Shown: in pieces, positions 1 through 40,138 of the stretch
Layout: each line of letters starts with the position of its first letter
How positions within the stretch are numbered: the stretch's first letter is position 1
Source: an uncultured Desulfovibrio sp.
GTDB taxonomy: Bacteria; Desulfobacterota; Desulfovibrionia; Desulfovibrionales; Desulfovibrionaceae
Direction: 5' to 3'
Length of the DNA stretch: 40,138 bases
Assembly: GCA_944327285.1 (NCBI GenBank)
Contig: CALVHG010000022.1
Coordinates: 1-40,138 of the forward strand
The notes under the pieces: model-generated
What the model was told of the DNA's origin: nothing
The model's input: the letters and a program-made list of their open reading frames with translations, nothing else
The model's database searches: none
Program-made: the position numbers and the translations under genes

Positions 1-76
1 GTTTGTTGGTTTGTGTGGGAACTTCCAACTTATCGAACTGGGAAAGGGTGAACAACCTATTGGAACACAACATCTA

Positions 77-288
77 GGGGCTGTTAACACCATTCGTAAG
101 TTGTTTGGGGGGAAGGGAAACCCCTCTTCTCTGGTGTCGCTGCCCGTAGCTTCCTTCGTCGCAGCGGGCACGGCCTGCGGCCGCCATCCGGTCGCTGCCA
201 GCGCGAGAGGGTCCAGCCTTTCCGCAGGAAAGGCGTTCTTGTAATCCTTCCCCTCAAGCCCCCATCCCTTCCCCCAACGCGCTTTTTC
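77..288 (+). repeat. Family A repeat, copy A1 (long form)
   Basis: This copy starts at a CTAG (74-77) with terminus GGGGCTGTTAAC. It runs through the GGGGGGAAGGG core, then a middle module containing two small hairpins, and ends in a C-rich tract followed by GCGCGCTTTTT-like sequence. The same head, core and tail recur near 6.7, 8.7, 14.1, 17.6, 24.6, 26.3, 33.7 and 34.0 kb. Its orientation implies a plus-strand gene ending just left of the window. It is repeat sequence, not coding. Confidence 0.85.
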
Positions 289-337
289 AGAGGGGGGTCA
301 GGCAATGTGGCAAGCATCTTTTAAAGGTAAATCGCTC

Positions 338-1318
338 ATGAATCCCGGACGTCGTACCGCATTGCGCCTGCTGGCGGGGAGCAGTCTGCTGGCCGCGGCG
401 TCTCTGTCGCCCCGGAAAGCCGACGCCGCGACCTATAAGGAGAGTCGACCGGAGGCTGCCTTTGCCGTAGTCGTTGACGTGGATGCCTGCGACGGCTGCG
501 GCGCGTGCGTCGCTGCCTGTCGCACAACGCGCAGCGCGCGGGTGCCCGTGCCGCGGCAGCCGATTCCTAAATCGCTCTGGTCCTGGGTACGCGCCGGAGA
601 CTGGTCGGATCGCCGCGGCGTGGACTGGCGGCTGACGCCGTATAACTGGCTGTATATTCAGAAATGCAGTCTTGTCTGGCAGGGACGCCGAAGGGCTGTT
701 TATCTCCCGCGCCGCTGTTTTCATTGTCTTAATCCTCAGTGCGTCAGCCTCTGTCCCAGCGGCGCTCTGCGACAGGAGCAGTCCGGGGCCGTGCATGCCT
801 CTCCGCAGTTCTGCCTTGGGGCCGGTCGCTGTGTGCGAGCCTGCCCTTGGTTTTTCCCAAAGATTCAGGCCGGAGTCGGGCCCTATCTGAACCTTATGCC
901 GCGCCTTTTGGGAAGCGGCATGTCCTTTAAGTGCGATTTTTGCTGGGAACGTACCCGGAGCGGCGGCGTGCCGGCCTGTGTGCCGGCGTGTTCCCGCGGC
1001 GCGCAGCATTACGGTCCCAGGGAGGAGATGCTCAGCCTTGCGGAGAGACTGGCCAGGGAGCGCGGCGGCGAAGTCTTTGGCAGGTACGAAAACGGCGGAA
1101 CCTGTCTGTTCTATGTTTCTTCTGTTCCTTTCCGCCATATTGAGGCGGCTCTGCTGAACCAGAACGGCATCGGCCCCGGCAAGCCCAGTCTGCGGCCAGC
1201 CGGCGTCAGTATGGAGCGGGAAAACGCCATAACGCATTTGCTGCTTGGCGCTCCTGTTTTTGGTGTGGGACTCGCCGCCTTGCGTCTCTGGCGCGACAGA
1301 CAGAGGGAACGCTCATGA
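338..1318 (+). CDS. Tat-exported four-cluster ferredoxin-type electron-transfer subunit (HybA/FdnH/NrfC-like), membrane anchored
   Basis: The product (326 aa) should be the electron-transfer beta subunit of a periplasm-facing membrane oxidoreductase. The N-terminus has a twin-arginine signal (RR at 5-6, hydrophobic stretch 11-24). Four Fe-S motifs follow: C51-x2-C54-x2-C57-x3-C61; C127-x2-C130-x4-C135-x3-C139; C159-x5-C165-x3-C169; and C199-x2-C202-x11-C214-x3-C218. The third motif has Ala162 where a cysteine is usual. A hydrophobic C-terminal segment with trailing basic residues fits a membrane anchor. I chose the ATG at 338, preceded by an AAGGT ribosome site, over the in-frame ATG at 305, because it gives a normal Tat n-region. 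The stop overlaps the next gene by 4 nt, so the two probably form one complex. The catalytic subunit is not in the window and the substrate cannot be told. Confidence 0.8.
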   Translation: MNPGRRTALRLLAGSSLLAAASLSPRKADAATYKESRPEAAFAVVVDVDACDGCGACVAACRTTRSARVPVPRQPIPKSLWSWVRAGDWSDRRGVDWRLTPYNWLYIQKCSLVWQGRRRAVYLPRRCFHCLNPQCVSLCPSGALRQEQSGAVHASPQFCLGAGRCVRACPWFFPKIQAGVGPYLNLMPRLLGSGMSFKCDFCWERTRSGGVPACVPACSRGAQHYGPREEMLSLAERLARERGGEVFGRYENGGTCLFYVSSVPFRHIEAALLNQNGIGPGKPSLRPAGVSMERENAITHLLLGAPVFGVGLAALRLWRDRQRERS

Positions 1319-1830
1319 GACCGCAACGCTATCTTTTCTCTGCCTTTTTCCGTTGTCTGTGGCTTCTCGCGATTTTGTTTGCGCTGGCTACCGGTCTGGC
1401 GCATTTGCCATTGGGCTGGCACTCTTCCGGTCTTTCCGGCATTGCCGCGCTGCGGCCGCTGCTCTACAATCCCACGTTATGGCATTACTGGGCCAACGTG
1501 CTGCTGCTTGTCCTGCTGTCCTACAGCTTTGTTGTCTGGATTGTGGCCGGGCGGCATCGCTACTGCCTGACCTTTTGGGGCTATGGTCGCCTTGTCCTGC
1601 TTTTTTTCCTCTGTCTGACGGGGCTGCTGCTGACGCTGCATAATCTCGTGGAGTTCTCGCTCTACGGTGCGGCCTATCCTGTCGTCAAGCTGCTGCATCT
1701 TGCCGCGGCTATCCTTTTTCTGCCGTTGGCTCTCGTGCGTTTCGCGCGTCATGGCAAGTGGTTGCGTCGCCGCACAGCTGGAGAAGATCGGCATACCCGT
1801 GCCAGCGGCATGCAGATTCTGCCCCGATAA
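1315..1830 (+). CDS. Four-helix membrane cytochrome b-like subunit
   Basis: This 171-aa protein has four predicted transmembrane helices (about 13-32, 58-78, 90-109, 122-142). Histidines lie at or near helix ends (H30, H57, H109, H128), as in the di-haem gamma subunits of formate dehydrogenase and hydrogenase-1-type complexes that pass electrons between quinone and a periplasmic ferredoxin subunit. The start overlaps the end of the upstream Fe-S gene (ATGA-type overlap), which indicates translational coupling and a shared complex. The basic C-terminal tail should be cytoplasmic. The haem-ligand assignment is inference from position only. I did not find a sequence signature that fixes the subfamily; it could instead be another small cytochrome b membrane anchor. 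Confidence 0.7.
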   Translation: MRPQRYLFSAFFRCLWLLAILFALATGLAHLPLGWHSSGLSGIAALRPLLYNPTLWHYWANVLLLVLLSYSFVVWIVAGRHRYCLTFWGYGRLVLLFFLCLTGLLLTLHNLVEFSLYGAAYPVVKLLHLAAAILFLPLALVRFARHGKWLRRRTAGEDRHTRASGMQILPR

Positions 1831-1918
1831 CGGAAGAACAGAAAAAAGAAGACAACTGCTCTTTCCCGTGTTCGGTTAACAGTCGAATCTGCGGAAGACA
1901 GCGTTTTATTTATCAGGC

Positions 1919-1957
1919 AAAGCAGCCCCGCGCGCCACAGGCGCGCGGGGCTGCTTT
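1919..1957. terminator. 18-bp perfect hairpin, candidate terminator
   Basis: Perfect inverted repeat with arms 1919-1936 and 1940-1957 and a 3-nt loop (ACA). The arms are GC-rich and begin AAAGC and end GCTTT. It lies about 90 nt after the cytochrome b gene and also on the exit side of cydB. Neither strand has a long U-tract after it, so efficiency is uncertain. Confidence 0.5.
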
Positions 1958-2107
1958 GCTGTTCGGGAAGCCTTGCGGCTGTCTGGTTTCACATCGTCAG
2001 GCCCCGCGAAACGACAGGCCGGGTGGCGTTGTTCCGCCATTCCGCGCAGTGCATTTTCCAGAGTCTTTATGCTTCCCGAATAACGCCGCCGGGAAAGAAA
2101 AAAGAAA

Positions 2108-2151
2108 GAGGGAAGGGAAAGATACTCTCGCGAGAAACTTTCCCTTCCCTC
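2108..2151. repeat. Degenerate family A hairpin
   Basis: Perfect 14-bp arms, GAGGGAAGGGAAAG (2108-2121) and its complement (2138-2151), around a TCTCGCGAGA centre. This matches the family A core hairpin and its CGCGAG loop, but the C-rich tail is absent. The rest of 1831-2322 holds the hairpin at 1919, this one and family B copy B1; I see no gene there. Confidence 0.6.
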
Positions 2152-2163
2152 AAAGGTCTTTAT

Positions 2164-2303
2164 AGCATTTTTAGTTTGAAACGCTGCGCGTTTCAAAACA
2201 TACGGCCTGTCGTTTCGCGGAAAAAACGCGGTTTTTCCGCTCACTTTGGGCCGGGCGGCGCTGTGCCGCCTCGCGTTTCGCCTTTTTCAAAGTTGAAACG
2301 CTC
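2164..2303 (-). repeat. Family B multi-hairpin element, copy B1
   Basis: About 140 bp, read on the minus strand from GAGCGTTTCAAC to a truncated GCTA end. It contains the four family hairpins: GAAACGC arms, a GGCGGC/GCCGCC stem, a GCGGAAAAA/TTTTTCCGC stem and a TTTGAAACGC/GCGTTTCAAA stem. It lies downstream of cydB. Confidence 0.8.
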
Positions 2304-2322
2304 TGGTCGTTCGTCAATCGGC

Positions 2323-3351
2323 CTAGTAGGCGTGATCGTCCAGATGTTCGGAGGTCAGCTCATGCGAGAAGAGCTTGTAGACCCAGATCTGATAGAGCAG
2401 CACGATAGGCACCATGATAAGGGCCACGGTGAGCATGATCTGCAGCGTCTTCTCGGACGAGGAAGCGTTGAAGGCCGTCAGGGTGGCGGCGGGGTCCATC
2501 GAGGAGATGATCATGCCGGGGAACATGCCCATGACGCCGAAGAAGGTGACGCCGATGATGAACAGGGAGCTGCACCCCCAGGCGAGCCAGAGCTTCCCGC
2601 GGGAGAGCATGAAGCGCGCGCCCAGCAGGCCGACCAGCGCCACGACCGGCAGAAGCAGCAGGGCGGGCGCGGACAGGTAGTTGTCCAGCAGGTTGGTGTA
2701 GCAGGCCGTCAGCACGAGGAATGCCAGCAGCAGGATCAGCACGATGGGCCAGAACACGCAGGAAGCGGTAATGGCGCGCTGCTTGAGAGCGCCGGTGCTC
2801 TTGATGGCCAGCCACAGCGAGCCGTGGAGGCAGAAGATGCACAGGAAGAAGATACCGCCAGCCAGCCCGTAGGGGTTGAGCAGAGCGACAAGGTTGCCGT
2901 GATAGACGCCCTGAGCGTCTACCGGAATGCCCATGAAGAGATTGGCAAAGGCGACGCCCAGCAGCAGGCAGGGCACGAGGTTGGAAACGAAGTGTACGAG
3001 GTCCCAGAGGCCGCGCCACGCGGGGCTGTCCACCTTGTTGCGGAATTCAAAAGAAACCGCGCGGAAGATCAGGGCGAAGAGCAGGGCCAGCAGGGGAGCG
3101 TACAGGGCGCTGAACATGACGGCATAGACCTTGGGGAAAGCCGCGAAGGTCACGCCGCCGGCGGAAATCAGCCACACTTCGTTGCCGTCCCAGAAGGGAC
3201 CGGCGGCATTGTACATGAAGCGCCGTTCTTCTTCATTGTCGGCCATGAAGGGCAGCAGGGAACCGATGCCCAGATCGAAGCCGTCCAGCACGAAATAGAC
3301 GGCCCAGAGCAGGGCCCAGAGGATAAACCAGGTGATTTGCAACGCTTCCAT
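2323..3351 (-). CDS. cydB: Cytochrome bd quinol oxidase subunit II
   Basis: The 342-aa product is the CydB subunit of the cytochrome bd quinol:O2 oxidoreductase, a cytoplasmic-membrane enzyme. The N-terminus has the family signature (W-x3-FVLDGFDLG near residues 16-28, then the FWDGNEVWL segment near 53-61), and about eight to nine hydrophobic helices follow. Length is slightly below the roughly 380 aa of the E. coli protein, as usual for the shorter CydB forms. The gene starts 1 nt after the cydA stop, so the pair is one operon. In an anaerobe such as Desulfovibrio this oxidase is understood to scavenge oxygen. Family B copy B1 begins about 20 nt after the stop. Confidence 0.95.
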   Translation of the reverse strand: MEALQITWFILWALLWAVYFVLDGFDLGIGSLLPFMADNEEERRFMYNAAGPFWDGNEVWLISAGGVTFAAFPKVYAVMFSALYAPLLALLFALIFRAVSFEFRNKVDSPAWRGLWDLVHFVSNLVPCLLLGVAFANLFMGIPVDAQGVYHGNLVALLNPYGLAGGIFFLCIFCLHGSLWLAIKSTGALKQRAITASCVFWPIVLILLLAFLVLTACYTNLLDNYLSAPALLLLPVVALVGLLGARFMLSRGKLWLAWGCSSLFIIGVTFFGVMGMFPGMIISSMDPAATLTAFNASSSEKTLQIMLTVALIMVPIVLLYQIWVYKLFSHELTSEHLDDHAY

Positions 3352-3352
3352 G

Positions 3353-4663
3353 TTACGCCTCCATACCTTCGGGGCCCTTGCAGGCGTATTTGCGCAGCAG
3401 GAAGATGTCGAGCAGACCGAGAACGCTGTAGACCACGATGAAGGCGATCAGCGAGAACATGACGTTGTCGGCGGGCACGGGCGATACGGCATCGCTGGTG
3501 CGCATGAGATTGTAGACGATCCAGGGCTGGCGGCCCACTTCGGCCACGAGCCAGCCAAGGGCGATGGTGATGTAAGGCAGGGGAATGCTCCACACGAGGG
3601 TCGCCATAAGACCGCGGCAGGGCATTTCACGCTTGCGCTGCAGCCACGCGGAAGCGGCCAGCACGATGAAGACCACGCCCAGAGCCACCATGATGCGGAA
3701 GCTCCAGAAAACGGGCGTCACCGGCGGACGATCTTCCTTGGGGAAGTCCTTGAGACCCTTGATCTCGGCGTTGCTGTCGCCATAGGCGATCCAGCTCATG
3801 AAGCCGGGGATGGTCAGACCTTCCATGCTGTTGGTTTCGTTGGCTTCGTCCGGCACGAGCAGTATGGGGAAGCCCACGTTCGAGGAGGTTTCCCAGTGCG
3901 CTTCCATGGCGGCAAGCTTGGCGGGCTGGAGTTCGGCCACGTTCTTGCCCTGAATGTCGCCGGACAGAGCCAGCGCCAGCGAAAGGATCAGCGCGATGGG
4001 CGCGGCCATGCGGAACGAGCGGCGGAAGAATTCCACGTGGCTCTTGCGCAGCAGATGCCACGAGGACACGCCCAGCACGAAGAAGCAGGACAGCAGCCAC
4101 GCGGAAATCAGTGTGTGCGCGTACATGCCCCAGGCATAGGGGTTGGTAACGACCGCCAGGAAGTTGTCCAGTTCGGCGCGGCCGTTGCGGATCACATAGC
4201 CCAGCGGATTCTGCATGAAGCCGTTGGCGAGGATGATCCACAGGGCGGACAGATTGCCCGCGATGACCACCAGCCAGATGCTCAGCAGGTGCATCTTCTT
4301 GCCCACGCGGTTCCAGCCGAAATGCCACACGGCAAGGAAGGTGGATTCCAGAAAGAATGCCACGGTGGCTTCGATGGCCAGCAGCGAACCGAAGATGTCG
4401 CCGACATATTCGGAGTAGCGCGACCAGTTGGTGCCAAACTGGAATTCCAGCGTGATACCGGTCACGACGCCGAGGGTGAAGTTGATAAGGAAGAGTTTGC
4501 CCCAGAACTTGGCGTGTTTACGCCAGGCTTCATCGCCTGTCATGACGTAGCGGGTTTCCATCAGCGCGATGAGCAGCGACAGACCCAGCGTCAGCGGAAC
4601 AAAGATGAAGTGGAAAAAAACGGCTACAGCAAATTGTAGCCGTGAAAGCATGATGACATCCAT
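3353..4663 (-). CDS. cydA: Cytochrome bd quinol oxidase subunit I
   Basis: The 436-aa product is the haem-bearing subunit of cytochrome bd oxidase. Family landmarks seen: H18 and H183 (positions of the b595 and b558 ligands), E98 and E106 of the proton/haem region, the periplasmic Q-loop with K249 and E254 (AKLAAMEAHWET, spaced like K252/E257 of E. coli), and GRQPW at 377-381. The Q-loop lacks the long C-terminal insertion of the E. coli type, so this is the short-loop form. The start is preceded by a GGAGGAGG ribosome site. A weak promoter-like TTGATT-N17-TAAGAG lies upstream in the 130-nt region shared with divergent htpG. No Fnr or Rex site was recognised. Confidence 0.95.
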   Translation of the reverse strand: MDVIMLSRLQFAVAVFFHFIFVPLTLGLSLLIALMETRYVMTGDEAWRKHAKFWGKLFLINFTLGVVTGITLEFQFGTNWSRYSEYVGDIFGSLLAIEATVAFFLESTFLAVWHFGWNRVGKKMHLLSIWLVVIAGNLSALWIILANGFMQNPLGYVIRNGRAELDNFLAVVTNPYAWGMYAHTLISAWLLSCFFVLGVSSWHLLRKSHVEFFRRSFRMAAPIALILSLALALSGDIQGKNVAELQPAKLAAMEAHWETSSNVGFPILLVPDEANETNSMEGLTIPGFMSWIAYGDSNAEIKGLKDFPKEDRPPVTPVFWSFRIMVALGVVFIVLAASAWLQRKREMPCRGLMATLVWSIPLPYITIALGWLVAEVGRQPWIVYNLMRTSDAVSPVPADNVMFSLIAFIVVYSVLGLLDIFLLRKYACKGPEGMEA

Positions 4664-4732
4664 AAATGCCGTCCTCCTCCCCGCCTCTTAGCCACAACGG
4701 ATTTAAAAATCAAGGCGTTTGAAAACAGGTTC

Positions 4733-4764
4733 TTGACAGCAGAATAGGAATAGTTATCTATAAT
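4733..4764 (+). promoter_or_regulatory. Candidate sigma70 promoter of htpG
   Basis: A consensus TTGACA (4733-4738) and a consensus TATAAT (4759-4764) precede htpG, but their spacing is 20 bp, longer than the 17-bp optimum. A TTATCT at 4754 would give 15 bp. An AGGAGG ribosome site (4778-4783) lies 10 nt before the ATG. No CIRCE inverted repeat is visible, so HrcA control is not supported. Confidence 0.5.
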
Positions 4765-4793
4765 AAACATTTGTGTGAGGAGGATTTTTTCCC

Positions 4794-6719
4794 ATGCCTG
4801 GAAGTGAACAGCGCGAATTTCGCGCCGAGGTGCGAAAGGTTCTGAATATTCTCACGAACTCTCTGTATACCAACAGAGAGATTTTTTTGCGCGAACTTGT
4901 TTCCAACGCGTCAGACGCGCTGGACAAGCTGCGCTATCGCGCCAATCGCGGCGAAACGCCCCGTCTGCCGGATACGCCGCTGGAAATCCGCATTACGCTG
5001 GACAAGGACGCAAAGACGCTGACCATTGCCGACACGGGCGTCGGCATGACTCCCGATGAACTGGCGGATAATCTCGGCACCATCGCCAAGTCCGGTTCCG
5101 AGGACTTTCTGGCCGATTTGCCGCAGCAGGAAGGCAAGGAAGGCGAGCCTGCCGACGCTTCCAATATCATTGGCCGTTTCGGCGTGGGCTTTTATTCCGT
5201 CTTCATGGTGGCCGAAAAAGTGGAAGTGACCTCGCGTCCCGCCTTTGCGGACGGAGAGCCCGCGGCCTGGCGCTGGACCAGCGACGGCCTCGGCACCTTT
5301 ACCGTCGAGGAATGCGCCGATGCCGAACCGGCGCGCGGCACGGTGATTGTCGCTCACCTCAAGGAAGACGCGGCGGAATTTCTGGAACCCTACCGGGTGC
5401 AGTCCGTCATCCGCAAGCATTCGGCCTTTGTCCCCTTCCCCGTGTTGGTGGACGGCGAGCGCGTCAATACGCAGCCCGCGCTGTGGCGCGAGCCCAAGAG
5501 CAGCATTAAGCAGGAAGACTATAATGCCTTCTACAAGCATCTGACTTATGACAGCGCCGATCCGCTGGACGTGCTGCACATCAGCGTGGATGCTCCCGTG
5601 CAGTTTAACGCTCTGCTGTACATCCCGGCCGCGACGCAGGATTTCTTTGGCGCGGATCGGGATTTCTGGGGGCTGGATCTTTATGCGCGCCGGGTTCTTA
5701 TCCAGCACCGCAACAAGGAACTCATTCCTGACTGGCTGGCCTTCCTCAAGGGCGTGGTCGATACCGAAGACCTGCCCCTTAACATCTCGCGCGAAACCCT
5801 GCAGGAAAATCGCGTGCTGATGAAGATCAGCCAGACCATCACCAAACAGATGCTGGGGCATCTGGAAAAGATGGCCAAAGAACGCCCCGATGTTTATGAG
5901 CAGTTCTGGAAGCTGCACAGCAAGATTTTCAAGCTCTCCTATCAGGACTTTGCTCAGCGGGAGCGCGTGGCGGCCCTCATGCGCTTTAATTCTTCCCGTC
6001 TGGATGACGGCGACGCCCTGACCGGCCTCGAAGACTATATGGGACGCGCCCCGGAAGGCCAGAAGACCTTCTGGTATCTTTCGGCTCCCAACCGCGAGGC
6101 AGCGCGTCTGAGCCCGCATCTGGAACGCTTCCGCAAGAAGGGAATCGAAGTCCTGTTCCTGTACGAGCCGGTAGACGAATTCGTTATGGAAGGTCTCGGC
6201 ACCTATAAGGAGTGGAATTTCAAGGCCGTGGAAAACGCGGCTGACGACGCCCTCGACGCCTTTGCCGACAAGGAAAACGAAACTCCTTCCGTGACGCCCC
6301 TTTCCGAGGACGACAGCCGTTCCTTCGACGACCTGCTGAAGCGCATCAAGGAAATTCTGGGCGACCGCGTGACGGATGTGCGCGTGTCCCATCGTCTGGC
6401 CGACAGCCCCGCCGTGCTCGTGTCGCCCGACGGCGGCATGACGTCCAGCATGGAAAAGCTGTTCCGCGCCATGCACAAGGACGATTCCGTGCCGGTCAAG
6501 GCTCTGGAGCTGAACCGCGATCATCCGCTCCTGCGCAGCCTGCTGCGTATTTTCAAGGCTGATCCGCAGGACAAGGCTCTTGCCGGTATGGCGGAACTGC
6601 TCTTTGAAGGCTGCCTCCTGCGCGAGGGCTACGTGAAGGACCCGCAGGCCCTGGCCGGACATGCCAATGCCCTTATGGAGCAGGCCGCGGCCTGGTATAC
6701 GGAAGTCCGCAAGATATAG
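4794..6719 (+). CDS. htpG: Molecular chaperone HtpG (Hsp90 family)
   Basis: The 641-aa protein is the cytosolic ATP-dependent Hsp90-family chaperone. The N-terminal GHKL ATPase domain shows E34 and N38 in [16 protein letters not shown]80 in ADTGVGM, and the lid/glycine motif [11 protein letters not shown] near 125. The middle domain includes the NISRE(T)LQ motif region (catalytic Arg loop) near 330, and the C-terminal dimerisation domain is complete. Length is normal for bacterial HtpG. It is transcribed alone: cydA is divergent, and family A copy A2 begins 25 nt after the stop. Confidence 0.97.
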
Positions 6720-6744
6720 TATTTTAGGTTTTCAGGTCTTACAT

Positions 6745-6868
6745 GTTGGGGGGAAGGGAAACCCCTCTGCTCGCGCAAGAGGGCCCAGCCTTTCCGCAGC
6801 GAAGCGAGGAAAGGCGTTCTTGTGATCCTTCCCCCCAAGCCCCCCATCCCTTCCCCAGTGCGCTTTTT
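6745..6868 (+). repeat. Family A repeat, copy A2
   Basis: GGGGGGAAGGGAAACCCC core, a GCTCGCGC loop, a short middle module with a GCCTTTCC/GGAAAGGC hairpin, then the C-rich tract and GTGCGCTTTTT end. It lies just after the htpG stop in the same direction as htpG. Its end runs directly into family B copy B2. Confidence 0.85.
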
Positions 6869-6870
6869 CA

Positions 6871-6982
6871 GAGCGTTTCAGACACAGCTCCCCGCCTCGA
6901 AGCGAGCGGAAAAACACGCTTTTTCCGTGAAACGACAGGCCGTATGGTCTGAAGCGCAAAGCGTTTCAAACTGAAATTGCTC
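6871..6982 (+). repeat. Family B element, copy B2 (internally shortened)
   Basis: Begins GAGCGTTTCAG and ends TTGCTC. The GGCGGC/GCCGCC stem is missing, while the GCGGAAAAA stem and the final GCGTTTCAAA stem are kept. It is joined to copy B3 by a single shared TA (6983-6984), so the two are in tandem. Confidence 0.8.
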
Positions 6983-6984
6983 TA

Positions 6985-7127
6985 GAGCGTTTCAACTTTG
7001 AAAAAGGAGAAACGCGAGGCGGCGGCACAGCGCCGCCCGGCCCAAAGTGAGCGGAAAAACACGCTTTTTCCGCAAAACGACAGGCCGTATGGTTTGAAGC
7101 GCAAAGCGTTTCAAACTGAAAATGCTC
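6985..7127 (+). repeat. Family B element, copy B3 (full length, 143 bp)
   Basis: Full copy running from GAGCGTTTCAACTTTG to TGAAAATGCTC, flanked by TA on both sides (6983-6984 and 7128-7129). All four internal hairpins are present. It can serve as the reference for the family. Positions 7130-7371 hold only a promoter-like sequence before the next gene. Confidence 0.85.
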
Positions 7128-7225
7128 TAAAGAGGGCGGGATCCTGCGGCACGTATTCCTCTATGGATATGCGCAGCTGCGGCCCGATGCCTGCTGGAAA
7201 AGATTTTATTTTCCCCTCGCAGCGT

Positions 7226-7253
7226 TTGTTTTCAGGCTTGTGTCTGATATAAA
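7226..7253 (+). promoter_or_regulatory. Candidate promoter of the AEC permease gene
   Basis: TTGTTT (7226-7231) and TATAAA (7248-7253) with a 16-bp spacer, in a locally AT-rich stretch upstream of the permease. A small inverted repeat TGTTTG/CAAACA follows near 7257-7272 and could be a regulator site. Support is from motif match only. Confidence 0.35.
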
Positions 7254-7371
7254 TATTGTTTGTTTAACCAAACAGTATTTTCTGGACATCCGTCGTCCGG
7301 GAGAGCATCATGCGCAGAGCGTGCACGGCGCAGAGGCTGCGCAGGATGCCCGCGAGGGAGATTTGGTTGTC

Positions 7372-8355
7372 ATGTTTGAAGCTTTTTTTGCGGTTCTGCC
7401 TGTTTTTCTGGTGATTTTTCTGGGTTCCTGGCTGCATGATCGCGACGTGCTGCCGGAGCAGACAGGCAATATGCTGGGGCTGATGGTGCTCAGGCTGTCA
7501 TTGCCGGCCCTGATTCTGCATATTCTGGCGGGGGCCAAAGCCTCCGATCTGGCCTATCCGGCCTTCTGGATAGGCATGTTCGGCGCGTCAGTCATTATTT
7601 ATTTTATCGGTTACTGGTTCGACAAGCTGCTGTGCCGCCGCGGCGAGGGCCCGGCAACCATTGTTGCGCTGGGCTGTTCTTCCTGTAACGCGGCCTTTGT
7701 AGGTCTGCCTATTGTGGCCAATCTTTTTCCCGGCAACGATGAAGCCATGCTTATTGCCGGCCTTGCGACCCTGACGCCTAATGCGGTCATGATTCTGGCG
7801 CAGTCGCGGCTGGACCTTCTGGCCGGGGAAACCGCCTGGAACGGCAGAAAGGGCGGGGCGCGTGTCTGGCATCTGTGCCGCGCGCTGCTGCTGGGGAACC
7901 CGGTTCTGCTTATGTCCGGCGTAGGGCTGATTTTGAGTCTGACCGGCATCGGTCTCTGGGGGCCGCTGGATCGTGTGGCCGAGCTCATCGGCAATACGGC
8001 CGCTCCCTGCATGCTTCTTTCGCTGGGCTTCGATCTGCGCCAAAAGCTGGCGCTGGCGGCGCGGCGCGGACAGGGGCATGCCTTTCTGCGTCAGGCCTGG
8101 GTTCTGCTGTGCAAGTTGATTCTGTTGCCGCTGCTGTCCTGGGGAATCATGGCCTATATCGGTCTGCCGCCGCTCTGGACGGCCATCGGCGTGCTGATCA
8201 GCGCCACAGGTTCGGCTCTGATTGCCTCCGTGCTGGCTGCCGTGTACAGCGCCATTGCCGAAGAAGCCGCTCTGACGGCTGTGCTTTCCAACGGTCTGAG
8301 CCTGTTCACGCTAACGGGCTTTATCTGGTTGTTCCGTCATCTGGGATATTTTTAG
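7372..8355 (+). CDS. AEC (auxin efflux carrier) family permease
   Basis: This 327-aa integral membrane protein has the hallmarks of the AEC transporter family: about ten hydrophobic segments in two five-helix halves, an N-terminal helix of the FFAVLPVFLVIFLGSW type, and conserved Asn/Pro positions in the first half (NAAFVGLPIV, typical of the family core). Characterised bacterial members move malate, malonate or other organic acids, but the substrate here cannot be read from sequence. I placed the start at the ATG at 7372, behind GAGGGAG (7354-7360). An upstream in-frame start would add about 44 polar residues with no family match. The gene is probably monocistronic: a repeat-rich gap lies before it and a truncated family A copy and a strong terminator follow. 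Confidence 0.85.
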   Translation: MFEAFFAVLPVFLVIFLGSWLHDRDVLPEQTGNMLGLMVLRLSLPALILHILAGAKASDLAYPAFWIGMFGASVIIYFIGYWFDKLLCRRGEGPATIVALGCSSCNAAFVGLPIVANLFPGNDEAMLIAGLATLTPNAVMILAQSRLDLLAGETAWNGRKGGARVWHLCRALLLGNPVLLMSGVGLILSLTGIGLWGPLDRVAELIGNTAAPCMLLSLGFDLRQKLALAARRGQGHAFLRQAWVLLCKLILLPLLSWGIMAYIGLPPLWTAIGVLISATGSALIASVLAAVYSAIAEEAALTAVLSNGLSLFTLTGFIWLFRHLGYF

Positions 8356-8361
8356 GTTTAT

Positions 8362-8395
8362 CCGGGGGGAAGGGAGACCCCCATCCCTCTTCCGA
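8362..8395 (+). repeat. Truncated family A copy
   Basis: Only the first arm (GGGGGGAAGGGAGACCCC) and a piece of the tail (CATCCCTC) remain, seven nt after the permease stop and in the gene's direction. The pairing arm is lost, so it cannot form the family hairpin. Confidence 0.6.
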
Positions 8396-8496
8396 AAACT
8401 TTTGATCAGGACAATGCGGCGCTGCGGCTGCTCTGTCGCTTTCCTCGCAATAAAACGTCCCCCGGCAGGGCCGTATGCTCCGGCCCCGGATTGCAG

Positions 8497-8541
8497 AAAA
8501 AGCCCCGAAGCGGAAAAGATGTTTCCGTTTCGGGGCTTTTT
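8497..8541. terminator. Bidirectional intrinsic terminator
   Basis: Twenty-bp stem (8497-8516 with 8522-8541) with one G-T mismatch, A5 at the left edge and T5 at the right. It lies between the convergent permease and beta-solenoid genes and can serve both. Confidence 0.85.
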
Positions 8542-8655
8542 GTTTGTGGGAATGAGGGGAGACGCGAAAGTAAAAGGCGTGTTTTTCTTTCAGTCTTTCC
8601 GGGAGACGGTCGCCTCAGGGAAAGCGACGGCGTTGCCGTAGCGTTTCATCCTTCA

Positions 8656-8812
8656 GAGAAAAGCGCGCTGGGGAAAGGATGGGGGGCTTGGGGGGAAGGG
8701 AAACACCTCTCGCGCCAGCAGCGACCGAATGGCGGCCGCAGGCCGTGCCCGTTGCGACGAAGGAAGCTACGGGCATCGACAGCAGAGATGAGGGGTTTCC
8801 CTTCCCCCCAAA
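8656..8812 (-). repeat. Family A repeat, copy A3 (long form)
   Basis: Reverse orientation. Read on the minus strand it has the GGGGGG core, the middle module (GCCCGTAG...ACGGGC, GCGGCCGC, in common with A1, A4 and A5), then the C-rich tract and GCGCGCTTTTC. It begins 17 nt after the minus-strand beta-solenoid stop and has that gene's direction. The plus strand carries a G-run cluster at 8670-8700. Confidence 0.85.
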
Positions 8813-8828
8813 ATTGCAAACGCCCAGG

Positions 8829-10845
8829 CTAAGCTGCTTCGGCGCGCTCCACGGCTTCCTGCGATGCTTCGGAAGCCCGTTGCGTCGCTTCGGCGGCGCG
8901 TTCGTCGATAGTGGCGGGGGTGCGCTCCTCTGAGATGTCTTCAATGGTTTCGCTGCGACGCCGTGCCTCGGCCTGTTCGAGGCGATCCAGGGATGCGGCA
9001 AGCAGGTCTTCCAGCGAGGCATTGGCGGAGCCGGTAAGATTGCCGGCGGCATTGCGCACCACGTCCCGATAGGTGTAGTTGACCAGAACGCCGTCATAAC
9101 TGCCGTCCACGGAAACGTCGATGTCGCGGGATTCTGCCGAAAGGACATGAATAATATTGTTGCCCTTGCCGGCCTTGATATAGGCGTTGTCCCGCATTTC
9201 CGTTACTAGGATGAAATTGTCGCCGTCGCCGACGGTCAGCCCGGCGCTGTTCTGTATGGTATTGATGAGCACCGAGTTGTTGCCGTGTCCGAGGATCGCG
9301 CTGGCGTTGTTCGACATGCCGCCTACGGTGAGCCAGTTCTTGCCGTCGCCGGAACGGAGGAGACTGTAGCCTGACATGCTGGAAATGCTGATTCTGTTGT
9401 TGCCATGCCCCAGCGTGACATCGCTGTTGATCTGAGCGCCGATGGCGACGATATTGTTTCCGTCGCCGCCGACAATGGCGCTCATGCTGACGCCGGCAAC
9501 GGCAAGCGTGTTGTCGCCCTTACCAGCTCAGATAACTCCGGGAGAGCGTGCCGCTGCCTGCGGCTTGACCCGTGATGGAAATATCGTTGTTGCCGTCGCC
9601 CAGCATGATGAGCCCGTCGAGCACGCCGGTAAGCGACAGCAGATTGTCGCCGTTGCCCAGCGTAATGTTGCTCCTTGTGGCTTCGCCAAGAACAATTTCG
9701 TTCTTGCCGTCGCCCAGCGCAATGAGCGAATCTGAAATATCGCTGTCGGCTGCGTCGCCGATCCACTGGGAAGCGGTGATGGTATTGTCGCCCTGCCCCG
9801 CAGTGAGGCTGGAGCCGCGGGTCATTTCTTCGAGGACGATGACGTTGTTGCCCTGTCCGAGATTCAGAATTGTGCTCGACAGGCCGATCCGCAGGATATT
9901 GTCGCCGTCGCCGAGAGACACCCGGCTGCTTTCAATGGCGGTGCAGCTTTCACCGCTTCCGGTGATGACATTCTTGCCGTTGCCCATGCTGATGTCGGAG
10001 GCCGTGATGCCATTGGCCTGCACAGTGTTGTCGCCGTCGCCGAGATCAACGGTGGCCCCGCGCAGATTGTCCGCCTTCAGACTGTCGTTGCCGTTACCGG
10101 TGCTGATGGTCGCGCCTTCCGCGTCGTCGGCGACGATAATGCGATCATCGCCGTCGCCGGTGGTGACGGAAACATTGTCGCCCGCCACGTGGACGGTATT
10201 GTCTCCGTTGCCCGCGGTAATGACGGCGTTATCGCCCAGGGCGAAGACCAGATTGTCGCCGTCGCCCAGCGAGATCTCGTCCGCGCCGGTGCTGATCATT
10301 ATAATATCGCCGTCGAGGTCCAGCAGATTACCCGCCGATTCGGTATAGCTGCCGTCGCTGCCATAGAGCCGCGTCACGCCGAGATCGGCATGATAGACGC
10401 TCCAGAAACCATCCTCTCCGGCGGCAATGGAAACGCTGCCGCTGAAATTCAGGGTGAAGCTGCTGCCGTCTTTGCCGTTGAGGACTGCCTGATATGTCGG
10501 GGCGGTGCTTTCGCCTTCTGCGGTCTCTGTGGCGCTGATGTCCACACGGACGCCAGAGGCGCTTTCTCCAGATAGGAGCGGCGGTTCTTCGGCGGCCTGC
10601 GCGGCCTGATTTTCCGGCTGCGGCTGTCCGGCCTGCTCCGTCGTCTGCGGCAGAGCGGCTGCGGCCTTCTGCTCTTCAAGGCGTCGCCGGGCTTCCTCGG
10701 AGATGCTGATCAGATCCTGCGATGCCTGCGGGGGCAGGGTGGTTCCTTCCTGCTGGAGCCGCGCGGCATTTTCCCGCAGCTTTTGCAGAATTTCTTCCCG
10801 GATGACGTCGTTCCCCAGCATGTCGGCAGCCGAAACCGTAGTCAT
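8829..10845 (-). pseudogene. Beta-solenoid repeat protein (about 19 GxGxN repeats), frameshifted near 9522-9531
   Basis: The gene starts at the ATG at 10845 behind GAGGAGAG. The first frame gives 441 aa and stops at 9520; the matching continuation is in another frame from about 9527 to 8829. With one base removed near 9528 the reading is about 671 aa. N-terminus: no signal peptide, then a charged helical stretch (about 15-65), a Gln/Pro/Ala linker and a short domain (about 120-190). Then come about 19 repeats of mostly 18-20 residues, each starting like LGDGDNxIxI, 12 before and 7 after the break. The C-terminus is a charged, probably coiled-coil tail rich in Glu, Ala and Arg. The repeats look like a parallel beta-roll/helix but lack the strict GGxGxDxLx RTX nonapeptide. 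No homopolymer marks the break, so slippage is not evident. Sequencing error, a recent mutation or a degraded gene are all possible. No secretion genes lie nearby. Confidence 0.75.
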
Positions 10846-11148
10846 AGGCTCTCTCCTCGCGTTCTCCGTACGCAATATGGTTAGAGACTCTATCGGCTGC
10901 TGTCTTGAATATATTACCGGCCCGCCGTTATTTTGAAAGCCCCTTGCTAATATATTGTTGAATAGAAGCCAGTTATGCCTGCGGATATGTCGGCAATGGA
11001 CAGGAGAGATTTTCTTTCTATCAGAAAAGAGAACAAAGACCTGCACAGCTCCTTTCTTAATAAAAATATTTAAAATTACTAATAAAATTGATATATTAAA
11101 AGATATTTTCAGAGAGGGAATCGCGTGTCTGCCGCGCAATCCTTTTTA
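10846..11148 (-). promoter_or_regulatory. AT-rich leader and probable promoter region of the beta-solenoid gene
   Basis: This 300-nt gap has no convincing gene. Positions 11030-11115 are far more AT-rich than anything else in the window. On the minus strand a TTTCAA-N16-TAATAT pair occurs near 10912-10939, a weak sigma70-like match. The remainder shows nothing I can assign. Confidence 0.35.
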
Positions 11149-11265
11149 GAGCGCTTTCGCTTTGAAAAAGGTATAACGCGAGGCGGCGGCATAGCGCCGC
11201 CCGGTCAAAAGTGAGCGGAAAAACGTGTTTTCCGCGAAACCACAGGCCGTATGGTTTGAAATGCC
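11149..11265 (+). repeat. Family B element, copy B4 (truncated)
   Basis: Begins TA-GAGCGCTTTCGC and ends at TTTGAAATGCC, having lost the terminal half of the last hairpin. The GGCGGC stem and the GCGGAAAAA stem remain. Its end directly abuts the TAA stop of the minus-strand SPOR gene. Confidence 0.75.
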
Positions 11266-11940
11266 TTAATGTACGGGCTTCTTGCTGCGCAGCAGCGGTT
11301 CGCCGAGGCGAAGAGATTTGAGCACCGCGGGCACTTCGGCAGCGCGCGCGGCATCGCCGCGCACCAGCAGGAAAATGACATAGAGCTTACCGCGCCGCTC
11401 CATGCGCGTCCGGTAGCCGCGTCCTTCAAGACGCTGCCGGATATCGTCCACGCTTTCCATATCCTTGAAGGCGGCCACCTGAAAGACGTAATCGAAGACC
11501 GTAGCCGGGGATGTGGGTTTGGCGGGCGGGGGCGGCGTCTGGCCGGGAGGCACGGCGGGGCGCATGCCCGGAGGCATGGCGGGCGCGGCTCCCTCCTTGT
11601 TTTTGTCGGCAGGGGGCGGGGGAGGCGTCAGCGGTTTTTCGCCGGGGGCGGCGCGCAGGGCCGTGGCATAGCGCAGGTCGCTGGGGTGCAGAACAGGGCC
11701 GTGCTCGTCTGCAGGCGCTTCCGTTTCCGCTTCGGGGGCGGGAGTGTCGCCGGACTCGACCTGCGGCGCGTGCCAGTGACTGCGTCCCGCCATAATGCCG
11801 CCCAGATAGGCAAGCACCAGCGCCGCCACGAAAAGGAAGGCGACGGCGGCCAGCGTTCCCGGCTTGAGGCGCAGTCCTCGGATCCTGGAGCCCGAAGGCG
11901 AAAGAGATGCCGAGGAGGCGGAACGTCGAGCTGAAGGCAT
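11266..11940 (-). CDS. Membrane-anchored SPOR-domain protein
   Basis: The 224-aa product has a basic, Ser-rich N-terminus, one transmembrane helix (about 28-50), a long Pro/Ala/Glu-rich periplasmic linker and a C-terminal SPOR domain (about 149-215, beginning FDYVFQVAAFKDMESVDDIRQRL). SPOR domains bind denuded peptidoglycan glycan strands, so a role at the division septum or in wall maintenance is likely (FtsN-like topology), but identity with FtsN is not shown. I set the start at the ATG at 11940, behind an AGGAG site (11945-11949); a longer start would add 16 unlikely residues. It is divergent from the secreted-protein gene at 12226. The stop codon abuts family B copy B4. Confidence 0.8.
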   Translation of the reverse strand: MPSARRSASSASLSPSGSRIRGLRLKPGTLAAVAFLFVAALVLAYLGGIMAGRSHWHAPQVESGDTPAPEAETEAPADEHGPVLHPSDLRYATALRAAPGEKPLTPPPPPADKNKEGAAPAMPPGMRPAVPPGQTPPPPAKPTSPATVFDYVFQVAAFKDMESVDDIRQRLEGRGYRTRMERRGKLYVIFLLVRGDAARAAEVPAVLKSLRLGEPLLRSKKPVH

Positions 11941-11978
11941 GATGTCTCCTTGTCTGAAATGATAATTTCCCCCTGCAT

Positions 11979-12007
11979 AACATAGCAACAGCCAGGGCTG
12001 TCGTCAA
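11979..12007 (-). promoter_or_regulatory. Sigma70-type promoter of the SPOR gene
   Basis: On the minus strand, TTGACG (12002-12007) and TATGTT (11979-11984) are separated by exactly 17 bp. A short inverted repeat (ACAGCC/GGCTGT) lies in the spacer and could be an operator. The rest of 11941-12225 contains nothing else I can name except a weak TTGACA-N19-TAGCAT on the plus strand at 12048. Confidence 0.55.
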
Positions 12008-12225
12008 AGTTAGGCGCCGAAGGACGCCGACAGGGCGGAAAAGCGGCTTGACAGACCGCCTGCCCCCTCTGGTAGCATTGCAACGTTTCTGTCGGCATTG
12101 GCAGGGACGCGCCGGGAAGGGACTGTTTCTTCCGATATGCAGTCCGACAATGCCGAGGCCTGTTTTTGCGGCTGTTGCCGTGAAATCGAAATTCTTTGCA
12201 GACCGAGAACAATGGGGCATACGCT

Positions 12226-13212
12226 ATGAAGGCGTCTTTCCGTCTTGTGTTGTTGTGTGCTGTTGCCTGCTGCCTGTACGCGGGCAGCGTTATGGCCAAA
12301 CCCTCCATTCCTCGTTCCGGCGCCGCGGATACGGAACGCGCAACGCTGGCCGTCGCCAACATGACAGAGGGCGATTTGCTCGGCGTGCGCTTCCTGCAAA
12401 ACGGGCAGGAGCATTTTGCGCGCCTTGATCTTGCGCCGGGCATGGAAGACGTGTTGGAAAATCCGGGCGGATCGGCGGATCTGCGTCTGGATATGGGGTT
12501 TGAACTCTGGTTTTTTGACAAGGTTCCGCTGGGTGATGTGGAGCGGCTTGCGGCCTGTGACGAAAAGGACGGGCCCTGCCTTGTGCTGACAGGCCATGAC
12601 AGCGCCCAGCGGCATTTCAAGGGGCGCGTGCAGTCCCTTCTGCCGGTTCCCGGCGCGCGTCCCGTATGCGAGCTGACGCGCTTCCATCCCGGTATGCGCA
12701 TGGAAGATGCCTGCGCGCTGGTTGAGCCGCAGCCGCAGCGGGATGACAACGATGCCGTGCTGACAAGTCTGGGCTTTGCCGGACTGGTCTGGGCCGCGCG
12801 TCTTTCCCCCGGCCGCGCGGACGGCGCTGAGGCGGACAACGGGCATGCGCTGCTGGATCATGTGGAACTGCGTCAGCGTCTGACGCCGGAAACGCTCGCC
12901 GCCCTGCGGAAAACGCTGGCGGATCAGGGCTATCGCCCCTGGCAGGCGGAATTCCCCGGCATGGATCTTAACTTTATGGAAATGTCGGAAATTCCTCAGG
13001 AACGGCAGGCGGAAATTCTGGAGAATGCCGTCGGTCTGCTGATGGCTTCCGAAAAGGGCGAGGGCAGTCTGATGCTGGCCCCGGCTGCCATGCTGCCCGC
13101 GCTGGCCAATGCGGACGGCCCGCAGGGTGATGTGCAGCTCTTTACCATTACGCTGAACCGGGCTTCCCGAACGCTGATTGTGGATATGGCGGCCTACAGT
13201 CCCAATATCTAA
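12226..13212 (+). CDS. Secreted/periplasmic protein of unknown function
   Basis: I do not recognise this 328-aa protein. It has a clear Sec signal peptide (basic KASFR start, hydrophobic core 6-18, likely cleavage after A24 in GSVMA-KPS). The mature part is acidic with four cysteines (in AACDEKDGPC, RPVCEL and EDACAL) that could form two disulfides in the periplasm. No repeats or membrane helices follow. The start at 12226 is chosen because the signal peptide begins there; the ribosome site is weak (GGGG near 12214). It ends just before an intrinsic terminator and precedes thiD, so it is probably a single-gene unit with no functional link to thiD evident. Confidence 0.7.
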   Translation: MKASFRLVLLCAVACCLYAGSVMAKPSIPRSGAADTERATLAVANMTEGDLLGVRFLQNGQEHFARLDLAPGMEDVLENPGGSADLRLDMGFELWFFDKVPLGDVERLAACDEKDGPCLVLTGHDSAQRHFKGRVQSLLPVPGARPVCELTRFHPGMRMEDACALVEPQPQRDDNDAVLTSLGFAGLVWAARLSPGRADGAEADNGHALLDHVELRQRLTPETLAALRKTLADQGYRPWQAEFPGMDLNFMEMSEIPQERQAEILENAVGLLMASEKGEGSLMLAPAAMLPALANADGPQGDVQLFTITLNRASRTLIVDMAAYSPNI

Positions 13213-13226
13213 TGTTAGACTCCGCG

Positions 13227-13262
13227 GAAGAAGGGGCGCGTCAGCTGCGCCCCTCTTCTTTT
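13227..13262 (+). terminator. Intrinsic terminator after the secreted-protein gene
   Basis: GC-rich stem (13227-13239 with 13247-13258, one bulge) around a TCAGCT loop, followed by T4. It lies 14 nt after the stop and 29 nt before the thiD start codon. Confidence 0.75.
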
Positions 13263-13290
13263 GCGGGATGACCAAGAAAAGGATGCCATC

Positions 13291-14094
13291 ATGAAGCAGC
13301 CTCCTAATATTCTGACTATTGCCGGTTCCGATTCCGGCGGCGGCGCGGGCATTCAGGCCGACCTGAAAACCATTATGGCGCTCGGCGGCTACGGCATGAG
13401 CGTCATCACCGCACTGACAGCCCAGAACGGCGCGGGCGTGCTGGGCATTCATGCGCCGGAACCGGAATTTATTCTGTTACAGTTGCAGGCTGTGCGCGAG
13501 GGCTTCCCTGTTGCCGCTGCCAAGACCGGCATGCTTTTTTCCGCTCCTATTATTCGGGCTGTGGCCGGGGCCCTGCGCGAGCGGGACTTCCCGCTGGTGG
13601 TGGACCCTGTGTGCGTCAGTCAGAGCGGCAGTCGTCTGTTGCAGGAAGACGCCGTGGAGGCGCTGAAGCAGGATTTGCTGCCGCTTTGCGATCTACTGAC
13701 TCCCAACAGGCCGGAGGCGGAAGCGTTGACCGGCATGCCTATTGTCGATAAGGCCGGTGTGCTTGCCGCCGGGGAGGCTCTGTTGCGTATGGGGCCGCGG
13801 GCGGTGCTGATCAAGGGTGGCCATATGGAAAAGGATAGCGTCGTGACAGACTATCTGTTCATAGCCGGAGAAGCCCCCCGCTCGCTGGCGCAGCCCAGAG
13901 TGGAGACTCCCAATAATCACGGGACAGGCTGCACGCTCTCCGCCGCTATCGCGACCAACCTCGGCAAGGGGCTCTCCCTGCCCGCCGCCGTCAGCAACGC
14001 GCAGGAGTTTCTCAATCGGGCGCTGCGCTACAGCTATACGCCCGGCAAAGGCTGCGGCCCCGTCAATCACGCGGTCGGCTGCATGCTGCATTAA
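13291..14094 (+). CDS. thiD: Hydroxymethylpyrimidine/phosphomethylpyrimidine kinase
   Basis: The 267-aa ribokinase-fold enzyme phosphorylates HMP and HMP-phosphate to HMP-pyrophosphate for thiamine synthesis in the cytosol. Family landmarks: the N-terminal substrate motif [15 protein letters not shown] (12-26), [15 protein letters not shown] (about 32-46), the [10 protein letters not shown] segment, and the C-terminal anion hole NNHGTGC with the catalytic region near 210-217. Length is typical. The start at 13291 is preceded by AAAAGGA at 8 nt. No thiamine riboswitch was seen upstream; the leader is only 29 nt after the previous terminator. Two family A copies (14115-14597) follow before the next terminator. 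Confidence 0.93.
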
Positions 14095-14114
14095 GGGGTA
14101 GGATATTTGTAGCT

Positions 14115-14416
14115 TGTTGGGGGGAAGGGAAACCCCTCATCTCTGCTGTCGATGCCCGTAGCTTCCTTCGTCGCAACGGGCACGGCCTACGGCCGCCATC
14201 CGGTCGCTGCTCGCGCGAGAGGGCCCAGCCTTTCCGAAGGAAAGGCGTTCTTGTAGTTCTTCCCCCCAAGCCCCCCATCCCTTCCCCAGCGCGCTTTTAT
14301 CGGGGGAAGAGTCAGGAATACGAGGCGACCGCGTCACCAAAGACAAGTAGCGTGTGTACAGTCTGTTTGTTCTATGTATTGAAATTATTGTAAATTTGTG
14401 TTAATAGCCGCCTAGG
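14115..14416 (+). repeat. Family A repeat, copy A4 (longest form)
   Basis: Contains the core, the middle module, the C-rich tract, GCGCGCTTTTATCGGGG and the long AT-rich tail that ends GTTAATAGCCGCCTAG. The tail matches copy A6 (17.66-17.77 kb) base for base over long runs. The usual head (GTTAACACTATTCG) is missing. It follows thiD in the same direction. Confidence 0.85.
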
Positions 14417-14440
14417 GCGTAGCTCTCTGATTTGTTTTTT

Positions 14441-14597
14441 CTGGGGGGAAGGCCCCCCTTATCGCTGCTGTCGATGCCCATTCCTTCGTCGCAACGGGCA
14501 TGGCCTGCGGCCGCCATTCGGTCGCTGCTCGCGCGAGAGGGCCCAGCCTTTCCGAAGGAAAGGCGTTCTTGTAGTTCTTCCCCCAGCGCGCTTTTTT
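14441..14597 (+). repeat. Family A repeat, copy A5 (tail-less)
   Basis: Second copy in tandem after A4: core (partly deleted), middle module and GCGCGCTTTTTT end. The C-rich tract is reduced to one block. It is not part of a gene. Confidence 0.8.
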
Positions 14598-14669
14598 ATG
14601 TGACAATTTTTCAAAGAGAGTCTGACAGGGGATAAAGTGGGCGTTTATACGGCCCGGAAAGAATGGAAT

Positions 14670-14743
14670 TTTTACCTCTGAAAGAGGTAAAACTCTCTGA
14701 CAAACCGGCCGCCGTCTGTGCAGCAGACGGCGGCCGGTTTTTT
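14670..14743 (+). terminator. Tandem hairpins, the second a strong intrinsic terminator
   Basis: First hairpin: TTTTACCTC (14670-14678) pairs with 14684-14692, loop TGAAA. Second: a perfect 17-bp stem (14702-14718 with 14724-14740), loop TGCAG, followed by a T6 run. It lies 600 nt past thiD with only repeats between, so it either was thiD's terminator before repeats arrived or ends a small untranslated transcript beginning near 14600. Confidence 0.85.
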
Positions 14744-14765
14744 GTTCCTTTGTCAAAAAAATGTT

Positions 14766-14781
14766 TGGCATTGAATTTGCT
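14766..14781 (+). promoter_or_regulatory. Sigma54 (RpoN)-type promoter upstream of fliJ
   Basis: TGGCATTGAATTTGCT matches the -24/-12 consensus TGGCAC-N5-TTGCA, with exactly 10 nt between the invariant GG and GC. It lies 60 nt before the fliJ start and directly after a terminator, as expected for the first gene of a flagellar unit. An enhancer-binding regulator would be required; none is encoded in the window. Confidence 0.65.
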
Positions 14782-14840
14782 ATGTCTTTTTCGACCACGG
14801 TATGCCGTGGCCGCAAGACCGTCAAAAGAAGGCTTTTCGC

Positions 14841-15278
14841 ATGCCGTTCCGTTTCTCACTGCAAAAGGTGCTTGACTACCGGGAACAACTGGAAGAAGAA
14901 GCCAAGAACCGTTTTGCGCTGGTGCAGCGGCAATATCGAGAGGCCAAAGCGCAGCTGGCGGCCCTGTCGAGCGAGCTTGAGACGCAGGAAGCGCGTCTTT
15001 ATGGACAAGTCATCGACAATGCGGGCGAACGCTGGCTGCTGGAAAGTTTTATCAAGGGGCTGCGCGCTGATATTGAAGCCACAACCGCGCGTGTGCAGAA
15101 CCTTCGGGCAACCCGCGATGAAATGCGCAAAATTTTGGCGGCCCGGTCCATGGACAGAAAATTGTTGGAAAAGCTTAAGGAGCGCAAATACCGGCAGTAT
15201 TTGCTGGATGAGCGTCTCAAGGAGCAGCGCTTCAATGACGAAATCGCAACCCTCCGCTACAAGGCCCCGAATTTCTAG
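14841..15278 (+). CDS. fliJ: Flagellar export chaperone/protein FliJ
   Basis: The 145-aa protein starts with the FliJ signature (FRFSLQKVLDYREQLEEEAK, residues 3-22) and is almost entirely alpha-helical coiled coil, as FliJ is. FliJ forms the stalk-like part of the flagellar type III export ATPase and escorts export chaperones in the cytoplasm. The start at 14841 follows AGAAGG at 8 nt; upstream in-frame codons have no family match. The next gene begins inside the fliJ 3' end, which suggests coupling. Control is likely by the sigma54-type promoter at 14766. Confidence 0.88.
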   Translation: MPFRFSLQKVLDYREQLEEEAKNRFALVQRQYREAKAQLAALSSELETQEARLYGQVIDNAGERWLLESFIKGLRADIEATTARVQNLRATRDEMRKILAARSMDRKLLEKLKERKYRQYLLDERLKEQRFNDEIATLRYKAPNF

Positions 15279-16332
15279 TCTTATTAAGGTATTGGGCGGT
15301 ATTTGCGCCGTTAAGATTTCTCTTCTGGGCCTCCTCGTGGCAGGCGTCCCGCTGCCTGCCTGGCTGGGCGGCGAAGATTTGACGCCGCGGCAGGCGTCGC
15401 CCGTCATTATGCCGACGGTTCCCGTCCAGACTGCGTCGGCTCCCGTGGCCGCCGTTCCTTCGTTGCCGGAGTCGCAGGCCGTCGCCGAAACGAAGCCGCT
15501 TTCGCTGGATAATCTGCCCGTGCCGGAACTGGATGCTCCGGTTGCTGCCGGGGCGTTTGCCTCGCTGCCCGGCCTTGCGTCCGCCCCTGCCGCGCCGTCC
15601 GCCGATGCGCCGCGTCTGCTGGCCGCCGAGGAGCATGCTCCTCTGAAGCGCGACAGCTGGTTCGATGTCCTGTCGCTTCGGGAATTGCCCATTCCCTTCC
15701 TCGGCAGCGCCAGAGTGGCCAATGCGGCCGCAACCGTCATGCCTGTTCCTAATGTGCAGCCCGCGCCCGCTAATTCCTTCAGCCCCGCGGCGCAGCAGAT
15801 GCCTTACGGCTATGAAGCCAATGTGCTTGGCAACGTGCCCAGCGGCATAGCCGCCGACACGCCCATCCCGCCGCGCGGCGATACCGGTTCCTTCGGACCT
15901 TTGCCCTCGTTGCCTGCCGTGGGCAGCAATGCCGTGCCCATCCCGGCCCCCAACGTGCAGCCGCCGACCAATCAGGAAAATCCCAACACCAAGGCGCAGG
16001 AACTGGCGCGCCAACAGCAGGATATGCTGCTGCTGCGCGAGCAGATGGATCAGCGTCTCAAGGATATGCAGGGCGCGGAACACCGCATGCAGGACCTCAT
16101 CCGCGAAGCCCGCGCGCTGGAAGACAAGAAGATGCGCTCGCTCATCCTCATGTATTCCAACATGAAGCCGAAAATTGCCGCCAAGGCGCTTGAAAACATG
16201 GACGATCGCATTGCCATCCGCATTCTTTCCGGGATGCCGCCCAAGCAGGCCGGCGAAATCCTCACCTATACCAATCCCGAAAAGACTGCCGAATTTTCCG
16301 AGCTTATTTCCCGCATGAAGTCGGCGGAGTAA
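15235..16332 (+). CDS. MotE-like flagellar motor-associated protein with MgtE N-terminal domain
   Basis: The 365-aa protein has an N-terminal hydrophobic segment (about 17-42), a long Ala/Pro-rich linker (about 45-240), a coiled coil (about 245-300) and a C-terminal domain with MKPKIAAKALENMDD...AIRILSGMPPKQAGEIL (about 305-350). This is the MgtE intracellular N-domain pattern, also related to the FliG middle domain. Proteins of this layout beside fliJ are annotated MotE or MgtE-N proteins; in alphaproteobacteria MotE supports MotC. The assignment as a motility protein rests on the domain and on the fliJ neighbour. The start at 15235 has AAGGAG at 10 nt and overlaps fliJ by 44 nt. It is not a magnesium transporter: the transport domain is absent. 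Confidence 0.75.
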   Translation: MTKSQPSATRPRISSLIKVLGGICAVKISLLGLLVAGVPLPAWLGGEDLTPRQASPVIMPTVPVQTASAPVAAVPSLPESQAVAETKPLSLDNLPVPELDAPVAAGAFASLPGLASAPAAPSADAPRLLAAEEHAPLKRDSWFDVLSLRELPIPFLGSARVANAAATVMPVPNVQPAPANSFSPAAQQMPYGYEANVLGNVPSGIAADTPIPPRGDTGSFGPLPSLPAVGSNAVPIPAPNVQPPTNQENPNTKAQELARQQQDMLLLREQMDQRLKDMQGAEHRMQDLIREARALEDKKMRSLILMYSNMKPKIAAKALENMDDRIAIRILSGMPPKQAGEILTYTNPEKTAEFSELISRMKSAE

Positions 16333-17180
16333 TGCGCCTCGCTCTTCTTCTTGCCTATCAGGGAACCCGCTTCAGCGGCTGGCAGATTCAGGAAACGTCC
16401 TGCGCCCCTCTTACGGTGCAGGGCGTTCTTGAATCTGCCGTTTCCCGTATTGCGGGGGGGCATGTCCGTCTGCATGGTTCCGGGCGCACCGATGCGGGCG
16501 TTCACGCCCACGGACAGGTCGTGCACGGCGATGTTCCCGACAGCCGTTTCCCTCCGCAGGGCGATCCCGTGGCTGCCGATGGCTGCGACGCTGCCGGACG
16601 CCGCTGGCGACACAGCCTCAACGCTCTGCTGCCGCCGGATGTGCGCGTACTGGCGGCGCATGCGGCCCGGCCTGATTTTCATGCCCGTATCAGCGCCCTG
16701 CACAAGACCTACTTTTATGATTTCTGGCAGGATCGCGCCTTTACGCCGCCGCGCCTTGCGCCTTTTGTCTGGGCCTGCGGCCCGCTGGCGCTTGAGCCTG
16801 TGCGCGCCGCGCTGGGGCATCTGCTCGGACAGCATAGCTTTGCGACTTTCCGCAATGTGGGCACCGATACGGAAAGCGATGTGCGCACCTTGCTTGAAGC
16901 CCGTATTGACGCCTTGCCGGGGTCTCCCTGCCTTCCGCCGCACGCACCCGCTCTGCGCCTGACGCTGCGGGCCGACGGCTTTCTCAAGCAGATGGTGCGG
17001 AATATCGCGGGAATGCTTGTAGCCTGCGGACAGGGCAAACTATCCCCCGATGCTGTCCCGGCGCTGCTTGCCGCCGAGGATCGCCGCAGCCTGCGTTCGC
17101 CTACCGCGCCTCCGCAAGGGCTGGCTCTTGCCCGCGTGGCCTATCCGCCCGGCGACGGCTTCTCTTTTTCGACGTATTAG
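16332..17180 (+). CDS. truA: tRNA pseudouridine(38-40) synthase
   Basis: The 282-aa enzyme converts uridines 38-40 in the tRNA anticodon stem to pseudouridine. The catalytic aspartate D54 lies in GSGRTDAGVHA, and the N-terminal YQGTRFSGWQIQ and C-terminal FLKQMVRNIAGML motifs are intact. An insertion near 75-95 (PPQGDPVAADGCDAAGRRW) is longer than in E. coli. The start overlaps the preceding stop by one base (TAATG), so it is co-translated with the MotE-like gene. The stop codon TAG (17178-17180) straddles the border of a TA-flanked repeat: the TA is the flanking duplication and the G is the first base of the element. Confidence 0.93.
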   Translation: MRLALLLAYQGTRFSGWQIQETSCAPLTVQGVLESAVSRIAGGHVRLHGSGRTDAGVHAHGQVVHGDVPDSRFPPQGDPVAADGCDAAGRRWRHSLNALLPPDVRVLAAHAARPDFHARISALHKTYFYDFWQDRAFTPPRLAPFVWACGPLALEPVRAALGHLLGQHSFATFRNVGTDTESDVRTLLEARIDALPGSPCLPPHAPALRLTLRADGFLKQMVRNIAGMLVACGQGKLSPDAVPALLAAEDRRSLRSPTAPPQGLALARVAYPPGDGFSFSTY

Positions 17181-17313
17181 AGCCTTTCAACTTTGAGATA
17201 TAAAAAGAATATCCTTATCTGCCGCTATGAAAATGGCCCGCTGGAAAATACGAACGGCAACGATTGCGGCATATGAATCGGGAGCTTCTTCTCATTTCAA
17301 AGTTGAATTGCTC
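17180..17313. repeat. MITE-like element with family B termini and unrelated core
   Basis: 134 bp bounded by GAGCCTTTCAACTTTGA and TCAAAGTTGAATTGCTC, imperfect inverted repeats close to the family B left terminus. It is flanked by TA on both sides (17178-17179, 17314-17315). The core (17198-17292) matches nothing else in the window. Removing it with one TA would leave a truA stop of TAA in the same place. Confidence 0.7.
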
Positions 17314-17349
17314 TAAGATTTCCAGGAAAGAATTTTGCCTGCTGACGCT

Positions 17350-17375
17350 AAAACGCTCCCGTAAGGGAGCGTTTT
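17350..17375 (+). terminator. Intrinsic terminator of the fliJ-truA unit
   Basis: Perfect 11-bp stem (17350-17360 with 17365-17375), loop GTAA, ending GTTTT. It is separated from the truA stop by the TA-flanked element, which therefore appears inserted within the 3' UTR. Confidence 0.8.
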
Positions 17376-17397
17376 GCTTTACTGGCGGGCGTCTTAG

Positions 17398-17540
17398 AGC
17401 ATTTCCAGTTTGAAATGCTTCGCATTTCAAACCATACGGCCTGTCGTTTCGCGGAAAAAACGCGGTTTTTCCGCTCACTTTGGGCCGGGCGGCGCCGTGC
17501 CGCCGCCTCGCGTTTCACCTTTTTCAAAGTTGAAACGCTC
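17398..17540 (-). repeat. Family B element, copy B5 (full length, 143 bp)
   Basis: Reverse-oriented full copy flanked by TA on each side (17396-17397, 17541-17542). The last hairpin reads TTTGAAATGC/GCATTTCAAA, with G-C pairs of other copies replaced by A-T pairs in both arms. Its TA joins family A copy A6. Confidence 0.85.
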
Positions 17541-17542
17541 TA

Positions 17543-17766
17543 GGGCGTGTTACCACTATTCGTAAGTTGTTTGGGGGGAGGGAAACCCCTCTGCTCGCGC
17601 GAGAGGTGTTTCCCTCCCCCCAAGCCCCCCATCCCTTCCCCAGCGCGCTTTTATCGGGGAAAAGTCAGGAATACGAGGTGACTCCGCCACCAAAAACAAG
17701 TGGCGTGTGTACAGTCTGTTTATTTTATCTATTGAAATTATTTGTAAAATTTATGTTAACAGGCCC
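17543..17766 (+). repeat. Family A repeat, copy A6 (complete ends, no middle module)
   Basis: The best reference for family A. The left terminus GGGCGTGTTACC and right terminus GTTAACAGGCCC form an imperfect inverted repeat beginning at CTAG. Inside are the hairpin (arms near 17573-17590 and 17605-17620, loop GCTCGCGC), the C-rich tract, GCGCGCTTTTATCGGGG and an AT-rich tail. It lies exactly between family B copies B5 and B6. Confidence 0.85.
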
Positions 17767-17768
17767 TG

Positions 17769-17903
17769 GAGCAATTTCAGTTTGAAATGCTTTGCATTTC
17801 AAACCATATGGCCTGTCGTTTCGCGGAAAAAGCGCTGTTTTTCCGCGAAATTTTGTCTGGGCGGCGCTGTGCCGCCGCCTCGCGTTTCACCGTTGAAACG
17901 CTC
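17769..17903 (-). repeat. Family B element, copy B6
   Basis: Reverse-oriented copy, 135 bp, running GAGCAATTTC to AACGCTC, with a short deletion in the GAAACGC hairpin. The right TA (17904-17905) plus the adjoining C is the TAG stop codon of the GNAT gene on the minus strand. The stretch 17181-17902 is thus almost wholly repeats plus one terminator. Confidence 0.8.
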
Positions 17904-18382
17904 TAATGTTTCTCCAGGTGCAGCAGAGGGTACGGCCGGCCGTCGCCATCCAGCGGCGAACGACCAATAACGGCGAATCCTTGCGCCAGATAGAAGCGCA
18001 GAGCCGGTTCATTGGCTTCGTTAACGTCAAGGCGCACGGGAGCATCGTCAGGAGGGGGCAGACAGGCGCAGGCATGTTGCAGCAGCGCCGTGCCAATACC
18101 TCGACGAAAGACGGCGGGATCGAGAAATAGCATTTCAATGCTGCGCTCCCGGCTGCCGACAAAACCGAGGGGACCGTCGTCGTCCGTCGCCATCCAGATA
18201 TGCTGCATGGCAGGGAAATAGCAGGGGATAAGAGCTCGCTCGATGAAGTCCAGATCTCCGCGGGAGACGAAGCCATGCGTTGCCGCGACGCTGCGACGCC
18301 AGAGACGTCGCAAGGCGGGCCAGTCCGCGGGGCATGCCGCTCGAATACCTATATTTCCTGTAATCCTACTTTGTTTCGGCAC
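17903..18382 (-). CDS. GNAT-family N-acetyltransferase
   Basis: The 159-aa protein has the GNAT fold: an N-terminal IRAACPADWPALRRLW segment, a central GPLGFVGSRE...IEMLFLDPAVF strand pair, the acetyl-CoA pyrophosphate loop FRRGIGTALL (about 93-102), and a C-terminal ANEPALRFYLAQGFAVIGR motif. It would transfer an acetyl group from acetyl-CoA to an amine; the substrate is not predictable. The start is uncertain: GTG at 18382 is the longest candidate, with a poor ribosome site. The stop codon overlaps the edge of family B copy B6. It is a single gene between repeats, and no operon partner is evident. Confidence 0.8.
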   Translation of the reverse strand: MPKQSRITGNIGIRAACPADWPALRRLWRRSVAATHGFVSRGDLDFIERALIPCYFPAMQHIWMATDDDGPLGFVGSRERSIEMLFLDPAVFRRGIGTALLQHACACLPPPDDAPVRLDVNEANEPALRFYLAQGFAVIGRSPLDGDGRPYPLLHLEKH

Positions 18383-18450
18383 GGGGGACCTGTTTTCGGG
18401 GGACGGTTATTCGGGGGAAGGCGGCGACGTTTTCGCGCCGTGCATCGACC

Positions 18451-18573
18451 GGGATAAAGCGCGTTTGGGGAGGGGAGAGGGGAGTTTGAGGGGGGAGGGG
18501 AATCCCCTTTGTGCGCGAGCCAAAGGGGTTCCCCTCCCCCCTCAATTTATCCTTTTCAAAGATAAGACACTCT
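18451..18573 (-). repeat. Family A repeat, copy A7, with family B-like terminus
   Basis: The hairpin arms here read TTGAGGGGGGAGGGGAA and its complement, a variant in which both arms have changed together relative to other copies. The C-rich tract is on the minus strand, after the tamB stop. Next to that stop the sequence TAGAGTGTCTTATCTTTG resembles a decayed family B end, and supplies the tamB TAG. The remainder of 18383-18571 holds nothing else. Confidence 0.75.
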
Positions 18574-21500
18574 AATAATTCATCTTCCAGCGGATATTGC
18601 CGCTGGTATTCTGACTTTCGGTGCGCATTTGCAGCTTGGCGCGGGGCGTGAGCTCCAGTTCGATAAGGACGGCGGTGCTGTCGGCGCGGGTCCCCTGTTC
18701 GACGCCGAGATAGAGCTTTTCGCCGATGAATTTTCCGGCTTCGAGGGTTGTTTCTTCGTTTTCTTCGCCATCGGCGGAGGTTGTGGTGCGGGAGTTGATA
18801 CGCAGCACGTCCACGCCGGAGGCCTTGCGGGCAAAGTCCATGACGCCGGAACCGGAGCTGCCGAAGCCCGCCAGCTCGGCTACGGCCGCGGCCAGACGCA
18901 GGCTTTCCCAGCGGCCAAGGTCCTTGCTGTCCCGCCCGAAGAGCACGCGGGAAATGATTTCTTCCTGTGGCAGGGCCGGGCGGCTTTCAAGGGACAGGCG
19001 GGGGCGCTGTGCCGAACCGGAAATAACGACGTCGGCCTCGATGTCTCCGGCGTCGCGCGTCAGGGTCAGGGCCAGCTGCGGATTGGTGACCGCGCCGCCG
19101 CTGAAGGAGACGCGCCCCTGCGAAAGCAGAAATTCCTTGTTGAGAAGTTGCAACTTGCCGCTGCGGGCAAAGATGTTGCCGGTAACAAGCGGCGCTGTCA
19201 GAGGACCGGAGGCGCTGAGACGGATGCCCCAGTCGCTTTCCAGACCATAACCCCGCACGAGGAATCCGGTCCGGGGTGCCGTGTTCAGGGTTGCGTTGAT
19301 GGTGCCCTGTATGGGGCTGGAGGCGACGGCACGCACGGGAGGCGCGTTCTTGTCTGTGACGGGCAGAGTCGTCACGCCGCCGGAGGGAAGATTGTTGAGC
19401 AGAAGAAGCCCTTCGTTGATTTCGAGAGCGGCCTGAACTGCGGGCGCATTGAGGGTTCCCCGGACGCCGAGCGTGCCGGAAAGGGTGATGTGGACATCCC
19501 GCCGCCGCAGGGGCTGCAATTTGTTGATGCGGGCGTCGGCGTCAATGCCCAGGGTAGCGGGACGCAGATTTCCGGTTATCTGTATGTTGCCGCCGCGGCC
19601 GTCAGCGGCGCTGGCTGTGAGACGCAACGCGCCGAGGCGGTCGAGGAAGGAGCGAGCGCGGTTGTTGCCGTGTTGCAGCGACGCCTGCAAAGAAATGGCG
19701 CGTAGTTCCACGCCAAGGGCCACATCCTCAAAACGCCCGTTGTCCAGCCTGATGCTGCCGGAGGGATTAGGCGCGGCCAGACTGCCGCCGACGTTGATGT
19801 CGGCGGAAAGGCGGCCGTTCAGCCGGCGATCCGCCAGCGGAACGAGCTTCCAGAGCGGCGCAATTTGTCCGCTCCAGCGCAGCGTCCCTTTCAGGGGCGC
19901 GTTCATAGCGGGCAGCGGCAGGCCGTCGGGACTGAAGGTTATGGGAATACGGGCTGTCAGGCGCGCTTCGTCGCCGCCGAGGGCCCGGAGGGTTTCGGGA
20001 GCAAGGGCAAGCTGCGCGTCAAGACCGGCGGAACCCAGTTTGCCGTCAAGCGCGGCGCTCAGGGGCGGAAGCGGCAGATCGGGAATCCGTATGCTGTCGG
20101 CCTTGAGCGCAAAGGAGCCTGAAGGCCGCTGCGGTGTTCCGCCAAGCGTGGCGTTAAAGGCAAGGGCTCCTTCGGGAAGCGCCGGAACAAGAGCCCGCCA
20201 TGCGGCGAGATTGGGCAGCTGGAGTCGGGCCGCGGCCTTGAGAGACTGGGCGGAGAGGGCCCCGTCCAGCACAAGGTGACCGGAAGGCTGTATGTCCATG
20301 CGCCAGCGGGAAAAGGCCAGAGAAGGACCGGCGCTGTCGTCCGTATTGTGCAGACCGGGCAGGCGATAGCGGAGCAGCGCGCCGGGGGTTGTTGTCAGGC
20401 CCACATGCAGCTGCGGCAGAGAGGCCGTCAGGCGCTGGATTTCAAGTTCGCCGGGCTTCCAGCGCAAGGCCATGCGGGCGCGCAGATCGCCGTCCGTAGC
20501 GCTTGTGACGGTCAGCGTTTCGGGCGTGCCCTTGAGAGCAATCGCGGCCTGCCGCAGCTGAAAACCGGGCAGACGCAGCTGTTGCAGGCGACCGTCCAGC
20601 TGCAGCTGGCTGGTTACGGAATCGTCATGCAGCTGCGCGGCAAGATTGAGCCCTTCCAGCCGGGAAGGGCCTACGCTCAGGCGCGGGGCCTGAATCGCCA
20701 GTTGTGCTTGCTGATGCCGGACATCGGGGAGCGAGGCGGTAAGCGTCAGGCTCGCGGTGTCGCCGGAACAGGGAAGAGAAAGATCCAGCAAACTGTTCAG
20801 ACTGGCGCCCAGCGCCGTCCAGTTATCGACAACGGCGCGCAGCTCGCCTTCCTGCGGGGGGAGCGCGTCGAGGATGTCCCGCAGCAGGGATGGCGCGCCT
20901 GCGGCTGTGGCGGGGGGCAGAGACGGGTGAACGTGCCATTGCCCCTGTACGGTTGCGCCGGGAGCGGACAGGCTGACAAGGGGCAGAGAAAGACGCCGTT
21001 CCGTGCCGCCCGTTGCCTGAGCCGCCGCGGCGGCAAGATGCAGATGCAGAGGGGCGGTTCCGGCGCGGGCGTTGGCCGTCAGCCGGAGATCGGTTGTCGC
21101 GGCGTCGTCGCGCAGCAGCGCAAGCCAGGCAAGGCCGCTGCTTTCCAGCAGGACGCGGGAGTCGGCAAGGTTCGGCAGTCCGGGCAGGCAGAGCGCGCGC
21201 AGGCGGGTTACGTCGGCCTGAAGGCGCAGCGCAGGCGCGTCGGCCATGCCGAAAATATGGAGATCAAGCGTTGCGGGTTCAAAGGCGCGCGCCACGTCGG
21301 AGGGGCGAATGTGTTCCGCCACGATGGCGGCAAGGCATGCGGCAAGCGCGGGCTGATAGGAGGCGCGCAGCGTCAGATCAAGCGGAGAGCGCAGCCAGTC
21401 CGCCGCGGGGGGAGCGGTTTCGGCTGTTCCGGCAAGGGCAAGTTGCAGCGTGCCGAAGGGGCTGTGCATTGTCCCGGACAGATCCCGGATATGGGCGCGC

Positions 21501-22297
21501 AGGAGATTGACGCCCGCAGCGGCGTCGAGAGAAAGCGCAAGCTGCGCGGAGGTGACGGGAGGAGCCGCCGTTTCGGCCAGCGATGCCTCCAGACGCAGAT
21601 CGCCGTTGACGTCGGTTGTCCCGGAGAATCGCGCGTCCAGCGTGCCGGAAAGGCGCGTACGCAGCCATGCGTCATGCGCGCCCGGCGCGGCCGCGTCCAG
21701 CGCTGCCAGCGCGGCGGGCATGCTATAGCGCACGTCCAATGAATCTATGCGGATTTCGGGCAGGAAGCTCAGCGAAGCCAGTTGTTCCCCCACAAGGCCG
21801 AGGGTGTCGCGCAGCGCGTCCAGCGTCTGAGCGGCCGACTGTTCCGGTTCCGGCGGCGAAGCCGGCAGAATCGGCAGGCGGAAAAGCGTGGCGTCCGCCA
21901 CATGGAGGCGCTCAATACGCAACTTTGTTCCCTGACGACCCCAGACAAGAGCGGCATCCCGCACGGAAAGCCAGACGCCCCCGGCGTCGCCCAGAGAAAC
22001 ATCCAGCGTCAGATCGCAGGGCAGGGAGCCGCGCAGATTTTCAATGCGCAGCGTCATGCCCGCGGCTTCCAGAGGTTCTTTCAGGGCGTCGTTGACGGTC
22101 GTTTCCAGCCACTGGCGGCCGGCGTCGCCGTTCAGCCAGTGCAGCGCCGCTCCGGCGGCGGCTCCCGCGCAGAGGAAGAGGACAAGCAGGGAGAGCCCCA
22201 GGCGACGCAGCCAGCGACGGCGGCGAACCGGAGGAAGTGAAGGGGCCGGAGAGGGCGCGCCGGGCGTTGCGGCGCTGGGCGTGGTCTGGGCTTCCAT
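18572..22297 (-). CDS. tamB: Translocation and assembly module protein TamB (DUF490)
   Basis: The 1241-aa protein is the inner-membrane-anchored periplasm-spanning partner of TamA, working in outer-membrane protein assembly and, in other bacteria, phospholipid transport. It has a Pro-rich start, one transmembrane helix (about 30-51), a very long beta-rich region of AsmA-like repeats (for example GTLDARFSG, LDGALSAQS, ARINKLQPL), and a C-terminal DUF490 domain. The DUF490 signatures are the SRVLFGRDSKDLGRWESLRLA segment near 1130 and a final KLQMRTESQNTSGNIRWKMNY strand typical of TamB. Length is close to the E. coli 1259 aa. Its start overlaps the tamA stop by one base, so tamA-tamB is one operon. 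The stop codon lies in a repeat terminus. Confidence 0.93.
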   Translation of the reverse strand: MEAQTTPSAATPGAPSPAPSLPPVRRRRWLRRLGLSLLVLFLCAGAAAGAALHWLNGDAGRQWLETTVNDALKEPLEAAGMTLRIENLRGSLPCDLTLDVSLGDAGGVWLSVRDAALVWGRQGTKLRIERLHVADATLFRLPILPASPPEPEQSAAQTLDALRDTLGLVGEQLASLSFLPEIRIDSLDVRYSMPAALAALDAAAPGAHDAWLRTRLSGTLDARFSGTTDVNGDLRLEASLAETAAPPVTSAQLALSLDAAAGVNLLRAHIRDLSGTMHSPFGTLQLALAGTAETAPPAADWLRSPLDLTLRASYQPALAACLAAIVAEHIRPSDVARAFEPATLDLHIFGMADAPALRLQADVTRLRALCLPGLPNLADSRVLLESSGLAWLALLRDDAATTDLRLTANARAGTAPLHLHLAAAAAQATGGTERRLSLPLVSLSAPGATVQGQWHVHPSLPPATAAGAPSLLRDILDALPPQEGELRAVVDNWTALGASLNSLLDLSLPCSGDTASLTLTASLPDVRHQQAQLAIQAPRLSVGPSRLEGLNLAAQLHDDSVTSQLQLDGRLQQLRLPGFQLRQAAIALKGTPETLTVTSATDGDLRARMALRWKPGELEIQRLTASLPQLHVGLTTTPGALLRYRLPGLHNTDDSAGPSLAFSRWRMDIQPSGHLVLDGALSAQSLKAAARLQLPNLAAWRALVPALPEGALAFNATLGGTPQRPSGSFALKADSIRIPDLPLPPLSAALDGKLGSAGLDAQLALAPETLRALGGDEARLTARIPITFSPDGLPLPAMNAPLKGTLRWSGQIAPLWKLVPLADRRLNGRLSADINVGGSLAAPNPSGSIRLDNGRFEDVALGVELRAISLQASLQHGNNRARSFLDRLGALRLTASAADGRGGNIQITGNLRPATLGIDADARINKLQPLRRRDVHITLSGTLGVRGTLNAPAVQAALEINEGLLLLNNLPSGGVTTLPVTDKNAPPVRAVASSPIQGTINATLNTAPRTGFLVRGYGLESDWGIRLSASGPLTAPLVTGNIFARSGKLQLLNKEFLLSQGRVSFSGGAVTNPQLALTLTRDAGDIEADVVISGSAQRPRLSLESRPALPQEEIISRVLFGRDSKDLGRWESLRLAAAVAELAGFGSSGSGVMDFARKASGVDVLRINSRTTTSADGEENEETTLEAGKFIGEKLYLGVEQGTRADSTAVLIELELTPRAKLQMRTESQNTSGNIRWKMNY

Positions 22298-24300
22298 CAG
22301 AAGGATTGTCCTATGCTGACGTAGAATTGTAGGGGGGGATCGCCGTCTTCAGGGGTCAGCGGCGTTGCCACATCCAGCCGCAGGGGCCCGATGGGGGTGT
22401 AGTAGCGGAGGCCGAGACCCGCGCCCCAGCGCATGTCGCTGAACCAGTCGGGCAGGGCGTCGCGATAGGCCATGCCGCCGTCAAGAAAGGGGACGAGGCC
22501 GATGTCGTCCGTAATACGGAAACGGGTTTCCAGGTTGACGACATTGTAAGCTCGCCCGCCCAGCGGCTCCCCGCCGGCATCCTTGGGGCCGAGGGTCTGA
22601 TATTTGTACCCGCGCACGGAACTGGCCCCGCCCGCAAAGTAGCGCAGGGGGCTGGGGGCCTGCTGCAGGCTGGTGCCCATCAGGCTGCCCGTGCGCAGCC
22701 GCCCGGCCAGAACCAGCGGCGACTTTGTATTGCGGGGGTCTTTATCGTCGGCCTTGAAGGGCGAGAAATAGAACATAGCGTCCAGTTCCTGCGCATAGGC
22801 CGTGAAGGGGCTGTGATAATAGCCCGTATAGGGTTTGCCTCTGAGAACGATATTGCTGCCGGATGTGGGGGATACTCGAAGGTTGCGGCTGTCTCGGCGC
22901 AGGCTCAAACCTGGGCCGACATAACTGTACAGAGCGGAGTCGCGCGCGTTTTCCGACAGCTTGCCGCCTTCGCCGCCGACGCCGACGCCGATCCACCATT
23001 CGCGATTGACGCGGTGTTCCAGTTGCGCAAAGCCGCCAAGCGCTTCTTTGTCATAGGCGTCCGTCATTTCTTTGAGAGCGGCAAGGCGAGCGCGAAATGT
23101 CGTGTGACGGCTGCCCACGGCGGGTTTGACCAGTTCGGTTTCCAGCCCCTTCTTGTCATAGGAGTAGGGCAGATCAACCGTAACTTTTTCGCCGTTGCCG
23201 AAAGCGTTGCGATGTTCCCAGTGGGCGTTGACGCCCAGGCCGGTTGCCGTGTCGTAGTGCGCTTCGGCTCCCAGCGTGCGGAAGGCGGGGGTTTCGCTGA
23301 CGCGAACTTCAATAGGCAGAGGTTCGGCGGCGTCCTTCCCCGTCTTGAAAGAGGCGGCGTCTTGCGCGGGCTTGACTTCTACGGAGCGGAACAATCCCAG
23401 TTCCCGCAGCTGTTCGCCGAATCTTTCCATACGGAACTGGTTCCACGGATCTTCTCCGGGAGACCAGGGCAGAAGACGGTGCAGGTACTCGGCGCTGACT
23501 TTGTCGTTGCCGACAACAAGAATATTTCCCAGCGTCGCCGGCGGTCCGGGGTCTATGTCCACCTGCACGTCGAGGGTGCGCTTTTCTCGATCCAGCAGAT
23601 AGCGGGTCGCCGTGATGGCGGCAAAGGGGTAGCCGCGCCGATGAAGGTTGTCCGGCAGACGCTCCACGGCGGCAAGAATGGTATCGGCCACGGCCGGACT
23701 CTTTTTATGGAGCTGGGCAATGGTGGGAGAAAAGTCCGGCGGCGGCAGCGGCTGGCGAACAGGACTGCCCCACAGGGCGGAGATGCCGCTGTAGATCGCC
23801 GTGCGGCTGGGATTGCGGATATTGTCCGGGATAACCGGTTCGGGAATATATGTGATGCGCGTTTCACCGATGGCGTAGCGCGGCCCCGGCACAAGGCGCA
23901 GCGTTACTTTGGCAGGCCGGGTTTCCGTTTGCATGTCCAGCGATACGGTTCCGTCGTAATAGCCCTGGGCATGGAGCAGCTGCAAGGCCGTAGCCGCGTC
24001 GCCGCGAGCCCGGCGTTCCAGCCCCAGCAGGCCGTCCGGCGGCTCGTCTTTCAGACGCAGCAGCTCGCTGACGTTTTCCATCAGTCCTTTGAGGCTGCTG
24101 TCCGGCTTGCGTCCGTTGGAAGCCTCAAGGCGAATTGCCGCCGTATAGGGAACAGGTTCGGCAGGCCAGGCCGCATCTTCTTCCGAAGATGCCGCGTCAG
24201 CCTTCTTGCCGGATTGCGTCGCCTGTTCGGCCAGCAGCCCGCAGCCCTGTAGCGTCATGCAACACAGCGCCAGCACGATAAAGAATATGCGAACCATCAT
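22297..24300 (-). CDS. tamA: Omp85-family outer-membrane protein TamA, with lipobox
   Basis: The 667-aa protein has POTRA domains (about 50-350) followed by a C-terminal beta-barrel. Evidence for the Omp85 family: VRGYKYQTLGP in the loop-6 motif, GLRYYTPIGPLRLDVA near the end, and a C-terminal phenylalanine (IGQSF). The N-terminus MMVRIFFIVLALCCMTLQGC is a lipoprotein signal with C20 as the likely modified residue (L-Q-G-C). Classical TamA has a plain Sec signal; lipid-modified relatives (TamL) are described in Bacteroidetes. It precedes tamB with a 1-nt overlap and should form the TAM complex with it. No promoter is clear in the repeat-rich region upstream. Confidence 0.9.
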   Translation of the reverse strand: MMVRIFFIVLALCCMTLQGCGLLAEQATQSGKKADAASSEEDAAWPAEPVPYTAAIRLEASNGRKPDSSLKGLMENVSELLRLKDEPPDGLLGLERRARGDAATALQLLHAQGYYDGTVSLDMQTETRPAKVTLRLVPGPRYAIGETRITYIPEPVIPDNIRNPSRTAIYSGISALWGSPVRQPLPPPDFSPTIAQLHKKSPAVADTILAAVERLPDNLHRRGYPFAAITATRYLLDREKRTLDVQVDIDPGPPATLGNILVVGNDKVSAEYLHRLLPWSPGEDPWNQFRMERFGEQLRELGLFRSVEVKPAQDAASFKTGKDAAEPLPIEVRVSETPAFRTLGAEAHYDTATGLGVNAHWEHRNAFGNGEKVTVDLPYSYDKKGLETELVKPAVGSRHTTFRARLAALKEMTDAYDKEALGGFAQLEHRVNREWWIGVGVGGEGGKLSENARDSALYSYVGPGLSLRRDSRNLRVSPTSGSNIVLRGKPYTGYYHSPFTAYAQELDAMFYFSPFKADDKDPRNTKSPLVLAGRLRTGSLMGTSLQQAPSPLRYFAGGASSVRGYKYQTLGPKDAGGEPLGGRAYNVVNLETRFRITDDIGLVPFLDGGMAYRDALPDWFSDMRWGAGLGLRYYTPIGPLRLDVATPLTPEDGDPPLQFYVSIGQSF

Positions 24301-24439
24301 GCTTGTGGTGATACCGTGAAAGCACCATCACCGCAAGCCGCAACGCGGCTGTCTCGCTGGGATTCCAGCCGGGAAAAGAAAAATGACGCCGTATCGGAAT
24401 AGCGATTTTGGGGCATTGAGAAGGGGGCAGGAATGGAGA

Positions 24440-24491
24440 CAGGGGGAAGGGACCCCCCTCCGCTCGTGCGGGAAGGGTTTCCTTTCCCCCT
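24440..24491 (-). repeat. Family A hairpin fragment, copy A8a
   Basis: CAGGGGGAAGG (24440-24450) pairs with CCTTTCCCCCTG (24480-24491); the loop includes GCTCGTGCGGG. It is a core-only copy with no head or tail, in the 391-nt gap upstream of tamA. Confidence 0.6.
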
Positions 24492-24519
24492 GCAAATAAA
24501 CTGTGGACAGCGCTGGCCC

Positions 24520-24694
24520 AGAGCGTTTCAACTTGTCTTTGGTGGCGGGGTCGCCTCGTATTCCTGACTTTTCCCCGATAAAAGCGCGCTGGGGAAGGGA
24601 TGGGGGGCTTGGGGGGAAGGGAAACACCTCTCGCGCGAGCAGAGGGGGGTCCCTTCCCCCCAAAACAACTTACGAATAGTGTTAACAGGACCTA
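24520..24694 (-). repeat. Family A repeat, copy A8b, chimeric with a family B terminus
   Basis: Reverse orientation. From the ssb side: terminus TAGGTCCTGTTAACAC, head, hairpin with GCTCGCGC-type loop, C-rich tract, GCGCGCTTTTATCGGGG, then part of the AT-rich tail that stops at GACAAG and joins TTGAAACGCTCTGG, a family B end. The first three bases of the terminus are the TAG stop of ssb. A G-run cluster occupies 24591-24621 on the plus strand. Confidence 0.85.
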
Positions 24695-25234
24695 GAAGGG
24701 AACTTCGTCCATAGCGGAGGCTTCCGAGGGGAAGGCGGGACCGAGATCTTCACGGCCTTGCGGCGCGTTCTGGGGCTGGCTTTGCGGGCGGGGAGCCGAC
24801 TGGCGGGGGGCGGCGTTGTAGTTGCCGCCGCGCTGCTGGCGGGGCGCGGGGGCGCCGTAGTCGTCTTCATAGCCGCCGGGCGCGGGGGCGCCCGCAGCCG
24901 GGCCGCTGCCGCGGCGGTCGAGGAACTGGACGCGCTGGGCCTTGATTTCGGTGGTATAGCGATCCTGCCCGTTTTGGTCCTGCCATTTGCGGGTTTGCAG
25001 GCTGCCTTCCACATAGACAAGGCTGCCCTTGGTCAGGTAGTTGGCGCAGTTTTCGGCCTGCCGCTGGAAAACGGAGACGCGGTGCCATTCCGTGCGTTCT
25101 ACCTTGTTTCCGTCGCGATCGGTATAGGATTCATCGGTGGCAATATTCAGGGTCGCAATGGGCGCGCCGGTCTGGGTGTAGCGCAGTTCGGGATCGCGTC
25201 CCAGATGACCGATGATCATGACTTTGTTCAGCAT
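24692..25234 (-). CDS. ssb: Single-stranded DNA-binding protein
   Basis: The 180-aa protein binds and protects ssDNA in replication and repair. The OB-fold occupies residues 1-110 (MLNKVMIIGHLGRDPELRYTQ, WHRVSVFQRQAENCANYL, VYVEGSLQTRKW). The Gly/Pro/Gln-rich disordered tail runs from about 115, and the acidic tip MDEVPF ends with the Pro-Phe that binds partner proteins. Start and GGAGGGGAGA ribosome site (minus strand, near 25245) are clear. The stop codon is the end of the family A terminus, but the tip is intact. The operon partner upstream is the 265-aa protein, 107 nt away. Confidence 0.95.
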   Translation of the reverse strand: MLNKVMIIGHLGRDPELRYTQTGAPIATLNIATDESYTDRDGNKVERTEWHRVSVFQRQAENCANYLTKGSLVYVEGSLQTRKWQDQNGQDRYTTEIKAQRVQFLDRRGSGPAAGAPAPGGYEDDYGAPAPRQQRGGNYNAAPRQSAPRPQSQPQNAPQGREDLGPAFPSEASAMDEVPF

Positions 25235-25307
25235 GGTGTTCTCCCCTCCTGCCGGGATTCCCGGCGGGCGTCAGTTGGCGGCGCGCTTTGCGCCGCAGGC
25301 TCTGTCG

Positions 25308-25336
25308 AAAATATGTTGTCTTGTTCAGGAGCGCAA
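25308..25336 (-). promoter_or_regulatory. Possible internal promoter of ssb
   Basis: On the minus strand TTGCGC (25331-25336) and TATTTT (25308-25313) are separated by 17 bp, downstream of the 265-aa gene stop and 74 nt before ssb. Match to consensus is partial. The rest of the 107-nt gap has two small GC hairpins but no T-tract. Confidence 0.3.
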
Positions 25337-25341
25337 GGCGT

Positions 25342-26139
25342 TTAGCCGAAGAGACGGCGGAGAATGCCCTTGCGCCCCGCAGGACGACAGGAAGCGACGT
25401 CTTCCAGCTCTTCCAGAATATCGTCCATGTCGTTGCTGTAGCGGTTGGCCGCGCGCGGGTCGCCGTCGCGGAGGGCTTTGTCCAGCGCCGCGCGGCAGGC
25501 TTCGGCGCGCGCCAGAGGGGCTTTCAGACGCTCCCGGACTTCCGGCGCGCATTCGGCCTGCTGGAGAAAGTCGAGCAGACGCATGGCGTCGGGCGGGGGC
25601 GGCGTTTCGTCGGGATGCTCCCGTTTCTCGGCATCGTACATGGCCGCGCACAGAAGCGGGCAGGTCTTTTCCAGCCGTTGGGAACTCCATGTCACCGCCG
25701 TGACGATGATTTTTGCCGGAGCCGGACCGGCAGGCGGCGGAGGCGGCGTCTTGTGCAGGCCTGCTTCCAGCGCGTCCAGGTCTTCTGTCAGCCGGGCCAG
25801 CGCTGCTGCGGCCTCGTCGGTTTTCCAGCTGCCCAGCGCATCGCCCAGCATCTCCGCGTTCTGTGTCAGACTGTCCAGCTGTGCGCGCGAGAGTCTGTCG
25901 TCGAGTCGCTGGGGGAGGATAAGGGCAAGCTGCCGGAGGATTTCCGCCAGCTCGCGCGCGCCGGGCATGGGAAGTTCAGGGGCCCAGTGCGGCAGAAAAA
26001 GGCCGTTGGCGGCATCTTTGGCTTCGCCGTCAGGCGAATACAGATCCCGTGCCTGAGCGCACAGGCGCGGCCAGCGCGCGCGGGCCGCTTCGAGATTGGG
26101 CGTGGCGCATATCAGGCGGATTTGCAGGATGTTTCCCAT
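25342..26139 (-). CDS. Cytoplasmic protein of unknown function
   Basis: I do not recognise this 265-aa protein. It has no signal peptide or membrane helix. Predicted mostly alpha-helical: an Ala/Leu/Glu-rich N-terminal half (about 15-125), a proline-rich linker KTPPPPPAGPAPAK (about 129-142), then a second helical part with two Cys near 160-165 and a C-terminal basic stretch (GRKGILRRLFG). The ATG at 26139 is preceded by AAGGA. It precedes ssb on the same strand, and no domain suggests a replication role. It may be a lineage-specific family of the deltaproteobacterial group. Confidence 0.65.
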   Translation of the reverse strand: MGNILQIRLICATPNLEAARARWPRLCAQARDLYSPDGEAKDAANGLFLPHWAPELPMPGARELAEILRQLALILPQRLDDRLSRAQLDSLTQNAEMLGDALGSWKTDEAAAALARLTEDLDALEAGLHKTPPPPPAGPAPAKIIVTAVTWSSQRLEKTCPLLCAAMYDAEKREHPDETPPPPDAMRLLDFLQQAECAPEVRERLKAPLARAEACRAALDKALRDGDPRAANRYSNDMDDILEELEDVASCRPAGRKGILRRLFG

Positions 26140-26214
26140 GGCGATCCTTTACCCGGCCTGCGCCGGGGAGAAAAAGGGACGGCTGCCGCCGGATGCTGGC
26201 ACTCGTCCTGAAGT

Positions 26215-26240
26215 GCGCGGAAAAACGTGTTTTTTCCGCT
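26215..26240 (+). repeat. Family B fragment (GCGGAAAAA hairpin only)
   Basis: GCGGAAAAACGTGTTTTTTCCGC, the third hairpin of family B, without the rest of the element. It is upstream of the 265-aa gene. Positions 26140-26406 hold this fragment, family A copy A9 and no gene. Confidence 0.45.
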
Positions 26241-26303
26241 AAATAGGATGCATCTGCTGCGCGTTTTTAATAAGACGACTACCGTATGCTTCCACATCCG
26301 TCT

Positions 26304-26413
26304 GAAAAAGCGCGCTGGGGAAGGGATGGGGGCCTCTGGGGGAAGGGAAACACCTCTCGCGCGAGCAGAGGGGTTTCCCTTCCCCCAGAACAAGTTATGA
26401 ATGGCGTTAGCCC
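26304..26413 (-). repeat. Family A repeat, copy A9
   Basis: Reverse orientation: head GGGGCTAACGCCATTCATAACTTG (shortened form of GGGGCTGTTAACACCATTCG), hairpin with GCTCGCGC loop, C-rich tract, GCGCGCTTTTTC. The TAA stop of the BCCP-like gene is within the GGGGCTAACG terminus. Confidence 0.85.
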
Positions 26414-27057
26414 CGTTCCGTCCATTCGGTCTGGACGCGCATGATGACGTCCTGAATGGCGGGGAGCTGATCCTGCGGGCAGACGCCGAGCAGCGGAGCG
26501 CCGGCGTCCATGTTTTCGTTAATGGTGAAGTAGATGGCGTAAATGACGCCGTCGGGCCCCGAATAGTTGAGGGGCACTTCGCGCTTCATGCGGGACATGA
26601 TGAGCAGTTCCATGCCGTCGCGCACCTGTACGGAGTGGGCGTCGGAAGCGCGGATTTTTTTCTCCACTTCGGGAATGAAGTAGTATTTTGCGCGTTCGGG
26701 AGCGCAGAAGAGGTGCAGGGCCTTCTTGAGAATGGCGTGCTCGACTTCGGCGCGGGTCAGCATGTGGCGCAGGATCATGAGCGGCGTTCCGGCTTCCACG
26801 AACTGCCCTTCAAGCTCGCTGTGAATGAGGCAGATCTCGCCCTTTTCCGGAGCGAGAATGGGCTTGGGATTGCGCTCGCGTTCCAGCGTGGCAAGCCGGG
26901 TGCCGGGTTTTTCCTTCCACTGGCCCTGCGGGCCCATGACGGTGTCGCCGACCTTGAGATCGCCGAAGGTGACCACGCCGGTGTGGGGCGTGGAGATGAC
27001 GATTTCACGATAGGGGGACGCCTTGATTTCGTCCAGCAGCTTCGAGATGTCGATCAT
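26407..27057 (-). CDS. Divergent biotin carboxyl carrier-type protein of an acyl-CoA carboxylase
   Basis: This 216-aa protein follows the accAD fusion by 12 nt, so it should be the carrier that shuttles biotin between carboxylase and transferase. The C-terminal half fits a biotinyl/lipoyl domain (DGMELLIMSRMKREVPLNY, about 147-165; hammerhead-type GPDGVIYAIYFTINENMDAGAPLLGV after it). K158 lies at the biotin lysine position, but the usual AMKM is RMKR. A second half-domain (ILAPEKGEI...FVEAGTPLMIL, about 68-97) precedes it. Length and layout differ from the 150-aa E. coli AccB, and whether K158 is biotinylated is untested. The stop codon and perhaps the last codon come from family A copy A9. 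Confidence 0.7.
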   Translation of the reverse strand: MIDISKLLDEIKASPYREIVISTPHTGVVTFGDLKVGDTVMGPQGQWKEKPGTRLATLERERNPKPILAPEKGEICLIHSELEGQFVEAGTPLMILRHMLTRAEVEHAILKKALHLFCAPERAKYYFIPEVEKKIRASDAHSVQVRDGMELLIMSRMKREVPLNYSGPDGVIYAIYFTINENMDAGAPLLGVCPQDQLPAIQDVIMRVQTEWTERG

Positions 27058-27069
27058 GGGCGGCCTTCC

Positions 27070-29313
27070 TTAGCGGTAATAGAGGTTGCGGCCGCCGATG
27101 GTCAGCAGGGCCTGCTTGAGATTGGCGCGAATCTGGCGACGATCCCAGATGGCCTGAATATGCCCGCGCGACAGCGCCCGGTAGGAGCGGTGATACTTGG
27201 GCGGAATATCCATGCCGGTGGTTTCCTTGATGACGCCGGGACCGGCAAAGCCGATATTGGAAGAGCGCACCGCGAACTGATAGGGCGAGCAGCCGAGGAA
27301 GCTCGCCACGGGACCGGCGAAGGAGTTGGTGTCGTAAAGCACCATGTACAGGCCGCCGGCCTGAATGTAGCGGCGCACGGCAACCGTGCAGCGGGGCATC
27401 TGGATGACGCCGTGCGTGCCTTCCTGAATGCGTATGCCCGCCGTGCCGTGCACATAGGCCAGGAAGGGATAGCGCTTCTTGGCGGCGCGTTCGGCGGCCT
27501 CGACAAACTTGTAGCCTTCGGCCGCGCCCACGGAGCCGCCGCGGAACGTGCCCATGAGCATGGCCACCACCATCTTGATGCCGTCGATGCGGGCCTCAAA
27601 GGTCATGCAGCCGCTCTTGACGCCGGTCTTGGCCTTGGCCTGCGCGATGCGTTCGTCAAAGCCGGGGAACTCCAGCGGATTGCCGGCTTCGATTTCGGCG
27701 TTGAATTCAAAGACGGAGTCCACGTCAAACACGTTTTTGACGTACCATTCCGGTTCCATGGGGAAATGGTAGCCGCAATGGCTGCACACGCCCGCAAACT
27801 CCGCGAACAGATCCGGGCCCCAGAGATCGAGGCAGCCGTAGGTGGCGCTGTTGGGGCAGGTCAGGGTCCGGTCAATTTTGTAGCGCGGCGAGAGGTAGTT
27901 CCACTTGCTGCGGCGCTGATCGTCCACCCAGTTGGAAAGCGAGGTCAGTTCCGCGGCCTGCGTCTTCTTGGCGGGCAGACGGGCAATCTTGCGCCACGGG
28001 CTGAACAGGCGGGACTTGATCAGATCAATTTCGCTGCCCACTTCCTCGACCATGCTCTTGATGCGGCGCTGATGCTTGCGGTAAAAATCGTACTTGAGAT
28101 GCACCCAGGGCTTGCTCAGCCAGTCGCGCAGGGCAGCGGCATTCTTTGTCAGGAAGGGGCGCTTATCGAGCGCGGCTTCGCGGGCAAAGTGCAGATATTT
28201 CTGCTGGCGACGTTCCACAAGACGATCCTTGTTGCTGCTGGAGAGGCCCCAGCGCAGATACGTTTCGTCCAGATTGATGTCGGGGCGGCGCAGGCGGGAC
28301 AGGGCCAGCTTGCGGAAGCCGGGCAGACCGCGGCTCTGGATGACGACCTCGTCGGTGGCGCGGATCACTTCCTGCCGCAGCTGGCGGAAGAATTCAAAGT
28401 GATTGGGACGCGCGCCGAGGGGCGGTTCCTGAATGATGCGGTCGATATAGCCGAAACGCAGGTTGTCCTGCGCGGTGATGTGCAGATGCTCGGCGCAGTG
28501 CTCGATAAGCTCCGGTGTGGCGCGTTCTCCGGCCTTGAGATGGCCTTCGATGGCGGCGGCGCCTTCGGGCGAGATGACCGAATAGTAGCCGTGCGACAGC
28601 ATGAGGCGCTTGTCCGCAAGGCCGATGGCTTCCGCGCCGCCGGAGCCGCCTTCGGAGATGACGGCGATGACGGGGACGCGCAGACCGGCCATGCAGTAGA
28701 TGTTGCGGGCGATCTGCTGGGCCGCGCCGGGGTAGTCTTCCACCGGGTAGGAACCGGGGGTGAAGATGTAGGCGTGAATGGGAATGCCTTCGGTTTCGGC
28801 CACGCGCATATACTGCTGGGCCTTGGCATTGCCCCAGGGCTTGACGGAGCCGCCGTTGCGGAATTCCGCGCCGTGGCCCTTTTCCTGTCCGATGATCATG
28901 ACGGACTGGGTATGGGTCTTCTTGCCGTGGCGGCGCGTGATGACGGCGCGGGCAATGAGCATGCTCGGATCGAGGCTGTGCTCGTCCTGCCCGCCCACTT
29001 CGGTAAAGTTGTCGTAAACGTTTTCCAGAATATCGCGCAGGCAGATACGCTGGGGATGGCGCACGATGCGCACCTTGTCCATAGGCGTAATCAGACCTTC
29101 GAGACGGCTTTCCACATAGGAAAACAGATCTTCCAGCGTGACGATGTCGGTATAGGGGTCCTGAATTTCGCCCATGCTGGCGCGAGCGTTGAACTCGGCG
29201 AGCTTTTCTTCCAGCATGGACAGGCTGTCGTCATGCTTGCCCGCGAAAATATCCCGGGCGTAGGAGAGGCGGTCCTTCAGGCTTTGCAGGCGTTTTTCAA
29301 TATTGTTGTCCAT
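27070..29313 (-). CDS. Acyl-CoA carboxylase carboxyltransferase, AccA-AccD fusion
   Basis: The 747-aa protein carries an AccA-like alpha half first (about 60-330; oxyanion motif SEGGSGGAEAIG at 220-231) and an AccD-like beta half after it (about 480-747; GGSVGAAEGYK near 592-602, HGTAGIRIQEG near 622-632). The order alpha-then-beta is the reverse of the usual AccD-AccA fusions. The beta zinc ribbon has cysteines C486, C494, C510, C513, so the first knuckle is C-x7-C instead of C-x2-C. It should transfer carboxyl from biotin to an acyl-CoA, most likely acetyl-CoA for fatty acid synthesis. It sits between accC (26 nt gap) and the BCCP-like gene (12 nt gap), one operon. Confidence 0.85.
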   Translation of the reverse strand: MDNNIEKRLQSLKDRLSYARDIFAGKHDDSLSMLEEKLAEFNARASMGEIQDPYTDIVTLEDLFSYVESRLEGLITPMDKVRIVRHPQRICLRDILENVYDNFTEVGGQDEHSLDPSMLIARAVITRRHGKKTHTQSVMIIGQEKGHGAEFRNGGSVKPWGNAKAQQYMRVAETEGIPIHAYIFTPGSYPVEDYPGAAQQIARNIYCMAGLRVPVIAVISEGGSGGAEAIGLADKRLMLSHGYYSVISPEGAAAIEGHLKAGERATPELIEHCAEHLHITAQDNLRFGYIDRIIQEPPLGARPNHFEFFRQLRQEVIRATDEVVIQSRGLPGFRKLALSRLRRPDINLDETYLRWGLSSSNKDRLVERRQQKYLHFAREAALDKRPFLTKNAAALRDWLSKPWVHLKYDFYRKHQRRIKSMVEEVGSEIDLIKSRLFSPWRKIARLPAKKTQAAELTSLSNWVDDQRRSKWNYLSPRYKIDRTLTCPNSATYGCLDLWGPDLFAEFAGVCSHCGYHFPMEPEWYVKNVFDVDSVFEFNAEIEAGNPLEFPGFDERIAQAKAKTGVKSGCMTFEARIDGIKMVVAMLMGTFRGGSVGAAEGYKFVEAAERAAKKRYPFLAYVHGTAGIRIQEGTHGVIQMPRCTVAVRRYIQAGGLYMVLYDTNSFAGPVASFLGCSPYQFAVRSSNIGFAGPGVIKETTGMDIPPKYHRSYRALSRGHIQAIWDRRQIRANLKQALLTIGGRNLYYR

Positions 29314-29339
29314 AGGTTCGTGTATCCCGGTCAGGCCCG

Positions 29340-30785
29340 TTAGAAGCGCAGGATGCGCTCGGTATTGGCGCGAAGGAAGTTGACGTTGGATTTGAGGCTG
29401 TCGCCCGCGGCGTTATGCCCTTCAAGCACCAGCCCGTCGAGGAATTCCCGGCCGCGGGCCTTGGCCTCGTCCAGATCCTTGCCCCAGACAATGGCCAGCG
29501 CCAGATTGGGGTCGAATTCCGTCGGGATTTCATAAGGTTCGTCAGTCGGCACGTGGGTCAGCATGGTCAGCCACGGCTGATCCTGCCAGCTGAAGCGTTC
29601 GATGCGGCCGACCCACGGGGTAAAGCGGTTGTCCGGGTCTTCGGCAATAAGGCGGTATTCGATGCCCACGCCGTCAAAGGCGATGGCTTCCTGACCGTAG
29701 CCCAGCGGCTGGCCCAGACCGGTGCGGATCTGCTCGGCGATGAGATCCACGCCGCCCTCGTTGTTGACCGTGGAAATACGGGCGGAAACGCCGTTTTCCA
29801 CTTGAATGCGGGTGTTCACTTCCATGAGGAAGGGATCGCCGTTGCGGGTGACGATCCATTCCCAGGTGCCTACGTTGTCGTAGCCGACCTTGCGGGCCAT
29901 GGTCAGCGAATAGTGGACGATGTCCACCAGCACCTTTTCGGCGTTGAAGCTGTAGCTAATGTTGTGGGGCGCGAAGCCCGGCGCAACTTCGATGCGCTTT
30001 TGCAGGCCGGTGGACTGGATAGAGCAGTTGCGCGTGCCGAAGTGCACGGGATGCTGCCCGGAACGATCCGACACAATCTGCACTTCAAGGTGGTTGAAGT
30101 CGGTAATGCGCTGCTCGATGAGCACGCCCTCGTCCTTGAACTGGCGCAGGGCATAGTTGCGGATGCGGCGATAGACCGAGCGGAACATGTCGATATCGTA
30201 GACTTCCTCGATACCCATGCCGCCGCCGCCCGCCGAGGCCTTGACCAGCACCAGCGGGCGCTTGATGCCCTGCTGTTCCTGAAATTCAAAGACGCTGCGC
30301 GCAATGCGCTCGGCTTCCACTTCGTCATAAATGGGACGGTCGGAACCCGGCACCGTAGGCACGCCGAGGCTGCGGGCCAGACGCTTGGTATTAATCTTGT
30401 CGCCCAGCTCGCGGATGATTTTCCACGAGGGGCCTATGAATATCATTTTTCGGTCGCGCTTGGTCACGCGGCGGGCAAAGCGGAAATCTTCGGCAAAGAA
30501 GCCGTATCCCGGATGCACGGCCGTGCATTCCGCCACGTCGGCCACGGCCATGAGCTCGTTTGCGTCATGGTAGGACGAAACGCGGTACAGGCTTTTTTCG
30601 CCGCCGTGTTCGCGGGCATGGCGCACATGGCCGGAGGCGGCGTCTTCCGCCGTGTAGATGGCGCAGAAGGGCAGGCCCAGCTTGGCGCAGGCCCGCATGA
30701 TACGAATGGCGATTTCGCCGCGGTTTGCCACCAGAACCTTGTGCTGGTTCAGCGGCAGCTTGTACAGGTCTTGCAATGTGCTCAT
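29340..30785 (-). CDS. accC: Biotin carboxylase (AccC-type)
   Basis: The 481-aa ATP-grasp enzyme carboxylates biotin on the carrier with ATP and bicarbonate. N-terminal ANRGEIAIRIMRA (about 20-32), the glycine-rich ATP lid KASAGGGGMGI (about 183-193), and the active-site segment E(V)NTRIQVEN (about 330-339) are present. The last motif reads VENGVSAR where VEHPVTE is common; the catalytic Asn-Arg-Gln-Val-Glu residues are kept. The start at 30785 has AGGAG on the minus strand. It is first in the operon accC-accAD-BCCP-like and divergent from the nucleoside phosphorylase gene. The acyl-CoA type is inferred from the AccA/AccD partner; a pyruvate carboxylase partner domain is absent. Confidence 0.88.
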   Translation of the reverse strand: MSTLQDLYKLPLNQHKVLVANRGEIAIRIMRACAKLGLPFCAIYTAEDAASGHVRHAREHGGEKSLYRVSSYHDANELMAVADVAECTAVHPGYGFFAEDFRFARRVTKRDRKMIFIGPSWKIIRELGDKINTKRLARSLGVPTVPGSDRPIYDEVEAERIARSVFEFQEQQGIKRPLVLVKASAGGGGMGIEEVYDIDMFRSVYRRIRNYALRQFKDEGVLIEQRITDFNHLEVQIVSDRSGQHPVHFGTRNCSIQSTGLQKRIEVAPGFAPHNISYSFNAEKVLVDIVHYSLTMARKVGYDNVGTWEWIVTRNGDPFLMEVNTRIQVENGVSARISTVNNEGGVDLIAEQIRTGLGQPLGYGQEAIAFDGVGIEYRLIAEDPDNRFTPWVGRIERFSWQDQPWLTMLTHVPTDEPYEIPTEFDPNLALAIVWGKDLDEAKARGREFLDGLVLEGHNAAGDSLKSNVNFLRANTERILRF

Positions 30786-30826
30786 AGGTCTCCTGCCGAC
30801 GGCGCGGATGAACTGCGGGCCGGTGC

Positions 30827-30855
30827 TTGTGAACCGCGCCGCGCCGGGCTATAGT
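30827..30855 (+). promoter_or_regulatory. Promoter of the nucleoside phosphorylase gene
   Basis: TTGTGA (30827-30832) and TATAGT (30850-30855) with a 17-bp spacer. It lies in the 162-nt divergent region between accC and the phosphorylase. Confidence 0.55.
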
Positions 30856-30859
30856 GCGC

Positions 30860-30875
30860 GGGGCAAATTTGCTCC
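30860..30875. promoter_or_regulatory. Near-palindromic operator-like site
   Basis: GGGGCAAATTTGCTCC, a 16-bp near-perfect palindrome starting 4 nt downstream of the -10 box above. Its position would let a bound regulator block transcription. The GCAAA/TTTGC core recalls LacI-family sites, but no such regulator is in the window. Confidence 0.35.
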
Positions 30876-30947
30876 ACGACAAAAGGCCTCCGCCGCGACA
30901 GGCACGCCGGAGGGCGAAGGAAAGCGAGTATTTCAGGAGGCATTTTG

Positions 30948-31793
30948 ATGCAAAATTTCCCAGAAGTCCAGCTTGCCGTTGCGGCGCTGAAGGCCCGTTT
31001 CGACGCGGAGAGCGGTTTTGCAAGCGGAGACGAACCCATAGGGCTGATACTCGGCACCGGACTTTCCGGCCTTGGCGCGTCCCTGGAGGGGGCCGTTCGC
31101 GTTCCCTGGGAGGAGCTGCCCGGCTTCCGGGCCTCCACGGTCCAGAGTCATTCCGGCTGCTTTGCGCTCGGCCGCTTGGGCCCCGGACGGCGGCTTGTGC
31201 TTGCTCAGGAAGGACGCCGCCATCTTTATGAAGGCGCAAGCCCGGCCGAAGTCTGCATGGGCGTGCGCGTCATGGCCGGTCTGGGCGTGCGCCGCCTGAT
31301 CATCACCAATGCTTCGGGGGCCATCAATCCCCAGTTCGACGCGGGCGGCCTGCTCTGTATGACCGATCAAATCAACGCCACGGGGCGTTCTCCTCTTGTG
31401 GGCCCCAACGACGATGCCGCAGGGCCGCGTTTCCCCGACATGAGCGCTCCTTTTGACGCCGAACTGCGCGCGCTGGCGCTCGAATGCGCCCGCAGGGAAG
31501 GGATTCGGCTGGAGCGCGGAGTCTACATTGGCGTGCTGGGGCCGCAGCTGGAAACGCCCGCCGAAACCCGCATGTACCGGCAATGGGGCGCGGATGCCGT
31601 GGGCATGAGCACGGTGCTGGAAGTCATCGCCGCCCGTCATCTCGGTATGCGCGTGCTGGGGCTTTCGTGCATGACAAACAAGAATCTGCCGGACTGCATG
31701 GCTCCCGCCACCATTGAGGAAATCGTGGCCACGGCCGAAAAAAGCGGCGTCGCGCTGGCCCGCCTCCTGACGGCGGTGGTGACAAGCATGTAA
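30948..31793 (+). CDS. Purine-nucleoside phosphorylase (PNP/MTAP family)
   Basis: The 281-aa trimeric-type purine nucleoside phosphorylase splits inosine or guanosine with phosphate to base plus ribose-1-phosphate in the cytosol. Phosphate-site motifs: LGTGLSG (about 32-38), the SHSG segment near 65, and RRHLYEG (about 87-93). Other family marks are NASGAI (about 120), the LGPQLETPAETRMYRQWGADAVGMSTVLEVIAA region (about 197-228), and CMTNKN near 240. It belongs to the PNP/MTAP superfamily II, not the DeoD type. The ATG at 30948 has AGGAGG at 7 nt. typA follows 80 nt later on the same strand, with no terminator between. Confidence 0.9.
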   Translation: MQNFPEVQLAVAALKARFDAESGFASGDEPIGLILGTGLSGLGASLEGAVRVPWEELPGFRASTVQSHSGCFALGRLGPGRRLVLAQEGRRHLYEGASPAEVCMGVRVMAGLGVRRLIITNASGAINPQFDAGGLLCMTDQINATGRSPLVGPNDDAAGPRFPDMSAPFDAELRALALECARREGIRLERGVYIGVLGPQLETPAETRMYRQWGADAVGMSTVLEVIAARHLGMRVLGLSCMTNKNLPDCMAPATIEEIVATAEKSGVALARLLTAVVTSM

Positions 31794-31873
31794 AAAATGG
31801 GTATTCTTACCGCCTTCCAAAACAGCAATCCGCCCCGCAGTTCCGGGCAACGTCTTTTACAAGGTCAGAGAGG

Positions 31874-33703
31874 ATGCAGCAGAATAATCACCTTCGCAAC
31901 GTGGCGATCATCGCCCACGTCGATCACGGCAAAACCACTCTCGTGGATGGTCTTTTCAAGCAGGCGGGCGTCTTTCGCGACGACCAGCAGGTGGATGACC
32001 GCGTTATGGACAGCATGGATCTGGAACGCGAACGCGGCATTACCATTGCGGCCAAGAACTGCGCCGTCAACTGGAAGGGCGTAAAAATCAATATCATCGA
32101 CACTCCCGGCCACGCCGACTTCGGCGGCGAAGTGGAGCGCTCCCTTTCCATGGCCAGCGGCGCGATCTTGCTGGTGGACTCTTCCGAAGGGCCCCTGCCC
32201 CAGACCCGCTTCGTGCTGCGCAAGACGCTTGAGGCCGGTCTGCCCGTGGTGGTCATCATCAACAAGATTGACCGCAAGGACGCCCGCCCCGACGAAGTGC
32301 TCAACGAAATTTACGATCTGTTCATCGACCTCGGCGCCACCGACGAGCAGCTGGAATTCCCCGTGCTCTACGCCATCGGGCGCGAGGGCGTGGCCATGCG
32401 CAATCTTGACGACGAGCGTAAGGACTTCACGCCGCTTTTCGAGACCATTCTCGAAAAAATCCCCGGTCCTTCCTATGATCCCGATCAGCCCTTCCAGATG
32501 CTGGTGGCCGATCTCGACTACTCCGACTATCTCGGTCGTCTGGCCGTGGGGCGCATCATGCACGGCAAGGTCTACGCCAAGGAAGCGCTCGCCTGCATCG
32601 GCGAAAACGGCGAGCCCCGTCCCCTGCGCGCCACCAAGTTGCAGGTCTATGACGGTTTGCAGTTGTCGGAAGTGGAAGAGGCCGAACCCGGCGACATCGT
32701 TGTGCTTGCCGGTATCGAAGATGTGACCATCGGCGACACCATCTGCACGCGGGAAGCTCCGGCCGCCCTGCCGCGTATCCGCGTGGACGAGCCGACCGTG
32801 GCCATGCGCTTCGGCATCAATACCTCTCCTCTGGCCGGGCGCGAAGGCAAGCTCGTGCAGAGCCGCGCCATCCGTGATCGTCTGGTCAAGGAATGCCTGC
32901 GCAATGTGGCCGTGCGTCTGGAGGATACCGCGGACAAGGATGCATTCCTCGTCAAGGGGCGCGGCGAATTCCAGATGGCCATTCTCATTGAAACCATGCG
33001 CCGCGAAGGTTTCGAGCTGTCCGTTGGTCGTCCCGAAGTCATTCTCAAGAAGGATGAAAACGGCACGACCCTTGAGCCTATCGAGCACCTCTACGTGGAT
33101 TGCGACGAAGTGTTCATGGGCGTCGTGACCGACAAGCTCAATCAGCGCAAGGGCCGTATGCTCAACTGCATCAACAATGGCACCGGCCGCGTGCGTCTTG
33201 AATTCACTGTGCCTTCCCGCGGCCTCATCGGCTATCGCGACGAGTTCCTGACCGATACCAAGGGAACCGGCATCATGAACTCGTATCTCGAAGGCTATGA
33301 GGAATGGCGCGGCGATTTCCCCACCCGCTATTCGGGCTCCATTGTGGCCGACCGTCCCGGCAACGCCGTGGCCTACGCCCTGTTCAACCTTGAGCCGCGC
33401 GGCGTCCTTTTCGTGGAGCCCGGCGATCCCGTCTATGAAGGTATGATCGTGGGCGAGCACAACCGCGACAACGACATCGACGTGAACGCCACCAAGGAAA
33501 AGAAGCTGACCAACCTGCGCGCCGCAGGCAAGGATGAAAACGTCATCCTTACTCCGGTCAAGAAGATGACCCTTGAACACGCTCTCCACTTCGTTCGCGA
33601 AGACGAACTTGTGGAAGTCACCCCCCTCTCCATCCGTCTGCGCAAGGTCGAACTCTCGGCCCAGAAGCGTTACCAGATGGCCGGGGCCAAGAAGAAAGGG
33701 TAG
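31874..33703 (+). CDS. typA: Ribosome-binding translational GTPase BipA/TypA
   Basis: The 609-aa EF-G-like GTPase associates with 70S ribosomes and helps 50S assembly and stress adaptation. GTPase motifs: AHVDHGKTT (G1), DTPGHADFGGE (G3), NKIDR (G4). EF-G-type domains follow, with the GRGEFQMAILIETMRREGFELSVGRPEV segment near 365-392 and a C-terminal BipA domain near 490-600. Length is normal. The ATG at 31874 has AAGG at 9 nt. It probably shares the phosphorylase transcript, or has a weak promoter in the 80-nt gap. Family A copy A10 begins 8 nt after the stop. Confidence 0.96.
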   Translation: MQQNNHLRNVAIIAHVDHGKTTLVDGLFKQAGVFRDDQQVDDRVMDSMDLERERGITIAAKNCAVNWKGVKINIIDTPGHADFGGEVERSLSMASGAILLVDSSEGPLPQTRFVLRKTLEAGLPVVVIINKIDRKDARPDEVLNEIYDLFIDLGATDEQLEFPVLYAIGREGVAMRNLDDERKDFTPLFETILEKIPGPSYDPDQPFQMLVADLDYSDYLGRLAVGRIMHGKVYAKEALACIGENGEPRPLRATKLQVYDGLQLSEVEEAEPGDIVVLAGIEDVTIGDTICTREAPAALPRIRVDEPTVAMRFGINTSPLAGREGKLVQSRAIRDRLVKECLRNVAVRLEDTADKDAFLVKGRGEFQMAILIETMRREGFELSVGRPEVILKKDENGTTLEPIEHLYVDCDEVFMGVVTDKLNQRKGRMLNCINNGTGRVRLEFTVPSRGLIGYRDEFLTDTKGTGIMNSYLEGYEEWRGDFPTRYSGSIVADRPGNAVAYALFNLEPRGVLFVEPGDPVYEGMIVGEHNRDNDIDVNATKEKKLTNLRAAGKDENVILTPVKKMTLEHALHFVREDELVEVTPLSIRLRKVELSAQKRYQMAGAKKKG

Positions 33704-33710
33704 GTTTTTA

Positions 33711-33800
33711 TTGAGGGGGGAAGGAAACCCCTTGGCTAGCGCGCAAGGGGGTTCCTTCCCCCCTCAAACTCCCCCCATCCTTCCCCAACGCGCTTTATTC
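33711..33800 (+). repeat. Family A repeat, copy A10
   Basis: Hairpin TTGAGGGGGGAAGGAAACC (33711-33729) with its complement (33750-33768), with a GGCTAGCGCGC loop; both arms carry AAGGAAA instead of AAGGGAAA. The C-rich tract and AACGCGCTTTATTC follow. It has the direction of typA. The interval 33801-33912 shows nothing assignable. Confidence 0.85.
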
Positions 33801-33912
33801 TGGTAGATGGGCGGCATTTGTTCCTGTTCGCTTTCCATCCTTTGCCGTCCCCCGGAAGCGCATGCAGATTTTCAATTTCAGAACCGTGTGTTAGGGAATA
33901 TTCCAGAGATGT

Positions 33913-33949
33913 AAAAGGCCGCTTGTCAGTGTGACAGGCGGCCTTTTTT
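33913..33949. terminator. Bidirectional intrinsic terminator
   Basis: Sixteen-bp stem (33913-33928 with 33932-33947) with one G-T pair, A4 at the left and T6 at the right end. It lies between two family A copies pointing at each other, in the convergent region of typA and the lutB-lutA gene. Confidence 0.85.
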
Positions 33950-34012
33950 GCTGTGTATCCGGGAGACGGTAACGACAGAAAAGCGGCGATATTCCCGAAC
34001 GGCCCGATTTAT

Positions 34013-34102
34013 CTGAATAAAGCGCGTTGGGGGAAGGATGGGGGGCCCGGGGGGAAGGAAACATCCCTTGCGCGCCAGCCAAGGGGGGGTCCTTCCCCCC
34101 GG
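34013..34102 (-). repeat. Family A repeat, copy A11
   Basis: Reverse orientation: hairpin core around 34050-34100, then C-rich tract on the minus strand and AACGCGCTTTATTC. It lies after the lutB-lutA terminator and has that gene's direction. Confidence 0.85.
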
Positions 34103-34104
34103 CA

Positions 34105-34142
34105 ATAAAAAAGAGCGGCAAGGCCGGGGCCTTGCCGCTCTT
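34105..34142 (-). terminator. Intrinsic terminator of the lactate operon
   Basis: On the minus strand, a 14-15-bp GC-rich stem (34111-34125 with 34128-34142, tight loop) followed by U6 (plus-strand A run, 34107-34112). It begins 22 nt after the lutB-lutA stop. Confidence 0.85.
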
Positions 34143-34164
34143 GGTTTATCGTTTCTCCTGAGGC

Positions 34165-36315
34165 TTACTTCTTGAGCTGTTCAGCCAGAAGTTCGGCCAT
34201 ATGGGAGACCTTGAGGTTCATCTTCTTCTTTTCGGCGCCGCCGCGCAGCTGCATGACGCAGCCGGGGCAGTCCACGACGAGGCGGGTAGCGCCGGTTTCA
34301 GCCACGTTCTTCAGCTTGTTTTCAAGCAGCTGGCCGGAGATTTCCGGGAACTTGGCGGAGTAGGAGCCGCCGAAGCCGCAGCAGACTTCTTCTTCCGCGC
34401 AGGGCACGTAGGTGGCGGCGTCCGCGATGAGTTCGCGGGGCGCTTCCTTGACGTGCAGGCCGCGGCAGAGGTGGCAGGAGGCGTGGTAGGTAACCTTTTC
34501 GCCGGAGTTGTTGAAGTCTTCGGGCTTGAGGCCGAGGACGTCATGCACAAAGGAGCTGAAGTCCATCACCTTGTCGGCAAAGGCCTGCGCCTTGGCATGC
34601 AGATCGCCCATGTTTTCGGTCAGCTGGGGATAGACATGCTTGAGGTGCGAAGCGCAGGAGGCGCAGAGGGTGATGATGGCGTCGTAGGCGCCGGCATCAA
34701 AGGCATTGATGTTCTGCTCGGCCACCTGGAGCGAGGCCTTACGCTGGCCCAGCATTTCCAGAGGCAGACCGCAGCAGGACTGCTCCATGGGGTAATCCAC
34801 GGCAACGCCCTTGGCGGCAAGAATCTTGACGCAGGCTTCGAGCTGCTCAGGATAGATGAAGTCCTGCGCGCAGCCGCCGAAGATGGCGACCTTGAACTTG
34901 GGCTTGTCGATGCGGGGAGCAATGCGGGGCCAGCGATCGCGGAAGGATTCGTTGGCGATGGCGGGCAGCGCCTTGAAGCCGTGCTTGCCCAGCAGGAATT
35001 CGGGCAGGTGACGGATGAAGGGCGCGCCGCCGGTGACGGGCTTCTGAGCGAACTTGGCGAACTTGAGCAGGTTGTGGAACATCTTGCGGTTCTTGAGGAC
35101 CGAAGACACCAGCATGCCCACGGAGTCGCCCTTTTCGTCCACAAGACGGGCGCGGATTTCGCGGATCAGGCGGGGCAGGTCGATGCCGCCGGCGCAGATG
35201 TTCTTGCAGGATTCGCAGCCCACGCAGTTCTGGCAGAGGGTCTTGGCAATATCCTTGCCGTGGAAGAAGTAGGTCAGGATAAGGCCGATGGCGCCGATGT
35301 AGATGTAGCCCATCTTGTGACCGCCCACGAGACGGAACACGGGGCAGACGTTGGCGCAGGCGCCGCAGCGCACGCAGCGGAAGATCTGGGAGAAGAGGGG
35401 GTCCTTGGCGATTTCGCTGCGGCCGTTGTCAAGGAAGACCACGTGCATGGACTTCTTGCCGTCGGAAGCGGAACCGCATTCGGTGGCGCCGGCAATGAAG
35501 GTCACATAGGAGGTCAGACGCTGAGCCGTGGCGTTACGGGGCAGAACCTGCAGAGCGGTCAGGGCCACGTCGATGGTGGGCACCAGCTTGTCGAGGCCGG
35601 CAATGGCCACGTGCACGCGGGGCACGGTGGTAACCATGCGGGCGTTGCCTTCGTTGGTCACGGTGGAAACGGCGCCGCATTCGGCAACGGCGAAGTTACA
35701 GCCGCTGACGCCCATGTCGGCGGCAAGGAACTTGCGGCGCAGCTGCACGCGGGCCACCTTCACCAGACGCTGCACGTCGGTGTCCTGCTTGACGCCGGTC
35801 ACCTTGGTGAAGTCGTCGGCCACCTGATAACGGGACAGGTGGATGGCGGGCATAACCATGTGCGAGGGGCCTTCATGGCGCAGCTGAATGATCCATTCGC
35901 CAAGGTCGGTTTCGTCCACGATGAAGCCTTCTTTTTCAAGATAGGGATTCAGCTGGATTTCTTCCGCCGTCATGGATTTGGATTTGACGATCTTCTTGAC
36001 GTCGTTTTCCTTGGCGATGCGGGCGATGATTTCGTTGGCTTCCTTGGCGTCGGCCGCGCGATACACGTGCACGCCGCGCTTTTCGGCTTCGGCGCGGAAC
36101 TGTTCATACAGTTCGTCCATGTGCTTGCAGGCGTCGTCCTTGGCGTCGGCGATCTGTTTGATCAGGGCCTTTTCGTCCACTTCCTTGAAGATGGCTTCGC
36201 GGTTGGCGCGGTAGGCCACGGCGAAGGTGTCGAGCGTGCGACGCAGGAAGTTGTCGTCAAGGGCCTTGTCTATTTCCTTACGGTATTCCGAAAGGTTCTT
36301 GGGCGCTTCATGCAT
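34165..36315 (-). CDS. Lactate utilization protein, LutB-LutA fusion (L-lactate dehydrogenase Fe-S subunits)
   Basis: The 716-aa protein joins a LutB/LldF half (1 to about 450) and a LutA/LldE half (about 470-716). LutB half: LUD domain, then two cluster motifs, C314-x2-C317-x2-C320-x3-C324 and C364-x2-C367-x2-C370-x3-C374. LutA half: two CCG domains with CCGLPLE (514-515), CASC (551-554), CHLC near 614-617, CCGFGG (645-646) and CPGC (683-686). In B. subtilis LutA, LutB and LutC oxidise L-lactate to pyruvate. Fused LutB-LutA proteins occur in Desulfovibrio. It lies 6 nt after lutC in the operon GlcD-type - Fe-S - lutC - lutB-lutA. Confidence 0.88.
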   Translation of the reverse strand: MHEAPKNLSEYRKEIDKALDDNFLRRTLDTFAVAYRANREAIFKEVDEKALIKQIADAKDDACKHMDELYEQFRAEAEKRGVHVYRAADAKEANEIIARIAKENDVKKIVKSKSMTAEEIQLNPYLEKEGFIVDETDLGEWIIQLRHEGPSHMVMPAIHLSRYQVADDFTKVTGVKQDTDVQRLVKVARVQLRRKFLAADMGVSGCNFAVAECGAVSTVTNEGNARMVTTVPRVHVAIAGLDKLVPTIDVALTALQVLPRNATAQRLTSYVTFIAGATECGSASDGKKSMHVVFLDNGRSEIAKDPLFSQIFRCVRCGACANVCPVFRLVGGHKMGYIYIGAIGLILTYFFHGKDIAKTLCQNCVGCESCKNICAGGIDLPRLIREIRARLVDEKGDSVGMLVSSVLKNRKMFHNLLKFAKFAQKPVTGGAPFIRHLPEFLLGKHGFKALPAIANESFRDRWPRIAPRIDKPKFKVAIFGGCAQDFIYPEQLEACVKILAAKGVAVDYPMEQSCCGLPLEMLGQRKASLQVAEQNINAFDAGAYDAIITLCASCASHLKHVYPQLTENMGDLHAKAQAFADKVMDFSSFVHDVLGLKPEDFNNSGEKVTYHASCHLCRGLHVKEAPRELIADAATYVPCAEEEVCCGFGGSYSAKFPEISGQLLENKLKNVAETGATRLVVDCPGCVMQLRGGAEKKKMNLKVSHMAELLAEQLKK

Positions 36316-36321
36316 GGTTCG

Positions 36322-36951
36322 TTAGTCCTCCAGCAAGATGATATGCAGTTCCAGCGGGCCATGCACGCCCACGGCGGCAACGCGCTCAATGTCAGCGGTG
36401 CGGCTGGGGCCCGTGATGAACGTGGTGTAGGTGGCGGGGCGGGCGTTCATGCGCTCGCGCACCTTCTGGGCGACGGAAGGCAGGTCGGGGTAGACTTCGG
36501 ATTTCTTGAGCAGCAGAATGTGGACTTCGCTCACCATGCCGGCGAGGCGGGCGTCTTCGTTATCGGAATCCACCATGCAGGTGCCGCTGGCGGCGATGCC
36601 GAGCACGGCCTTGGTCACGCCTACTTCGATACCGGCAAGGTGCTTGCGCATGCCCTGACGGATGCAGGAAAAGCCCTTTTCGGCGCAAATGCCGGAAAGC
36701 TGCTCGAAATCGGCGTCATCCAGATCGGGAGCGGCAATGATGCGCTGCACGCGGGTGGGCACGCCGTTGGGGCCGTTGGGGCCTTTTTCCACATCTTCAT
36801 CGGCCAGCAGTTCGGCGGCGGGCCGGTTTTCGCACACGTCCACCACATACTGCAGCGCGGCGGCCATGTTGGGGGCTTCCGTCACCACGGCGGTCGTGGC
36901 CTGGGCATTGGCGCTGAAAGTGTCCAGCACTTGCTGATGTTCAGGGGCCAT
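36322..36951 (-). CDS. lutC: Lactate utilization protein C (LUD domain)
   Basis: The 209-aa LUD-domain protein is the LutC/LldG partner required for L-lactate oxidation with LutA and LutB. It has the LUD fold marks near the C-terminus (ATGIAASGTCMVDSDNEDAR type, here GIAASGTCMVDSDNEDARLAG, and FITGPSRTADIERVAAVGVHGP). The start at 36951 has AAGGAG on the minus strand; a longer frame to 37002 would add 17 residues including a stretch with no match. It is followed within 6 nt by lutB-lutA, so the two are co-translated. A large hairpin (36992-37056) separates it from the upstream Fe-S gene. Confidence 0.88.
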   Translation of the reverse strand: MAPEHQQVLDTFSANAQATTAVVTEAPNMAAALQYVVDVCENRPAAELLADEDVEKGPNGPNGVPTRVQRIIAAPDLDDADFEQLSGICAEKGFSCIRQGMRKHLAGIEVGVTKAVLGIAASGTCMVDSDNEDARLAGMVSEVHILLLKKSEVYPDLPSVAQKVRERMNARPATYTTFITGPSRTADIERVAAVGVHGPLELHIILLED

Positions 36952-36991
36952 GTATGTCTCCTTCAACAATGAGATAGTAGCTCGAACGCCG

Positions 36992-37056
36992 CGTTCTTTC
37001 ATTCAGACCGGGAGCGCAGCGGCTGTCCGCTGCGCTCCCGGCAGTGAGAAAGAACG
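36992..37056 (-). promoter_or_regulatory. Large nested stem-loop between the two halves of the lactate operon
   Basis: Outer arms CGTTCTTTC (36992-37000) and GAAAGAACG (37048-37056); inner arms of 15 perfect bp (37008-37022 with 37027-37041), loop CTGT. There is no U-tract, so it is more likely an mRNA processing or stability element, or a partial attenuator, than a terminator. Confidence 0.65.
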
Positions 37057-37067
37057 ACGAGAAACGC

Positions 37068-38366
37068 CTACATAAGATTGAGGCTTTCGGCGTACAATTC
37101 GATGGTATGTTTCACCTGCATGGCGTCTTCGTTGTGCGAAAGCACGTCCTCGAACTGCATCATGCAGGCGGGGCAGCCCATAGCGACGATTTCCGCGCCC
37201 GTGGCAACGGCGTTATCGCGCTTGCGCTGGCCGATCTGACGGGACAGATCGTAGTGGAAGAGGTTGAAGGAACCGCCGCAACCGCAGCAGCGATCGGCTT
37301 CTTTCATTTCCACCAGTTGCAGATAGGGGTTGGAACGGATGACGTCGCGGGGTTCCTGCGCCACGCCCAGCGCCTTTTTCAGGTGACAGGAGTCGTGGTA
37401 GGTGACCTTGCGGGCATTGGGCTTGGTTTCGGCGGGTTTGACGCCGATGACCTTGACCAGAAACTCGTTGATGTCCATGGTGCGCGCCGCCAGACGCTGG
37501 GCCAGACCCTTTTCGATGGCGCCGAGGCGTTCGGCGTAGCGGGGCCACAGCTCCTTGATGGTCGAGGTGCATGAACCGCAGGGCGTCAGCAGGTAATCAA
37601 AGGACATGTCTTCAAGCAGGGCCAGGTTGATTTTCATCTCCTTGACCATGCCCTTGGCGTCGCCGGAGGACAGGGCGGGGATGCCGCAGCAGGCAAAGCC
37701 CGAAGGCATGTAGATGGCCACGCCATGATGATGCAGCACGCGGATGCAGGCGTCGCCCATGCGGGTATACATCTTGTCGGCCACGCAGCCGGGGAAGAAG
37801 GCCACGCGCAGGCCGCCCATCTGGCGCGGTTCGTCAAGATCGCCGTACATGGCATGCAGAGGCTTTTTGGCCAGCGCATGGATGTGGCGGTCGCCCAGCA
37901 TGAAGTTAAGCAGCGGCGCGCAGACGGTGCCCTGCGCGTCCTTACTCTTGCGGAAGATCAGGCCCTGCATGGGAGCGCCGACGCGCATGGCCAGATTGAA
38001 GACCGTAGGCGTTGCCAGCAGGGTGCGGAAGATGATCTTCTTGAGCGGGTGCAGGCCGATGTAAGCGTAGACGATTTCCCGTGCTTCCATGAAGACTTCC
38101 ATGATCTTCACGCCGGAGGGGCAGTTGGCTTCGCAGGAGCCGCAGAGCAGGCAGCGTCCGAGCTTGTCCGCCAGCGCTTCGGGATCATTGAACATCTCGT
38201 GCGCGAGATTGTCGATGAGGGCCAGTTTGCCGCGGGCCACGTCGGCTTCCATCATGGTCGCACCGAACATGGGGCATACGGCCTGGCACAGGCCGCACTT
38301 CATGCAGGCGGCAATACGATCTTCCAGCGCCAGCAGACGCCGGGCAAGTTTCTGTAAATCGCTCAT
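37068..38366 (-). CDS. GlcF/LldE-type Fe-S subunit of a D-lactate or glycolate oxidase
   Basis: The 432-aa protein has two 4Fe-4S motifs at the N-terminus (C-x2-C-x2-C-x3-C in CMKCGLCQAVC, and CLLCGSCEANC about 72-82) followed by two CCG domains (CCGIPAL near 225, CGSC near 262, CCGCGGSFN near 362, CPACMMQF near 398). It is the electron-transfer partner of the FAD oxidase encoded just upstream, passing electrons from D-lactate or glycolate to the membrane pool. Domain order is that of glycolate oxidase GlcF. It starts 18 nt after the FAD oxidase stop; one operon. Confidence 0.9.
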   Translation of the reverse strand: MSDLQKLARRLLALEDRIAACMKCGLCQAVCPMFGATMMEADVARGKLALIDNLAHEMFNDPEALADKLGRCLLCGSCEANCPSGVKIMEVFMEAREIVYAYIGLHPLKKIIFRTLLATPTVFNLAMRVGAPMQGLIFRKSKDAQGTVCAPLLNFMLGDRHIHALAKKPLHAMYGDLDEPRQMGGLRVAFFPGCVADKMYTRMGDACIRVLHHHGVAIYMPSGFACCGIPALSSGDAKGMVKEMKINLALLEDMSFDYLLTPCGSCTSTIKELWPRYAERLGAIEKGLAQRLAARTMDINEFLVKVIGVKPAETKPNARKVTYHDSCHLKKALGVAQEPRDVIRSNPYLQLVEMKEADRCCGCGGSFNLFHYDLSRQIGQRKRDNAVATGAEIVAMGCPACMMQFEDVLSHNEDAMQVKHTIELYAESLNLM

Positions 38367-38384
38367 GATGCGTTCTCCCGTGGC

Positions 38385-39770
38385 CTAGATGCCCACCAGC
38401 TTGGAGGGATTGAGCAGACCCTTGGGATCGAGGGCGCGGCGCAGACGCTGCGAGAACAGGATGGTGCCGCGTGAGGTTTCCTTTTCCATCCACTTGGCCT
38501 TGGCCGTGCCGATGCCGTGTTCGCCGGAAAGGGTGCCCTGGAGCTTGAGAGCCACGTCGAACATTTCGTCAATGGCCTCTTCCACGCGGGCGAATTCTTC
38601 CTTGTCGCGCTTGTCGCAGAGGAAGGTCGGGTGCAGGTTGCCGTCGCCGGCATGGCCGAAGGTGCCCACTTCCACGCGGTACTTGGCGGCGATTTCATTC
38701 ACGGCCTTGACCATGGCGGGGATCTGCGAACGCGGCACCGTGGCGTCTTCCAGCACGGTGGTGGGCTTGCAGCGGGCCAGCACGGGCAGGGCCATGCGGC
38801 GGGCTTCCCAGAGTTTGGTCTTTTCGGCGGCGTCCTTGGCAACGTGGACTTCGCGGGCGTTGTTTTCCTTCAGCACGCGTTCCACCACTTCGGCGTCGTC
38901 CGCCACCTGCGCCGGATGGCCGTCCACTTCGATGAGCAGGATGGCGCCCGCGTCGCGGGGCAGGCCGGCCTTGGTGTAGTCGTCCACGCGCACGATGGTC
39001 TGATTGTCGAGAAATTCCAGCGTACAGGGCACCACGTGCGCGGCGATGATGCCGGCCACGGCGTCGGCGGCTTCCTGCATGTCATTGAAGACAGCCATGA
39101 CAGCCTTGCTGGCCTTCGGCGGAGGAACGAGCTTCATCACGGCCTGGGAAATGATGCCCAGTGTGCCTTCGGACTGGGTGAGCATGCCGGCCAGATTGTA
39201 GCCGGTCACGCATTTGACCGTGCGGGAACCGGTTTTGACCAGTTCGCCGGTGGCGTCAAAGAATTCGACGCCCATGACATAATCCTTGGTCACGCCGTAT
39301 TTCAGGCCGCGCAGACCGCCGGCGTTTTCGGCGATGTTGCCCGCAATGGTGGAAACGGCCTGAGAGCCGGGGTCCGGGGGATAGAAAAGATTCTTAGCCG
39401 CCACGGCGTTGGCCAGATCGGCGGTGACGACGCCGGGCTCGACAACGGCGTACAGGTCGGCCGTGTTGATTTCAAGAATGCGGGTCAGGCCGTTGGTCAG
39501 GATGACGACGGTATTGGTCTTGTCGGGAATGGTGCCGCCAGACAGGTTGGAACCGGCGCCGCGAACGGTCATGGGAATGCCGTTGTCATACAGCTTTTTG
39601 ACGCACTGTCCGAGCTGTTCCGTCGTGGTGGGACGCACCACAAGGGCGGGAATCACCGGCTGCAGCACGGCGGAATCGTAAGAATAGCTCTGCCGATCTG
39701 CTTCGGAGGAAAAGACGTTTTCCTTGCCGAGCATTGCCTCGAAATCTTTCACCAGCGCTTGGCTAACCAT
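38385..39770 (-). CDS. FAD-linked D-lactate/glycolate oxidase (GlcD/Dld-II type)
   Basis: The 461-aa flavoprotein has an FAD-binding type 4 domain (VVRPTTTEQLGQCVKK, MTVRGAGSNLSGGTI about 46-85) and the matching C-terminal FAD-oxidase domain (FGHAGDGNLHPTF near 373-385 and GEHGIGTAKAKW near 419-430, both family signatures). In sulfate reducers this protein oxidises D-lactate with its Fe-S partner, feeding electrons to sulfate reduction. Between D-lactate and glycolate the sequence alone cannot decide; the lutC and lutB-lutA neighbours favour lactate. The ATG at 39770 has AGGAGG nearby. It is the first gene of the operon. Confidence 0.88.
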   Translation of the reverse strand: MVSQALVKDFEAMLGKENVFSSEADRQSYSYDSAVLQPVIPALVVRPTTTEQLGQCVKKLYDNGIPMTVRGAGSNLSGGTIPDKTNTVVILTNGLTRILEINTADLYAVVEPGVVTADLANAVAAKNLFYPPDPGSQAVSTIAGNIAENAGGLRGLKYGVTKDYVMGVEFFDATGELVKTGSRTVKCVTGYNLAGMLTQSEGTLGIISQAVMKLVPPPKASKAVMAVFNDMQEAADAVAGIIAAHVVPCTLEFLDNQTIVRVDDYTKAGLPRDAGAILLIEVDGHPAQVADDAEVVERVLKENNAREVHVAKDAAEKTKLWEARRMALPVLARCKPTTVLEDATVPRSQIPAMVKAVNEIAAKYRVEVGTFGHAGDGNLHPTFLCDKRDKEEFARVEEAIDEMFDVALKLQGTLSGEHGIGTAKAKWMEKETSRGTILFSQRLRRALDPKGLLNPSKLVGI

Positions 39771-39830
39771 ATGGGCCTCCTGTAAGACTCGTCTCCGGGT
39801 TGCGGCCCTCAGGGCCGTGTTCGCGGGTAG

Positions 39831-39846
39831 GGCTGTAGCTATAGCC
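39831..39846. promoter_or_regulatory. Operator-like palindrome upstream of the lactate operon
   Basis: GGCTGTAGCTATAGCC, a near-perfect 16-bp palindrome whose GGCTATAGCC half recurs in the palindrome at 39921-39932 and partly at 39902. It lies 60 nt upstream of the first gene. No promoter of clear sigma70 or sigma54 type was identified in 39771-40010. Confidence 0.45.
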
Positions 39847-39913
39847 GATCTTGCCGACTTTGCCTAGTCAACAGTATTGATTGTGCGCTCAATCCAAATG
39901 AGGCTATAACAGT

Positions 39914-39940
39914 AAAAAAACGGCTATAGCCGTTTTTTTT
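39914..39940. terminator. A7-CGGCTATAGCCG-T8 terminator-like palindrome
   Basis: Perfect inverted repeat with A and T runs at the ends (A7 at 39914-39920, T8 at 39933-39940). It could end transcription in either direction, or act as the second copy of the GGCTATAGCC operator upstream of the lactate operon. Confidence 0.55.
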
Positions 39941-40010
39941 ACGCATACACGTAATGAGAGGCCTTTTCAATATGGCGCGCCCGGGCGGGGCGGAAAATTT
40001 TTGGCGCTTG

Positions 40011-40138
40011 GAGCATGTTGGCTTTGAAAAAGATAACATGCGAGGCGGCGACACGGCGCCGCCCGGCCAAAAGTGAGCGGAAAAACCGCGCTTTTTCCGC
40101 GAAACGACAGGCCGTATGGTTTGAAACGCGCAGCGTTT
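40011..40138 (+). repeat. Family B element, copy B9, cut by the window end
   Basis: Begins GAGCATGTTGGCTTTG. The first hairpin has arms GCATGTT and AACATGC, in place of GCGTTTC and GAAACGC: both arms changed and still pair. The GGCGGC and GCGGAAAAA stems are kept. The window ends inside the last hairpin. Confidence 0.8.

Follow-up and report, generated by a model that had tools for sequence, protein, structure and literature searches.

The window, by which the whole analysed stretch of 40,138 nt is meant, carries multiple copies of a repeat (family A) found at gene ends in a gut Desulfovibrio. Judged from its sequence, this repeat looks preserved for a triple-stranded fold and not for a plain hairpin. 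The hairpin consists of a 5' purine arm, a CGCG-type loop and a 3' pyrimidine arm, and is followed after 0–4 nt by a C-rich tail, which gives the nearly palindromic hairpin a direction. The tail likely behaves as a third strand, so that the data point to a three-stranded unit. Family A is mixed, and part of it is a transposon-like MITE. Its position behind stop codons and its direction are real, including in samples of two further genomes.

Family A copies in the window

A covariance model was built on 22 copies, 16 from the relative G006 and six from the window. In the window it gave 23 match rows at E ≤ 1, among them 10 strong full-length matches (56.8 to 120.1 bits, E 4.5e-17 to 1.1e-37), and the existence of the repeat, together with the CGCG loop core noted in a preliminary description of this DNA, was thereby borne out. 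The remaining rows were weaker: 2056-2183, 14542-14620, the hairpin at 24441-24491, and rows in which the same palindromic hairpins matched again on the opposite strand. The piece behind the AEC permease gene proved to be a fragment with no match at E ≤ 1. No match to Rfam was obtained in the window at the gathering score. The features are as follows.

75..311 (copy at 105-286), plus: long form whose loop and 3' arm contain additional hairpins; left MITE end, CTAGGGGCTGTTAACA, at 74-89; 56.8 bits; at the window edge, outside the orientation classes
2108..2154 (model match 2056-2183), strand undefined: hairpin only, without a tail; 28.3 bits on the minus and 18.9 on the plus strand
6747..6872, plus: element behind htpG (stop 6719), with an extra hairpin in its 3' part; tail 6844-6866; model match
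approx. 8366..8400, plus: fragment behind the AEC permease gene, purine arm only, from reading the sequence
8652..8812, minus: long form behind the minus-strand gene ending at 8829; tail 8660-8682; 87.7 bits
14115..14298, plus: long form behind thiD (stop 14094); tail 14275-14297; model match
14435..14616 (match 14542-14620), plus: second long form, truncated, in tandem with the preceding copy; 19 bits
17540..17769, plus: complete MITE, whose inverted ends CTAGGGCGTGTTACCA / TGTTAACAGGCCCTGG enclose the hairpin 17571-17623 and a tail with GCGCGCTTT (17624-17651); model match
18454..18545, minus: element behind tamB (stop 18572); stem base TTGAGGGGGG/CCCCCCTCAA; tail A-run of 3; model match
24439..24491 (model match 24441-24491), strand undefined: hairpin between tamA and ssb, without a recognised tail; 45.3 bits on the plus and 31.6 bits on the minus strand
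24571..24695, minus: element behind ssb (stop 24692); MITE left end at 24680-24695, MITE right part truncated; model match
26307..26389, minus: element about 17 nt past the minus-strand gene ending at 26407; stem base TCTGGGGG/CCCCCAGA; model match
33711..33796, plus: element behind typA (stop 33703); stem TTGAGGGGGGAAGGAA.../...TTCCTTCCCCCCTCAA, candidate third-strand tail, CGCGCTTT; model match
33797..33856, plus: 3' domain 'X' (CTGG.AGATGG ... CCGTCCCCCGGA), present past the tail in many copies that lack transposon ends
33913..33951, plus: ordinary intrinsic terminator downstream of the typA element, read from the sequence; hairpin folded
34019..34102, minus: element behind the minus-strand gene ending at 34165, past an intrinsic terminator; model match

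Eight window copies were found via the tail pattern and classified, and all eight had a codirectional gene on the 5' side, namely htpG, the gene ending at 8829, thiD, truA (449 nt off), ssb, the gene ending at 26407, typA and the gene ending at 34165. The tamB copy, detected by its stem without a tail-pattern match, was also in sense orientation. The direction of the hairpin at 24441-24491 is uncertain because the model matches both strands. In the relative G022, the hairpin of the element at 34019..34102 is deleted.

Covariation of the hairpin arms

The preliminary description had presented a hairpin element whose arms change together; the hairpin and the covariation were confirmed, the tail had been missed, and the data indicate three strands. 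In the 22 aligned copies, 90.6% of cells paired, compared with 77.0% after shuffling, and both sides had changed in 80 cells, compared with 29.8; neither value was reached in any of 500 shuffles. Of the five measures, one showed no excess over shuffling in these copies, namely the count of further pair types (24 vs 25.7 shuffled). Over the 12 bp tested, pairing was 0.988 for copies from the genome that contains the window (hereafter the home genome) and 0.979 for those from G006, against 0.777 and 0.731 with swapped arms. Both arms had changed in two orthologous pairs, the typA element of the home genome and G020 (compensated) and the hsdS-side element of the home genome and G006. Since the swap tests on arms and tails keep shared descent, the independent changes are fewer than the counts. 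That the structure is selected or otherwise maintained, as had been suggested, is supported, and so is the orientation, in the home genome and in the G006 and G026 samples.

The tail as a candidate third strand

Tests on the compact element used only copies with a stem found near the tail (50 from the home genome and 22 from G006, among them a terminator in L205 and, at 2108, the hairpin without a tail). For the anchored test, distinct compact copies with tails of 16-27 nt were taken (39 from the home genome and 20 from G006), and the alignment was fixed at just two points, the first GGG of the arm and the first CCC of the tail. In parallel (mirror) order, the tail matched the purine arm in the home genome at 288 of 378 positions (swapped tails 0.662, z 6.0) and at 130 of 178 in G006 (swapped tails 0.565, z 5.0), and 0 of 2000 swaps reached the observed match in either genome. 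The anchored antiparallel control gave z -1.6 and 1.0, respectively. With sliding windows of 12 in G006, the parallel z was 4.1 and the antiparallel 1.3. Antiparallel (direct-repeat) pairing of the tail was rejected: it was significant in free sliding windows in the home genome (z 5.8-6.4; in G006 z 2.3, 1.3 and 1.3 for windows of 10, 11 and 12), yet absent when anchored.

When the whole tail was scored, the best-fitting code placed C over G-C and C-G, T or A over A-T, and A over T-A. It gave 14.66 in the home genome (n = 44; 12.26 swapped, z 10.6) and 14.74 in G006 (n = 19; 10.49 swapped, z 7.1), again with 0 of 2000 swaps reaching the observed value. Rival codes also beat swapped tails, namely mirror-copy (z 10.0 and 6.4), pyrimidine-motif-only (7.8 and 5.0) and A/T exchanged (8.2 and 4.9), with absolute scores in the home genome of 5.52, 2.57 and 7.16, respectively; a C-rich tail favours any code that places C over C-G. 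Parallel tracking is therefore well supported, and the precise rules for the triplets are less certain. With that reservation, three successive tracts of a single strand were found to obey triplet rules.

The tail A-run equalled the apical T-run in 46 of 49 copies in the home genome and in 18 of 20 in G006. Tail A stood at arm-A positions in 28/156 and 9/57 cases, which is compatible with a T.A-T triplet on the opposite strand, and at arm-G positions in 6/222 and 1/121; with swapped tails, the arm-A values were 23.0 (30 of 2000 swaps reached 28) and 4.8 (2 of 2000 reached 9). In G026, which belongs to another branch, the same block order was found, C6-AT-CC-TT-C-A6 against G6-AA-G3-AA-C-T4, with a mean tail score of 13.40 vs 0.13 for reversed tails and a correlation of the second G-run with the second C-run of r 0.87 (n = 18). 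The tail-swap test in G026 was not significant (13.40 vs 13.13, 358 of 2000 reached) because the arms there hardly vary. In the typA orthologue pair of the home genome and G020 the tail did not track the arm change, and in type I loops (TCT) the last tail positions misfit the code, as judged by eye.

Orientation and position behind stop codons

Orientation in the home genome was determined over 776 kb (23% of the genome), where 78 tail matches were found and 72 classified after six at contig edges had been dropped. Of these copies, 55 were sense, 14 antisense and three divergent, far from the even split that would have spoken against the proposed sense orientation behind genes. Copies without the right transposon end were 45:6 sense with one divergent (p 1.8e-8), and those in the small transposon were 10 sense, eight antisense and two divergent; orientation differed between copies with and without the right end (Fisher p 0.006). 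The earlier contrast with a transposon was not supported, since part of the family is a transposon-like MITE landing both ways.

In G006, 35 tail matches were found and 34 copies kept (L225:835, without a hairpin, was dropped), with 31:3 sense; in G026, the 22 copies sampled, from the best-scoring sites and read by hand, were 20:2 sense. Both samples cover part of the genome concerned. The G006 copies were 15:19 leading to lagging, with replichores assigned visually on the basis of GC skew and two stretches (L208 and L227) contradicting their half; the bias therefore follows transcription and not replication, and a replication-strand effect was rejected in G006.

In 37 of the 47 compact copies of the home genome with a codirectional upstream gene, the stem started 4-33 nt past the stop codon. 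TAG stops preceded 34 of 54 sense copies, compared with 245 of 541 stops overall (p 0.009). An unrelated repeat, family B, was sense-biased too (86:45), and direction alone is therefore no proof of function. Family A without the right end was more sense-biased than family B (p 0.0018), and family A with it was not (p 0.44).

The transposon-like part of the family

Some copies are carried by a small transposon with ends GGGCCTGTTAACA and the target CTAG. Its ends gave 65 matches and the control 0. Among the 72 copies, classes Y and Z (20 copies) had a right end in 18 and a left end in 13, and classes X and O (52 copies) had a right end in one and a left end in seven. One copy in G022 had CTAG at both ends, and the home genome lacks an insertion there; this duplication of CTAG was seen in one comparison, across two contigs that are broken inside the repeat. 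CTAG itself occurred 97 times at stops, 29 times inside coding sequence and 202 times elsewhere between genes, repeats included.

Ten end pairs within 4 kb were spaced by 211-340 nt with no called gene between them, and the inner 75 nt at the ends of 30 loci resembled, by eye, the MITE itself; no autonomous parent was noticed in this spacing or in these inner sequences. A recognisable transposon end lay near one of 34 copies in G006 (L225) and near none in G026 among the loci fetched. Searches for Y1_Tnp (PF01797) genes gave 10 in G006, one in G022 and none in the home genome (99.95% complete), G020 (79% complete), G008 or G026, and a RAYT/REP origin was rejected since no such gene was found in the home genome. 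Spread by plasmids was also rejected, as the MITE region gave no blastn match in the plasmid collection.

Tail matches numbered 294 in the home genome, with 0 in the control, and model matches 132 in G006 and 83 in G026, where a single hairpin can be counted on both strands. The copy number is very uneven among species.

Terminators and RNA structure

The suggested terminator role was not supported. Ordinary intrinsic terminators follow several copies, in G006 directly after the tail at L204, L205, L207, L208, L214 and L215 (by eye), and the 22 aligned copies have a C-rich tail instead of the U-tract directly past the hairpin that is the hallmark of such terminators. In the home genome, a terminator lay within 190 nt of the tail in 12 of 54 sense copies, compared with 67 of 230 control genes (250 nt from the stop); family A therefore neither clearly replaces nor needs one. 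The typA 3' UTR, including the downstream terminator hairpin, folded at -108.4 kcal/mol vs -76.3 for shuffled sequences (z -6.8), and U-tracts stand ahead of many stems in G006 and G026.

Long-range pairing in domain X, weighed by eye, was rejected, as RNAalifold gave the main hairpin only on a domain X set that also held misassigned family B copies (the set was later reduced from 28 to 21). RNAalifold likewise gave only the main hairpin in G026, which is weak evidence because most palindromic hairpins entered that alignment on both strands.

Proposed explanation and alternatives

We tentatively read family A, with somewhat less than even confidence, as an intrastrand-triplex element of the PIT/BoxC kind that lies behind stop codons and acts on transcription at 3' ends; the structural part of this reading is likely, and the functional part is what we infer. 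The selected unit would be an intrastrand triple helix of the purine-pyrimidine hairpin and the pyrimidine-rich tail along its stem. On the sense strand, the code departs in places from a normal pyrimidine motif; taken on the antisense (template) strand, it is regular, with a G/A/T third strand that would give G.G-C, A.A-T and T.A-T triplets and with the purine strand switching near the loop. Such a form would be a purine-motif DNA triplex that requires no acid. The unit would move, at least partly, within the small transposon inserting at CTAG, a target rare in genes and common at TAG stop codons, and selection may keep the sense copies just past a stop codon as the lasting ones. When the gene is transcribed in the cell, the opened template DNA, and not the RNA, would fold into the triplex behind the polymerase, and the triplex may act in one direction as a roadblock or insulator that separates the coding end from the downstream DNA, upstream of or beside the ordinary terminator. 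It is possible, if doubtful, that one-way DNA triplex elements form a family at the level of the genus, numbering up to hundreds per genome, with an alternate-strand purine-motif helix on the template strand past stops, three-strand covariation in separate branches and a role as direction-dependent 3'-end insulators.

An unlikely alternative places the element in RNA, where the sense transcript would form the long hairpin, possibly joined by the C-rich tail as an RNA third strand of the pyrimidine motif, and would protect or mark the 3' end of the mRNA. Sense bias, short distance from the stop, the folding of the typA 3' UTR (z -6.8), the U-tracts preceding many G006 and G026 stems and the success of the pyrimidine-motif-only code over swapped tails (z 7.8 and 5.0) would all agree with this. 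However, the pyrimidine motif fits the lower stem only (2.57 and 3.00; full code 14.66 and 14.74) and would need acid, which C+.G-C triplets require, and a lone hairpin would protect in both directions and make a covarying tail unnecessary. Less probable again is an ordinary MITE without host function, in which CTAG targeting would lead to stop codons, hairpin-templated repair would keep the arms alike, antisense copies would be lost because they give the mRNA a G-rich tract, and the remainder would be descent. The inverted ends and the CTAG at both ends of one copy, the unbiased TIR-bearing copies, the occurrence of CTAG at stops, the sense bias of family B and the strongly uneven copy number among species suit such a MITE, but hairpin-templated repair can copy an arm to its partner and should not yield a parallel (mirror) copy in the tail, and the copies in G006 (1/34 with an end) and G026 (none) are still sense behind stops.

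A Rho-related or intrinsic terminator, in which the hairpin would expose the C-rich tail for loading, is very improbable: a C-rich, G-poor tail right past a stable hairpin behind the stop and the mainly sense direction would be expected of it, but the 22 aligned copies have no U-tract directly past the hairpin, ordinary terminators follow in several G006 loci, the downstream terminator frequency in the home genome is similar to that of control genes (12/54 vs 67/230), and the covariation of tail and stem would be left unexplained.

Comparison with known repeats

Some of the REP/BIME elements, which are associated with RAYT transposases, are hairpin repeats just behind stop codons, and family A resembles them in the location of hairpin repeats in 3' regions. 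It differs from them in its far longer stem, in the inverted ends and CTAG duplication of part of the family, and in that no Y1_Tnp/RAYT gene was found in the home genome, G020 (79% complete), G008 or G026. ERIC elements are non-autonomous, short and intergenic, with terminal inverted repeats. The TIR-bearing subset of family A is likewise non-autonomous, short and intergenic, as in the ERIC/RU MITEs; unlike in those, only this subset is built as a MITE, and most copies have no recognisable right end.

Bacterial triplex-forming repeats have been described since at least 2000 in work cited by PMC4666352, and no gene-level function or direction is known to have been assigned to them. In studies cited by PMC4666352, neither a terminator nor a promoter nor an RNA polymerase effect was seen for the PIT/BoxC elements of E. 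coli. TM_ECO elements (about 34-37 nt, order Y-R-R, class II, with 23 copies in E. coli K-12) have no strand bias, lie more often upstream than downstream of genes and were not found with transposons (PMC4666352). No Desulfovibrio repeat of the present kind was among the matches listed in a literature search with thin subscription coverage. A preferred place and direction make it testable whether natural triplex repeats do anything, and a third strand that changes with the stem across copies is the type of evidence that established RNA helices.

Like the PIT/BoxC/TM_ECO repeats of enterobacteria and others described in PMC4666352, family A is intergenic and multi-copy, has three neighbouring tracts of one strand able to form a G/C-rich purine-motif triplex, and differs strongly in copy number among close relatives. 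Unlike TM_ECO, it is R-Y-Y on the sense strand (class III in the scheme given there) and R-R-Y (class I) on the other. As the tailed copies have these orders, and neither the BoxC/TM_ECO sequence nor the Y-R-R order was found, family A is not a BoxC element. It further differs from TM_ECO in its longer stem with a switched purine strand and in its hundreds of copies in the home genome, most of them sense behind stops and part of them within a MITE.

Structure of family A and covariation of its arms

The genome carrying the window (contig C22) is a MAG of 3.33 Mb in 179 contigs (99.95% complete), and the HtpG encoded in the window shares 99% identity with its counterpart in Candidatus Desulfovibrio intestinigallinarum. 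Repeat family A proved to be a real family: 10 strong full-length covariance model matches, together with weaker pieces, were found in the window, and a 23-nt tail pattern (≤3 mismatches) gave 294 matches in this genome against 0 for the reversed control pattern. The canonical unit opens with a 5' purine arm (e.g., GGGGGGAAGGGAAA) and an apical stretch of CCCCTCT or CCCCTT; a CGCG-type loop leads to the complementary 3' arm, and after 0–4 nt come a C-rich tail and (A)GCGCGCTTT. Because the hairpin itself is nearly palindromic, direction is set by the one-sided tail. Long forms contain extra hairpins, conserved ones (GATGCCCGTAGCTTCCTTCGTCGCAACGGGC..., CAGCCTTTCCGAAGGAAAGGCG) being observed within the loop and the 3' arm.

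Long forms of family A with extra hairpins in the window
105–286, long form
8659–8812, long form
14117–14298, long form
14435–14616, long form

Several contigs of this genome (e.g., C21, C34, C78, C92) start within a copy or a few bases from one; the repeats thus interrupt the assembly and make copy numbers uncertain.

The covariation of the hairpin arms claimed in the preliminary description was upheld. Among 22 copies from two genomes, two-sided changes were found in 15 of 19 pairs, and with a structure derived from this same alignment, 80 two-sided cells were counted versus 29.8 after shuffling (reached in 0 of 500 shuffles), the count of further pair types not exceeding the shuffles. When the partner was shifted by one column, paired cells fell from 90.6% to 71–73%. 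Orthologous copies agreed: both arms of the typA element are changed in the orthologue from genome G020, and the arms of the hsdS-side element differ between this genome and G006, yet match within each. In two cases in the sister genome G022, the hairpin was deleted or damaged by deletion.

The tail as a putative third strand

As examined by an anchor test, a sliding test, A-run/T-run matching and a whole-tail code, the tail tracks the purine arm with its bases in parallel (mirror) order. Since copying machinery yields direct or inverted copies, not mirror ones, we take this relation as the signature of a putative parallel third strand. In the tail code, G-C and C-G pairs both take C, A-T pairs take T or A, and T-A pairs take A; the code is odd on the sense strand and regular on the other. 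On that other strand, the third strand near the base would comprise G, A and T in the triplets G.G-C, A.A-T and T.A-T, which is the antiparallel purine motif described in PMC4666352. Past the change of purine strand near the loop, G.G-C and T.A-T triplets are predicted. Alternate-strand triplexes exist, and RNA third strands fit the purine motif poorly. Swapped tails (paired with the stems of other copies) were also beaten by other codes, namely a mirror copy, the pyrimidine motif alone and even a code with A and T exchanged; the parallel relation is therefore better supported than the exact triplet rules. The block order is the same in genome G026, where a T4/A6 block occurs, but the tail-swap test of that genome on its own was not significant. 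Judged from sequence, family A is probably, with some reserve, a triplex element.

Two populations of copies and their direction

For gene calling, a codon-phase hexamer model was trained on contigs of this genome (542 genes in 776 kb); of 78 tail matches (≤4 mismatches), 72 were classified and 6 dropped at contig edges. By the sequence after the tail and by transposon ends, 21 copies fell into class X, 9 into Y, 11 into Z and 31 into O. The MITE comprises classes Y and Z; its ends are GGGCCTGTTAACA, and of the 20 copies 18 have the right end and 13 the left. In G022, one class Z copy has CTAG at both ends, which sit on two contigs with the break within the repeat; the present genome lacks the insertion there.

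Relative to the nearest gene 3' ends, the MITE copies were sense in 10 cases, antisense in 8 and divergent in 2. Classes X and O (n = 52; a left-end match kept in 7, a right-end match in one) gave 45 sense, 6 antisense and 1 divergent (p = 1.8e-8), class X alone giving 19:1 with 1 divergent. The two sense:antisense ratios differ (p = 0.006); a stricter comparison of codirectional with antidirectional plus divergent copies was not significant (p = 0.07). The earlier statement that nearly all copies read with the preceding gene fits the copies without the right end; MITE copies lie both ways. Sense copies also prevailed in samples from G006 (31:3, n = 34; leading:lagging strand 15:19) and G026 (20 of 22, read by hand), a recognisable MITE end being nearby in 1 of the 34 (L225) and in none, respectively. 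Among 47 compact copies whose upstream gene is codirectional, 37 had a stem starting 4–33 nt past the stop.

Insertion targeting was weighed as a cause. The 776 kb contain 328 CTAG against 575 expected, and TAG is the stop in 34 of 54 genes preceding a sense copy versus 245 of 541 overall (p = 0.009); targeting can thus account for where MITE-derived copies lie, but not for the direction in which they read. CTAG was seen to cluster at stop codons (97 of 328) and to be rare within coding sequence (29), the other 202 lying elsewhere between genes, repeats included. The unrelated family B (ends TAGAGC...GCTCTA, core CGAAACGACAGGCCGTATGG) served as a control.

Family B in the window
2157–2310, family B repeat
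6882–7133, family B repeat
11147–11273, family B repeat
17394–17546, family B repeat
17755–17915, family B repeat
40009–40138, family B repeat

With 148 core matches in 776 kb (9 at edges, 8 divergent), family B was itself biased towards one direction after 3' ends (86:45 in the orientation as read, p = 0.0004), so repeats in this genome may share some general tendency of this kind. The sense bias exceeded that of family B for family A without the right end (p = 0.0018) and for the G006 copies (p = 0.003), and did not differ for family A with the right end (p = 0.44).

After ssb, a second small transposon-like unit with a hairpin and C-rich tail was seen by eye in G022 (L196; other ends, CAGGACTCATTAT...ATAATGAGTCCTG) and G020 (L171); as hairpin and tail are of the same kind, two or more types of element may carry the module. 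In G026 (L303–L322), another 3' domain, which contains a small hairpin (e.g., CAGGGCGTACCCTG), recurs behind the tails of many copies, in the position of domain X (GGAGGATGG...CCGTCCCCCGG) in the copies of the present genome and G006.

Distribution among genomes

The tail pattern was present in 8 of 61 genomes: five same-genus carriers (294 matches in this genome, 198 in G022, 139 in G020, 21 in G006 and 6 in G008) and three with one 3-mismatch match each. It was found in 0 of 24 genomes outside the genus, and the reversed control matched once across all 61. The covariance model, run on seven chosen genomes with 150 candidates scored per genome, gave 132 matches in G006, 19 in G008, 83 in G026, 7 in G029, 2 in G002, 2 in G025 and 0 in G045 (a different genus), counts that include both strands of one palindromic hairpin and are not copy numbers. 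G026 is a branch missed by the tail pattern. Place-by-place sharing with G006 is limited: one element by an hsdS-like gene is common to both genomes, and no tail match was found in 17 kb of G006 (L200) that are syntenic to a portion of the window, its typA being followed by an apparent ordinary terminator (by reading).

Nature and possible role

A RAYT-driven REP was rejected, a search for Y1_Tnp genes having given none in this genome, and no Rfam family matched the window at gathering score. The suggestion that family A acts as a terminator was not supported: its build is not that of an intrinsic terminator, and ordinary terminators lie downstream about as often as after other genes (12 of 54 sense copies searched over 190 nt versus 67 of 230 control genes over 250 nt). 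In the favoured reading, transcription would open the DNA just past the coding end, so that the template strand could fold into the triplex and form a one-way roadblock or insulator. The triplex structure and this role, taken together, seem to us a little short of evenly balanced, and a transcription role for the triplex is possible but rather doubtful. Among known elements, the PIT, BoxC and TM_ECO group (PMC4666352) comes closest; it has the three-tract principle in common with family A and differs from it in strand order, length, strand switch and copy number, as well as in sense direction, position and transposon link.
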